A stretch of DNA of 64,000 nt, taken from the NCBI GenBank assembly GCA_963556145.1, contig OY744462.1, positions 1,302,001 through 1,366,000 of the forward strand, in the 5' to 3' direction. The notes under the pieces are model-generated. The model was not told the DNA's origin. It made no database searches and saw nothing but the letters and a program-made list of their open reading frames with translations. The translations under genes and the position numbers were made by a program. Below, in pieces: positions 1 through 64,000 of this stretch (position 1 is its first letter; the number at the start of each line of letters is the position of its first letter). This DNA is from Hygrocybe punicea (Eukaryota; Basidiomycota; Agaricomycetes; Agaricales; Hygrophoraceae).

Positions 1-998
1 CAACTCGCATTCGAACCCGATGTAACCTGACGTGACCCGACGTGACCCGACACATGCCACTTTGTGATGGCCGCTTTTGGACCAAATCCGGCAGCCTCAG
101 AAGCCCCAGAGTTCTAATAATAGGAGACGGATCTCATCGGACTCGATCCCCGACTTTGGACTTGCCTTATATACCCATCCCCTCGTCCCTTTGGAGATAT
201 ATGTGAGATTTCAGATCTTTTTCTTGGATATTCCTTTTCCCCTCCATTTTCCTGTCTATGTTGCATTGCAACCCCCCTTTCCACATCCCCATTCCATCTT
301 CTCTTTGTAGTTTCTATCGGCCGAAATAGACATGTCCGAAAGTAGACTACACACACATGTACTATAAAAACAGTCCCCAATGACTGTACAAAAAAGAGAT
401 ACCATTAGTCCCCATTTCCCTCATAGTCAGAATCATTTTAATCATTTCAAATGCTCGTCCTCGTAGACCCTTGAATTTTTATAGTTCACTTCATTGTCTT
501 TATCGTTGTTCCCTTACTCGTTCATCATTTCCGACCCGACCTGATCCAACCCACCATACCCAACATCATCAGCATCATCGGGTTTGTCGTTATTTATCCG
601 TTTTCAGTCCGTTCATCGCCGGGTTTGTTATTATTAGTCCAGTTTTACGTGGTGGCTTTACTTTTACTTACATTCCCTTCCTTCACTATTATCCCCAACA
701 CTGATTATCCACAGTCACTTCTATGCTGACACCCCTCTGGTTAGGATCTTTTCTTTATATTGTTCTGAAGCCACCAAGAACCCGCATCTACACTGGACCC
801 TGGCTAAGCTAAATTCAGCTAGGCTAACGGCTACTAGCCGACCACTAGCCTTGGCCATGGCAACACTATCTGGCCAGAGCGGAATTGATAGGAAGGAGCA
901 GAATCGAGCAGAATCGATGATATGGGAATGGGAATAGATGGGAATGGTGTCCGATATGAAGAGGATATGGATCCACACGATCTGGAGCCTCTACACTG
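1..998. other. No supported gene; short direct repeats at the left edge
   Basis: I see no convincing coding exon here. The first 50 bases hold two or three imperfect copies of a 10-bp unit (CCGACGTGAC). Short open frames on both strands overlap each other and lack recognisable domains. Confidence 0.5.
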
Positions 999-1641
999 GT
1001 GACAGGAAAACCGATCTGTAAACCAAACGGCACCCATGACAAAATAAAGATAAGGATGAGGGATGCTCAGCTTGCAAATGGCCACCCTCAATGCCTCTAC
1101 TTTCCACCAGGACATCCTCAGGCTGGTGTGTTTAAGGGAATGACCATTATCCTGGAAGAGAGAGGACTTGGCGATATGTTGAAGAAATGCACTGATTGCA
1201 AGAACTTCAAGTGTGTGGAAGGTACAACTGATTGCTGTTGCCACCATATGCTCTACAACCAGCCAGACTTCATCAACTGTGAACATAAGATCGATACTTG
1301 AAGATCTTTGCACCAGGCATGGCTTCCAGTTCCTGTTCCTGCTGAAGTTTCACTGTGAACTGAATTTCATGGAGTGCTGGGGGCAGGCAAAAAGCATTTA
1401 TCAGACTTACCCCGAGTCATCTCGTGAAGATCACCTCAAGAGCAATGCCACTATGGCACTTGAATCAATCCCACTCATGATGATGTGAAAGTTTGCAAAG
1501 TGATTGATGTGGTTTATGGATGCCTACATTCGAGGCTTGAATGGAAGGCAAGCAGTGTGGGTGTTGAGGAAATATCAGGGCCATCGTGTGTTGCCTGTGG
1601 ATATCATGGAGGAGCTGGGGAGAGAGGGTGTCATGTAAGGG
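999..1641 (+). pseudogene. Decayed DDE-superfamily transposase, C-terminal part
   Basis: Remnant of a transposase family common in mushroom genomes. The first frame (999-1301) contains LYFPPGHPQAGVFKGM and a Cys-rich DCCCHHMLYNQPDF block. A +1 frame (about 1303-1488) continues with LLKFHCELNFMECWGQAKS, which matches the usual 'PKFHPELNFIE-WG' box carrying the third acidic catalytic residue. A third frame near 1510-1640 reads FMDAYIRGLNGRQAVW and GHRVLP. Homology therefore runs through three frames with at least two frameshifts, and there is no N-terminal half. Family assignment is by recognition of these conserved blocks. The fragment is certainly non-functional. Confidence 0.7.
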
Positions 1642-2333
1642 TGAAGTAATCATATCTCACTTATAATTCAAATAACTTAAGATAGTGCTCACTCATATTC
1701 ACCATCTGTCATGTGACTCGTTTTGTCACACTTGGCAGGCAAAATGCAATCAAGGTGTATCTACTCTTTCAATAATGCTCTTTTGAAAATTTGGCTACAC
1801 AGAAAGGTGTAAATTCCTATTTTGAGGGTATCTGTGTAAGGAATTTGTTTCTCCTAGCATAGGAAAAGAGTGGTTGCAAAAATGAGTTTCCACTAGATGA
1901 CATAAGTACCATGACAAATAGACCATCTCCCTGATTCCTCAATCAGTTGTCCCTCAAACACAATACATGAGTGGTCTTTATGGTAAATAAAAATGTATAC
2001 TCCATATCTTAACAGTCATTTCAGTCACTTTGTCCTTCCAGCTCCCTTTAAAACTGTTTAACTGTATAAGTCTGTATCTGGTGACCAGCCATGACTGCAT
2101 ACAATGGCTTCCTCAACCTTCCTTTCTTAACTTCCAGGTGTGCAACCTTGCTTGATTCTGCATATTTTTCAGCCTTCCAACTTACTTTCTTGGATTCTTC
2201 ACTTAATTCATTGGCATAATGTCATGTGACTGTCACACAAGTGTCACGGGTGTTGGTTATGAGTGAGCCCTATCTTAGCTCACATCCAATCAATCTTCTT
2301 CAAAATTTGGGATCGCATTCTTAACTATTGTCA
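1642..2333. other. Gene-free, AT-rich stretch
   Basis: No ORF with protein-like content was seen. It contains short direct and inverted copies of GTCATGTGACTGTCACA-like sequence near 1,710 and 2,220, but no element boundaries could be defined. Confidence 0.4.
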
Positions 2334-5300
2334 TTATATTTTGTAGTCTTCCACTGTTTTTCCGAGAGGCACTTTCCTGATTTGATTGGGAGCGTTATGA
2401 AAAGGCGTCACATCATGTGACGTCCTTTGGTTATGGGTGATGCATTCCCTCCTTACGAAGTCCTTGAGGTCATATTGTATGCGCCGAAGAGCAGCTTCTG
2501 CAGCAATAAGAGAACCGTGAAGAACGACCAGTCGTTCAACTTGTTCAGGTGGCATTCGGCTTCCCATCGATTGCAGCTCAAGTTTGTAGCGCTCGTCTTC
2601 TCGGTTCAGCGCATTGGTGACAGTGGTCTTAGCAACTTGGGGAGCTGGTGCGGATGGTCGCGTCCAGGGCCTTCTGGGCTTCTGCCTTTAGTACCTCGAG
2701 CCAAGGTTCTACGATCTCCTCTTTGTACTTCGTCTCGATCACATGCATTGATAGAGAATACGACCGAGACTGGATAAATCCATGGCCAAATCGGAGAACC
2801 AAATATGAAAGGGCAGACTCGCAAAGACGGCAAGGGGTGCGCGGAGCATGAAGCCCGAGTTCATCGATAGTGTTCTGGACTTCGAGTTCATTCTCATCAT
2901 ATGTGTTAGCAGTCGATGTGTGCCTTCCCTCACCCGAAGGTGAGAGTGTCGCCGAATGAAACAGAGAAGCAATATACGCCTCTAATTCTTGGAAAGCAGC
3001 CGCCGGTCCGTAGTATGTTCTGGTCTCCTTGATCTGTCTCAAATACAGGTGATGCAGACTCGGATCACAAATGATAGCGGATAAACGCGCCTGCCATCTG
3101 ATTTTCCGATACACTACCGTTCGTATGTTCACCGAAACTTGTTCCAAATTGTCCATAATTGTATCTCGAACATTGTCAACGACTCCATGTGGGTCTAATT
3201 GCTGAATCTCCTCCCGAAGCCTCTCAAACGTGCTGGCGCGAGCCGACTCGGCGAGGTTACGTGTTGCGTCCACAAGGTGTTGTTGCAACGCGCAGAGATG
3301 CTTGTAGTGCTCGCTGACTGAGTCTCAAGAATTCTTCGGCGTTGACCCTACTCGTCACAGTTAACACCTGGAAATCTCCACATTATAAATACGAATTTGA
3401 TTCGCAAACAAAAGGTACTTCCCTGCCTCCGCTGAGCGGACGTATTATCTTGGTAGCTCCCGAGCGCACCAGGATGATCCTCCAGCCGTCCAAGTTGCCA
3501 CGTATCTAGTGTTTGATTGATGGCTGCCGATATCGCCTTATCCGCCTGTTTGGCCAAAAGCTCGAACCCTCGGTTTAAACATCCGGTACATTCTTCGCGC
3601 AGTTGCCGTTGTTGACCATCCCAGTCGCGAAGAGTGTCTTCAAACAGTGTCTTGAGATTGTCATAGAGTCGCTTGGCCTCATGAAATTCTGCCGTTGAGC
3701 GACGAGCTTCTAGAAGTTTTGCGCCTGATAGGTTATGAGAAACTTGATTCTATGATAAAGAAACGAGCTTACTCCGGTGTACTTGCCAATTTCCTAAGAA
3801 TTTGAGCGATGGCCCGTCCTTCAGCAAGCAAAGTGCGCTGCTTGGCTTCATGCACTAGCTCGTGTGTCAATTTCTTTATTCCTTGCGGCAGCCCACTTTT
3901 TGCCATCTCCCTCTCTAGATTCTCTACCCATTTAGCATGACTCCAACGATTGTATGTTGACTCCGGCGATCCTGTGCCCAAAATACGGACTGCGCTCTAG
4001 CCAACGTGAGCCCAGCTTCCAACCTCGATTGCCAGTTACTCACATGATGCATGACAGATTGACTTGCCCAGATGGTTCTAAATGCGGGTCTGTTCCCGGC
4101 GGAATAGTCGAGCAACAATTGAGCACTCAGTCCCATCAAAGACGAGCAAGGAATGATAGGTGATGTGTCCTTTGGATTTGAAGGCCAAAAGACACCGGCG
4201 ACAACGGCCAACTGCCGATCTAAGTTGTCGCCAGAAATTTGATCTAAATGTGTGCATATTACGGTAGTCAACTGAAAGTCTTCTGCCTCGAACTGAAGCA
4301 GGTTGTCCTTGGTTTTCGAATGCAGGTCGAACCATTGTGCATATATTTTTCGCGGCCCATATTCCTCAGGAGTCAAAGGTGAATTATCATTGTTAGAGAA
4401 CATGGCATCGTAAAGGCTCTCCGAAGGTGGTGAGTACGTTCCCATTTTGGCTCCGTACTGTGCTTCACGAAGCCGGGCGAGACCAAGAAGGAATGGGCGT
4501 GGGTCGAACTCCAATCGTGGTTCTCTCTGTCCCTTGGCGTGACGCAGTCGACATGGCCAGGCAGTTGATGGAAGCTCTTCGAAAACGACTAGTCAAATCT
4601 AGCACATGAGGGTGTGAAAGTCATACCGTCAGATGGAAGGATAGAGCGCCCGATTAACGCATTGAGAAAAAGGGATTTCCCTGCCTTAACCATTCCGAAA
4701 AATGCAATGGAAAACTTTGCATTTTTGCGACTTGCCCGTGCATCTGCTAATGCCGTTTCCAACTGGGCCAGCTTGTCTTCAAACGAGGATTTCTCCGTGT
4801 CATCCTCACCGAGGAACAAAGACCCAACTTGACCCTTGACTTTACGAACCAAGCCATCCGACAAGTGCTCGAAAACTAAGTGTTGGACATCTCCCAATTC
4901 TGCGACTCCGAAAGAATGGAGGAGATGTGTTTCTACGAATCGGGCCCCCACCACTTCCATGGTTGTGGCATGTTGCTCGGCAGCACGACGGGAATGATTG
5001 AGGACGCCAAACCCACTACTCGCATGGGGTAAAACAGCGAACGGCTTCGCACGGAAGGCAACTTCAGTTGCATCCAACGCGTCGAGTACTGGATATGATT
5101 GAGAGGGTTGGGTTGGCTGCGGAGACGGAGCTGAGGGAAAGTCAAAAAGATTCCAAAGCAACCTGTATGCGCGATCGTTGCCTAAACTGCCGTCTCTCTG
5201 TGCTGCTTGCATGTCGAGAATTATGCGGTTTCTGGAGCGGCTGAGTAATTTGGCAGATTCTATGAGAACATCCAATACCCGCTCCGTACTGTCGTCAGAG

Positions 5301-5634
5301 CGCCGTCGCAAGGCAACAGGTCGCCAATCTGTCTTCAAGCATATAGTTGAGGCATCGAGAGCGGCGTGCATGGATTCCAATGCGTTCTGTCCATCCTGGC
5401 TGTTGTAGATCAGTGAAGAGGTACAGAGGGTGACACATGGGCCATTACCTGGCAAGGAGCCTGTTAAATCGCTGATCGTGCTGCTGTGTTCCTCAGCAGG
5501 GTCTGATACATCTCACTATCTTGTTTCAAACTCTTCAAACTCTGCTGAAGCGATTCTAATGCCATTTGCAATTGCGCGTCCTCGTTCCTGGCAGCATCGA
5601 TCTTGGCCAGACTGTCCAAGGTCGGACAAGACAT
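2334..5634 (-). CDS. Dynamin-like P-loop GTPase with helical C-terminus (divergent, possibly broken)
   Basis: Predicted large GTPase of a fungal dynamin-related type. Exon 1 (5634-5510, ATG at 5634) is a short coiled coil. After a 110-nt intron (5400-5509), exon 2 (5399-4627) ends in the G1 loop GMVKAGKS followed by LIGRSILPSD. A 50-nt intron (4577-4626) joins this in frame to ELPSTAWPCRLRH, the G2 region. A G4-like THLD and a G5-like SSLMGLSA follow near 4240 and 4120. Downstream exons (about 4010-2640) are long amphipathic helices, as expected for a stalk. Two oddities: I find no G3 DxxG motif between the FQL and TTVICTHLD segments, which suggests an internal deletion. Near 2620-2660 the reading frame shifts by one base into a protein-like tail (QVAKTTVTNAL...RMPPEQVERLVV), so either the protein ends at 2629 or there is a frameshift. 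The overall class is well supported; function is uncertain. Confidence 0.7.
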
Positions 5635-5882
5635 TGTAATCATGATTGCAGGAGTGAATACACTTGACGATCTCATGGAGCATGAAGAATCAAGTAGCCT
5701 AGGATTCGTGCGTGAATGAGAGGTATTTCAGCGGCTTGCTGTTCGAAGTCGAGGCAAACCCTGTATGCACTGAGTGCGTTGGGTTCTAGCAGAGCTTTTG
5801 GCGAGAGGGGGAGTTTAGACATGATGGATATTCTATCTTGTGACTGTCATGTGATAATAGTTTGATGGGCGCATACCTTATT

Positions 5883-6732
5883 ACACAGGGTGCGCAGTAG
5901 CATACCATGTCACACAGTATCTTGAAAGTACTTGACAAGTATACTAAATATCATTACCATAACATTCAACATGGTATTGTAACAGTATTCAGACATAAAC
6001 TACAATACTTGTGCCCAAATTCATCTGAAGGTATGAAGGCAAATGAGACTTATACCTTTTCAATAACATCAAGCCTTTTGTTTCACTACTTTTACTATAT
6101 CTACAGCAAAGTACTGTATAGTTCAGATAGAATACTTGCAGCCTAAGATGAATCAAAGTATTAAACTAGTAAGGAAGTTGTGCCACTTTCACTACTAGGA
6201 TACCTTTTGAATCCTTTCAAGATACAGTGTGAAATAGTATAGTACTGTTGCCATATTGCGGATTTAAGATACTGTGTCAATACTTTTAAGATACTGTTTC
6301 AGTACTTTTATTATAATAAAAGTATCTTAAAAGTATTGACACAGTATCTTAAATCCACAATATGGCAACAGTACTATACTATTTCACACTGTATCTTGAT
6401 AGGATTCAAAAGGTATCCTAATAGTAAAAGTGGCCCAACTTCCTTACTAGTTTAATACTTTGATTCATCTTAGGCTGCAAGTATTCTATCCAAACTATAC
6501 AGTACTTTGCTGTAAATACAGTAAAAGTAGTGAAACAAAAGGCTTGATGTTATTGAAAAGGTATAAGTCTCATTTGCCTTCATACCTTCAGATGAATTTG
6601 GGCACAAGTATTGTAGTTTATGTCTGAATACTGTTACAATACCATGTTGAATGTTATGGTAATGATATTTAGTATACTTGTCAAGTACTTTCAAGATACT
6701 GTGTGACATGGTATGCTACTGTGCACCCTGTG
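5883..6732. repeat. Foldback (long palindromic) element, two ~420-bp arms
   Basis: The two halves are near-perfect reverse complements around a centre at about 6,314. An ORF in the left arm at 5,907-6,146 recurs almost identically on the other strand at 6,470-6,709. The outer ends read ACACAGGGTGCGCAGTAGCAT and its inverse, with one mismatch in the core. The left arm has a ~10-bp insertion near the centre. The flanks offer a possible TA duplication. It encodes nothing recognisable and looks like a non-autonomous hairpin or MITE element. A transcript across it would fold into a long hairpin. Confidence 0.85.
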
Positions 6733-7146
6733 TTAGGGCGCAAACTACATTCGAAATTCCACCGTGACAATGTCTGACCGCCGCCGACTTTGTCCACGTC
6801 CATTAGTTTCGCCTCTGCGGCTGTTGTGGTTGCGCTGGCTGATCCATACCCAATAGGGACCAACGACAACGCTTTCAATCTGGTGGTCAGTTATCGTTTC
6901 TCAGAAGGGTCTCATGCTCATCTGCAGGTGATATGTTATTACCCTTCAATCGTAACGTTGATTCGGTGGCTGATTGACACCAGCATCATTCAAAGTCATC
7001 GCGTTGACACTGATCAACACCGCCTTTCCCTACCATCATACATCCGAAAGTTGGCGTGTCCCGAATTGAGCATGGTGCGGGCTCACCGCTCACCGCTCAG
7101 ACAAGGTTGATGTGCCTTTCCCTCCCCTGATGGCTTATGGCTCACG
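6733..7146. other. Intergenic region upstream of the mycocypin gene
   Basis: No gene is supported here. Short frames exist on both strands but do not look like protein. The right end serves as the promoter region of the gene at 7,199. Confidence 0.45.
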
Positions 7147-7154
7147 TATATAAG
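7147..7154 (+). promoter_or_regulatory. TATA box of the mycocypin gene
   Basis: TATATAAG lies 44 nt upstream of the ATG at 7,199, a plausible TATA position for a fungal gene with a short 5' leader. Confidence 0.6.
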
Positions 7155-7198
7155 GATGCGGCTAGAGCCCACCAGTTCCCAAGTAACAGATTACAACC

Positions 7199-7847
7199 AT
7201 GTCTGGACCTGTACCCGGCGAGTATCGCCTGAGACTCGTCTCTCTCCGTGACCCCGAACAGCATCTCGAGAACGAATTCGCGACGGATAACGGGGCTGGA
7301 AAACCTATCAACGTCGAACCCGCGAAACCCTTGGGGGACCGTCAAGTTGTATGTGCCATCATCTTATGTCATCATATTCTGATTATCATTCGTGTTTCTT
7401 GGTTTAGTGGGCACTTAAGCAACCGAATCCCGATGGGCTTTACTACATCAACTCCACGAACCCCAATAACAAGGAAAAGAATGGGTTTTACTACCTCAAA
7501 GCTAGGGAAGGCGAACCCATCATCAATCACAGTCAGGATTCACCATTCGTCATTGAACCTGTCCCTGGTCACATTGACGTGTATTTGTGAGTACTGGCTA
7601 TTTATCAGATTGAACGGGGACTGATTTCCCGCACCAGCATACAACCGGTACCTATCATCGTTGGAGATGACCTCGCGGTTGGCGCCGATCCGAACAGGAG
7701 GAATGATGTGAGTTCCTTCACTTGCTCTTGGATTGAACATGGTTTCTGACCATTGCTCAGCTCTTTATCCAAGGATTCCCCATTCCGGACCCGCTGCATA
7801 AGAAGCCTGGTTGGCAGTTCATTAGGCAAGATGTGTCTGAGGAGTAA
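7199..7847 (+). CDS. Mycocypin (clitocypin-like) cysteine protease inhibitor
   Basis: Small beta-trefoil inhibitor of papain-type cysteine proteases and legumain, a family known from mushrooms. Gene model: exons 7199-7348, 7408-7586, 7638-7707 and 7761-7847, all introns GT-AG of 50-60 nt. This gives 161 residues, the usual length for the family. Supporting blocks are an N-terminal GEYRLRLVS, a following EFATDNGAGKPINVEP, a central VWALKQPNPDGLYYI, FVIEPVPGHIDVYFIQPVP, and the terminal GWQFIRQD. The order and spacing match clitocypin. There is no signal peptide, as usual for mycocypins, so it is probably cytosolic. A TATA box lies 44 nt upstream. No stops or frameshifts are seen, so it is probably functional. 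A related trefoil inhibitor family is the main alternative. Confidence 0.8.
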
Positions 7848-8088
7848 CGAAGATTGACCGCATCTCATAGTTCTCAGTATATGATGTACCCACACTTCGA
7901 ATATCATGATGAATGACGAAAAAAACGAATGAACCGCCTAAGCCCGGTCCTGCGATGGAGGTACACATCATATTCGTACATAGTTTGTTATAACCCGTTT
8001 ACATTACGTCTTACTTTCTTGTCTTGCCATCATAATCCAATCTATGTTATTTGTGAGCCTCTGGCACATCGCGAAGAAATGTATCCAC

Positions 8089-8829
8089 CTACCATTGGAT
8101 CATTACCTTTCCATCGGAAGGGCAAGCTCTAAAAAGGTTCCTAATCTCGTCTTGGAACAAGGGCTTTTTAAGCTCTTTTTTTCTCTCCCTCTCCATCTTC
8201 GCAATCCAAGCCTTCTGCCTTTTATTTCTTGCTCTGACCGACTCCTTTTTCTCCCTTTGCATCCCTACCATTGCTTCTTCTGCCTCAAAGTCAGCTGCGG
8301 TGTATGGTTCCTCTCGGTGCTCAGGAGTCCAATGCTCCTTAGGTGTAAACTCAAGGAACGGCATCACAGTGTCGAACATCAAAGCGATTTCATCTGATTG
8401 GGTCTTGTCGTAAGTTTCTTCGGCCAAATACCAAACGAGCCCAACGAGGTTGAATTTGCGGAGGAGTGAAGCCAGCGATGGTATGAGAGCCTTGACTCTG
8501 ACGTCGTAATTCATACTTTGAAACGTCTCCCTCAATATATCTGCTTCATGCATCCTGGCCATCCCACCCATCCCAAGGCCCATCGACCTTGGCCACATTG
8601 GGTTTATTGGGTCTCCTGGCTCCCTTATGAAGTTTTTGAGGGCTGAGGTGGCCTTCCGGATGTCGGGGTTCTTGGCTTCAGTGGAATCCTTGCTGGAGGT
8701 CAGGAGAGAGGAGAGGTACGCCACCGCAGCACGTAAGAGGAAGCCTTTTATGTCCTCAAGGCCTGAATATGTACAGTCCAGGGAGGCAATTATATCGTCT
8801 GCGTCCCATGCTTGAATTTGGCCAACCAT
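8089..8829 (-). CDS. Hypothetical protein, 246 residues
   Basis: Single uninterrupted frame starting MVGQIQAWDADDI. It is mostly helical, with a hydrophobic helical stretch around residues 30-45 (GFLLRAAVAYLSSLL), a Gly/Met-rich patch (GLGMGGMARM) and a highly charged Arg/Lys/Glu helix near residues 190-225. I recognise no family. It is transcribed divergently from the F-box gene at 9,388. Codon use looks ordinary and no lesions are visible. An upstream intron or exon cannot be excluded. Confidence 0.55.
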   Translation of the reverse strand: MVGQIQAWDADDIIASLDCTYSGLEDIKGFLLRAAVAYLSSLLTSSKDSTEAKNPDIRKATSALKNFIREPGDPINPMWPRSMGLGMGGMARMHEADILRETFQSMNYDVRVKALIPSLASLLRKFNLVGLVWYLAEETYDKTQSDEIALMFDTVMPFLEFTPKEHWTPEHREEPYTAADFEAEEAMVGMQREKKESVRARNKRQKAWIAKMERERKKELKKPLFQDEIRNLFRACPSDGKVMIQW

Positions 8830-9387
8830 TTCTACTGGGCGTTAATGTTGCAGGGGTTATAGGGGTTATAGGGGTTATTCTATTTGGTTTTCTTTGCACA
8901 TATTTGTCTATTCAGTTTACGATCAATATTAATGGTGATACCGCAGCCACATCCGAATCGTCCACCACACGGAGACGTAAATAACCACCCTGTATGGTAA
9001 CCTCGCAGATCGCATATTTAGCTTTTACAGGTGGACGATTGTCTCATTCACCCTCGCTGCGTTTGCGATCACAACTTCATCCAATTTGAGCCACTGGGGC
9101 TGGCTCGTCACTTTCATATTCCATATTTCGTACGCACCGTGATGGCCATACTGACGGTGTGTCCGAATCATAACATGATCTAGGAGCTGCCAGTTCGGCA
9201 CTTTTCCAAGTTCTCGGCGTCAATCATATAGTAGTGGGTCCCTGTTTGTTCCGTACACCACGTCACCCCTTAACCTTGGTCGTCTTCGTGGAAAGGTATG
9301 CTCCCCCTAGTTTATGCTTGACCCTCAGCTTTACACTAGTGGATATCCTTTAGGTTTTAAAGTCCTAAAGTTCAGGCATTCAACGCT
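8830..9387. other. Divergent intergenic region with short tandem repeat and probable 5' UTR intron
   Basis: Contains three tandem copies of AGGGGTTAT (about 8,851-8,880) just upstream of the minus-strand gene. Toward the F-box gene, a GT-AG segment at about 9,296-9,352 looks like a 5' UTR intron. No other gene is seen. Confidence 0.45.
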
Positions 9388-10776
9388 ATGACGGACACGC
9401 TCAGTAAACGACTGTTCTTATCTCTGTCCGACCGAATCCCCCAGGAAATATGGGCCAACATATTTCTCGAATGCATTCCCTCTCCACGGTTCACACGATC
9501 AGGCCCTTTGTGTGCACCGATGCTTCTTTGCCAAGTAAATCGAGCTTGGAGATCAATCGCGTTGTCACTGTCTGAGTTGTGGTCCTCAATATCCGTGGAA
9601 GTTTCAGAAGACACCGACATTGAGGAGATGGTGGAAGGAATCCGAACTTGGCTTGGGAGATCGAGTATTCGACCACTCGCAATCTCCCTTCGTTTAGGGA
9701 GGGAGGTAAGTGAGAGCGGCTTGGATGTGGACCTGGATCCAATATTGGATCTGTTCATCTCGTTTATAGAACGTTGGGAAGAAGTTCAATGGGAATTACA
9801 GGGATCATTTGCTGGTTTTGTTTCAAGCATCCATCTCCTACACGCACCCTTGCTAAAGCGCTTCGAGGTGGACTTCAACGATAAAACCCCCGAAATCATG
9901 GAACCAATCTTTTCCATGCTTTCTCATTCTCCTCATCTCACCGACTTCACGTGGTATATCATGAACCGGTATCCCCAATTTCACATAGCCCAATATACGA
10001 TTCCGTGGTCCCAATTGACTCGATTTAAAACGGATTGCTCGCTCGGTGCGAAAGAATGTTTAGAGGTATTCCATCTATGCCCCAACTTGATTGACTGCAC
10101 TTTTGAATGCATATATAACGGGCGGTCACGTACCAGTCTCCACAATAGGTCAACTATTCACGATCGTCTCCGTACCTTGACCATTGGAGGACCACACAGA
10201 AACATGGACCAGTTCTTCGATCATATCACCTTGCCTAATCTCAGTGCCTTTGCGCTGGAACCAGGCCTTAACTACTACCATGATTGGCCGCAGGATTCGT
10301 TCGCATCTTTTCTTTCACGATCAGGCTGCTCCATCCAAACTTTCAAATTCCATACTGCTGCTCTCTCCAGCGACCAATTCATGGAGTTGCTTTGTCTTCT
10401 TCCGACACTTACAGAGTTATACATCGAAGGAGACGAATCCCACGCAATCGGAGACGAATTACTTCGCAACCTTACGTACAACGAGACCGCGGGGGGATCA
10501 TGCTTGTGTCCACAACTCCGGGTCATTATCATTGCAGGTTTCATTACTTCATCCAGAGGCATGCTTGCAAAAATGTTGAAGTCGCGCTGTCGTTCGAATT
10601 CGTCCCGACGTCAGGTTGCGTGCTTAAAGAAAGCTACCGTGGTACTTTTTGGTGGTTGGGATGGTGTGTGGATTTATTCGGAGGAATTGGAGGCGTTGCG
10701 GGATCAACTTGATGTCGTAGTGAAACGGGTGTACCCCAAAAGTCGCACTACTCGGGCTTGTTGGTCAAGATTCTAG
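9388..10776 (+). CDS. F-box domain protein with LRR-like C-terminus
   Basis: Single-exon 462-residue protein. Residues about 15-60 contain an F-box-like motif (DRIPQEIWANIFLECIP, then CQVNRAWRSIALSLSELWSSI), the pattern seen in the large F-box families of Agaricomycetes. Such proteins act as substrate adaptors of SCF ubiquitin ligases by binding Skp1. The rest has repeated leucine-spaced segments (LPNLSAFALEPGL, LCLLPTLTELYIEGDE) suggesting degenerate leucine-rich repeats for target binding. There are no internal stops, so it appears intact. The substrate is unknown. These genes are expanded in mushrooms, so a specific role cannot be inferred. Confidence 0.8.
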   Translation: MTDTLSKRLFLSLSDRIPQEIWANIFLECIPSPRFTRSGPLCAPMLLCQVNRAWRSIALSLSELWSSISVEVSEDTDIEEMVEGIRTWLGRSSIRPLAISLRLGREVSESGLDVDLDPILDLFISFIERWEEVQWELQGSFAGFVSSIHLLHAPLLKRFEVDFNDKTPEIMEPIFSMLSHSPHLTDFTWYIMNRYPQFHIAQYTIPWSQLTRFKTDCSLGAKECLEVFHLCPNLIDCTFECIYNGRSRTSLHNRSTIHDRLRTLTIGGPHRNMDQFFDHITLPNLSAFALEPGLNYYHDWPQDSFASFLSRSGCSIQTFKFHTAALSSDQFMELLCLLPTLTELYIEGDESHAIGDELLRNLTYNETAGGSCLCPQLRVIIIAGFITSSRGMLAKMLKSRCRSNSSRRQVACLKKATVVLFGGWDGVWIYSEELEALRDQLDVVVKRVYPKSRTTRACWSRF

Positions 10777-11114
10777 ACGTCCATTGTTGTGAATATCGAC
10801 CCTACTCCGTATTGTGTTGACTTGATGCTGAAAGTCTTTAGCAGGAGAGAAGCTACTACAAGACTCCCCTTCCGCACCGATTCGAATGGAAGGGGTATCA
10901 AGGATTGGGAGATCAGAAGCTGTTGGAGTTTGGGATACAGTTGAAGTTTTTGATACCGATGATGAAGACCTACCTGAAAGGCGCCGACTCCAATATCATG
11001 CATCCCGCACAGAGTATCAGTATTATATTGTGAAACCATTTATGGATTTTACTACTACTAGCGACTGCACATAAGAGATCATAAATGGGGGAATGAACGT
11101 AACAAATCTACGAG
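10777..11114. other. Gene-free stretch between F-box gene and transposon nest
   Basis: No supported gene. It ends at the TATTACA target site of the first transposon copy. Confidence 0.45.
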
Positions 11115-11121
11115 TATTACA
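11115..11121. repeat. 7-bp target site duplication, copy 1, left
   Basis: TATTACA here and again at 17,080-17,086 directly flank the TIRs of the first transposon copy. Confidence 0.8.
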
Positions 11122-11313
11122 TGGTGACGGGCAATGCGCTAAGATCCAAAATATATTCCCACGACAGGCAAAAACTCGGCAAGCCACAGTTAACACTCTT
11201 CAGCGGTCCTTACAGTAACATGTTTCCTGATTCTCCTGCAACCTAGAAAAATCAAGACACCTGTGTAGTTGAATGTAACCTAGTGGACTAATGTAGTTTC
11301 AGTATGTTTTTAC

Positions 11314-13408
11314 TACTGCTGTTCCGGCCCGGCTTGGCCCGGCTTTGGCGGCTTTGGCCCGGCCTGAAGGGGCTCTGGCTTTGTGAAACTTCTAGCCAAG
11401 CCAAAGCCGTCAACCACGGCTTGGCCCTGGCTTGGCCTGGCTCAGGCCACAGCTTTCTAGCCCTACTACTCAGCGAACAGGCAAGGTTTGTTTATTGAGG
11501 CACAAGGGATGCTACTCTATGTCGGACATAGGCTCATCTTCATCATCAACCGGCGACACATCACCTGAGTCATCTGTATCCCCATCGTCCTCACCAAAGC
11601 CATAACCAGCTTCCAATTCTGCTTCCAATGCCAACAAGGGTGCTTGCTCCTGAAAGAGTAGATCATTTCGTATCGCACACTTAATACATTGTAAAGCCTC
11701 AACAATGTCTCCTTTCAAACAGCTGCGGCGTTTGCTGATTGTAATACCACCATGGGAGAATGCACGCTCACTTGAGACCGACAATGCCATAATTGCCAAA
11801 TAGTTCCGGGCTACAGGAACCCAAGCTGGATAGCAATGGCCATTGACCTACAAGGATTCACTTAGTTTGAATAAGATAAGATGTTGGGTTCAACCTACCC
11901 CCCACCACTCGACAGTGGTCCAGCCATCTGGCACATGCTCAATAGTATCCAGGTAACTGCGGAAGTCACGTAACCAGGGCCGCTTGTCAGGTGCTTCTCA
12001 CTCACCGAATGAGCCACTTCCAAATGGCGCCGTAAAGTTGTTACCTCGTCGACCAACATTTTTTGGTTACTATTATACCAATTTCTTGTACCAAATAGTA
12101 TCAACGAACATGATTACTCATGGACATAACTTGCACACCCTGTATTTCTTCTGCTTGCCGTTCATTTCCTTTGACACAGCTGGCTGAAAAAACTGATCAA
12201 CATCGCGTCGCCTGTCTTCACGTGAAGGTGCATCCGCATCCTCGTTGCTGATGTCCTGTACATCCACGTCCATCAAAAGACCATCGTGATCGGTGGCAGT
12301 TGGATTTCCTAACGTGGTTCGTTTCTTTTTGGCTGTAGTGACAATGAGAATGAGTAAAATCAATTTCAATTGGGTGATACATATGGTGCTTTGGTTGGAC
12401 ACCATCCGAAACCTCTTCATCGCTCTCAACAACAGTGATTGGGCGCTTCGGTTGTGGGACAAGCACCTCGGACGACTGAGGCGCTGGACTTGATGTACGC
12501 CGGCTGGGTGGAGACGGAGGCGCGGGTGGAGCCTCTGTTTGTGGGGGATCCACTTGATCATGGCGTGTGTGGAAATCCTCCACAGCCTGGCACTGAAACG
12601 AGAGCTCAGCCTGTTCAATGTTATCAGCATCCCGGAGTTTTGATGCAGGATTGATATGGCGTGTGGTTTTGGGCTCGTTGAGGTTAGTTTCACTGATAAG
12701 CGGTCGTTAGTTGGCAAAGTAAATGAGGGTGACTTGACAGTGTACATGAGATGGCTGAGTTCGGCAGCCAAGTGTTTCAGTTTTATTTCAACAAGTTCAA
12801 GCGGGAAGTCTTGAGGCCAGTCGATTTTCTTAAGATATGAGCAGACCACACCCATCCCACTTGTTCCTTGGCGGATATAGTGCATTCGGCCTTCCGAGTT
12901 GTGACAATCCTCGGCAAAAAGGGCATCAAAGTGTTTATTGAATGTTTCAAATGCGGTTTCACCTTCCGGTCTCGACATGACAGACCAGATCTTGTCTTTT
13001 GTATTTCCCTTTGGAACGGAGGGAGGTAAGGAGTTCAAGAGCGTCGTTATTTTCTTGACAAGGAGCTTGATGTCCTCGATAGCGGGTGGCATCTTGCAAG
13101 GTGAGGTTAGTAGCAGACGAACGAGATGGGGTAAAAGTGACACCGCGGGTAAAGATAATGGCTGGGACAGGGTTGCGTCATGCTTCAGCCATTGGGTGAC
13201 AGGGAAGTTGTGACAGCGGAATGGATAAATATATTATATTAATTAATTATGAGTACCAGGCCGTGGCCTGATGGCCTGGCTTGTGGCTTGCAAACACCCA
13301 GGCCAAGCTGTAAGCCACCAAAAGCTGTCAATATGGCTGGCTGGGCTTGGCTTATAAGGGCCTGGCCTGGCCAGCGCACGGCTTTGAGGCCGGGCCGGAA
13401 CAGCAGTA
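11314..13408 (-). mobile_element. hAT-type transposon, internally deleted, inserted in copy 1
   Basis: TIRs TACTGCTGTTCCGGCCCGGC and its inverse are flanked by an exact 8-bp duplication, GTTTTTAC (11,306-11,313 and 13,409-13,416). The second transposon copy keeps the uninserted site with a single GTTTTTAC (21,555-21,562, reverse strand), which confirms both boundaries. The sub-terminal regions are rich in GGCTTGGCC/GGCCTGG motifs. The 2,095-bp element holds only the ends of a transposase gene. Confidence 0.93.
11512..13092 (-). pseudogene. hAT transposase with catalytic core deleted
   Basis: The N-terminal part begins MPPAIEDIKLLVKKI at 13,092 and runs through a Pro/Ser-rich linker to a BED-type zinc finger (VCKLCP at about 12,120, then TTLRRHLEVAH near 12,010). 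Almost immediately afterwards comes DGWTTVEWWG and the C-terminal dimerisation (hATC) signature LSVSSERAFSHGGITISKRRS (near 11,740-11,800). The RNase H-like core expected between finger and hATC is missing, as only about 200 bp separate them. Frames shift between segments, some through plausible introns. The element could move only with transposase supplied from elsewhere. Confidence 0.8.
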
Positions 13409-13773
13409 GTTTTTACGTCGAGAAACAATAAATGTTGAACAGTTCTGGGACATTTCAGATACTACTACTTGGTTTTCTCTGCACTTTTTTGCAAGGTAAC
13501 ATGAAGAAGTAAATGTACTCCAGTATCCACCAAGTAGTTTTTTCATAGATAGAGTCTGGGTGCTTGAAATTATGTTACAGTTAAAATGCTACATTAGCCA
13601 GTGCCACAGCTGGGCCGCTGATTTAAGTGATTAACATAGATCGACTGCTTGTCAATTTCTGCACTACACTTTTGTGTTCTCCTTCTTATGTTCTCTGGAT
13701 AGGGCTGGATCCCCTCTTCTGCTCTGTTTTGCTGTCTCAAGCTAGGCTGGGCAATCTGGGCCTTCAAATTCAG

Positions 13774-16700
13774 ATGCCAAAAGCTCGCTCTCTGCGCCGG
13801 CCAAAGAAACAATCTCTAGCTCAACAGCAACAGACCCTTTGCATGCATGGATCATCAAATAAAGAAAACATCTCCTTGGATCCTCCACTGGTACCTGTAC
13901 GAGCCTCAACCCAGACCCGATCTCAGGCTATCATCCGCCAACTGGAAGTTACAAGGGCCCAACTGCACGAAACTCATCAACAACTAGACGAATCAAAGCG
14001 CATGTCAGTGTTGGCCCACAAAGAACACCTGCTTGAAGTTTCCTGCCGTGATTCTCACATCACCACATTGCAAAAGAAGCTCACTCGGTCAGAGTCCTCG
14101 CTTTCTTCAGTTCAGGGCATTCTGGAGGCCTCGAAAAATCGTTCTGCATCATTACACCAGTCTCTTCTGCTTGAACGTAGAAAGGTCAAATGGGCACAAC
14201 TGTCAAAAGCATCTCTGTTGGGAGAACTCCATGAAGTCAAGTCTGAACTTTCTCGTTCTCGGAAGGCAACATGTCTAGCTTCATCCCAACTCGCATCTGT
14301 CATGGAGGACTTCCGCCAGAAGATACTATCCATCTCGTCTCACATGAATTGCTCTGATGCGAAGGCTGCTTATCTCAAACGACAACTTTGCGACTCTTGC
14401 AAAAAGGTTCAAAAACTCCAGATGCAAACTTTATGAGCACAATGAGCTCGCAAGAGAGCCCTTGCGATTGCAAAAGCACAAGCCAAGAGATATTTGTCCA
14501 GCTCAATGCTTGTGCATAAAGGAAAGTATACTCCACAAGCGAGAGCGTTGGCAAGAACACTCGTCACATCGGGATGCTCACGGAAATCTGTTGGCCGAGT
14601 AATACATGTAATTTGCAACAGTGTCGGGGTGCCAGTTCGGAGGATCATGAGCTGAAGGACTGTTCAACAAGCACTGATCGAAGGTGGCATTGCTTCGCGA
14701 ATCCAACTGGGCTATGAGATATTGCAGACAGAAGGCAAGTCCGTCAGCTGTATATCTTCATCATGCAAGAATCCACAACTTATCTTGACAACAGGCCTGA
14801 CAGTGAGCGGCGATGGTACATCACATCGAAATATAAACTATGAATCCAAGCACATCACCCTGAAGGCACCGTCGTATTCAATACATTATAGTTCACAGCC
14901 ATCACACCGTGTCCGATTTCTGTCTGTTGCCTTGACAATTGATCACACAAGTGAGACGCAGCTAGCCAACTGGAAGCACCATGTCAACAACATCTCCATG
15001 ACATTCAATGCTAGCCCCTTAGCAAAACGATCTCAATCGGCTCTTGATCTCAATGGATTTGCTCGTAAACTGAAGGGTGCCAACGGTGACCATGCAAATG
15101 ATCAGAAGAAAACTGTGCGACTGATGGAGGAGTGGAAACGAGATGCCAGCCATGCTGCACTTGGTTATGATCAAATATTATCCATGCCATTCGCCGAACT
15201 TCAAGCCGTGTTGTCTCAGGCAGACAGCCAGAAGCTCACTGACATTGGAGGTCTGAGTCTATGGGCCAAGCTGTCAAGCGAGGAGCAGACAGTGGTGAAC
15301 ACACAAATGATGGAAAGTCTGGCAATTTGACTTGGACAAGAACGATTTGCCCAACTATCAGAATCCGAACAGCGCGAAATCAATCTTTTTTTCTGGGCAG
15401 GCTGTTCAATGCACAAAGAGCTCAACTCGGTCAAGGGTGGAAACTCTGCGATGATGCGCTGGTGGGCTGAAAATAATGTTGCTGGACCAGTTCTGTTGGC
15501 GAACAAGGATAACGATGCAGTCCTCACTCTCTCAGCAATTTCTGACAACTCCACACCAGTTGTACGTTGGGCTTTAGAGGTCACAACACAGGGCAGTGTT
15601 AAAGTAGCAAGCCTTGCCGGTGCCCTGTTTAACAACAAGGATGATAAGAAGGGACATCAAGACCTACATCGACACTACTTCCAAGAGATAAAGGGTTCGA
15701 GCTCAACCAAGTTCCCGGACACTAGTAACACCCGCTACCAGTCCCACTGTGAAGTGGCATCCGAGATCCTCAAGTTCCTTCCTCACTATCTTCGTTTTCT
15801 TGAACTAATCCATGACAGAAAGGAGAAGCGCAACTTTAACCATATGGAATTGAATGTGTACAAGGTGCTGCAAGACACTGCTACGTTAATGGAACTCGGT
15901 GTTCTTGTTCTCTATGCTCAGTCGGTCACTCACCCATACATGCGATCAGTCCATGGACAGGGTACAGAAAACACCAACATTCTGAACCTAGGTCCTCTGC
16001 ACACGAAGCTGAAGGCACACATTCGAATGGTCATTTCTTCACCAACTATTTTGGTCGCTTCTGATGTGTCATATGAACATGGCTCACTTGACGGCAAACC
16101 TTGGCATGACTCTGCTGCTGTTTATGCAGTTCTGGCGATGCTTCCGGATCTCCCACATCTTAAACAGCTGCTTGTTGCTTTTTTCGAAGGCGCTCTTGCC
16201 GCCTGGGAATGATTCACGTCCGAATTCAAAATTGGTGGTGCAATTGACTTGGCTATGGCTGCTGAACGCGATTTGGCATTTATGCCATCAACCAATGACA
16301 CAAATGAAGGTGCTCTTGGGATGTGGCACCGGACAGCTCGTCTGAACCCCAATATGACTGTTCAACATTTCTCAGATTAAGTGGCTTTCACACGGAATGA
16401 TACTCAGGCTTTTATGGATGCAGAATTTCAAGCTGAAGATCACGAGTTCCTTCTCAAGGAAGCTCGAATCCTAGATGCCAGCAAAGTTCAAGAAACGGAG
16501 CGGGTGAAGCTGATTGAACACGAGAAACACGAAGTCGAAGAAAAACGCCGAAAAGATGTCGAGAGGAAACGCAAGCAAGCCAAAGTGACTGCAAGACTAG
16601 CATTGGTCGAGGTGGTTACAGAGCGAGTTCTTCTCAATGCAATGAAGGTCAAGGAGCTCGATGACCAGCTTGAGATCCACAGGCGAAGGGACAGTGCCGT

Positions 16701-16872
16701 GCCGATGAAATCCTGCCTCAAGAACAAGGCTGGAAAGCTTGAGGCACTCACTCAAGCAGTTGAACGATATGAGAAGCTCATGCATGACACTTCCTTGCTT
16801 AATGAAGGAGACGTCATTGATTCCCAGAGGTTTGAAGCTGGTCTTGAGAGTGAGGGGGAAGACGTGTGTTAA
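13774..16872 (+). pseudogene. Putative transposase of unassigned superfamily (copy 1), six in-frame stops
   Basis: One frame of 1,032 codons with no frameshift, broken by stops at 14,434, 14,443, 14,653, 15,328, 16,210 (all TGA) and 16,378 (TAA). Residues about 50-240 form a coiled coil. A probable nuclease core follows: SGDGTSHRN (Asp347), LTIDHTSETQ (Asp390), WAGCSMHKELN (Cys544-x2-His547) and TNDTNEGALG (Glu845). The C-terminus is a charged coiled coil. The spacing of two Asp residues, a C(2)H motif and a late Glu resembles the RNase H-type DDE layout with the C/D(2)H signature known from several eukaryotic superfamilies. I recognise this as a repetitive family of unnamed Agaricomycete proteins but cannot place it in a named superfamily. 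Catalytic roles are inference. Confidence 0.7.
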
Positions 16873-16994
16873 AAAAGTTGATTATGGTCAAATTTTTATG
16901 GTACTTGACAGAGATAATATAGACCCCCTAGAGAGTGGCCTTTGGCCAAAATATCCAGTAAATGGTGATGGTGTTGCCCAGAGCAATGAAAACA

Positions 16995-17287
16995 AGTCGT
17001 GTGTCGTTCAGATTCTGCGTTTACCAGCAACCATGTTTATGTAAGCGTCATGATTTGCAACCACATTTGCCCATCACCATATTACAGCTGTTTTCATTGA
17101 GGTGTGGAAACTCCAAAATTTGAAGGTGGCTGTGCATTTCCAAATATGTAGTCTGCCGAGTTGCCATGTACAATTTTGTAGTGCCGACTAAGTACTCTAA
17201 ACGCTCGACAAGTACTCTTTGTCTGCTGAACTGTGATGGCCGATGACCAAAGCACAAGTGGTGAGGATGATGATGCTGCAACACCGG
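16995..17287. repeat. 293-bp direct duplication flanking the gap, left copy
   Basis: Appears identical to 17,488-17,780 on the other side of the N run. It spans the end of transposon copy 1, its TATTACA duplicate and the start of the Tc1-like element. Confidence 0.85.
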
Positions 17288-17487
17288 NNNNNNNNNNNNN
17301 NNNNNNNNNNNNNNNNNNNNNNNNNNNNNNNNNNNNNNNNNNNNNNNNNNNNNNNNNNNNNNNNNNNNNNNNNNNNNNNNNNNNNNNNNNNNNNNNNNNN
17401 NNNNNNNNNNNNNNNNNNNNNNNNNNNNNNNNNNNNNNNNNNNNNNNNNNNNNNNNNNNNNNNNNNNNNNNNNNNNNNNNNNNNNNN
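17288..17487. other. Assembly gap (200 N)
   Basis: Exactly 200 unknown bases with identical 293-bp sequence on both sides. This suggests two overlapping contig ends that were scaffolded without being merged. Confidence 0.9.
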
Positions 17488-17780
17488 AGTCGTGTGTCGT
17501 TCAGATTCTGCGTTTACCAGCAACCATGTTTATGTAAGCGTCATGATTTGCAACCACATTTGCCCATCACCATATTACAGCTGTTTTCATTGAGGTGTGG
17601 AAACTCCAAAATTTGAAGGTGGCTGTGCATTTCCAAATATGTAGTCTGCCGAGTTGCCATGTACAATTTTGTAGTGCCGACTAAGTACTCTAAACGCTCG
17701 ACAAGTACTCTTTGTCTGCTGAACTGTGATGGCCGATGACCAAAGCACAAGTGGTGAGGATGATGATGCTGCAACACCGG
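17488..17780. repeat. 293-bp direct duplication flanking the gap, right copy
   Basis: Matches 16,995-17,287 and repeats the same transposon/Tc1 junction. Sequence after 17,780 continues the gene that is cut off at 17,287. Confidence 0.85.
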
Positions 17781-17884
17781 CCCAACTGAGCCCTCAGGAG
17801 TTTTGCCTACAACTCATATACCATATACCAACCAAGGGAAAACAGGGACCTAAGGGGGCAAAGAAACAGGGACCTAAGGGGGCA

Positions 17885-17891
17885 AAGAAAG
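17885..17891. repeat. 7-bp target site duplication, copy 2, left
   Basis: AAGAAAG here and at 21,766-21,772 immediately outside the TIRs of copy 2. Confidence 0.85.
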
Positions 17892-20800
17892 TGGTGATGG
17901 GCAAATGTGGTTGCAAATCGTGACGCTTACATAAACATGGTTGCTGGTAAACGCAGAATCTGAACGACACACGACTTGTTTTCATTGCTCTGGGCAACAC
18001 CATCACCATTTACTGGATATTTTGGCCAAAGGCCACTCTCTAGGGGGTCTATATTATCTCTGTCAAGTACCATAAAAATTTGACCATAATCAACTTTTTT
18101 AACACACGTCTTCCCCCTCACTCTCAAGACCAGCTTCAAACCTCTGGGAATCAATGACGTCTCCTTCATTAAGCAAGGAAGTGTCATGCATGAGCTTCTC
18201 ATATCGTTCAACTGCTTGAGTGAGTGCCTCAAGCTTTCCAGCCTTGTTCTTGAGGCAGGATTTCATCGGCACGGCACTGTCCCTTCGCCTGTGGATCTCA
18301 AGCTGGTCATCGAGCTCCTTGACCTTCATTGCATTGAGAAGAACTCGCTCTGTAACCACCTCGACCAATGCTAGTCTTGCAGTCACTTTGGCTTGCTTGC
18401 GTTTCCTCTCGACATCTTTTCGGCGTTTTTCTTCGACTTCGTGTTTCTCGTGTTCAATCAGCTTCACCCGCTCCGTTTCTTGAACTTTGCTGGCATCTAG
18501 GATTCAAGCTTCCTTGAGAAGGAACTCGTGATCTTCAGCTTGAAATTCTGCATCCATAAAAGCCTGAGTATCATTCCGTGTGAAAGCCACTTAATCTGAG
18601 AAATGTTGAACAGTCATATTGGGGTTCAGACGAGCTGTCCGGTGCCACATCCCAAGAGCACCTTCATTTGTGTCATTGGTTGATGGCATAAATGCCAAAT
18701 CGCGTTCAGCAGCCATAGCCAAGTCAATTGCACCACCAATTTTGAATTCGGACGTGAATCATTCCCAGGCGGCAAGAGCGCCTTCGAAAAAAGCAACAAG
18801 CAGCTGTTTAAGATGTGGGAGATCCGGAAGCATCGCCAGAACTGCATAAACAGCAGCAGAGTCATGCCAAGGTTTGCCGTCAAGTGAGCCATGTTCATAT
18901 GACACATCAGAAGCGACCAAAATAGTTGGTGAAGAAATGACCATTCGAATGTGTGCCTTCAGCTTCGTGTGCAGAGGACCTAGGTTCAGAATGTTGGTGT
19001 TTTCTGTACCCTGTCCATGGACTGATCGCATGTATGGGTGAGTGACCGACTGAGCATAGAGAACAAGAACACCGAGTTCCATTAACGTAGCAGTGTCTTG
19101 CAGCACCTTGTACACATTCAATTCCATATGGTTAAAGTTGCGCTTCTCCTTTCTGTCATGGATTAGTTCAAGAAAACGAAGATAGTGAGGAAGGAACTTG
19201 AGGATCTCGGATGCCACTTCACAGTGGGACTGGTAGCGGGTGTTACTAGTGTCCGGGAACTTGGTTGAGCTCGAACCCTTTATCTCTTGGAAGTAGTGTC
19301 GATGTAGGTCTTGATGTCCCTTCTTATCATCCTTGTTGTTAAACAGGGCACCGGCAAGGCTTGCTACTTTAACACTGCCCTGTGTTGTGACCTCTAAAGC
19401 CCAACGTACAACTGGTGTGGAGTTGTCAGAAATTGCTGAGAGAGTGAGGACTGCATCGTTATCCTTGTTCGCCAACAGAACTGGTCCAGCAACATTATTT
19501 TCAGCCCACCAGCGCATCATCGCAGAGTTTCCACCCTTGACCGAGTTGAGCTCTTTGTGCATTGAACAGCCTGCCCAGAAAAAAAGATTGATTTCGCGCT
19601 GTTCGGATTCTGATAGTTGGGCAAATCGTTCTTGTCCAAGTCAAATTGCCAGACTTTCCATCATTTGTGTGTTCACCACTGTCTGCTCCTCGCTTGACAG
19701 CTTGGCCCATAGACTCAGACCTCCAATGTCAGTGAGCTTCTGGCTGTCTGCCTGAGACAACACGGCTTGAAGTTCGGCGAATGGCATGGATAATATTTGA
19801 TCATAACCAAGTGCAGCATGGCTGGCATCTCGTTTCCACTCCTCCATCAGTCGCACAGTTTTCTTCTGATCATTTGCATGGTCACCGTTGGCACCCTTCA
19901 GTTTACGAGCAAATCCATTGAGATCAAGAGCCGATTGAGATCGTTTTGCTAAGGGGCTAGCATTGAATGTCATGGAGATGTTGTTGACATGGTGCTTCCA
20001 GTTGGCTAGCTGCGTCTCACTTGTGTGATCAATTGTCAAGGCAACAGACAGAAATCGGACACGGTGTGATGGCTGTGAACTATAATGTATTGAATACGAC
20101 GGTGCCTTCAGGGTGATGTGCTTGGATTCATAGTTTATATTTCGATGTGATGTACCATCGCCGCTCACTGTCAGGCCTGTTGTCAAGATAAGTTGTGGAT
20201 TCTTGCATGATGAAGATATACAGCTGACGGACTTGCCTTCTGTCTGCAATATCTCATAGCCCAGTTGGATTCGCGAAGCAATGCCACCTTCGATCAGTGC
20301 TTGTTGAACAGTCCTTCAGCTCATGATCCTCCGAACTGGCACCCCGACACTGTTGCAAATTACATGTATTACTCGGCCAACAGATTTCCGTGAGCATCCC
20401 GATGTGACGAGTGTTCTTGCCAACGCTCTCGCTTGTGGAGTATACTTTCCTTTATGCACAAGCATTGAGCTGGACAAATATCTCTTGGCTTGTGCTTTTG
20501 CAATCGCAAGGGCTCTCTTGCGAGCTCATTGTGCTCATAAAGTTTGCATCTGGAGTTTTTGAACCTTTTTGCAAGAGTCGCAAAGTTGTCGTTTGAGATA
20601 AGCAGCCTTCGCATCAGAGCAATTCATGTGAGACGAGATGGATAGTATCTTCTGGCGGAAGTCCTCCATGACAGATGCGAGTTGGGATGAAGCTAGACAT
20701 GTTGCCTTCCGAGAACGAGAAAGTTCAGACTTGACTTCATGGAGTTCTCCCAACAGAGATGCTTTTGACAGTTGTGCCCATTTGACCTTTCTACGTTCAA

Positions 20801-21765
20801 GCAGAAGAGACTGGTGTAATGATGCAGAACGATTTTTCGAGGCCTCCAGAATGCCCTGAACTGAAGAAAGCGAGGACTCTGACCGAGTGAGCTTCTTTTG
20901 CAATGTGGTGATGTGAGAATCACGGCAGGAAACTTCAAGCAGGTGTTCTTTGTGGGCCAACACTGACATGCGCTTTGATTCGTCTAGTTGTTGATGAGTT
21001 TCGTGCAGTTGGGCCCTTGTAACTTCCAGTTGGCGGATGATAGCCTGAGATCGGGTCTGGGTTGAGGCTCGTACAGGTACCAGTGGAGGATCCAAGGAGA
21101 TGTTTTCTTTATTTGATGATCCATGCATGCAAAGGGTCTGTTGCTGTTGAGCTAGAGATTGTTTCTTTGGCCGGCGCAGAGAGCGAGCTTTTGGCATCTG
21201 AATTTGAAGGCCCAGATTGCCCAGCCTAGCTTGAGACAGCAAAACAGAGCAGAAGAGGGGATCCAGCCCTATCCAGAGAACATAAGAAGGAGAACACAAA
21301 AGTGTAGTGCAGAAATTGACAAGCAGTCGATCTATGTTAATCACTTAAATCAGCGGCCCAGCTGTGGCACTGGCTAATGTAGCATTTTAACTGTAACATA
21401 ATTTCAAGCACCCAGACTCTATCTATGAAAAAACTACTTGGTGGATACTGGAGTACATTTACTTCTTCATGTTACCTTGCAAAAAAGTGCAGAGAAAACC
21501 AAGTAGTAGTATCTGAAATGTCCCAGAACTGTTCAACATTTATTGTTTCTCGACGTAAAAACATACTGAAACTACACTAGTCCACCATAACACAAGTATA
21601 ATAGGTTACATTCAACTACACAGGTGTCTTGATTTTTCTAGGTTGCAGGAGAATCAGGAAACATGTTACTGTAAGGACCGCTGAAGAGTGTTAACTGTGG
21701 CTTGCCGAGTTTTTGCCGGATGTCATGGGAATATATTTTGGATCTTAGCGCATTGCCCATCACCA
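17892..21765 (-). mobile_element. Unclassified DNA transposon, copy 2 (3,874 bp)
   Basis: TIRs TGGTGATGGGCAA and the inverse, with a 7-bp AAGAAAG duplication. It is nearly identical to copy 1 in reverse orientation but lacks the hAT insertion. Small differences include a ~20-bp segment near 21,582-21,602 absent from copy 1. It is inserted in the first exon of the cargo gene of the Tc1-like element. Confidence 0.93.
18099..21197 (-). pseudogene. Putative transposase of unassigned superfamily (copy 2)
   Basis: Same 1,032-codon frame as copy 1 with the same six stops plus one more. The Arg codon CGA at 16,465 of copy 1 is TGA here (18,504-18,506, reverse strand). The start ATG lies at 21,195-21,197 (MPKARSLRRPKKQS). 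The coiled coil, the two Asp motifs, C(2)H and NEG motifs are all present. Shared stops show that both copies derive from an already dead copy, or arose from a source carrying the same lesions. If so, they were mobilised in trans. Confidence 0.7.
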
Positions 21766-23429
21766 AAGAAAGAGGCGCGAGGCAAAGACCTTCATTTCAG
21801 CTGCACTCCAACAAACTACCTCGGCTTTCTAAATGCACTCCTGAAGCATTACGGGGAATCTAAGTACAAGATCAGTGCTACCCAATGATTTCCATTCAAG
21901 TTTCACTATCCTGGGCAAGCGTATGTAATTTTCTCTTTAGATTTTTTTTGTTCATGCGCTCACTATAAATACAGGAAATCGGATGCACTGGACATTGATT
22001 GTGAGAAAGAATACCGTGAGATGGTTCAAAAACTTGACAACAACCAGTGGAAGAAGGTACACATTACTTTTGACATGGATGATATCAAAAAACGGTGCCT
22101 TGCAATTGTAAGTCTAACTGATGATGAATATACATCTACTAATTATCCTACAGGAAGAAAATGGTTCTGAAAATGAAAATGAAAATGATGGCGACATGTT
22201 GGCACCTACTGGAGAACTCTCGGAACTGGAACGAAATCTTGCTCGCATTCGGGTCTTACTTGAGCAAAAGTATGTCAATGACCATGAAAATTGCTACTCA
22301 TATGTATGCGTGAATGGTTACAAGCTGTGGCTCACACCATTCATGATGCGAGAGTGGGCAATGGCAATTGTGAGGCTTCTTGTTTTGTTCATCACCCATC
22401 ATCTCACACTTTTATTTAGCATGAGGCCAAAGCTACTCTCTTTGACCCACCCTCAACGCAGGCATTTGATTTGGCATTCCGTGACCCTCCTCGCAATCGA
22501 CTTGTCAATAACTCAGCCATTCCAGACACCCACACAGAAAGCTCTGCTGCACCGGTCTCTGATCTTATGGCCATCGCACAAATCATCTCTTCATTTACTC
22601 AGGTTATATGACCAGACAGTGTTGTTTCAGCTGCACCGACTCCAACCAAAACCCCACTCAATTTGCCTCGACGATTATCCCCACCGCTAACACATAGTCC
22701 CTCTGACATCTGCCGTTATCTTAGCTATGCAGAGGAGCGGTTAGGTGTTGAGGGTGCTATGAACTACGCAATACCATTGCAGCTCAAACACTATGGGCCT
22801 GACATACTCTCCGACATTGCACTCACGGATCTCACAGCATCAGATGTGGGTATAGCCCCAGGCGATGCACTCTGGCTAAAACGAGGCAGCACTGATTGGT
22901 GGAATCACATGGCGAAGCATCAGCGAGAGCAGGAGAAATCTACAGGGAAAGACAAGGTTACGGTCTCTTGGAGTGATCCAAACCTGGCGAAGCGACACAA
23001 TCCCGGCCAAGGCTCGACTAATCTTGAAGGATTGGATTTGTCAAACTTAGCCCAAAGCATGGAGAGTGATCCTGTCAAATATGAACAGCGTTGGAATGAT
23101 GGGGGATGTAAACAGTTCTATGGCCCACACATGAAATGAGGAGACAAAGGGTTGATGCAGGATTGTGTTGTCTGGTATTTCTGCGAGGGGTGTCAGGACT
23201 GGTTTCTGGTGCCACCAGGCTACGTTGCTCCCTACCCAAGTGCTGAAGCCGAGGACGATGACCCATTCTGCTAGTCTGTTTTCATCCAATATACCATGAT
23301 ACGTTAGTAGCGTAGTTGTTTCAATGCCTCACAATATACTGTTGCCATTTATTGCCTAACCCGATGCCCAACATGTTGAGAAATAATTGCAGTGCATAGA
23401 TTCAGATGATGTGTACAAAATGGAGAAGA

Positions 23430-24485
23430 CTAGATATAACCACTGTTCTGAAACCAACCTGCTGCCTTGGATGGAGTAATACTATTACAGGCCATCATAA
23501 TATCATACACAGTAGATTCGGAACGGCTGCGACGCAAGAAAGCCTTCATTGAAGAAAATGTGTACTCGATGGGATTGAAGTCGGGAGAGTATGGCAGTAG
23601 AAAAACAAGTTTACATACTGCAATATATTCCTCATTAGTTCCAGCAGCATTCCGCAAGCAAAGTGAGCTTACACGTGTGATCTTCAACAAGTTCATGGAC
23701 TTCTTCTGCATGGTGAGTGTTACAATTGTCGAGGACAAGCACACTTCGAGGGCCAGGATAAGGGTTTGTGAGTGGTATCTAGTATGAATTTAGTGATGTG
23801 AAGACACATTAGATTGAAACTTACAATAAATTCTGTCAAAAACTGCAAAAACCTTGCCAATGTAACAGATCCTTCCACGATATCATATGCAATGATACCA
23901 TCAAGCGTCAGGACAGAGTACGCTATACCTCTGACCTCGGATGAAATATTGGTGCTGTACACAATGACTCCCAGCCTTTGCCCAGCCCTTCCTGTGTGTC
24001 ATGGTCCGCCTATCCACAGAAGATTCATCCGTAAACATCAGCATGTTGGGGTTGGTGATGATCTGGCCAATGTGGTTCATATAGGCAGCCCGTCAGAGCT
24101 GATCCCTTTCGATGGCTTCACAGGACACTTGCTTGTTGGTGTAATTGATCTGGCGCAATGTGCGAGTAAGCGTAGATATGGAGACAGCGATCTTTCGGTG
24201 ATGGTACAATTGGTCCTGGATTTCATCAAGAAACAGTGTTGGGCAGTTTTCGAGAAGGGAGATAATGAAAATGATATCGGATGTGGTGAGTTTGCGCCCA
24301 CGCTGTACTTTACAGGGATTGGAAGTGACGCCGTATTTCCGATGATACTGGAGGGCATGGTATACTAAAGATTTCCTAATACCAAGTACCTTGCAGATCC
24401 CCTTGATAGACATGTTGTGCTGGTGGTACAATATGGGAACACGGTCCTTGAGTGCAGTGGGAATAAGCCTGCCCATGTCAAGCAT
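23430..24485 (-). pseudogene. Tc1/mariner-type transposase, decayed
   Basis: Begins MLDMGRLIPTALKDRVPIL at the inner edge of the right TIR. An N-terminal helix-turn-helix (SIKGICKVLGIRKSLVYHAL) precedes a DDE core: MFTDESSVDRR (first Asp), VLVLDNCNTHH (second Asp) and LLPYSPDFNPIEYTFSSMK (third acidic residue). The end is AAGWFQNSGYI at 23,430. There is an in-frame TGA at 24,093, then a one-base shift near 23,950, and probably an intron near 23,780-23,830. The order of motifs is that of Tc1/mariner-type transposases. It is orientated toward the cargo gene. Non-functional. Confidence 0.78.
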
Positions 24486-24603
24486 TTAGAGTACTTAGTT
24501 GGCGCTAAAAAATTGTACACGGAATCTCGGCAGACTACATATTTGGAAATGCACAGCCACCTTCAAATTTTGGAGTTTCCACACCTCAATGAAAACAGCT
24601 GTA

Positions 24604-25751
24604 AGCAAAAAAAAACAATCGGAGACACCAGGCAAACTTATAGCGGGGAAAAAAAAAGCGAGTGTGGGGTTGTTCAGAACACAAGGTGGATTTTTAGGGT
24701 AATATGTACATCAGAAATCGTTGCCATCAGGATTGAAGATGATCTCAGAGATATTTGAAAAACGAGCAATGTCCCGCACAGGCGCTACGTGCTGGAAGGT
24801 CATCCCATTTGTTTGCCTTTTCTTGCTCTGTCAAGGTTGGCTTCTTGGCTACACATATCTCCCTAAATGTCAGACGGCCACGATGCATGACAGTCTCGAG
24901 GGAATTCAACTGATATCTAGGCCTCGCTACTGGAGGGTAGTCCTGCACATCAGAAGACTTTTTCCTGCAATGACAAGCACTAGGCCGACGTGCAAATTTA
25001 TCTCTCGGTGCAGAACCATAGGATGAATCACGGGATACTGGCATGGAATGAGGAATGGACACCACTTTGTTGGGCTCTTTGGAGGCCAGGGTGTGCTCGA
25101 TGATGATGATGACTGTGACGTGGGAGTAAGAGGAGGCCTGCCATGGTTTCCCTCCACATCAACTGCATCCTATGTGGCTTTCCATATGCCGAAGTTGTTG
25201 ATAGGGTGCGCAATCTATGAGGATGGAATGATCGGAGAGGGCGGACTGTCTTGTGTCATTGACGTGTTCTGCAGGTGAATGTATGACTCAATCATCTGAG
25301 CTTTTAGCAGAGATGGGAGTGTGGGATTCGTCGATGACAAGATTGGCCAGGTCCATATTGTTATGTCTTTTGCCGGTTTATCGGTCGCGAGGAACTTGTG
25401 TCTCCTGCTGTTCAAATGTGCTATTTGTCTGGCCTCCTTCGGTCTGAAAGCTGCCAGGTTGAAATCCATTTGTAAAGTTGCATTCTTCTCAGCGATATCC
25501 ATCTTCCAAACTGATGTGATACAACAAGAGGGGAAGGTTTCAATCATTGGTTTCAATTTTAGGCATGCAATTAGAAATGGCTCTCGAGGTGCGAGAACTC
25601 TAGAACTCAAGGTCTTGGGATCGGGGACAGGTAGGACAAAACTTGCCACCAAAACCACAGCAGACGGGATGTGATCAGGGGCGAAGGAAAAGGTGGAAAT
25701 TGAGCAGGTGGAACTCACCACGCAATATTTTGTGCGTCCAGTACATTTCAA
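24604..25751 (-). other. Uncertain coding region, unknown gene fragments
   Basis: Minus-strand frames at 25,215-25,751, about 24,930-25,210 and 24,745-25,065 could be exons of one gene: they are collinear and the last one (FREICVAKKPTLTEQEKANKWDDLP) looks protein-like. Splice junctions could not be settled and no domain was recognised. No element ends were found. Confidence 0.3.
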
Positions 25752-26640
25752 AATTTATCATCTTTTCCAGAGAAGGATATGGAAATAACCATACCTCCAA
25801 TGTCAACGGAAAACAAACCTTCACAGCACGTATCTTGACGGTGTCAGGACACTTGGCTTCCAGACACATGGTAAATAATGGAAGAGACTCCTCATTTGCC
25901 AAGAACCTAAAAATGGTTACCTCTCATTCCCATTGTCCTCGTCATAATCGGAGCCACCTCCCTTTCACCCCTCACCCCCTCGTCTTCGTGGCAGAGTGCT
26001 TCGTCTTGGCATCACAGTCCCCATCCTCATCCTCATTGTCCTCATTGTCCTCCCCAGGGTCCCTAATGTTTATGGTGGTGCTGGGAGGTGCTGGTGGGCA
26101 CTGCCAAGGTCGCTGTCGCCAGCTTTTGCCATCCATCATCACCCTCATCACGTCTTCAATCGGTTGAATCACTGTGCCTCCATTGTCATTGCCACCATCG
26201 TTCCTGATGTCGTGGTCGTGGTCGTCATTGTCGTGGTAGTAATAGTTGAGGCATCACCATCCTCATCCTCGTCATAGTGAGAAAATCGCCGTCGCCGTGC
26301 TTGTGGTATGAGGGTCGCCATTGGACAAAAACACCCAATTCTCCAATGACCTTCGTTACTTTGTTCACAGCCTGGCAAAAGTCAAAAGAAAAGTCTGCAC
26401 TGTCTTCGGCATTCAAATAATGTTCTTGTTAAATAAAACGAATTAGATGAGAAATAAACAGAAATATTTCTCTTTTTCTGGTTGTACCAACTGTGAAACA
26501 TATTTATTACCTTGCTTGCAAGGTTGCTTGCTCCCCGAAAAAAAGCGAATCGGGGTTGGATATCGTAAATCAATGTAAACATGGACACTTAGTTCCGTTA
26601 TCACCGTTTAAATCATAAACCTAATACCTCCTGTCTCATC
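25752..26640. other. Gene-free stretch with degenerate ATC/ATG-rich simple sequence
   Basis: About 25,930-26,290 is a low-complexity mix of CATCATC, CCTCATC and GTCGTGGT runs. Open frames there are products of the repeats. The rest is AT-rich with no gene seen. Confidence 0.5.
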
Positions 26641-29600
26641 ACCTAAACCATTCCGTCTTCCTCATCCTCTCATCTTTGTCCACCAAATCTTGCTTTGCTT
26701 GTTGTCTTCCTCCAATCGCATGTCTTCAATGTAGAGCTCTGTGTCATGTGCTTGTAAAAATTGATTATCATTGAAATCTCGCAACAAGCGAATGCGACCC
26801 CATCCTGAGCTTCTCGAGAGGGCTACATAGAGATTGAATAGACTTGCCCAGTGCCAGTGGGCATCTGATGTCTACAATCACATACGGGATCGTTTGGCCT
26901 TGCGCTCAGTAATCTGTGAAAGCATAGCTTGCCGTCATGGGTAATTGTAAGCGTGTAACCGTTTTCATCAAAGTGGTTGTCCCTTCTTTCATCCTTATTT
27001 GCATTAGGCACATCCCAGGTTCTATGGGTATTATCCCACTCCCCAATCCTGGTAGTGCTCCTGCTCGGGTCCGTTCAAGTCTCACCAGCACATAAGCGGG
27101 AATATGTTTTAAGTGTACGATGGGCCTTGTCTCCGTGCATGGCTCATCGGGATGGAGCTTGATCTCAATGATCTCACCCTGTGCTCCATTTGCGATGTCT
27201 AAATCCATCTCGATGTTGGTCGTTATCATCACCTTCATTCCTTTTGCGAGCTCAATCGTCTCCAGTAAGTCTTTTTGAGCATTTCGTGATCTTGCTTCCC
27301 GACCTGCCAACACGATCCATTCATGCAGTGTAAGTTGACAACCTCGGGTGGTATCTTCAGCAGTTACCACATAAAGGGTTTCTCCCGATTCCTTGCAGTA
27401 TTTCCGAACGGCTGCCAAGTTCCATCATTCTCGGACTACATGACGAGGTGTGACCAGTACAGCATTCCGCCATTCAGGAGAATGCAAATCGGTGGGCATG
27501 CATTGAGGCTCCCCTATGATCAAAGTTTGCAACATGTCCAGGTGTCGTCCCTGAACCTCTCCATGCCACAAATGTTCCAGAAATTTGTGCCAAACGGGAT
27601 CTGTTACTTTTTGTTGCGTCTTCAAAATTACTACTGTCTTGAACTCTTCATATATCTTGCGTCCCAGTTGTGCTTCCAATTTCTCCATCCCAGTCATTTC
27701 GTAGAAAAGTGCCTCTGTCTTGGATGCTGCCACTGGAGGGAATTGGTGAAGATCGCCACAGAGAATTACATTTATTCCACCAAATGAATGTGCTTCTGAC
27801 TCCTGTTCACCCGCCTTGCCAATCGCTATGTTTCGAGACAAAGCACTAAGGAAAGTTTTCCTATCATCGAAAACTCATCAATGAACAGATACCGATAGTT
27901 TTTCCAAAATGCTTGGAGTTTTTTCTTCCCCGCCGCTGACATATTGTGGTTTTGATTTGGAGACATATGGCCAATGTGGTGCATTGTTTTTCCATCAATC
28001 TGTGAAGCTGCGATCCCTGTGTACACTGATTTAAGTAACCAGTGCCCCACAAGGTACTGATGAAAAGTTTGTGTGACCGCACGTATCACTTTTGATTTAC
28101 CTGTTCCCCCTTCACCATAGATTATCATCCGAAGGGGGGGTGGCTGCTCACCCACCAGCGTCTCTTTCAAATGCCACACAATGATGTCGTGTGCACGTTG
28201 CTGTTCTTCACTCAGCACTTCTTTTCCTTCAATTCCCTCAGGATCCTCAAGAAAGTGTTCCATCTGCGATACTCCCTCCTCCCCACCCATTACCACCATT
28301 TCCAACAGTCGCACTGATGGACCCTCTCCGAGACCCCATACCTGTTTGTCACCAGCTGTCATTCTGTTTACCTGTACGGCATTTTCCTGCAGCACATTTC
28401 TCCAATTTAACAGATTTTGAAGATCTCGCTCAGTCGCTTTGATGGCTTTCATTTGTCCAGTGCACCAATTATCATCCTCGGTTTGGAAATAGTTGGCTTT
28501 CTTTGCGAATTCAATAGCTAATGAGCCATTTATCGCTTCTTTCATTGACTTCTGCGATTTCTTGAATGCAACAACATCTTCCTCAGTGACATCTTCTTCC
28601 ACAGTGGCTTCCTGCAGTTCCAATTCATCTTCGTCATCAGGTTCTGTCTCTTCAACAGGTGCCACATCTTCTTTCCATTTGTTTAATTGTGCTTTTGCCG
28701 CACTGTCGCATTCATGAAAGTATTGAATCGCAGATAGCACAAAATGTGTTCAAGGAGGCACATCTTGCAGAAAGCTTTCCAATGCTTCCACCCAAGACTC
28801 ATCATTTCGCTTCAAGTAAGTCTCCAAATTCTGCCAAGGCTTCAATAACATTAACATGCATGCTGCATAATAATCCTTTTTGTCCGTATCATCGCGCCTC
28901 GGGAACCAATGTCCTATGATATCAGGCAGATTATGATGACCTTCCGGTCTGAGTACCCGATAAGCTTGCAAGCTCTTAGGATGATTCCCCTGATATGGGA
29001 CGCGAAGGTGTCATGGACACCCCCGATTCTGTGGTTCATCACAACCTTCTAAAGGGTTGTTGTCTACTTCATATGTATGAACAAAAAAATCAAGGATGTT
29101 GAAGTCTTTCAGAGTTTCCCCCTGACACCTGTAGTCTGTTACTTGGCTTTTGGGGAATATTTGTCCATTGGTGTCAACATCCAAAGTAAGAACTTCAATG
29201 CGTGTCTGCGTTCTTTGTTTTAATGTCACACATCCCCTCCATATGCATTCCACTCACCTCACTTCTTGTCTTAGTGCCTCTATCAGCCATGTCACTATGC
29301 TCACCACCAGACACACATGGATCACTATCAAGAGTGTCATGGAACTTATAAACATCCAACATGGATAAAACACCTACATGCCCACATCTGAAAGCGAACA
29401 CGTTCTGTGACTGTGCTTTTCATTCAGTTAACTTCCAATGTTCTACAATGACCACGAACCTTTTCAAGGATGGATAGACTTCAATCAATGCCACCACGAA
29501 GGATGACCAATAGATGTATGAATATGTATGGGACCTGTACACGTTGCCCCAGCCCATCAAATAGGAATCTACCATGGGACTGCCTATTTGCTGTTCTCGA

Positions 29601-31575
29601 TTGATCGCATGCACCAGACGGAACATGAGAAGTCATTGTTGAGCGTGCAAGTCTTCAACATAGGCTGGATTTGAATGTGACAAGTGGTAAGCAAAACCAT
29701 CTGCCAATACAGCTGAAAGATTCGATTCCTTGTCCTGTTTTTTGCCCGTGTATGTAGTGACATAGTAAGTAATGTTCTTAGTGTCGCCGCCATTGGTGAG
29801 AAGCTTCCCATCATTATTACATTGCATGTTTACGAGAATCGCAGGCACCCATCCATTCACATAAGGATGTAGTCTTTTACAACCCCAACGTCCATCAGTA
29901 TTCACGTAGCTTGCATCAGCAATGGGGAATGGCGCCCGCCGCTTGCATATGAGGATGCCTTTGTTGTTATATTTGAGACAATGTCTGAGTTTGCATGAAT
30001 GAATTTGTTCCATGCGTGCCAATCTCAATTCAAATTCCTTTACAGCTGATTCAGAAATGGATGACCAAATCAACTTTTTTTTTTTTTGTAACTTTTTTTT
30101 TTTTGAGACCGGCAACCACCGGGCCAGCTGTATTACCATAACCGTTCATGTCATGTGACACCAAGAGAATTGCTGAAATCACATAGAAATTCAAGTTATA
30201 AATTCATTGAGGGACATATGAGAAATGTGAAGCCTATGAAAATTGGAATGTGGCTAGGTGAAGGGCTGAATAAGTTTAAATTATTTTTTTGTGGTGTATT
30301 CAAGGATAACATGGATTTTTGGTGTCCAAAACATGACTTGTGGCCTGAAATTGGCACCAAAAATATTTATTACACCACCAAAAAATAATTTAGCCCTTCA
30401 CCTAGCCACATTCCAATTTTCATAGGCTTCACATTTCTCATATGTCCCTCAATGAATTTATAACTTGAATTTCTATGTGATTTCAGCAATTCTCTTGGTG
30501 TCACATGACATAGACGGTTATGGTAATACAGGTGGCCTGGTGGTTGCCGGTCTCAAAAAAAAAAAAGTTACAAAAAAAAAAAAAGTTGATTTGGTCATCC
30601 ATTTCCGAATCGGCTGTAATTCTTTCACGTAATTCATGCTTGAAGGATCACGGGGTTGACTGTAGCTAATCTCTTTCTCCTTTGGAATTTTTTTAACGCT
30701 TTCTGGTGATTCAAGGCCAGGTAAATAAGCTCGAAAATTCATGTCAATATAGCATATGACCTTGTCTTGAAAATTTTTGTCCTTCAGAAGTTCCCCCATT
30801 TGATTGGAAGATGGCGTATTCTTTAGCCAGAGAAGAATATGAAGGTGTAGTGTCGCATGTCCTTGTGCTTCAACTGCCCCAAAATATGCTGTCACTTCTC
30901 CCAGAATTCCCATCCCACTTTCAACTTTGTTATCATGTATTTTGACTTGAAACCGATGTTCCAAAATCGCATTAATTGTGAAATGAAATAACTTTGCTGC
31001 CACGTATGGATCTTCTGCAACATTGCATGCTCGCTGTTCATGACTTGGGCCGGCTGACGCAACAAAATTATCGAGATCGATCTTTTCCCCCGTGAAAACT
31101 TGAAGCACTGGATCATGCAGGTCAGAAGGATTGATAGTCATCCAAACTGACGGTGGTCCATGAAACAATGCCGTGGACCAGATTTGGCTTCTCAGCTGGT
31201 AATGTGCTTGGTCTGCGCCCTGAACTCGGCTTACAGTGCCATGAACGTGATGACGGACCTTTTTCATGATGGGATCAGTAATGGGTATTTTCGCATCTTC
31301 TTCCCTTGCTGCTCGTTGTAACCATTCAGGCATCAATTGCATCAAATCAGGGGTTACAAAATCACTTCTCTTTATCTGAACCCATGCTGTAGATAAAGCT
31401 TGACATCGTTGCAAGATTCCAAAGGAAACGAAGCGAAAAGTGCCATGTCTTCGGAACCTGCGATCATGATATTGCATCGCCCATTGTACATATTGTGTCT
31501 CGTGATCGGCTTCAATACTGCCAGTCCCATAAGGAAAGATGCACGGGAAAGCTTTCTCAGTGCAGAGATATGCAA
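26640..31575 (-). pseudogene. Helitron Rep-helicase, decayed
   Basis: Rolling-circle transposase of Helitron type, read from 31,575 down. The N-terminal Rep part has YHDRRFRRHGTFRF and FGILQRCQALS near 31,400-31,480. The HUH-type motif ATLHLHILLWL lies near 30,840. After a MITE insertion come ELRLARMEQIHSCKLRHCL, KRLHPYVNGWVPAILVN and YLMGWGNVYRSHTY. The Pif1-like SF1 helicase follows: Walker A GEGGTGKSKVI (about 28,110), Walker B CGDLHQFPPVA (about 27,760), GMKVMITTNIEMDLDIANGAQG (27,190) and the terminal TASYAFTDY near 26,910. Lesions include TGA stops at 29,011 and 28,750, several frame shifts and the insertion. The 5' TC and 3' CTRR ends were not found. Non-functional. Confidence 0.88.
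30044..30617. mobile_element. Foldback MITE inside the Helitron gene
   Basis: About 574 bp made of two inverted arms (about 30,044-30,295 and 30,362-30,617) around a ~65-bp loop. Each arm begins AGCYGATTCRGAAATGGATGACC, then two T-runs, then GAGACCGGCAACCACC. It splits the Helitron frame between MNYVKE and EFELRLARMEQ. Imperfect flanking GTGAAAGAA/GTAAAGGAA may be a 9-bp target duplication. No coding content. Confidence 0.75.
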
Positions 31576-31589
31576 ATATTCACCTGAAA

Positions 31590-32440
31590 CTCAAAGAGAC
31601 TAGAGTCCTCCATCCACCGATCGTCCACGTAGTCTCGCACTCTGGTGAGTGTGATTTCCTGTAGTCATGGACAATGCTGTTTCATTGACGTCCAAAAGGA
31701 CCTTTCCACTCGACCGAAGCCATACCAGGTTCGGCAAGTCACCGAGGTCGATCAATTCGTGAAGTTGATGGACCACATCAGGCGAATTGCCTACTCGCGC
31801 GTCTTCGGAGAGTTCGGAGGAGATGTGCAGTCAATTGAATCTGATAACCTTCCAGCAGAGGCTTACAAGTTTCCGCTTGACAAACGTTCCAGCCCAGGCA
31901 CACCAGGTGCAGTGGATCCAAAAAATTTCTTTCTTTTACCTATCTCATACCCCATTAGACGAATCCCCCCCCCCGACTGCCTCATTGTACAGACTCTTAG
32001 ACAATCTCACAACTTGTTTGCCGTACCTGCATAATCTCACTCTTCATTTGGGAAATGAGGACCGTGTTTTGCTGGCTTCAGACGAGGGACTATTTATGCG
32101 GCGCTTCCCGCATTTGTGCCAGTTGAGCCTCCGGGAATTCGCAGTCGACAACGCAGAAGTCGCCTCAAACTTTTGGATGTGCCATGTGGATGGGCCTTGT
32201 TTCAAAACACCACCCGCTGGGTTGCTCCCCAAGTTGAGGGTTTTACTGGTGAGAAATTCCCTACTTCCTCGTCCTTCCAGCATTGACGAGAAGTCTTAGG
32301 CACCATTTGAGGACGTACTCGCGCTCGTGCTGGTTGTTGGTGATCAGCTCATCAATTTGACCATCCTGGATAGTTTCAACGCTCAAGTGCCATACCTGTT
32401 GAGTTCCATTATAGACATCAGGAAATCATTTGGTGGCTGA
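31590..32440 (+). pseudogene. F-box/LRR-type gene fragment
   Basis: Scattered segments in two frames recall the leucine-rich part of mushroom F-box proteins: FPHLCQLSLREFAVDNAEV and LLPKLRVLLVRN near 32,105-32,260, then LINLTILDSFNAQVPYLLSSI at about 32,345-32,410. No F-box and no intact frame were seen. It starts where Helitron similarity ends, so the Helitron may have truncated it or carried it. Confidence 0.5.
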
Positions 32441-32765
32441 TAGTCGTTGGCAGAGTTCATCAGCGGATAGACTCTGCTGCTACTCAGGACCTACCATTAT
32501 CATACAGTGTCAGAAGGGGGTTTGATGCTCATGTTATGCCTAGAATTATCATAGTGATGATTTTGTAGCAATGTAACGCATCATGATGAGTATCAGTGCA
32601 TTGGTTAGCTACACCCATCCTCACCAGGTATTACCTGTCAGATCCATGACATTATGACTCATGCTACCACTTCTGGTACATCTGCCCAATAACATCAATA
32701 TCTTTAACCTCCATCATGTGATCCTTAGGTTATTTCCCCCAAAGTAAGACAGAAAAGTGCTTGCA
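32441..32765. other. Gene-free stretch
   Basis: No coding or structural feature was recognised between the F-box debris and the Plavaka-like gene end. Confidence 0.4.
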
Positions 32766-34050
32766 TTACGCATACATTTCAACAGCTCGACTATCACCGT
32801 ACATTTCATCCATTGCTAAGAACTCCACCTCATCCTCCCAGCCTTCCTCAAAATCACTACCCTCGGAAGTGGAATTATTCTCGCTGTCAAGTTCTGTGTC
32901 ATCATTATAGTCTGAGTCGCCATCCGAGTTGCCATCTTCAAGCCCAGCATCTCCAATTTGGGCAGTTTCTGCACTGTCATCTTCAAGTCCTATGTCCTCG
33001 ACACCCTCGGATTCTGGGTCAGTGTTGCTGGAATGTAATGCCGGTGCATCATTTCCGTTGTGTTGTTGGGAAGAGTTGTGACCATATACATGTCCAACTG
33101 CGAGACCCCAATGGTATCGCATAAGCATATCTCGGTCAACAAATCTGGAAATAAAATTAGGATGGGAAAGGCAGATTGTAGACAACGTACCTATTAACAT
33201 AATATTGACACCAATCCTTCGAATTCTGAGCACATGCTGAGATACCCATTTCATCATCCGCATGCCGCTTTCCTACTGCAAATGACTGGATCAAATGGCA
33301 GCCTCGTAACACGTTTGCGGGGTCCACAAAACCGAACGCATCATCCTCGCACATGGGTGGAAACTGCAGGCGATCCAGCTGCGCTCTTTTCCAGCTGGTC
33401 TGCACCGGTATGTCGTCCAAGTTCTCGAACCACCTTACCCACAGGAACTCCATCTGCCGAGCCCGATAATCCAACATGCCGGGTCCGGTATATATAACAT
33501 TGACGTGGTAGATGCCAAGAACATGGGCATACATATACTGATGACCTGGTGAGCTGGCATTTTGAGCCGTCAGGAGCATTATATTGCGGTGATCCGTGTT
33601 TGGGTTTATGGTATCCTGGGCCCTTCGAACATCATATGAGGTGTAATTAATTCTCATGATGTTATGTTGGTACAGGCGGTCGGATTTGAAATGGATACTG
33701 TCCAGTTCCAAGGCTTGCGTGCCAGTGGGGGGTTCATTGCCAGATTCAGCTTTCAATAATAATTTGATGTGAGGCAAAAGATGTAACCTCAGCTTTACCC
33801 AGAAATCCTGAGAAAAATTGCATCATCAGTTGATTCCAATCGACACATTTTCATTTACCTTGGTAGCAGGGTCTTCAACATTCAACCGCAGAAAGGTCCC
33901 GATGTGGTGTGGATGGTTCTGGGCAAGTCCAATCTGGTGGTGTGCGTCGGGATTTTGTGATAGGTGCTCCTTTGTGGAAGTACAAGTTTCTCCAGCCACC
34001 TTTTGACGAATCCGTCTAATACGAGCTTGTCGCTGCTCGATTTGTGCTAG
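32766..34050 (-). pseudogene. Plavaka-like (CACTA-related) transposon protein, C-terminal part
   Basis: Exons read on the minus strand: LAQIEQRQARIRRIRQK to DPATK (about 34,045-33,861), a 49-nt intron, then DFWVKLRLHLLPHIK through GIYHVNVIYTGPGMLDYRAR and FLWVRWFENLDDIP to DWCQYYVNR (to about 33,190). A second short intron leads to FVDRDMLMRYHWGLAVGHVYGH and an acidic tail ending at 32,766. These blocks are the conserved C-terminal region of Plavaka-group proteins, which belong to the CACTA/EnSpm-like transposons of basidiomycetes. The catalytic N-terminal part is absent and stop codons lie just upstream of 34,050, so it is a truncated remnant. The existing exons are undamaged. Confidence 0.72.
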
Positions 34051-34619
34051 TTGTCATATGAACTTCTTTTTGCTGGTCCATTTGAACCAAGCCTTAGGAT
34101 TCCGGTGTTCCAGTTCACCCTACCACAATGTATTATGAGTCCCTATAAAGGAATCGTTCTATACGGTGGATTTTTCAACTCAGGGTCAGACTCTAATTTG
34201 CCAAGCCGTGGGAACAATTGTTGCAAACTGTGGGAACAATTTTGAAGCCCTGTGAATAAATTTGAAACCGTGTGACTGCTGACTTTGTAACTGTGAGAAT
34301 TTGTTGTCTCAAATGAGCAAGAACAATAAGGTCACCAGATCAAAGGTGCCAAGTTGGGAAAGTGTAGTCCACTGCTAAGTCGACTTCATGACAATAATCG
34401 TATTCTTTGTTGGTGTAATGTGCATTATGACATATGGATGAGTTGAAAACCTGTCTGAACAGTACTGAGAGTTCTGTATTGTCCAACTAGTATCCCTGCT
34501 GTATTCTGAGGAATTGCCAGTGCAATATAGACTGAATGAACCAGATATGATATCTTTGTTTACAGATACATATAACAGCTATGTACATTGGAATCACAAG
34601 GAACAGGTTTAACACTGGT
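34051..34619. other. AT-rich gene-free stretch
   Basis: No coding features seen. It holds local direct repeats of a GTGGGAACAATTTTG-like phrase near 34,205-34,260. Confidence 0.4.
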
Positions 34620-35057
34620 TTAACCGGCGGGTTCATCATTTTTCGGCACAAAGTGTTTTGCAGATGTCCCTACCTGAATCCAGGGCATTGCAATTGCACA
34701 AATAATAGCAGAAATAAAAGTCTGGACAGTTGTTGGATGTGCATTATGTGCCATATTTGACATCCCATATTGAAGCAGAGAAAGTGCAAGCAGAGCTATC
34801 AACATTGAGAAACTATGGAGTTCACACATTGGTACCCCAGATGCTGTTTCAATGTATTCATTGAATGGGCTCATAAGGGTGAGGTGTATAATTTGTTGAT
34901 GTTTCATCAAAGGACACGAAAATAGTACAATAAATGCAGTCAACTGCATAATGATTCGAGATCCAGACACAAGGACAAGGAACATAATTAGTTCAAGAGA
35001 AGCTCCAATCATGCCAGAACAAAATAATATGATTGGAAAGCAATTATTAAATAGCAA
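34620..35057 (-). CDS. Hypothetical small membrane protein, 145 residues
   Basis: Uninterrupted frame starting MLFNNCFPIILFCSG. It has three to four hydrophobic segments (around residues 5-30, 33-50, 82-97 and 112-125) that could span a membrane. No family recognised. It lies alone in AT-rich sequence between transposon remnants, so it may be a fragment of a larger gene or a chance frame. Confidence that it is a real gene is low. Confidence 0.3.
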   Translation of the reverse strand: MLFNNCFPIILFCSGMIGASLELIMFLVLVSGSRIIMQLTAFIVLFSCPLMKHQQIIHLTLMSPFNEYIETASGVPMCELHSFSMLIALLALSLLQYGMSNMAHNAHPTTVQTFISAIICAIAMPWIQVGTSAKHFVPKNDEPAG

Positions 35058-35541
35058 AGCATCATATTTATGGCAGGATGGGAAGAAGTGAAGGTTGGGC
35101 CAAGATACAATCCAATGGTATCAATGCAGGAACATAGCAACATAGGCTTCTCAGTACAGCAGTGAATTTCGTCATCAATTTAGATATAAAGGAGTAAATA
35201 TGCTTGTTGTACCTGCAGATTTCGTCCAGTTAATATGACACGTCTTTGAACAAAAGGTTATGCATCACATATGCGAAGTAAAGGTAGTTTGATTGAATTT
35301 GTACAATGAATTGTAATTCAGTTTCATGGACCACAAACCGAACATATTGGACATGTTCGGTGTGTTCGGTCAATGTGTTCGGTCAATATGTTCAGGTTAC
35401 TATTGTCATATGTGATCAGTACACATTGAACATTGGATATAGTTAGCTATCCAGTGGTGATACAAAGAGAATATGCAAACATTAAATCTGGATTATAGGT
35501 AGATAATGGATTTTCAATAGCTCATTCTCATCTTTTCAGCA
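35058..35541. other. AT-rich gene-free stretch with short GTTCGGTCAAT repeats
   Basis: At about 35,335-35,395 the phrase GTGTTCGGTCAATRTGTTC recurs in tandem. Nothing else was recognised. Confidence 0.4.
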
Positions 35542-35544
35542 AAA

Positions 35545-36033
35545 AGGCACATTGAGAAATTTGGACTTGGTAGAATTTTGGGTGCTGTGTTTTGTATCTC
35601 ATGAAATACTGCTTGGATCAAGATGGTTATACAGTTTATGATTCTGGTTGTATTTCGAGCCTAGTGACAGACAAACATAGTACAGATGCAATGACGGCTC
35701 AAAGGACAAAAATAGAGAAGAATATGGTATATGTACTTCTAGGCCTTGAAAAGATGAACAACCTTCTCCCTCCAGTCTTCTTCATATGAGCTCTTTCAAT
35801 GTCATAATTTGACAGTATCATTTTGGGCGTCAAAAAGTACTGGTCTACCTTTTATTTCATCAACAACTCACTATATCCTAAATATTGTTCAAATGTAATT
35901 ACAGGCGTAGATAGTCCTCAAGACATAGTACAACTTTCCCTGTATAACCATCTTAATCCAAATAGTATTTCATGAGATACAAAACACAGCACCCAAAATT
36001 CTACCAAGTCCAAATTTCTCAATTGATTCAAAA
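35545..36033. mobile_element. MITE with ~90-bp terminal inverted repeats
   Basis: The left arm (35,549-35,635) beginning ATTGAGAAATTTGGACTTGG is inverted at 35,938-36,022. Both arms include GAATTTTGGGTGCTGTGTTTTG. A similar 10-bp phrase (AAAAAGGCAC / AAAAAGGTGC) borders both ends and may be a target duplication. The ~300-bp interior shows no gene. Confidence 0.65.
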
Positions 36034-36129
36034 AGGTGCAGTTGCTGCCATCAGATAGCAAAACAGCTGTAACATATCAACGGGTTGAGTACACATACAA
36101 TATTATACATTAGCATCGGTCTATATTCA

Positions 36130-37528
36130 TATTATAGAAGCGTCGCCTTGTTTCCACAACACCCTCTGCATCATTACCCTCTTCCACATACCCAACATGC
36201 CGTTTGATGGCTATTCTGGGCTGTGTAGTTGGTGTAGGCAAAGCTGTCTTGTTGCGAATCATAGTTGCTTCCTGAGAATATACATCAGTATTCGTTTAAT
36301 TCTTGATGTATTAAAGTGTTACCTCTGTGAAGTCACTGTCTACCAGTGCCAATGACCATAGATTCAGAATCATCTTGAATTTATCCTTCTTTACCGGAAC
36401 TGCCGATATTGTAAACTGAACCTCCACTATATCACCGATTCTAAAGCAAGTTGGGTTTGTTGGAATGAAGCTAATAAATATTTCCATCAGTAGGGATGTG
36501 ATCCCAATTCATCGTCACTCACCAATGTCGATTTCTATCAGACTTCAACTTGTAATAAAGTACGCAATTGTCCTGGCCATGAAAGTAGCGGGAATTCGCA
36601 AGTGAGGTTAATATGCCTTTTGGATCGATGACATACTTGAATGGAATGTGAGAGGAAGTGTTGTCATGTCGGCGATCAGTGAAATATCGGGTTCCTATTG
36701 CGAGTGCCATGTAATCCATGTATGTAGAAGGCGTAAAAGCTTGCATTGCTTTGTCAGGAAATTGACGAGCCAGTTTCTGGTGCAGAATCCGAAGGTTATC
36801 GATATAGGATTGAAAGCCCGTTGTATCAAGGCCAGTTACGACTATGCTTTGACGTATGAAGGGCGTTCGGCGTTCTGGTTGACTATTGCAGTGATTCATC
36901 AGAATGGTATTCAAGGAATTGATACGAATTTAGCACATACCTGGTTGTTATGGGTGGAAGATCTTTCGCCACCAAAATCGCTTGCAAACTTAATACCAAT
37001 TCTTGATGTTCGGATTCATCATTGGTTGGAAGTGTAAACTTCCAGCAATTTGGAGAGTCAACATGCACAATATTGACATTTGTGGCCTTCGCAAGCTGAC
37101 TTTCATCATCGTCTAAGCGTGCAGATATGATTTCCTGCAGATGTTCAGCTGTCAATTTGGTGTCAAATACTAGCCAGTATATATATGGTGGATATTGCTA
37201 ACATGCACCCTTGAAGTTGTAATAGTTGTCCATCACGTACAAAGCAGTGGTGAGATGTATATTGCGTGGCACAATTTCGTCCACTTCATGGATTATATCT
37301 TCCGCCATCACCGATCATATCCATATTGGCTTTTGATGTCCATGTGATGATAGCTTTCAGGATCCGTTTTGCTTTTGTTTTTGTATTGCATTCTTCAATA
37401 TTGAAGTTTGCGTCATTTTGCATAATACGGATCCTTTCCATGTCTTTCAAATGCACCACATAATGTTGGTTGTCAGCTGTCTGGTTTGGATATGGTATAG
37501 TCAAGCATGTACTCCAGCTTTTCCGCAT
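36130..37528 (-). CDS. Hypothetical protein gene, multi-exon, possibly broken
   Basis: Collinear minus-strand exons: a possible upstream part at 37,528-37,290 (HYVVHLKDMERIRIMQN; AKRILKAIITWTSKANMDM), then 37,155-36,945 (LDDDESQLAKATNVNIVHVDSP, ELVLSLQAILVAKDLPPITTR), 36,890-36,520 (ERRTPFIRQSIVVTGLD, LRILHQKLARQFPDKAMQAF, HGQDNCVLYYKL), and a C-terminal part to about 36,130 (RIGDIVEVQFTISAVPVKKDKFKMIL). A 58-nt GT-AG segment at about 36,887-36,944 can be an intron; otherwise a frameshift is needed there. I recognise a family of unnamed mushroom proteins but no function. The link between the 37.3-37.5 kb exons and the rest is uncertain. Confidence 0.5.
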
Positions 37529-37970
37529 TAATTCTGCATCACAGTATATGTGTGCACAGCATTAAAATTAGCCCCTATCCATTATGCATCAATATCTGTT
37601 AGTATACCCCATGTTTCTTAATTTGGCATTATGCATTTTTGTTTTATGAATACCCCTTTTTGTTTAGTCTCCATTCCTAACTTTAATTGAATTTGTCAAC
37701 AATTCATGAAATCTACCAGTATAAACTTGTGGCGAATATCATGTGGACAGTCATCCATTTTTCATGCATACCTTTGCGCTTTGCATGGAGTACATGGCCC
37801 AAGAAGCCTCGTTTGGTATATGAGCATGTGCCAATGGTGGATCCTCTGATGTTATTGTTGAAGTTTTGGATTCACTGATTCATCTTAAATTCATAGCTTA
37901 TTGTTTTTGAGTGATTTAAAGCGTGAGTGGAGATGATATCCACTATTCCATCAACTTTTACCACTCTCCA
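37529..37970. other. AT-rich intergenic region upstream of the split host gene
   Basis: No gene was recognised. The last ~100 bp would be the leader and promoter of the gene starting at 37,971. Confidence 0.4.
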
Positions 37971-38302
37971 ATGCCTCCCAAGAAGTCCACCGCCACGAAA
38001 TCAAACTCGAAAGCAAAATCCAAGGCCACCATGTATGCATCCCTATTTTACTCGGTATAACTGAAGTTTCTATTGCATGCACTAAAGACGGCCTTCTGCA
38101 ACAATGGAGAAGCGGAAGAAGGTCATCAAGACTTGGGCTGATGATGATATGTATGTGTCATCGTTTTAATCGTTATCTATTTTTGACCAATGGACAGTGT
38201 GGCTTTGTCCAATGCTAATGATGATGCCGTCAGTATTCAAAGCACTGGCAGTGTAATGGCACTGTCAACGCTCACAGAGCCCTTGCAGCATATCTTTCCC
38301 AG
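37971..38302 (+). CDS. Host gene split by the giant element, 5' part
   Basis: Exons 37,971-38,032, 38,088-38,150 and the start of exon 3 at 38,198-38,302, with GT-AG introns of 55 and 47 nt. It encodes a Lys/Ser-rich start (MPPKKSTATKSNSKAKSK) and then KVIKTWADDDIVALSNANDD. Exon 3 stops being host sequence at ...TTTCCCAG, where the giant element starts. Sequence right of the element (from 63,684) continues the same codon phase. I recognise no domain; the basic N-terminus would suit a nuclear protein. Without excision the product would run into the TIR and end early. Confidence 0.65.
38300..38302. repeat. 3-bp target site duplication (CAG), left
   Basis: CAG precedes the left TIR and CAG (63,681-63,683) follows the right TIR. 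Only three bases match. The restored host frame supports it being the true duplication. Confidence 0.6.
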
Positions 38303-38505
38303 TAACATTGGGAGAGCCGATGGGCTAAAGATCCAATCCCAGTGGATGGGCCGAGATGGGCCGAGATAAAATCCAGACCTATTGTATTGGATGGGCCGAG
38401 ATGAGCCGAGATATTTCTGTCCCTTGGTATTGAATGGGCCCATAAAGTTAGAAATAAGGATTTCCCACTAGAATTGAATGGGCCGAGATGGGGTTAGATA
38501 TTTAT
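38303..38505 (+). repeat. Left terminal inverted repeat of the giant element
   Basis: Begins TAACATTGGGAGAGCC and aligns with the reverse complement of 63,475-63,680 with few mismatches, through the AATGGGCCCATAAAGTTAGA block to the first minisatellite unit. Confidence 0.85.
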
Positions 38506-40085
38506 TTCCCACTGGCATTGGATGGGCCGAGATGGGGTGGGTTATTTATGTCCCATTGGCATTGGATGGGCTGAGATGGGGTGGGATATTTATTCCCCAC
38601 TGGCACTGGATGGACCCACATTGGGTGGGATATTTATTCCACACTGGCACTGGATGGGCCGAGGTGAGGTAGGATATTTATTCCCCAATGGCAGTGGATG
38701 GGCCGAGATGGGGTAGGATATTTATTCCCCACTGGCACTGGATGGGCCCACATTGGGTGGGATATTTATTCCACACTGGCACTGGATGGGCCGAGATGGG
38801 GTAGGACATTTATTCCCAATGGCAGTGGATGGGCCGAGATGGGGTAGGATATTTATTCCCAATGGCAGTGGATGGGCTGAGATGGGGTAGGATATTTATT
38901 CCCCACTGGCACTGGATGGACCCACATTGGGTGGGATATTTATTCCACACTGGCACTGGATGGGCCGAGGTGAGGTAGGATATTCATTCCCCAATGGCAG
39001 TGGATGGGCCGAGATGGGGTAGGATATTTATTCCCCACTGGCACTGGATGGGCCCACATTGGGTGGGATATTTATTCCACACTGGTACTGCATGGGCCGA
39101 GATAGGGTGGGATCTTTATTCCCCATGGCAGTGGATGGGCCGAGATGGGGTAGGATATTTATTCCCAATGGCAGTGGATGGGCCGAGATGGGGTAGGATA
39201 TTTATTCCCCACTGGCACTGGATGGACCCACATTGGGTGGGATATTTATTCCACACTGGCACTGGATGGGCCGAGATGGGGTAGGATATTTATTCCCAAT
39301 GGCAGTGGATGGGCCGAGATGGGGTAGGATATTTATTCCCCACTGGCACTGGATGGACCCACATTGGGTGGGATATTTATTCCACACTGGCACTGGATGG
39401 GCCGAGATGGGGTAGGATATTTATTCCCAATGGCAGTGGATGGGCCGAGATGGGGTAGGATATTTATTCCCCACTGGCACTGGATGGACCCACATTGGGT
39501 GGGATATTTATTCCCCACTGGCAGTGGATGGGCCCACATTGGGTGGGATATTTATTCCACACTGGCACTGGATGGGCCGAGATGGGGTAGGATATTTATT
39601 CCCAATGGCAGTGGATGGGCCGAGATGGGGTAGGATATTTATTCCCCACTGGCACTGGATGGGCCGAGATGGGGTGGGATATTTATTCCCCACTGGCAGT
39701 GGATGGGCCCACATTGGGTGGGATATTTATTCCACACTGGCACTGGATGGGCCGAGGTGAGGTAGGATATTTATTCCCCAATGGCAGTGGATGGGCCGAG
39801 ATGGGGTAGGACATTTATTCCCCACTGGCACTGGATGGGCCCACATTGGGTGGGATATTTATTCCACACTGGCACTGGATGGGCCGAGGTGAGGTAGGAT
39901 ATTTATTCCCCAATGGCAGTGGATGGGCCGAGATGGGGTAGGATATTTATTCCCCACTGGCAGTGGATGGGCCGAGGTGGGGTAAGATATTTATTCCCCA
40001 CTGGCACTGGATGGGCCGAGATGGGGTGGGATATTTATTCCACACTGGCACTGGCTTCGGTGGGATATTTATTCCCCACTAGCAG
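38478..40085 (+). repeat. Sub-terminal minisatellite array, left (~44-bp unit)
   Basis: About 36-37 tandem units of a ~44-bp consensus built from GGATGGGCCGAGATGGGGT and AGGATATTTATTCCCCACTG. Variants alternate GCCGAGATGGGG with CCCACATTGGG, giving a higher-order repeat of about 130 bp around 39,130-39,560. Units lack stop codons in several frames, so chance ORFs run across them. Confidence 0.9.
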
Positions 40086-40521
40086 TGGATGGGCCGACAT
40101 CAGGGGGACCAACATTTCCCACCAAACGTGGGGATGCGATATATCTGTCCCCTGGCAGAGAGGGAGATTTCTTTTCCACTGCCATTGGATGGGCCAAGAT
40201 TAAGGTAATATTTACTCTACACTGGCATCCACATCCAGAGGATAACGAAATCTCTTTCCTGACATTCTGTAGATATACGCTGCAGATATCAGGACATATT
40301 CTCGCCTCCCTGAACTTTAATAACCACATTTTTTACCAGTCATTCCACCTCTTACTGGACCTCACTTTTCCGTATTTGTATTGAAACATTATGCATTTCA
40401 ATGTAGCAAATGATACACATCACATCATGCAGACAGGACAAGGAAACAATGACAAAATTAACACATTGACTCTGGAGCATTGCAGATATGAAGACCAAGC
40501 TTGCAGCCAGACCAGAGAATA
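40086..40521. other. Array edge and gene-free spacer
   Basis: Degenerate last repeat units to about 40,215, then unique sequence without a supported gene. Confidence 0.4.
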
Positions 40522-41225
40522 TCACTTCCTTAACCTCTCACTGGTCCTCACATGTCCAGTCTTAGGTTTTTTGGGTTTGTCCTTTCTTTTTGATGATGCT
40601 CCCCCAGCACCTCCGCCATGGTGCGGTTTGCCCTTGCCCTTGCCCTTGTCCCCACTCGGTGGTCCAGGTGGATCCTCAACCTCATGCTCTTCCTCTTTCT
40701 CTTCCAAGAATGTCCTCAGCCTATCTGCTCTCTCCAACAACTTGTGAGTGTGTTCCGCGGTGTACGAAGATCCCCACACATATTCGGGAATCCCCCTGGT
40801 AGAGTCGAAGTCGCCTTCGGTGAAGTGAGTGGCCGCAAATTCTCGTAAGGCCAGGCCAATGACCAATAGAATAACTGCAATGTCAGCCAGATATTGCAAC
40901 GTCTCCATCCATACCATGATCTCTTCTAGAGCATTGCCATCATGGAACTCAGGCGGCAGAAATTGGCCGGGGTAACTCCATGACATCCAGGCATGTTCAG
41001 GATTATTGACGTCCCATTCCTGACCCAGGTTATTCATTTCAACACGTATTCTTGAAATGTATTACTCACATAATGGTCATAGCAAAACTTGACCAAACTC
41101 AGGTATTGCCTACTGTCGTTCAAGGTTTGTAAATATGCAAATCTTGCCTCTTTGTCTGGGCCGACTGCGGCTGGACTAAACAACCAGATAAACAAATGGA
41201 AATGCACATGGGGCAGATAATGCAT
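40522..41225 (-). CDS. Hypothetical cargo protein with one hydrophobic helix
   Basis: Exon 1 41,225-41,070 (MHYLPHVHFHLFIWLFSP...), a 50-nt intron, exon 2 41,019-40,522 in the same frame, about 217 residues. The N-terminus is hydrophobic. A probable transmembrane or buried helix (IAVILLVIGLALREF) lies mid-protein. The C-terminus is a charged tail with GKGKGKPHHGGGAGG and KRKDKPKKPK. The lysine-rich tail could be a nuclear localisation signal. No known domain. It starts six bases after the stop of the neighbouring gene (41,231) on the same strand, a very tight spacing. Confidence 0.55.
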
Positions 41226-41230
41226 ATCAC

Positions 41231-42758
41231 TTATGATCGATTTGGCAATGTGCTTGCGGCCCCGTACTCAATCCGTGTTGAAGGTCCAGGCTCGTTGTCC
41301 GAGATGTCGTCATCATCAGAAATATCCACATATCTCCTTTTCTTGGCGTTTTTGTTCTTCAACAGATTCTCTGTATCTGAGGCCCTCGCAGACTTGAATT
41401 TGAGGGCCACCAACCCGCCTGCCTGCCGGTTCTCCCAGTGGTCAAAGACCAGCTTCAGCTGGTCCTTCTTCATCTTTGTCGGCTCCATTATCTGCTGTCC
41501 ATTGGGGAGATACTCAGCATCTATAAATTCCCCCAGGGAATCTCTTATCCTCAACCATGGGACTGTCGCATTCTGGTTGTTCGTATATTGGCCTGCAACA
41601 TATGGTGAGTCATGTTTTATTCCAGACATTCTGCTCAACTTACGGTAGGACATTGTCACAAATGCCCTAAAGACATCCTTCTTCTTCGGCAGTGACATCC
41701 CCTTTGTGTCAGGGAGGATGGGTGCACCAAACTCGTCAACTTGCAAGACAAATGGCATGCTCTTATCGTGTTCCTTCCTGGGCAGGCTGGGACCCTTTCC
41801 CTTGTCGACATCACTTTCTTCTCCATCACTCTGCTCATCTAATGTATGATCAGAGAAGTGAATGTTGATGATACCTTGAACATACCATATTCGGTAAACA
41901 CCCACTCATTCCATAATTTCATCACCTCGTCCTGGAAAGTTTTGCTTTTTGAAAAAATTTCCCCTTGAATGTTGTGGGTTTCAAATCTACCGATAATGTT
42001 GGGTGAGTTCAAATAATTTGCAGCAGGTGAAATATTACTTCGTTGTTTGAGCAACGCCTTTCCGATCCTTCCAGCCAACCAAGACAAGCACCTTCGCCCC
42101 CATCTGCACATCCAATTCCTTTACAAACTTGCTAACCACCTTGCTCATCGAATTTTCCGCATTGCTACCCCAGAGGCTTCAGTAGAAGACAACGATGTGA
42201 GAAAAGGTTTTCACTTACCTACTCCGCACTTCATCTGTTAGTTTCCCACTATTCCACTCCGCAGCGAGACCCTCAAACTCTGCCCTTCTTTCGGGGGTCA
42301 ACTTCTCCATGACCCAGGTGCAAGCATCTTTATATACAGCGATGAACTCCTTGCTTCCGGGCTTTCCACCTGAAAGCTCCTGGATTCTCTCTTTTATTTC
42401 CTCCTTCATCTTCTCCACCACAACAGCGCGTAAGTCCCATGTTCTGACAAATTTCGCTCGAGTCTTCTTTTTGCCAGCATCCTCATGTCCATCATCCTTG
42501 TGATTCTACAACCATATGATGATTTTCTACATAGAACGTGATGTCAGCCTATATGTGAGTATAGCTTATAAGGCGAAGTTCAAGTACTTTGGCCAAACCC
42601 TCAATGTGACCATCGTTAACAACTTCCCTGCTCTTCTTCTTTATTTCCGAATGAATTCTTTTAATGATCACTGTCTTGCTGTCCCTGTCAGGGGCATTTT
42701 GGTAATCCTGCTTATGGTTTTTCAGGATTTCAAGATATTCGGGAATGACCCAACTCAT
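41231..42758 (-). CDS. Hypothetical cargo protein, multi-exon
   Basis: Start MSWVIPEYLEILKNHKQ at 42,758. Exons follow with short GT-AG introns: NHKDDGHEDAGKKKTRAKFVRTW...CTWVMEKLTPERRAEFEGL (about 42,505-42,225), NAENSMSKVVSKFVKELDVQMG...VFTEYGMFK (about 42,180-41,880), and DEQSDGEESDVDKGKG...LPRKEHDKSMPFVLQVDEFG to 41,231. The last exon includes VPWLRIRDSLGEFIDAEYLPNG and an acidic, Lys-rich tail (KKRRYVDISDDDD). I recognise the layout as a recurrent unnamed family in Agaricomycete genomes, often near repeats. Function is unknown. No premature stops. A degenerate CG-rich palindrome-like stretch lies upstream near 42,890-42,930. Confidence 0.6.
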
Positions 42759-43208
42759 AGTGGAGGGGATGATAGTGGGGATAATTTTGACGTGATGCTA
42801 AGGGGGGTGAGCAAGGGGGAAACAATTTTCAACCATCCAAACACGATCATGTGATGCAGGGATTGGATCACGGTCACATGACCTGTGTGACCTGTCATGG
42901 CCGATTCACCTGCTGCGACATGTCACATCACATGTATTGCACAGGATTCAACCTTTAAGTTTTGCACAAACATGGGATACATTTTGACAACTACTAAAAA
43001 TACAGTAATGCAATGTATGTAACGAGACATAAAATACAAAATTTGCAGAATCGAAAGCTGACAACAATGGGGACAATGACAACATTTGCAGATGGAAACT
43101 TATAGTGGAAAATCTAATGATAAATAATGAGAGGCAGACGTGACTGGTAAATGATTGATTAAGCATGAGCCGGTATTCTGCTAACGAACAGCAGAACACC
43201 TACTTGGT
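42759..43208. other. Intergenic spacer in the giant element
   Basis: No gene seen. Near 42,870-42,935 it holds repeated GTCACATGACCTGTGTGACC and GACATGTCACATCACATG phrases similar to those upstream of the KDZ gene. Confidence 0.4.
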
Positions 43209-46200
43209 TCAGGATGCAGTGGCAACATCCATATCGCCATCAGGGCTGTAAATTGGCTCCCTAGCAAAATCCCTCTTTTCCGTGGATGTTAAAGCTAATG
43301 CCTTTGCCGCATCAGAATTCCTACACTCAATCTTGAACATTGGACCGCTCCAATTGAAACTCCAAGTGTCGCTTGTTATCGGAGCTTCATCATCCAGCAG
43401 GGTTTCCATCAAGGGCATCAATTTGGGCCACTGAGTCTCGAAATGCGCCAGGATCTTCCTTTCTAGTTTGAGGGAGGTGCAACCGGTTGTCAAGGGCACG
43501 TTCACCAATTGTGCCTGCCTCTCACGTTTGTAAAATATGAGGCAGAGGCAAAACTGAAGCAGAGCACATTTGAAGATGTAGGAAGGATGCACCCATATCC
43601 CACCCAAAATCGTCACATATTCTCCTGCAAACCAGGTGCAGAATCGGCGGTATCGCAATCGGGCGAAGGTCTCTTCCTCCTCTTCCAAGTCATCCATCTC
43701 ACCACTGTAATGGTTTCGATTGATCACCTCCGCCATCTCCAGAAGATTGCCCACAATCACCACATCCAAGAGGCCAGCAGGGGTCGACACATCAGGAATG
43801 TGATGTTCGCGATCTACACCTGTTGAGGATCATGATTTAGGTAGAGGGATGAGAACATGAACAGCAACGACATACCGACAGCTGAAGCCTCATTGACACA
43901 CAAATGTTCATGCCACATACCCATCATTCTGCTCAGAATGGTCCGGGTGGTATTATGTTGAGTATTTGTGATGGAGTAGGACATGACGAAGGTGTGGATG
44001 ATTCCAAAACAGGTGTCCTTGATCGACGATGTGGCATAGAAGTGATTTCCATATACGATGGAGTCCTGCAGGGTGACTACATAATGGACTGTGTTCGGCC
44101 TTTGGAAACTGGCATCATTTGTTAGATAAGTCTGTGATGGAATGAATAACGCTCACAAGACATCATTTGGCGTCAACAGCACCCCCTCTTTCTCCCAGAT
44201 GCCTTTGGATGGACTGAGGGGACCCCAACCCTTTCCAAACGCATGACGAGTCGTCATGTCTCCATTGCTATTCCAGGGTGGTGTCTCTCTGTTGCGGCGC
44301 ATGACAACCCAATACTTGCTGCCTGTCATTACCCTTACAACCGTGGCAAAACCATCATCATCAGCATGTGGCCAAGAAGTTGCACCCCGCAATGCCGCAG
44401 TCCCCCACGAGAGTTCATCCGCGAATGTTTTGCCTGGAATATAACCTGGTTGTCCCCGGGTTTCCGACATGGCCTGCTCATGGGATGCCAGCGAGCTGGA
44501 GGAGAGCATCTTTGTCAAATGAAAACTGAGGATAGATAATTTCGCATCATACCGGTACATGGGCGGTGGATGAACCGTGAGGTGACCCATGGGAAAGTCC
44601 AGCATGTTCCAGATGTGTCTTCGTCCTTCTAACAGAGATGCATTATACAAATCTTGCAGAGTCCCGACATGCAGCATCTTTCCATGACTTTTCCGGGTGC
44701 GAAAGGAACCAACTTTGTCATTTGGTGAGTAACAGCAAGGATCAGTAAAAGGACAAGACAAACCCTGCACATTACGCTCATGTTTGAGACTCCCAAGTCT
44801 GGAGAGACCTTCCAGGTCAAACTGGTGACGTTCCTGCTGTGGGACTCCATGGACCAGGATATGTCTTTGTTCAAAGATATCCTGGATCGTCGAGGTATCC
44901 ATTTGGAGGTACTGATCATATGCCACTACAAAAATACTCGAACCATCCGGATCAAATTCTGGGTTGCTAGCGGATGGTAGGTGATGAAGAGGTCTTCCAT
45001 CTTCATATAAGGCCTCCACCTCCTCTTGGATGGTTCGTAAACACCAATATTCACATTCATCCTGTGTTGTCCATGTAAATAAATCAAACCAACAACTAGA
45101 AATAGGACTAACCGAGCCCGCATTACTTTGAAATGTGAAATGAGCTGCTTCTGCATTTCGGTCGGCTCCAAAAACCCTGAGAGGCACATGATCCTCAGAC
45201 ATCTGTTGCTCTGGTTAGTTGATATCTCGGGCATTAGAGACGAACTGACTTCAGGAAGTTCGAGGTTTTTGACCGGAGTGCCATTGAATGACTAATTTCC
45301 ATCATTAACTCATGTGCATTGAAAGATTGGTCACAAAGTTATACTCACTTCACCGGGCAGTTCTGATGAAATCATCTGACTTCTGTCCATAAGCTTCCTT
45401 TTTTTGCGGCTGTTCCATTTCGAAGCTGGTGCATGCCGTTTCTTGCTTGCAGTGAAGTAGGTCTGGTACCCAGCAGGAGGTCCGTTTTGTGTCGTCTTCC
45501 CTTTGAGAGCATTGGTTTGCGAGCGCGTTACCGGGCGCAATTGGGTTCCTAGCTCAGTTTCGCTTTCTTCTGATTCCTCCTCCTCCTCCTCCTCTTTGCC
45601 TTCCCCCTCAGGTCGTGGTCTGGTACCTTCACCCTGTTCGCCCTCCACCGCTGGCGGTGGTCCACCCCCCTCCGCCACTGGTCCACCCCCTTCCACCACT
45701 GGCAGCGGTCCACCGCCCTCCACCACTGGCGGTGGTCTGTTGCTCTCCACCGCTGGCGGTGGGCCATCGCTCTGTACCGCTGCTTGTGGTCCATCGCCCT
45801 CCACAGCTGGCGGTTGTTCAATGCTCTCCACTGCCAGTGGTGGCCCATTGCCCTCCACAGCCAGTGGTGGTCCATCACCCTCCACCGCCAGTGGTGGTCC
45901 ATCGCCCTCCACTGCCAGTGGTCCATCGCCCTCCACCTCCAGCGGTGGTCCATCCCCCTCCACAGCTGGCGGTGGTCCACCCCCCTCCGCTGCTGGTGGC
46001 GGTCTATCGCCCTCCACCGCTGGTGGTGGTCCATCGCCCTCCTCCTCCACCGGTGATCCATCGCCCTCCACTGCTGGTTGTGGTCCATCACCCTCCAAAG
46101 CCGGCGGGGGTTCATCACACTCTCCAGGTTGGCCCTCCCCCCCTGGCTGTGGTTCGTCCCCCCGCCCCTGCTGATCCTGCCCTTGCGCCGGTTGTGGCTC

Positions 46201-46944
46201 CCCCTCACTCTGCTGGGCCTCCCCTTGAGGCTGTAGTGGCTCATTGTTCATTTGCTCTTCCTCCCCAACCGGTTGCAGCTGCTCCCTGTCCTGTTCGTGA
46301 GCTTCCCCTTCATCGTGTTGCAGCTGTTCCCCCCTCCGCTGGTCGTCCCCTTGAGGCTGTGGCGGCTCACTGCTCATTTGCTCTTCCTCTCCCGGTGGGT
46401 GCAAAAGGTCCTCCACCTCCTCCTCCTCCATCCACCACGGCCGCTGCCCCGCAGAGTTGTTCCTCTGCCAAGGCTCGTCTTGGTAGTCAGACCAGTTTGT
46501 CTGCCCTGGCCGCCAGACGGGGTCATCCTCCTCCTCCTCCTCCTCCTCCTCCTCCTCCTCCTCCTCCTGGCGCTGCTTCTTCTCCCCCTGCTGCTGCTCT
46601 GCACCCATGTCGATATCCACGTCGACATCCATGTCGACATCGACATCCACTGCCGTTGGTTCCTCCATGTCCATGTCGGCGTCTTCCTTGCTCCCCTGCT
46701 CCTTCTCTTTCCCCTTGGGCTCCGGCTCGGCTGGCTGCTCTTGCTTTTTCTCATGTTGCCACCTGGTGCCGTTGTCCAATTCTGACTCACTGTCATCATC
46801 AATGATGATGACAGGTTCCTCAGATCTGCTCGTGGATGCTGTGTTCTGATTTGCTTGGTGATGTTTAGGGACTGAGATAACGGGCCCTGTGTTGGAGTTA
46901 AATCCTGGGTCAAGGAATGGGAAGGCATGATGGAATACATACAT
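43209..46944 (-). CDS. JmjC-domain protein with long disordered N-terminus
   Basis: Model: exons 46,944-45,349, 45,291-45,250, 45,202-44,157, 44,108-43,876 and 43,819-43,209, all joining in frame to 1,175 residues. Residues 1-530 are disordered: a Glu run, alternating Asp/Val, and about 20 tandem ~10-residue repeats (EGDGPPPAV-like). Next comes a Lys/Arg-rich block. The JmjC core follows: SWPHADDDGFATVVRVMTG (iron ligands His and Asp near residues 825 and 827) and RPNTVHYVVTLQDSIVYGNH (third ligand His near 903). JmjC enzymes are Fe(II)/2-oxoglutarate dioxygenases, many of them histone demethylases. The substrate is unknown here. I recognise this as a repeated mushroom JmjC family. No lesions are seen. 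Exon 3 may hide one or two further in-frame introns. Confidence 0.78.
45640..46140 (-). repeat. Coding minisatellite in the JmjC gene
   Basis: Tandem ~24-30 bp units (GTCCATCGCCCTCCACCGCT-type on the plus strand) encode the EGDGPPPAV-like repeats. Units are diverged, and the lengths are multiples of three so the frame is kept. Confidence 0.8.
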
Positions 46945-47129
46945 TTAGAATACCAATCCAAGTGCATGTTCTCATCCTCGTAACGGAGGGAGAGCTGCTC
47001 AAATTCTCATAGGAACAATTGGAGTTCCGTCTTTGCATTGGAACCAGTCGACATTCGGAGCAACATTTGCCAAAGACAGCGTTCCGTTTGCATCAGGCAG
47101 GAGGGCTTATGATTACCAAGCAATAGTTT

Positions 47130-48426
47130 CATCTTTATGTCATGAGGTTAGACAATTGAGAAAACCGTAAAAGGGTGCTCACTGTGATCAAATGATCCCT
47201 GCGAATTTGCTCGTTGTTGAACTGTCGGGGAAGGAGAGCAATGATGGGAGAGATGGAGACTGCAAGATGGAACAGATTGACCATCCTCAAGAGAATGGCC
47301 TTTGCAGAACTCATGTTTTCGAAAAGCGTAATCAAATCTGAACCCAAAGGCATTCTCAGGGATGTTGCCCGGCTTCAATATGGCTCCAGTCAGCGTCAAC
47401 ATCATATTACGTATCTCAATGATACTTACCTTCGTAAAGTTAAGATAAATGTCTGTGGGTTCTCCGGAAGCCGATCCTTGCCCTATATTGGATTTATAAG
47501 CCCAACATGGATGCCAAGAAGGGGCAAGATAACTTACCAAGCCAAACCAGCACAGAGCGAAAGACATGAGTTCCAAGTTGACCAGCAATTGGGTATACTT
47601 GGACTCATGAATATGTTGTCCAGCCCGCAAAAGACTCATGACCCCTTGTTTCAGCAGCGACTGCTGATGACTGAGCTGCTCAGGTTCAGCATTCGCGAAC
47701 AACCTGGCCTTCGCCAAACTTGCCCCAAAGCCATCACCAAGCCGGGCGTTTCTCTCTCGGGTCCGCAAATCCAGGATGGGTTGAGTCCAATCATCGAGTT
47801 TGGTCAAGAGCTATTAGGGGCAACTCAGCGCTGATCTCTTTCATTGAAATACGAACATTCATGGGCATACCTGTGTTAACTTTACTGGCAAATCATGGGG
47901 CTTTGCTCCTCGAAATATGACTGGTGTCGTTCTTGTTGCTGGCACTCCCATTGCATCCGCAAGCTGGTCCAGAAGAGAATATCGGTTCACAATTTCTGCG
48001 GCGGCGCTGATGTACACTGCTGGCGAAGATGACCATCTTCTGGGATTGCCAACAGTCGCTAGAGCACCATGAGGTCCACATGCTGCATTCAGATTGAAGA
48101 ATTCCTTCAAGAATCCTGTAACCCTGTCGCCATACACTCGATGTGGTGAAAAAGCGTCAAGGCTTTGCGCCATGTTCTGGTTCATGTTCAACTTTGGGTT
48201 GATTGCTCATCGAACAGAATCATAAACTCACCAAGAGCAGCTGGCCTTGGGAAATGGGGCAGCTGGAACCTAATAGAGCCAAGCGAAGCTGATCCTTCAT
48301 AGCGCCTCGAACAAGGAGAGTGCCATTGGTCCATGGAAAATCACGCAGGAGAGCAGTATTGTGTCGAAAAGATATGGCCAACGCTGAGGAAGAGGCTTCA
48401 GTTGCTTGGCTGCCACTGCTTGACAT
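47130..48426 (-). CDS. Hypothetical cargo protein, multi-exon
   Basis: Start MSSSGSQATEASSSALAIS at 48,426, followed by FPWTNGTLLVRGAMKDQLRLAL. A ~60-nt intron leads to NMAQSLDAFSPHRVYGDRVTG...RGAKPHDLPVKLTQ, and another to LTKLDDWTQPILDLRTRERN...QGVMSLLRAGQHIHESKYTQL and LELMSFALCWFG. Later exons (ILKPGNIPENAFGFRFDYAF) reach about 47,130, where the end is not settled. The protein is mostly helical with no recognised domain. No premature stop lies in the exons chosen. It lies in the same orientation as the JmjC gene. Confidence 0.5.
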
Positions 48427-48677
48427 GTTTGAACAGAAAATATTGGTGGTTAAAATGTTGAATTGACGCGTCATGACATCACGTGTTGTCACATGTTGTC
48501 ACGTGGAAAACCAAATGTGGAAATGGCAGCATCGCTATTAAACTATTAAATAAACTATTCATCTACTAGAGCTTGGAATGTGCAGATATTCCATGCCCGA
48601 GTGGTTTCCTGTGCACTATTTATTTGTTGATACATTACAGATTGACAGATGAAACGGAGGGAAGAAAATTTGACAAC

Positions 48678-49244
48678 TTACTTTAGCCTTTTAGACTGGC
48701 TAGGAGCAAATGCATCAGACAATGATTCCACCAATGCAGCATATTCATCATGAGACCACTCTCGGTGTTCAAAGTCAAATGAAAATGACACAGTGGTGTT
48801 CAAAATCTCTGCTGGAAGTTCTCTCAGTTTCCTGCATAGGATAAGTTCACCTGCACTAACTCGCTTTGCCTCCCTTCAGCCTTGCATACTCAAGTTGCCA
48901 TTCACAAGGTTTCGCAATGTCTAAATCTAATTGAATGATGACTCGTCTTGGGCTATCCAGCGCAGGATCAGTATACTGCATGCGATCAACTTTTCGCATG
49001 ATATCCTGTTATATAGCAGCAGGACTTACCCTCCATGACAAAACCTCACATTCAATTCTCAGTTCCAGAGACAACTTGTCAGTCTCAAAGTTTAGGAGAC
49101 ATCTATTATGGTCAGCCAGGGACCATGTAATGAATAATTTAAAATTTACCTGGACGACACCCATTCATAGGTCAAAACCCCCTCCTTGACTAAAATCGGT
49201 GTTCCTACGCCCAAATGGTAATGCTTGACAGGGAGGGGAGACAT
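48678..49244 (-). CDS. Hypothetical cargo protein, small, multi-exon
   Basis: Start MSPLPVKHYHLGVGTPILVK at 49,244. Introns of about 47, 24-30 and 27-50 nt are suggested by continuity of protein-like sequence: CLLNFETDKLSLELRIECEVLSW, DIMRKVDRMQYTDPALDSPR, VIIQLDLDIAKPCEWQLEYAR, KLRELPAEILNTTVSFSFDF. The frame ends at 48,678, although a GTAAGT there could be a donor to a further exon. No family recognised. A CG-rich palindrome, later split by the TRIM-like element, starts 75 bp upstream of the ATG. Confidence 0.5.
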
Positions 49245-49317
49245 GTGAAAGAATGATTCGTGGTTCATGAGAAACCTGTGACGAACCTGAGGACAAGGTC
49301 ACATGCTTTGTGAGTGG

Positions 49318-49339
49318 TCACGCCCGACGAATCGGCCGT
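49318..49339. promoter_or_regulatory. CG-rich palindrome, site 1 (interrupted)
   Basis: TCACGCCCGACGAATCGGCC followed by GT here, completed by GA at 51,150-51,151 if the nested element and its CCGT duplicate are removed. The same design occurs at 52,347 and 57,193. Confidence 0.5.
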
Positions 49340-51145
49340 TGGAGTAGGACTAGAGGTCCTACTCACTACGATGGCATGGTCATGGCATAGTCAATCTCTC
49401 CTTGTCTGACTAATCCTACTACAAACATCTATCTACGACTAGATCACGTGACTATCCCAATCCTCCTACTACATGTCCCCTCCTCCAATATGGCGACGTC
49501 CCCGTCGCCTCATCGCTGAGAAACAAAGCAGGAACAGAGAGAGAACTAACCAAAATCCAACATCTCCAAACTCCAAACCAAAAGAACTCCTACTCCGTCA
49601 AGGTCTTATGAAATGCTGCCTACACTAAGGGATACCTCACTCCAGTGGATGCCGCCGCAGGGATACCTCACCGTAAGTGGCTGCCGCTGTCCTGTAGACC
49701 AAATCGCCTATGTTCAAAGGTTGGTAACGCTCGTGGAATAAAGAAGTGGGGTGTGGTATGGTGTGGTAGTGTCGATGTTTGATGGAACAAGTGCTGATGT
49801 CGAGGGAAAGTGGCCGCGGGGGTCAGGGTGGTCTCTGGGATCAAAAACGAGGTTTTATCAAGTATACGCGAGGGGGCAGTAACACTGTAGCAAGGGAACA
49901 TGCAGGGTTGGTGCTTGAGGGCTCGAAAACGGCAAGTATGGCTTGACGGTGGCATAAATAGCTTGTCGGATCGTCGAGCGTGGATGCTGGGGGGTATTTG
50001 TGGGGTTGCGAGGGGTCAGGAACGAAGCTGGGGGCCCTAACAAACATACGCGAGGGGGGTTGGAACCAGGGGAAGCGGGATCGCGAGGTGGTAACGCAAG
50101 ACGGCGTTGGGGGTCCAAACATGGTGGGGACGGCTCGTTTGGAGCGTTGATGGGACGCAGGGTACTCTGGGGTGGCAAACGGGTGGGCCGCTGGGCTTGA
50201 CAAGATGGTCTGGGCCAGTTGCATTGGCAGAACGGGGCTGCGCGGTGATGACATGGCATGTGGCCGGGGTGTCAGAAATGACGGCAGGGGCTCGTTTGGC
50301 GCAATGGAGGGGAACGGGGGGTCCTGGCCGGCGGAACGAGTGTGCGGGGAGTCGAATGGGTCCGTGTAGGGGTGGGGGTGACGAGAAACGGGGGTCTAAG
50401 AGTGGTGACGTGGCAGATCCGTGGGGTGACCAAAAGGTGCGGAGCGGTTTGTTTGAGACGACGAGGCGTGACGGGGGGTTCTGGCAGATGAGCCGAGGGT
50501 GCGGGGAGTCGAATACATGCATTTTGGGTTCGGGGTGCATGGAAACAACAGGGTCCGTACAGCGCTGATGCGATTTCCGTCGGGCTGTCCAAAACTCGCT
50601 GTAGCGGGGTATGTGGGATCCTGATGGGGAACGCAGGGCTCCGGAACGTCGAACGAAGTTGCGGGGGGTCGTCTGGACATGGCTGGGTCTGGGGATAGTG
50701 AAAATTCGGGGGGTTGAAAAAAGGTGACAGGCCTGCCATTTGGGTGCTGAGAAGGGTCGCGGGCGCGTTTTTGGGTCAACTCGGGGCGACGCGGGGCCCT
50801 ATTGGGCTGAACATGAGCGCTGGGGGGTAACTTGAGTGTCGTACGGCCGTGAATGAAGAGAGAATGCGCGGTTGTGCAGCAGTGGGTGGTGAGGCCGCGT
50901 GAAAAAAAATGTAGTCGCGAGAAAGCTAGCAAAAGGCTCAAAGAAGGCTCAAAAAAGCCAGAGAAAGAAGAGAAAGCAATGGTGAGACGAATCACACTCT
51001 CATCACCACGATGGAGTAGGACTAGAGGTCCTACTCACTACGATGGCATGGTCATGGCATAGTCAATCTCTCCTTGTCTGACTAATCCTACTACAAACAT
51101 CTATCTATGACTAGATCACGTGACTATCCCAATCCTCCTACTACA
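49340..51145. mobile_element. TRIM-like element with 134-bp terminal direct repeats
   Basis: Direct repeats 49,340-49,473 and 51,012-51,145 differ at about one position (CTACGAC vs CTATGAC), start TGGAGTAGG and end CTACTACA (TG...CA), and are flanked by CCGT (49,336-49,339 and 51,146-51,149). The 1.54-kb interior is GC-rich, contains repeated GGGGTGACGAGAAACGGGGG-like phrases and lacks gag or pol. A clear primer-binding site or polypurine tract was not recognised, so LTR origin is likely but not proven. Confidence 0.7.
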
Positions 51146-51170
51146 CCGTGATGAGGTTATTGACCATTAC

Positions 51171-51950
51171 CCTATTCGGTTACAGTTGCCAAATATGGAA
51201 ACGGCTTCCAAAACATTCTTGCTGTTCTAGAGAGCCAAAGAATGGCTATTGGACCATTGCAACAGTCCCAGAACTGAATGTCAACTGGTAGTAGGATGTG
51301 AACAACTTGGGGTATTTTTGGTGCAAATATATGGAGCGATATTCATGTTTTGTTGACACCCCTCCGCCAAAATAGGACCCTGAAACTTATATATCTCTCT
51401 TACACCGAAAATAAAATGGCAAAAAAATCCAAGGTAGCAGCTTTGGAAAGGCGTGATGCATTGGAATGCCCTGTTCATGTGTGCCTGGAGGTTTATGACA
51501 TGTGAAGTTATATACAGCGAATGATGAATTGGCAGGTAACATGACCTGGAATTTGCATGATCATCACGTTTGTTTGACTTTTGATAATTTGGCATCCATG
51601 GCCAAACTGTAACCAGGTCAGCTTGCAAACTCAAGGCACACATGAAGAATGCATTGCAATGCATCATAACTGTCCAAAGCTGCCAGCGTGGATTTTTTTG
51701 CCATTTTATTGCTGGAGTAAGAGAGATATATAAGTTTCAGGGTCCTATTTTGGCGGAGGGGTGTCAACAAAACATGAATATCGCTCCATATATTTGCACC
51801 AAAAATACCCCAAGTTGTTCACATCCTACTACCAGTTGACATTCAGTTCTGGGACTGTTGCAATGGTCCAATAGCCATTCTGTGGCTCTCTAGAACAGCA
51901 AGAACATTTTGGAAGCCGTTTCCATATTTGGCAACTGTAACCGAATTAGG
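51171..51950. mobile_element. Foldback element, two ~325-bp inverted arms
   Basis: CCTATTCGGTTACAGTTGCC at 51,171 is inverted at 51,931-51,950. The arms run to about 51,495 and from 51,625 and share the phrase GGGGTATTTTTGGTGCAAAT. No gene. A target duplication could not be fixed. Confidence 0.75.
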
Positions 51951-53517
51951 CAATTCGATCATCCAATTTTCCACTTGTTGTCCAGAAACACATCTTGTTC
52001 TCCAATCTAAAACCTTGCTATTTAATTTGGAACCTCTTCCATCCTGTGGTGCTATGCCCAATCCTCCCTGCATTTTGTCTCAGCTAACCCTCCAATCTTC
52101 TTTTCTCCTCCTACGCTCTCATCTTTAGGCAACATTTTAAACCCTCTCCGGTTTCAAATGGCATGGACTTCAATTGTCGTTCTTCATCCGCTGAATCTCG
52201 CCTGCAACTGAATTGATTTCCCATGCGCCACTCCTTTTTGGTGGTAGGAATCTTTTCTAACAATTTTTTCTAGTCAGATTATCTACTTTCTCTGTTCTAT
52301 TTATGTGTTCACGGACTTCACACTCGGGCAGCTATGTGACCATGTCACGGCTGATTAGTCGGCCGTGACATTTTAACCCCAACCCAAACAATAGTTATGG
52401 CCAGACATCCCCATGTATATTTCCGCGACATCAGAGTTTACGCCAACAAACCCCACGTTAAACGGAGGGTCATCCGCGATGTGCAGGCTGCCGCGGTCCG
52501 CCAGAGATGGGGCGCGTCTGGGGTTGAATGGGCGGAAATCCGGTAATGCACCATGACTTGATGACTTTTTTTTAGTGCTCATTAACTTGCTCATAGTGGT
52601 CCGGCGCATTATGGCGGGACACGCCGGACCGAACCGCTACATACGACAGTCCGGCTCTACACAAGAGAAGGATATCGTGTCACCACTTTGCATGTTTACC
52701 ATGCAAGGAGGGGCATTTTGAATACTTGAGGTAAGTCTCAATATTTCCATAGTCTCTCTTCCAGAGGCTAAGAACTACTTAGATATAACAAATTAGGACC
52801 TGTATCTAACATTTAAATGCTTCATTCATCTGTTTTTCCTCCAAATATTTATCGGCATGTTCATATTGATAGTTTTTTTTTGCGTTGTAATGGACATGCT
52901 AATCATTAGAACTACTATAAAGATCGATCGATCGCTTATGTAATCATAGGGAGCCAGGAATCCCCTCATCCAGCGATTGTTCCAAAGGTTGACTTATCCA
53001 ATTATGTAATCATTCAAAATTAAAATAATTTCATTTATTATTTCCAAAATAAAGTAAATTAAAGAAGTCCTCAACCGCGGGCCCGCCCCAACCAACCAAT
53101 AGCTGTTTCCCATCGATCTTGATTCGGCGTCGTTAATTTGGATGACCTGGAAGAGAGTCTGAATGTTGCTGCATTGTAGGGGCCCCTACTTCACAGCAAA
53201 TTCAAGCTCTCTGGAAAAAACAAAGATGCGATGATAAGCATCCATTTAAATGGCAAAGAAAAGAAGGATTTTGCTTAGCGGATAACCCAAAAGCCAAAAT
53301 TGATACATTGGTGTTCTACAAGATCAAAGCAAACAATAAGTTGAAAATTCAGGTCCCAATTTGAGCCGCTTACGAGCACACCCTGCTGGGCATTGAATTT
53401 GAGGCAAATGGCAAGGAAAGGGACTGCAAAAACGAATCGAAGTCAATCTGAAGCTAAAGTGTTAGTGTGAAAAGGAGTTTTAAGCATAACTTACGATTTT
53501 GCGACCTCTGCCAAACT
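51951..53517. other. AT-rich stretch without a convincing gene
   Basis: It contains palindrome site 2 (52,347-52,370), a short GATCGATCGATCG run near 52,922, and only short frames. A 78-residue minus-strand frame (52,373-52,609) has no support beyond being open. Confidence 0.45.
52347..52370. promoter_or_regulatory. CG-rich palindrome, site 2
   Basis: TCACGGCTGATTAGTCGGCC followed by GTGA, 24 bp, nearly perfect dyad. No gene start was identified nearby. Confidence 0.4.
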
Positions 53518-53672
53518 ATGTTGCCGCGCAGGATGCTGGCAAACGCGGATAGAGCCCCCAGTACCCAATGATGCTGCGCAGGATGCTGGCAGACACCGAT
53601 AAAGCCCCCAGTACCCAATGTTGCTGCGCAGGATGACGGCAGACACCAATGAAGCCCCCAGTACCCAATGAT
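53518..53672. repeat. Three tandem ~51-bp units
   Basis: Three copies of a unit containing GCGCAGGATGCTGGCAGACA and AAGCCCCCAGTACCCAATG, with a few substitutions each. Non-coding as far as I can see. Confidence 0.85.
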
Positions 53673-53950
53673 GGTGCTGTAAAAGTGGGCTTGTTGGCGA
53701 GCAGCTAGAAATTGCGGAAGTAAGTAATGCAAAAGATATATGCAGAATGGAAGACTTATCGGCTTATGAAATTGTAACCAATTTCAACCATTCACTGAGG
53801 TCTTTTGGCATGTCGCGATTCATGTCAAAACATCCCAGTGATGATGGTTGATGATGGCTGATAAGCATCAGGTCGCGAAAGATGACATGCCTACCTTTTA
53901 TGGCAATCAACCAAAGCATGTGATCTTGTTTGCTTGCAGGTGACCGCGTT

Positions 53951-53958
53951 CTTCACAT
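53951..53958. repeat. 8-bp target site duplication of short hAT element, left
   Basis: CTTCACAT here and at 55,253-55,260. Confidence 0.85.
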
Positions 53959-55252
53959 TAGTGTTGGGGAAGTTCGGTCTCAGACCGACCCAAACCCGGT
54001 TTAGACCGAACCGAAACCACCGGTTTCGGTTTCGGTTTGGGAAATTTCGGCTGAGACCGAACCGTTCAGTCTCCGGTTTGGAGATTTGGCCGCGGGCCGA
54101 AACGGTTTCAAACTCAGTTTGAACCGCAAACCGACAGTCCAAAGTTGGCTACATGGCTGACTTCGAAAGTCACCCAAAGTCACCAACCCCACCAACAACA
54201 CCCCCGATATACGCCAAACGAAGACGATGGAGCACCCGAGGTCGACAAAACGGGCGGCGGGGTACTCCCTGCCGCCCGCGTATGTTTTTTATTTTTATTT
54301 ATTCGAACTTAACTAACGCATTTACAAATTACAGGTTGATGCACCACGGCCACCACCACCACCACCACCACCACCACGACAACGGCAACGACAACGGCGA
54401 CGGTTACAACCACCGTCAACGCCACGCCGGACGCGCCCACAGCAACGCCCACGGCCCACCCCCAGTGCCAGGCCAAACGCGTTCAAAACGCGTGCCAAAC
54501 GTACGTGAATGGGGTGGAGTCAACAAGGTGGAAGAGCAGCAGGGGTGGTGCATCCACCCCGCTCCTTCGTGGTATGTACCTTTATTCATTTTTTCACTGA
54601 TTTATTCGTCCATTATAGAACGCGGCACCGTACCACCACCACCACGCAACACTAACACCACCGAGGAAGGCCAACGCGGGGTCAACCCGGCCGTCGTCGT
54701 GTGTACAACGCGTATGACGCGTCCGGACACCCTCGCGAAGAGGCTCCTATGCCACCACCACCACGCGTCCGCCGAAAACAACCAAAGCGGCCCAGCCGTC
54801 GTCGCGTGCACAACGCGTATGACGCGTGGGGCACCACCACCACCACCACCACCACCACCACCATCACGCGTCCACCGAAAACGGCCAAGGCGGTCAACCC
54901 ACATCGCATGTACAACGCGTGTGACGCGTCGGGACACCCATGGAGAAGCCCGCGTGCGGCTCAATGCCGGCGCAGGGTGTGCCAGCACCCCAGCACCCCA
55001 ATCTCACCTCGCAAACAGGCTGGCCACGTCAATTGACGTGCGCAGCACTGTTGCGAGGTCAGAATGGTGCAGGGGCACTGAGCACTAGCGGTCCGCGGTT
55101 CAGACCGCGTTCAGACCGAAACCGAACCGATGCAAACCGTTTGCATCGGTTTCGGTCTGGTTTGGGGACTTTGGGTGGAAAACCGGACCATTCGGTTTCC
55201 GGTTTGGGCAAAAAGGCCCCAAACCGGACCAAACCGAACTTCCCCAACACTA
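53959..55252. mobile_element. Non-autonomous hAT element (1,294 bp)
   Basis: TIRs TAGTGTTGGGGAAGTTCGGT and the inverse, with an 8-bp CTTCACAT duplication. The sub-terminal regions are dense in GGTTTCGGTTT/AACCGAAACC motifs on both sides. The interior is CAC/CCA microsatellite and GTGTACAACGCGTATGACGC-type tandem repeats. A 311-residue frame through it is low complexity (His and Pro runs) and not convincing as a gene. It sits 94 bp upstream of the TET/JBP start codon. Confidence 0.85.
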
Positions 55253-55345
55253 CTTCACATGTGATCTCGTGCTGATCGCGTTGTTTGTTTCTATTGACGT
55301 GTATCGTTGTGTGACGTGTATCGTTGTATAGGACTTTTTTACCAG

Positions 55346-56721
55346 ATGGTCTCCTCAAAACCTATGGGCTCAAAGCACGAAAACTCACAAAAATCGCGGC
55401 GGCGCATTGGCAAGCGAGGTTCACCAAGTCTGTGCAAAAGGTATTTATTAAATTTATCCTTTGGCATCCAATCTGAATGTAATGCATGCAGATTGCGACA
55501 ACGTTTTCTTTTGGTCACCCGCGCCCAGTTGGGTGCAGGTGAACAATTAGATGACCTAAGAGCTGCCCGGATCGTCACAGAAGCTCTGCTCAATCCGAGT
55601 AAGTCATGATGATTCCAATGGCCCAATCTAATTGTTTCTCCATTGTAGTTTATATTCAGTGGGACCTCGAGGATTACGCCACCCGCGTCAAAAAAGGCCT
55701 GGGTACCCCGGCCTCAATCGCCCAATTACAGCGCAAGTTCGCGAATCCCCAACTCGGCAGGGTGAATAGACCCGCAACAGTGGTGGACATGTGTGGACGA
55801 ATAATAATCTGGTATCTTCCAGGGTTGATATCAGCCCAGCAAGCTGTAAGTCGTGTCATGATCTAGGAGGTTTAATTCAATAGTAGAGACAAATTAGGAT
55901 GTTATGCTGAATGGCAGTGAAAGCATACAAGTCATCGGCTCAAAAAAGATTCATCGTAAACAAACATGCGGGAAGGTCAATTGGCGAGTTGACCCAAAAC
56001 ATTTTCGTTTTGATTCTGTGGATCAGAATCTACTGCCGGGAAGTGATGAGTATTCGGCAGGGTGGTTCGCACAGGCTCATACTGTGAGTTCCGAAATCCG
56101 CCAACATTCCGGTTGCTGGGCTCATTCACATTTTAGAGACCAAGTGACCCTTTGAAGCCTTCTGCGAACCATCTTAAGCGGGGTACTGGAGAATGGATGT
56201 CTTCAATAGCTGACGTAGAATCGTTCATCAATCGGGTCTTCTTTATGGTTCATCCATCACTGCAACAAATCGGCAGCAAAGCTTTGGACAAGCTTAGGTC
56301 GGCCAACCTGACGGCTAAAGTTGCAGGATCCTGGACATCCCATTTCACTGGGATCGCGGTTATCATCAACCGGAAGACATTGGCACATCGTGATGGGAAT
56401 GGTATGCCACCTTGGTATGACTTCCTCCTGGGTATCGGAGACTATCATGATTGCACTCTTGATATGCCCGACCTTGGACTGCAGCTCGATTACGGGCCCG
56501 GAACTGGCGTCTTCCTATGTGGCAACAGCATCAGACACGAAGTCACGGACTGGAGTGGTGGGGATCGAGTTTGCTATGCTCATTTCCTCAGGAAGAAAGT
56601 CTTGGAGCGTCTAAATGTAGAATTGTCAGGGTGGTCTGAGCAGAAAGAGTTTTGTACCATCATTCCAGAGGTGAAATGTCGTGAATTGGGTATTAAAAAC
56701 TCGGCACATGTAGCAGCGTAA
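55346..56721 (+). CDS. TET/JBP-family 2-oxoglutarate/Fe(II) dioxygenase
   Basis: Exons 55,346-55,440, 55,492-55,598, 55,649-55,845, 55,898-56,083 and 56,137-56,721 join in frame to 389 residues. The catalytic double-stranded beta-helix is in the last exon: TSHFTGIAVIINRKTLAHRD gives the HxD iron ligands (His279, Asp281), GNSIRHEVTDW the distal His (about 329), and GGDRVCYAHF the Arg (about 339) expected to bind 2-oxoglutarate. This arrangement matches fungal TET/JBP proteins, which oxidise 5-methylcytosine or thymine bases in DNA. The basic N-terminus (KSRRRIGKRG) suits nuclear import. No CXXC finger is seen. The gene is complete, undamaged, and 572 bp upstream of the KDZ transposase on the same strand. 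TET/JBP expansions linked to KDZ transposons have been described in mushrooms, so the pairing is expected. Substrate is inferred. Confidence 0.87.
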
Positions 56722-57293
56722 ACATCATTCATAAAATATGTACCCTTGTCCTGAACTTACGAAATATTACTTTTGTAACATTCCATCAGCCTATCAGCAG
56801 GTTATAGTTCAGATTGTCCACCTTGAGTTGCAATAACAGGAATGAGAGCATCTCAATTGCATATCTAGGCACTGAAAGGGAGGTCTGATCTTGGTTGTCT
56901 CAAGTTCACGCTTGCATGCTGCAAAAGCACTGCGCCTGGTATATGCCAGGGGGTCAAAGGTGGATAATATAACATCGTTCCAAAGGTTGGTGCACACCGG
57001 TGCAGGTGGGGACTGGTATTCTGGTTGACCATACTGGCGGGGTAACACTGATCTGCGCAAGTATGAGAAAACAAGGTGGTATGAGAAAACAAGGTGGTTG
57101 TCAGTATTGTCAGGCATGGCTGCGAACCATAAGACCTGCAGAAGAGTTGATGGGAGCACGTGACATGTGTTTCAGAGCCATGATGTGACATGTCACGCCG
57201 ACTCGTCGGACGTGACACATCACACATCACGTGTCACATCAACATCAACCATTTGTAAACATCAACCAATTTAACATCAACCACCTCCCAACA
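56722..57293. other. Spacer between TET/JBP and KDZ genes
   Basis: No gene. It holds a direct ACATCACACATCACGTGTCACATCAAC-type run and palindrome site 3 upstream of the KDZ start, probably the KDZ promoter region. Confidence 0.5.
57193..57215. promoter_or_regulatory. CG-rich palindrome, site 3, upstream of the KDZ gene
   Basis: TCACGCCGACTCGTCGGACG followed by TGA, 23 bp, ending 78 bp before the KDZ ATG. Confidence 0.5.
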
Positions 57294-60200
57294 ATGCCCA
57301 AGTTGTCCAAAGAGAAACATGGGAAGAAGAGGACAGCTCAAGAAGTCATCTTTGTTGAGAAAAAGATGAAAAATCGCACAAAATGGGTATCTAAACCAGT
57401 CGCAGGCGAGCTTCCCAAAAGTCCACAGAAATCCAGTCCAAAAAAGTCACCTTTGGATTCAAACCGTCAGCAAAGCATGTCCCCAGATGTGCCTCCTGAC
57501 TCAGGTACACCGCAACCTCCAAAGCGCAAGACGGCGAAAGGCAATGTCAGCTATTCCTTTACCTGCTTTGTAGTCACTCTGAATTATTGGCAGACCCAAA
57601 ATTGTTACCTCAGGGAGTGGATTCCACTTCGCAACGAATATCTGAGGGAGATGTTGAGCATGGAAGCTCCTCCTATTCCTGCCACCTGTCATATCTACAA
57701 GAAGCAAGGTGGCCCCATTCGCTGCTTGAGCTGTCTCGGTCGTCCATTATTCTGTAAAGAATGTTGTCGAATCTCCCACCAGGGGACTCCATTCCACAAA
57801 CTCGAATCATGGAATGGAAGCTGCTTCACCCCATCCTCATTACATGACATAGGATTCTGCTTGCATCTTGGGCACGGTGGTGATCCATGTCCCTCCAATT
57901 CCATTCAAGATGTCTGGGAGGATGTTGGGGAAGGCTCATCTTCGATGTCACAGATCGAGAATGATCAGCTGCTAGTTGACTTGAACCAGGAAGATGATGA
58001 TAACAACTCGGATGACAGTGTGCTGGTTATGGTTGATATTTCCGGAATCCACCGGCACCGTGTTCGCTGGTGTCATTGTCCGTCAAAAGACGAGCCACAA
58101 TGGCAATTGTTCAAGACCGGTCTCTTTCCGGCAACATTCAAACATCCTCGCTCGGCATTTACCTTTCAAGTCCTGGATTACTTTCATGTCGATCAGGTTG
58201 AATGTAAGACTTCTGCCAACAATTTCTACTCAAAACTGCGCCGGCTTACAAATAATGCCTTTCCTGACACCGTATCGGTGAGTCTCCATCTTAAAGGCTG
58301 TATTTATGGATGGTGATGGTGGAATGGACCTGTCAAATAGGACCGCTATAGAGAGCTCATGAGGGTCTCACGGCAATGGCGTGACATCAAAGTTCGGAAA
58401 TGGTTTGGTTATGGCCACGACACCGACAAAGAACCAGGCAACGGCGACCTCGCTTTCTTCTGCCCAGCATGCCCACAGCCGGGCATCAACCTCCCTGATA
58501 ACTGGAAGGAATTGCCTAATCCGTTAGTAAAATGGACCTGCCAATGTTTATTGAAAGTAACATTTTCACAGGTGGTTGTATCGGAGAAGCCTCGTGGTGG
58601 ATGGAAATTTTACTGCGGAACACATGCACATGAGGAATCCTGGCGATGATGTGGAGCTTACGAATGGAACTGGGTATTTTGTGCAAAGAGCTTCCTATGA
58701 AGAGCACATCAAGGAAGCCGTGGAGGTCAAACAGGTGCAAAATTCATTTGTTGTGGTCTTAGGTTCCAAACTCAAACTTGCATTAGAAATCATCATGTTC
58801 CAAGCACAGAGCAGTCACCCAGAGCAATGCAAACAATAAGAACCTGGAATCCACAGGGGTTGGTGCCTGTGCCTGTGCGAGGCATGGATGCTTCGTTCCG
58901 CACAGCATGGTGGATTTTCAGAAGGGTGAAAGGTAACGAGGTCAGGTCAGAATGTCCTTGACGTGACCTGAAATCCTCGTCAGGCAAATGAACATAGACT
59001 ACTCAATATGTGAAGCCCTCAAGTACAACACCGAAGGCATGTGGCAAGCTCTCTTGTTCTATGATGTGATATGTGAGTGGGCGGTGAATTTTGGTAGACG
59101 TGTGAAGCAGAGTAGTTTTTTGGATGCACCTACCATGGAATTGATCTTTGGTATCGGAAAATTCCATTTAAATGCTCACAAGGACGACTGCTTTCCAAAA
59201 TTCTCACCCAACTTTATTCGTGGTGCTGGGCAGCTGGATGGAGAACAGATGGAAACTCTGTGGGCGATCATCGAGTTGATCTCACGCATCACAAAGTACA
59301 TGAGCAAGGCTCACCGGCGGGAGATTTTGGATGACATGATGAGACATTCAAACTGGAAAAAGTTGGTTGGAATGAGTAAGCAACAACCATCACCCTTCTC
59401 CTGGTTTGATACTCATCCTCTGAACAGTAAAAATGTTGATAGCAAAACATAAAACAGCCATCAGGGTCAAACGAGAAAGCAAGGAGGCATATCAAGATTT
59501 GTCAAGTTCATTGGATCCCAAATTGGTGAAAAAGTGGAGTGAAAGCCAAACTTTCACTGAATCACAGCGTGGGGATGCACTGAAAATTTATCAAGTTGCT
59601 TTGAAGCAAGGTCAGTGATATTTCCTCCCCATAGTAGTGATGAATGAACAGTTCGTAGCACCAACTATGGCGGAAATACGTCTGAAACTGGGGAGGAACG
59701 CCAAGGGGGAAGCAGGAGATTCCAATGCAGTGGCCTGGTTAGTGTCCGGGCTAAATATTGAACAAGCTCAGTATGTTCCTCACATTATATCATCACTTTC
59801 CTGTTCACAATTCTGAATTTCAGGGACAATCTCACTCATGATATGCGAAAGCTTAAAAAAGCCGTTTCCATAGCGGAACAAAACAAGATTATGGATCGAC
59901 GAAAACGGTTACAAAGCAGGATTGATGCCTTCCAGAGGAAGACAACCTTTCTACTCAATGGGCATGATGTGGAGGAAGAGGATTGGGAGGAAAAGGATAA
60001 AACATCCCCGGATGTTGGCATGTCCGATGATTCACAAGATTCCGCATCAGATGAGGAAGGAACAGATTATGAAGAAGATTGTGATCCTATCCTAGCAGAA
60101 AACGCTCGTATCAGTTTGCCTTCTAAAATAGGAAAGGAGGTATGTAAAAGGGTGGGATGGATTGAAATGGCTTCACAAGAAATGGAGCTTCGAAAAGGAC

Positions 60201-60873
60201 AAGCTAACGAGTCCCTGGAGAAAATACGTTTTGCTCTGGGACATAAAGCATTGCTTTATCGAACAAGGATTAGGAAGGCCAAAGGACAAAAGGCCAAGAC
60301 ACGGACTTGGGGAGCCATTCGTCATGCAGATGTGGCTTTGCGTGAATGTGTGAGGTCTTATGGTCGAGCTCGTAGGGCATTGGTAAACCTGGGTGCGGAC
60401 AACAAAACATTGGCACATTACCAAGAAATTCGTAGAGAGGATTTGAAGCTTAGTGGAGATGTTGTGGAAGAAAACAGATTTGGGCAAAAGAGTGATGCAT
60501 TGGCATGGTTTTGGAGAATGGGTGACCAGAACAAGGAACAGGAGGACAACTGGATGTCAGAATGTGAGTTATCAAATGAGATCTACCACAATACACCATT
60601 GAAGTTGTAGTAGTTTACAGAGTGAACTGGTTGAGAGCGAAGGCTAGAGCAGAGAGAGCAGGGGAAGAGGAAACAATGGTGTTGGCAGAGATGAAGTTTA
60701 CCATAAGATGGTATAGGTTTCAACAACGACTGTGGCAGGAAAGAGCGAGACGAGCACTGCAGTCTTCAAGGCAGGGAAGGGGACATCACGCATATGCTGA
60801 GAAGCAAGTTGTAATGTGGAAAAGATTTGCAGAAGCGGCGAAGAAGGGTTTTCCAGTGGATGTTCTTGAATAG
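57294..60873 (+). CDS. KDZ-family transposase (apparently intact)
   Basis: About ten exons from ATG 57,294 (MPKLSKEKHGKKRTAQE). Resolved exons: 57,294-57,545, 57,594-58,277, 58,341-58,522, 58,572-58,734, 58,805-58,932, 58,984-59,375, then from 59,428. One junction near 59,600-59,655 is ambiguous. The N-terminal cysteine cluster (CLSCLGRPLFCKECCRISHQ) is typical of KDZ proteins. The core has SLVVDGNFTAEHM, the HRAVTQ and ARHGCFVPHSMVDFQKGE blocks, FYDVICEWAVNF, GIGKFHLNAHKDDC and GQLDGEQMETLWA, carrying the expected acidic and metal-binding residues. The C-terminal half is helical (FYRVNWLRAKARAERAGEEE) with an acidic stretch near 59,980-60,090. No stop or frameshift appears inside exons. Codon use and introns match the other cargo genes. 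It presumably mobilises the 25-kb element. Confidence 0.88.
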
Positions 60874-61149
60874 TAACAGGCAAATTTCTTTCGGAGTCAA
60901 ATATTGGTTTTATTTAATGCTCATTGCATATGAACATCATGTCCAATGAGGCACATCCGATATTGTTGGGCAATGAATATCCAACACATGGTAGACGGGC
61001 TAACGTGATTGGTGCCCCCATGTCAGCCAATCCAATGGAAATGGGAACCTAATATCCTGCCGATGTTGTCGTAGTGTGTCATAAATAGCCCGCTTGTCCG
61101 AGATTGGTTGGATAAGAAGATGGGTGGGATCAAATACAGGTGGGGAATA
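60874..61149. other. Spacer between KDZ gene and right array
   Basis: Short unique sequence; no feature seen apart from the edge of the minisatellite. Confidence 0.45.
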
Positions 61150-63515
61150 AATATCACACCCAGCTGGGCCCATCCAATGCCAGTGGGTAATAAATATCCA
61201 AGCCCCTCTCGGCCCATCCAATGCCAGTGGGGAATAAATATCCCAGCCCATCTCGGCCCATCCAATGCCAGTGGGAAATAAATATCCCACCCATCTCGGC
61301 CCATCCAATGCAATTGGGGAATAAATATCCCACCCCATCTCGGCCCATCCAATGCCAGTGGGGAACAAATATCTCAGCCCATCCAATGCCAGTGGGAAAC
61401 AAATATCCCACCCCATCTCGGCCCATCCAATGCAATTGGGGAATAAATATCCCACCCCATCTCGGCCCATTCAATGCCAGTGGGAAACAAATATCCCACC
61501 CCATCTCGGCCCATCCAATGCCAGTGGGAAACAAATATCCCACCCCATCTCGGCCCATCCAATGCAATTGGGGAACAAATAACCCACCCCATCTCGGCCC
61601 ATCCAATGCCAGTGGGAAATAAATATCCCACCCATCTCGGCCCATCCAATGCCAGTGGGGAACAAATATCTCGGCCCATCCAATGCCAGTGGGAAACAAA
61701 TATCCCACCCCATCTCGGCCCATCCAATGCCAGTGGGAAACAAATATCTGAACCCATCTCGGCCCATCCAATGCAATTGGGAATACATATCCCACCCCAT
61801 CTCGGCCCATCCAATGCCAGTGGGGAGTAAATATCCAACCCCATCTCGGCCCATCCAATGCCAGTGGGGAACAAATATCTGAACCCATCTCGGCCCATCC
61901 AATGCAATTGGGGAATAAATATCCCACCCCATCTCGGCCCATTCAATGCCAGTGGGAAACAAATATCCCACCCCATCTCGGCCCATCCAATGCCAGTGGG
62001 AAACAAATATCCCACCCCATCTCGGCCCATCCAATGCAATTGGGGAATAAATATCCCACCCCATCTCGGCCCATTCAATGCCAGTGGGAAACAAATATCC
62101 CACCCCATCTCGGCCCATCCAATGCCAGTGGGGAACAAATATCTGAACCCATCTCGGCCCATCCAATGCAATTGGGGAATAAATATCCCACCCCATCTCG
62201 GCCCATTCAATGCCAGTGGGAAACAAATATCCCACCCCATCTCGGCCCATCCAATGCCAGTGGGAAACAAATATCCCACCCCATCTCGGCCCATCCAATG
62301 CAATTGGGGAATAAATAACCCACCCCATCTCGGCCCATCCAATGCCAGTGGGAAATAAATATCCCACCCATCTCGGCCCATCCAATGCCAGTGGGGAACA
62401 AATATCCCACCCCATCTCGGCCCATCCAATGCAATTGGGGAATAAATATCCCACCCCATCTCGGCCCATTCAATGCCAGTGGGAAACAAATATCCCACCC
62501 CATCTCGGCCCATCCAATGCCAGTGGGAAACAAATATCCCACCCCATCTCGGCCCATCCAATGCAATTGGGGAATAAATATCCCACCCCATCTCGGCCCA
62601 TCCAATGCCAGTGGGGAACAAATATCTCGGCCCATCCAATGCCAGTGGGAAATAAATATCTGAACCCATCTCGGCCCATCCAATGCAATTGGGGAATAAA
62701 TATCCCACCCCATCTCGGCCCATCCAATGCCAGTGGCGAACAAATATCTGAACCCATCTCGGCCCATCCAATGCCAGTGGGAAACAAATATCCCACCCCA
62801 TCTCGGCCCATCCAATGCAATTGGGGAATAAATATCCCACCCCATCTCGGCCCATCCAATGCAATTGGGGAATAAATATCCCACCCCGTCTCGGCCCATC
62901 CAATGCAATTGGGGAATAAATAACCCACCCCATCTCGGCCCATCCAATGCCAGTGGGGAACAAATATCTGAACCCATCTCGGCCCATCCAATGCAATTGG
63001 GGAATAAATATCCCACCCCATCTCGGCCCATCCAATGCCAGTGGGGAACAAATATCTCGGCCCATCCAATGCCAGTGGGAAATAAATATCTGAACCCATC
63101 TCGGCCCATCCAATGCAATTGGGGAATAAATATCCCACCCCATCTCGGCCCATCCAATGCCAGTGGCGAACAAATATCTGAACCCATCTCGGCCCATCCA
63201 ATGCCAGTGGGAAACAAATATCCCACCCCATCTCGGCCCATCCAATGCAATTGGGGAATAAATATCCCACCCCATCTCGGCCCATCCAATGCAATTGGGG
63301 AATAAATATCCCACCCCGTCTCGGCCCATCCAATGCAATTGGGGAATAAATAACCCACCCCATCTCGGCCCATCCAATGCCAGTGGGGAACAAATATCTG
63401 AACCCATCTCGGCCCATCCAATGCAATTGGGGAATAAATATCCCACCCCATCTCGGCCCATCCAATGCCAGTGGGAAATACATATCTGACCCCATCTCGG
63501 CCCATTCAATTCTAG
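61150..63515 (-). repeat. Sub-terminal minisatellite array, right (~44-bp unit)
   Basis: About 54 units of the same 44-bp consensus as the left array but in opposite orientation (CATCTCGGCCCATCCAATGC on the plus strand). Two main variants differ at GCCAGTGGGAAACAAAT vs GCAATTGGGGAATAAAT. A ~430-bp higher-order duplication is clear: the block at 62,621 recurs at 63,051. Long stop-free frames, up to 711 codons on the minus strand, are by-products of the repeat. Confidence 0.92.
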
Positions 63516-63680
63516 TGGGCAATCTTTATTTCTAACTTTATGGGCCCATTCAATACCAAGGGACAGAAATATCTCGGCTCATCTCGGCCCATCCAAACCT
63601 ATAGGTCTGGATAATATCTCGGCCCATCTCGGCCCATCCACTGGGATTGGGGGTTTAGCTCATGGGCTCCCCCAATGTTA
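63475..63680 (-). repeat. Right terminal inverted repeat of the giant element
   Basis: Inverse of 38,303-38,505. It ends ...CCCCCAATGTTA at 63,680, directly followed by CAG. Confidence 0.85.
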
Positions 63681-63683
63681 CAG

Positions 63684-64000
63684 GTCGACAATCCGATGCA
63701 AGGTGTGGCTCACAAGGTATCTATAATCACATATCATTGTTATCCAATATGAGTTAACAAATATCAATATCCTCCTAGGCATTCCGTCAAGTTTCGCAAC
63801 GTTAAAGACGTGTTAGTGTTTCAATATCAAATATATCCACCATGATATCAATCTGTTACAGTGGAAAGAAACGTCAAATGTCATCTCCCAATGTCACCGA
63901 CAATGACGACAATGTGTAAATATTTTTCATAGGTATTGTCTCATCATTGACAGGTTATCTATAGTAAAACGCCTTCCCCCGCCAAGAAATTGAAAGCTGC
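63684..64000 (+). CDS. Host gene split by the giant element, 3' part (runs off the window)
   Basis: Continues exon 3 of the gene at 37,971 (63,684-63,716: STIRCKVWLT), then exons 63,779-63,811 (HSVKFRNVKDV) and 63,862-63,915 (GKKRQMSSPNVTDNDDN), each with clean GT-AG introns and in the same phase as the left part. Further exons lie beyond the window. No domain recognised. Confidence 0.6.

Follow-up and report, generated by a model that had tools for sequence, protein, structure and literature searches.

The element and its ends

The window, a stretch of 64,000 nucleotides of the Hygrocybe punicea genome, contains a KDZ transposon of 25,431 bp (38277-63707, forward strand), whose limits are based on target-site duplications (TSDs), 12 two-ended copies and empty sites. 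Both termini are fixed by the 7-bp TSD GCTCACA (left, 38270-38276; right, 63708-63714), and in the family to which this copy belongs, here family 1, one terminus reads CACACC and the other GAGCCC. The left terminal segment (38277-38302, forward strand) starts with GAGCCCTTGCAGC, and the right one (63681-63707, reverse strand) starts with CACACCTTGCATCGG when read inwards. An earlier note on this DNA had placed the ends at a pair of terminal inverted repeats (TIRs) of about 200 bp, which leaves the left terminal segment outside. The long inverted pair is real (38299-38815 and 63168-63684, 89% complementary; inner part of the left repeat, 38303-38459, forward strand), but its starts were dropped as element ends, as the 7-bp TSDs are found 26-27 bp beyond them. 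A duplicated CAG (3 bp) at the former ends was also dropped as a TSD, since CAG is invariant in the six copies with both ends visible and thus belongs to the element.

The inverted pair runs on into arrays built of a 44-bp repeat, with about 36 units on the left (38460-40054, forward strand) and about 55 on the right (61140-63523, reverse strand), the latter inverted relative to the former. An Rfam scan of the 64-kb window returned no matches.

Gene content

The KDZ transposase with its CxC2 cluster (57294-60873, forward strand) was modelled in nine exons as an open frame of 1,047 aa. In Pfam, the model matches PF18758 (KDZ) over the full profile with an E-value of 6.5e-46, and PF18803 (CxC2) with 7.1e-25. 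On the same strand, the TET/JBP dioxygenase gene is open in the window copy across modelled exons 2-6 (55332-55440, 55529-55598, 55649-55845, 55898-56083 and 56137-56721) and ends 573 bp before the KDZ start, so that the undamaged transposase and the undamaged TET/JBP gene 0.6 kb from it, both noticed earlier, are borne out. The window exon has a Pfam E-value of 2.4e-13; for the spliced TET model built on sister copy B, the match to CcTet has an E-value of 1.1e-16. In the alignment of copy B to CcTet (7vpn), HRDGNGMPPWYD stands opposite HRDTSGPIEGMD, and the HRD motif, the equivalents of Gly331 and Asp337 and the distal His are all present; the window exon carries this stretch too. The roles of these two CcTet residues have been described (PMC12730594). 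The predicted protein is an AG-type TET/JBP, with the HxD...H triad and both residue equivalents. With regard to selection, dN/dS is 0.24-0.26 in the two deepest TET comparisons and pooled pN/pS is 0.46; four comparisons exceed 1 (1.6-4.4), each on 1-4 synonymous changes. All gene models were made with an in-house predictor that had been trained on ten open reading frames of the window; some of their joins were chosen by eye.

The JmjC-like gene (43209-48426, reverse strand) was modelled in 11 exons and 1,556 codons, with the catalytic core within 43876-45202. A JmjC gene of 1,175 residues had been described here; the present model is longer and, in the window, not undamaged, as codon 381 is TGA (Arg in copy B), with the core frame open. 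Comparison with a second family suggests that the family-1 exon 44157-45202 may contain two more in-frame introns. Gene X, of unassigned function (40552-42797, reverse strand), was modelled in eight exons lifted from copy B; modelled in this way, its frame in the window is broken in exon 2 by a stop (codon 77). A related gene is present in family 2 (28% identity, E 3e-32).

The genes at 48.5-55.2 kb were dropped as cargo owing to weak models and two nested insertions. One insertion (49340-51145), which does not belong to the unit, is missing from copies B, C, D, E, G and H. The other (53959-55252), upstream of the TET coding exons, has inverted ends TAGTGTTGGGGAAGTTCGG and an 8-bp TSD CTTCACAT, and is missing from copies B, D, E, G and H. 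Neither insertion is present in the five other complete copies retrieved. The four or more further spliced genes of the earlier note are not supported: besides the JmjC-like gene, only gene X was also found in family 2.

Nature of the JmjC-like protein

The JmjC label lies below every Pfam cut-off. The window copy gave no JmjC match in Pfam, and the best Pfam score, that of the family 3 core, is 18.7 bits to PF08007 (cut-off 22), with sub-threshold matches to AraC_binding and Cupin_2 alongside JmjC_2. A Termitomyces relative (P0007) scores 13.7 bits against PF02373 (cut-off 24), which is the sole, weak Pfam match of its catalytic piece (E 0.09). Against the PDB, all five matches of this relative at E up to 10 are to KDM2A/JHDM1A, the best being weak (E 0.054), and the alignment spans HxD to the distal His. 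KDM2A/JHDM1A shares the HxD...H layout; the protein of the element differs in lying under every family cut-off.

At the level of motifs, the first and distal His are found in six of six rows of alignment A2, and the Asp and Lys in five of six; the motif Lys is missing from P0007, and the JmjC-like family L050 is without Asp and Lys. In family 1, HxD, Lys and distal His are spaced by 17 and 78, which may fit JmjC proteins.

Profile searches of the PDB gave no match for A1. With A2, T4 lysozyme came first (E 0.27), followed by various chains, ribosomal ones among them, and a cupin-4 protein (E 1.6), with no JmjC demethylase among the matches listed. With A5, the best 60 of 542 matches were all T4 lysozyme or fusions of it (best E 0.0012), with no JmjC demethylase among them; two of these alignments lie mostly upstream of HxD and partly across it, and the likeness was taken as chance. 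The matches of A6 were six cupins at E 0.5-2.5, the cupin-4 protein at 2.5, again with no JmjC demethylase among those listed. In hhalign, probabilities against six host JmjC domains (0.1-0.5%) were no better than those of three controls (0.1-0.3%). An NCBIfam search of three JmjC-like relatives gave no match, a long single query recovered no JmjC homologue in 7,996 scored candidates, and A2 scans of viral and prokaryote contigs yielded 33 and 45 pattern stretches, none of them confirmed. Of the five core comparisons with the most changes, four give a dN/dS of 0.15-0.30; the most diverged comparison gives 0.77, and others, on few changes, reach 0.70-0.85. The JmjC identity is thus one of motifs, with weak resemblance to histone demethylases, and the protein is probably a cupin-type 2-oxoglutarate oxygenase.

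Copies, mobility and a second family

The terminal motif, with up to two mismatches, occurs at 172 places in the genome, compared with none for a reversed-pattern control, so the ends are not due to chance and the earlier possibility of a pair occurring only here is excluded. All 12 two-ended family-1 copies paired among the matches listed, the window included, are flanked by perfect 7-bp TSDs, and by match positions each contains KDZ, TET/JBP and JmjC-like matches. This set takes in 12 of the 15 CACACC ends among the matches listed; unpaired are the CACACC ends at C7:6889019, C6:527042 and C41:4549839, and the left end at C1:2529167. Empty sites, which the earlier note had proposed to look for, exist: joined flanks match at 99-100% at all 40 scored places, and the empty site of copy D is found at 38 places.

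A second, diverged family contains KDZ, an Ulp1 protease, TET, JmjC-like gene and gene X. Of its two copies, the one with both ends found has a 7-bp TSD (CCACTGT). Family 2 also has 44-bp subterminal arrays, whose units differ in sequence from those of family 1, with GGCCGA and the 44-bp period common to both. The set and order KDZ-TET-JmjC-X is likewise common, at 28-55% identity and with changed orientations. Ulp1 was not found in family 1, as represented by copy B.

Genome-wide, 63 of 92 JmjC-like loci have a TET locus no more than 20 kb away, where about 5% would be expected by chance; loci were merged by eye (115 rows to 92 JmjC-like, 119 rows to 116 TET) and assigned to families by percent identity only. 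KDZ copies whose ends exclude the two genes had been named as counter-evidence. None is seen among the 12 two-ended copies of family 1, but 9 of 22 TET and 10 of 22 JmjC loci of this family lack a partner within 20 kb; of these, two TET and two JmjC loci sit in TSD-flanked units of larger span. KDZ itself has at least 186 matches in the genome (150 of 429 candidates scored). By these gene models, none of six complete copies has all four genes open.

The element is recently mobile. The 12 TSD-flanked copies, the empty sites and the recurrence of the gene set in the second family support a single mobile unit with both oxygenase-type genes, as the earlier note had proposed.

CpG decay of the copies

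Between copies, transitions affect 253 of 6,852 CpG sites (3.7%) compared with 49 of 40,396 other cytosines (0.12%), an excess of about 30-fold. TCG-type hypermutation was ruled out, with rates of 4.9% at ACG, 3.4% at CCG, 3.4% at GCG and 3.3% at TCG. The pattern is as expected from germ-line CpG methylation. No protected island was found along the whole element; any demethylation would thus be incomplete or transient, and TET gives no full escape from silencing, which had been suggested earlier.

Relation to known systems

The link between KDZ and TET was reportedly noticed by Iyer et al. in 2014, a study cited in PMC12730594. TET-carrying KDZ transposons with defined ends, the TET+ Kyakuja of Agaricomycetes, are already published (Kojima 2025, PMC12730594), so the part of the earlier claim to an undescribed unit that concerns ends and TET does not stand. 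No report of a JmjC-like partner in such a transposon was found in the open-licence papers searched. The element shares with TET+ Kyakuja the KDZ transposase, the AG-type TET/JBP, the 7-bp TSD and a proposed anti-silencing role, and adds the JmjC-like gene and gene X; JmjC, jumonji, HMG and Ulp1 do not occur in the main text of PMC12730594. Moreover, CpG decay was counted between copies here, unlike in that paper. For the two Laccaria Kyakuja families no TIRs are reported, and Kyakuja-1/2_LB have 5'-CA..TG-3' termini (PMC12730594), whereas the present element has long inverted ends with 44-bp arrays and the termini CACACC/GAGCCC. Owing to these termini and repeats, and despite its 7-bp TSD, it is classed as KDZ and only Kyakuja-like.

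As far as the accessible part of PMC12810828 shows, Cryptococcus KDZ1 resembles the element in its KDZ transposase with CxC domain, its long TIRs (241 bp) and its mobility, and differs in its 8-bp TSD, its size of about 11 kb and the absence of any TET or JmjC domain seen there. Other transposons with chromatin genes include the SET-carrying HarbingerS and MuDR, and Vandal with its anti-silencing (PMC12730594, introduction). They too encode an epigenetic factor, in their case a methyltransferase or regulatory protein as opposed to a pair of oxygenase-type genes.

Interpretation

The reading that we consider rather probable is that of a KDZ transposon with a two-enzyme anti-silencing kit, acting on DNA and chromatin. 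In this cut-and-paste element, the transposase would act on ends formed by a short imperfect terminal repeat and the inverted arrays of the CpG-containing 44-bp unit. The AG-type TET/JBP 5-methylcytosine oxygenase, the JmjC-like oxygenase and gene X travel with it as a block, as the copies show. The host would methylate the CpGs of the element, TET may oxidise this 5-methylcytosine (5mC), the JmjC-like protein may take off a partner histone mark, and transposase binding or transcription would be reopened for a limited time. A fuller version is possible, though we hold it only tentatively: a KDZ lineage may have assembled a self-contained mobile dual kit, with TET against 5mC, the JmjC-like protein against a linked histone mark and, in the sister family, a SUMO protease. 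The kit would be used transiently, at the CpG-bearing arrays of the ends, to permit transposition; resting copies would meanwhile be methylated and decay.

Alternatively, the JmjC-like protein might be a cupin or 2-oxoglutarate oxygenase with a non-histone target, for instance in processing TET products or as a protein or RNA hydroxylase, and the pair would then perform a two-step modification of nucleic acid or protein. The lack of any above-threshold Pfam JmjC match, the AraC_binding and Cupin_2 matches beside JmjC_2 in family 3 and the cupins that make up all six PDB matches of A6 are in keeping with this, whereas the weak matches of the Termitomyces relative, solely to KDM2A in the PDB from HxD to distal His and solely to PF02373 in Pfam, pull the other way; we regard it as unlikely, though worth keeping in view.

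A similarly modest chance is given to the oxygenases targeting the ends and not promoters, with 5mC in the 44-bp arrays blocking or gating transposase binding and TET, with the JmjC-like protein, licensing excision. Plant Spm/CACTA elements, which this recalls, have methylation-sensitive subterminal motifs. That two families have such arrays at either end, with different units sharing GGCCGA and period, argues for it, as does the CpG retained in most GGGCCGAG-type units of the six copies counted; the window arrays, however, have low CpG observed/expected ratios (0.27 and 0.40) with some CpG decay, and binding to them is putative. That both genes are passive hitch-hikers with no role for the transposon appears improbable: genes are broken in many copies, and Cryptococcus KDZ1 is mobile with no TET or JmjC domain seen in the accessible part of its report (PMC12810828), but the conserved gene set and order of the two families, the dN/dS of TET (about 0.25 where the comparison is deepest) and the linkage of 63 of 92 JmjC-like loci to TET speak against mere passengers.

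If the JmjC-like gene is true to its resemblance, this transposon would, judging by searches of open-licence papers, be the first reported to combine a gene of DNA-demethylase type with a JmjC-like one in a single TSD-bounded unit, and in two diverged families. Whether transposon-borne TET genes protect their own element now becomes a testable question, to which the copies give a partial answer: protection would be at best partial, or confined to one life stage.

Extent, insertion and mobility of the element

The inverted pair that the earlier note took for the ends of a KDZ transposon does exist in the sequence, but it does not mark the ends: in the six complete copies of this family (family 1) lined up, the common sequence extends beyond it, by 26 bp at the left end and by 27 bp at the right end. 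It stops at a 7-bp direct repeat that is different in each copy. Since this target-site duplication (TSD), GCTCACA, occupies 38270-38276 and 63708-63714 in the window (G000:C2:1302001-1366000, from a host genome of 92 Mb in 42 contigs), the whole element corresponds to 38277-63707 (25,431 bp). Its termini, read inwards, are GAGCCCTTGCAGC.TATCTTTCC and CACACCTTGCATCGG.

Identical 7-bp flanks are found in 12 of the 12 pairable two-ended family-1 elements, window included, six of which measure 20.3-27.0 kb and the other six 19.2-46.3 kb. In all 12, the matches to the KDZ domain, the exon of the TET/JBP dioxygenase (TET) and the exon of the JmjC-like gene lie between the ends; a thirteenth copy (C1:2529167) has a left end only. 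When the flanks of the window element are joined with the duplication kept once, they match over 1-560 at 99-100% in every one of the 40 places scored out of 113 candidates. The window element has inserted into one member of a repeat of high copy number, whose other members serve as empty sites. The target repeat (37997-38276 and 63715-63994) is itself a very young family, represented by at least 40 copies that match the joined 560 bp at 99-100%. For copy D, another family-1 element, 38 places span the joined junction at 81-90%, a count that leaves out three other rows of 41, which are copy D's own flanks or a short stretch next to these. TSDs, enclosed genes and empty sites thus bear out the earlier proposal of a single mobile unit, and show that its insertion is precise.

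The subterminal regions of the window copy carry arrays of a 44-bp unit, inverted to each other, with about 36 units in one and about 55 in the other, and the left- and right-array lengths vary among copies. A copy of the diverged second family (family 2) has about 18 and 11.5 units, also of 44 bp and of different sequence, and the units of both families contain GGCCGA. These arrays may be where the transposase, or another protein of the element, binds. Elsewhere in the window there are a perfect 3,671-nt inverted repeat (13409-17079 and 17892-21562, spacer 812 nt), a candidate palindrome or assembly fold-back, and a foldback-element-like 416-nt inverted repeat (5883-6298 and 6318-6733, 97%, spacer 19 nt).

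Gene content and intactness

The KDZ transposase (57294-60873, 1,047 aa) is preceded, 573 bp upstream, by the TET/JBP exons (55332-56721), whose predicted 5' end in the window runs into a nested insertion and is not trusted. The two nested insertions of the window copy (49340-51145 and 53959-55252) are missing from the five other complete copies. The TET model of copy B, a sister copy, aligns with CcTet (7vpn) at the HRD motif and at the Gly and Asp positions whose importance is stated in PMC12730594. On the minus strand lie the JmjC-like gene (43209-48426), with 11 modelled exons and GT..AG introns, and gene X (40552-42797), which has no match in the family-1 and family-2 Pfam scans. In 2014 Iyer and colleagues reportedly described KDZ elements that encode a divergent HMG protein, and gene X might be this protein.

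In the window copy KDZ and TET are open, as the earlier note held in calling these two undamaged, but the JmjC-like gene has a TGA at codon 381; gene X is interrupted by a stop. KDZ is open in three of six complete copies, TET exons 2-6 in five of six, and gene X in four of seven copies. For the JmjC-like gene (the six complete copies plus a right-truncated one), the N-terminal part is open in 4/7, the core in 4/7 and all parts in one. No complete copy out of six has all four genes open together in our home-made gene models, and within the limits of these models the sequences count against the label 'undamaged'.

Identity of the JmjC-like protein

In Pfam, the window piece of this protein matches no family at E up to 1, the family-2 protein likewise none at E up to 5, and shorter pieces only an unrelated family, below cut-off. 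The core piece of a third family reaches JmjC_2 (E 0.0013, 18.7 bits vs a cut-off of 22) as well as general cupins. Six aligned rows, which amount to about five lineages as L051 is close to family 2, keep two histidines in 6/6 and Asp and Lys in 5/6. A further JmjC-like family, at C36:798501-800000 (L050), lacks two residues of the catalytic motif, its Asp and its Lys, and is possibly inactive.

A profile search yielded ten public relatives. Metagenome fragments (up to 83%) are among them, as is Termitomyces sp. T159_Od127 C0993_008964 (30%, E 1.8e-21). In this Termitomyces protein HxD and the distal His are conserved, and the Lys is not; its five PDB matches are all to KDM2A/JHDM1A (best E 0.054), aligned from HxD to distal His, and the sole Pfam match of its catalytic piece is PF02373 (E 0.09). 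PDB searches with four profiles of the JmjC-like protein (A1, A2, A5, A6) gave no JmjC demethylase among the matches listed, and hhalign against host JmjC domains did no better than controls. To judge from these sequence comparisons, the protein is probably of JmjC type, while a role as histone demethylase is about an even call.

Nine of the genome's 12 above-cut-off PF02373 (JmjC) matches fall in open frames of 135-155 aa, and the three inspected (L036-L038) share the pattern LHLDM..A...GEA.FIPAGCAHQV; these short frames appear to form an expanded host JmjC family.

A second family and genome-wide linkage

Two loci of family 2 (C1:2.20-2.22 Mb and C34:3.74-3.76 Mb) both carry a gene for a Ulp1/C48 protease in addition to KDZ, TET, the JmjC-like gene and gene X; the C1 copy matches KDZ (E 1e-48) and Ulp1/C48 protease (E 2e-20) in Pfam. 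The C34 copy (C34:3742458-3762307) has the TSD CCACTGT and termini of the same kind as family 1; for the C1 copy the right end was found and the left end was not. Identity between the families is 36-55% for KDZ, 39% for TET, 28% for gene X, and 28-39% and 42-48% for the N-terminal part and core of the JmjC-like protein. The order KDZ, [Ulp1], TET, JmjC-like, X is common to both, with the orientation of TET and X reversed. No counterpart of the Ulp1/C48 gene, which is of SUMO-protease type (L029-L032, L039-L040), turned up in copy B of family 1.

Genome-wide, a TET locus lies no more than 20 kb away from 63 of 92 JmjC-like loci (12/22 in family 1, 51/70 in the others), where about 5% would be expected. 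TET-carrying KDZ elements whose ends are defined are already known; one with a JmjC-like gene was not found in the open-licence literature searched, and an earlier mention is possible.

Probable methylation scars, selection and a proposed mechanism

Within the core that the copies share (seven compared in 40.1-49.3 kb, six in 55.3-61.1 kb), transitions affect 253 of 6,852 CpG opportunities vs 49 of 40,396 other cytosines, and A/T sites changed at 63 of 51,770. As change outside CpG is low (0.12%), the spread of the element must be recent. The CpG rate is 1.0-6.5% in each 500-bp bin. RIP would act at CpA and hypermutation at TCG, and the pattern fits neither, being CpG-specific and 3.3-4.9% across 5' neighbours; it is the pattern of 5mC deamination. 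We therefore infer that the element is a methylation target, that TET would have its substrate there, and that the element's own TET does not prevent germ-line methylation.

With regard to selection, TET has dN/dS of 0.24-0.26 in the two deepest of 19 comparisons and, with every pair among 20 sequences pooled, a pN/pS of 0.46; values above 1 (1.6-4.4) occur in four comparisons that rest on 1-4 synonymous changes. For the JmjC core there are 12 comparisons from 11 loci, as one locus entered twice. Values of 0.15-0.30 come from four of the five comparisons with the most changes; the fifth, the most changed of all, involves a copy with two stops and gives 0.77, and the remainder lie at 0.14-0.85 on few changes. 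Taken together, these values favour past purifying selection, with a firmer case for TET than for the JmjC core.

Oxidised 5mC is described in PMC8889193 as enriched in transposable elements, including TIR elements, of two mushrooms, and the TET half of an anti-silencing mechanism is proposed for other elements in PMC12730594. Most likely, the host would methylate the element, the one step for which the copies provide evidence, through their CpG decay; TET would then oxidise 5mC on it and the JmjC-like protein would remove a linked chromatin mark. Together, both enzymes may make the element accessible for a while, which would allow the transposase to be made or to bind.
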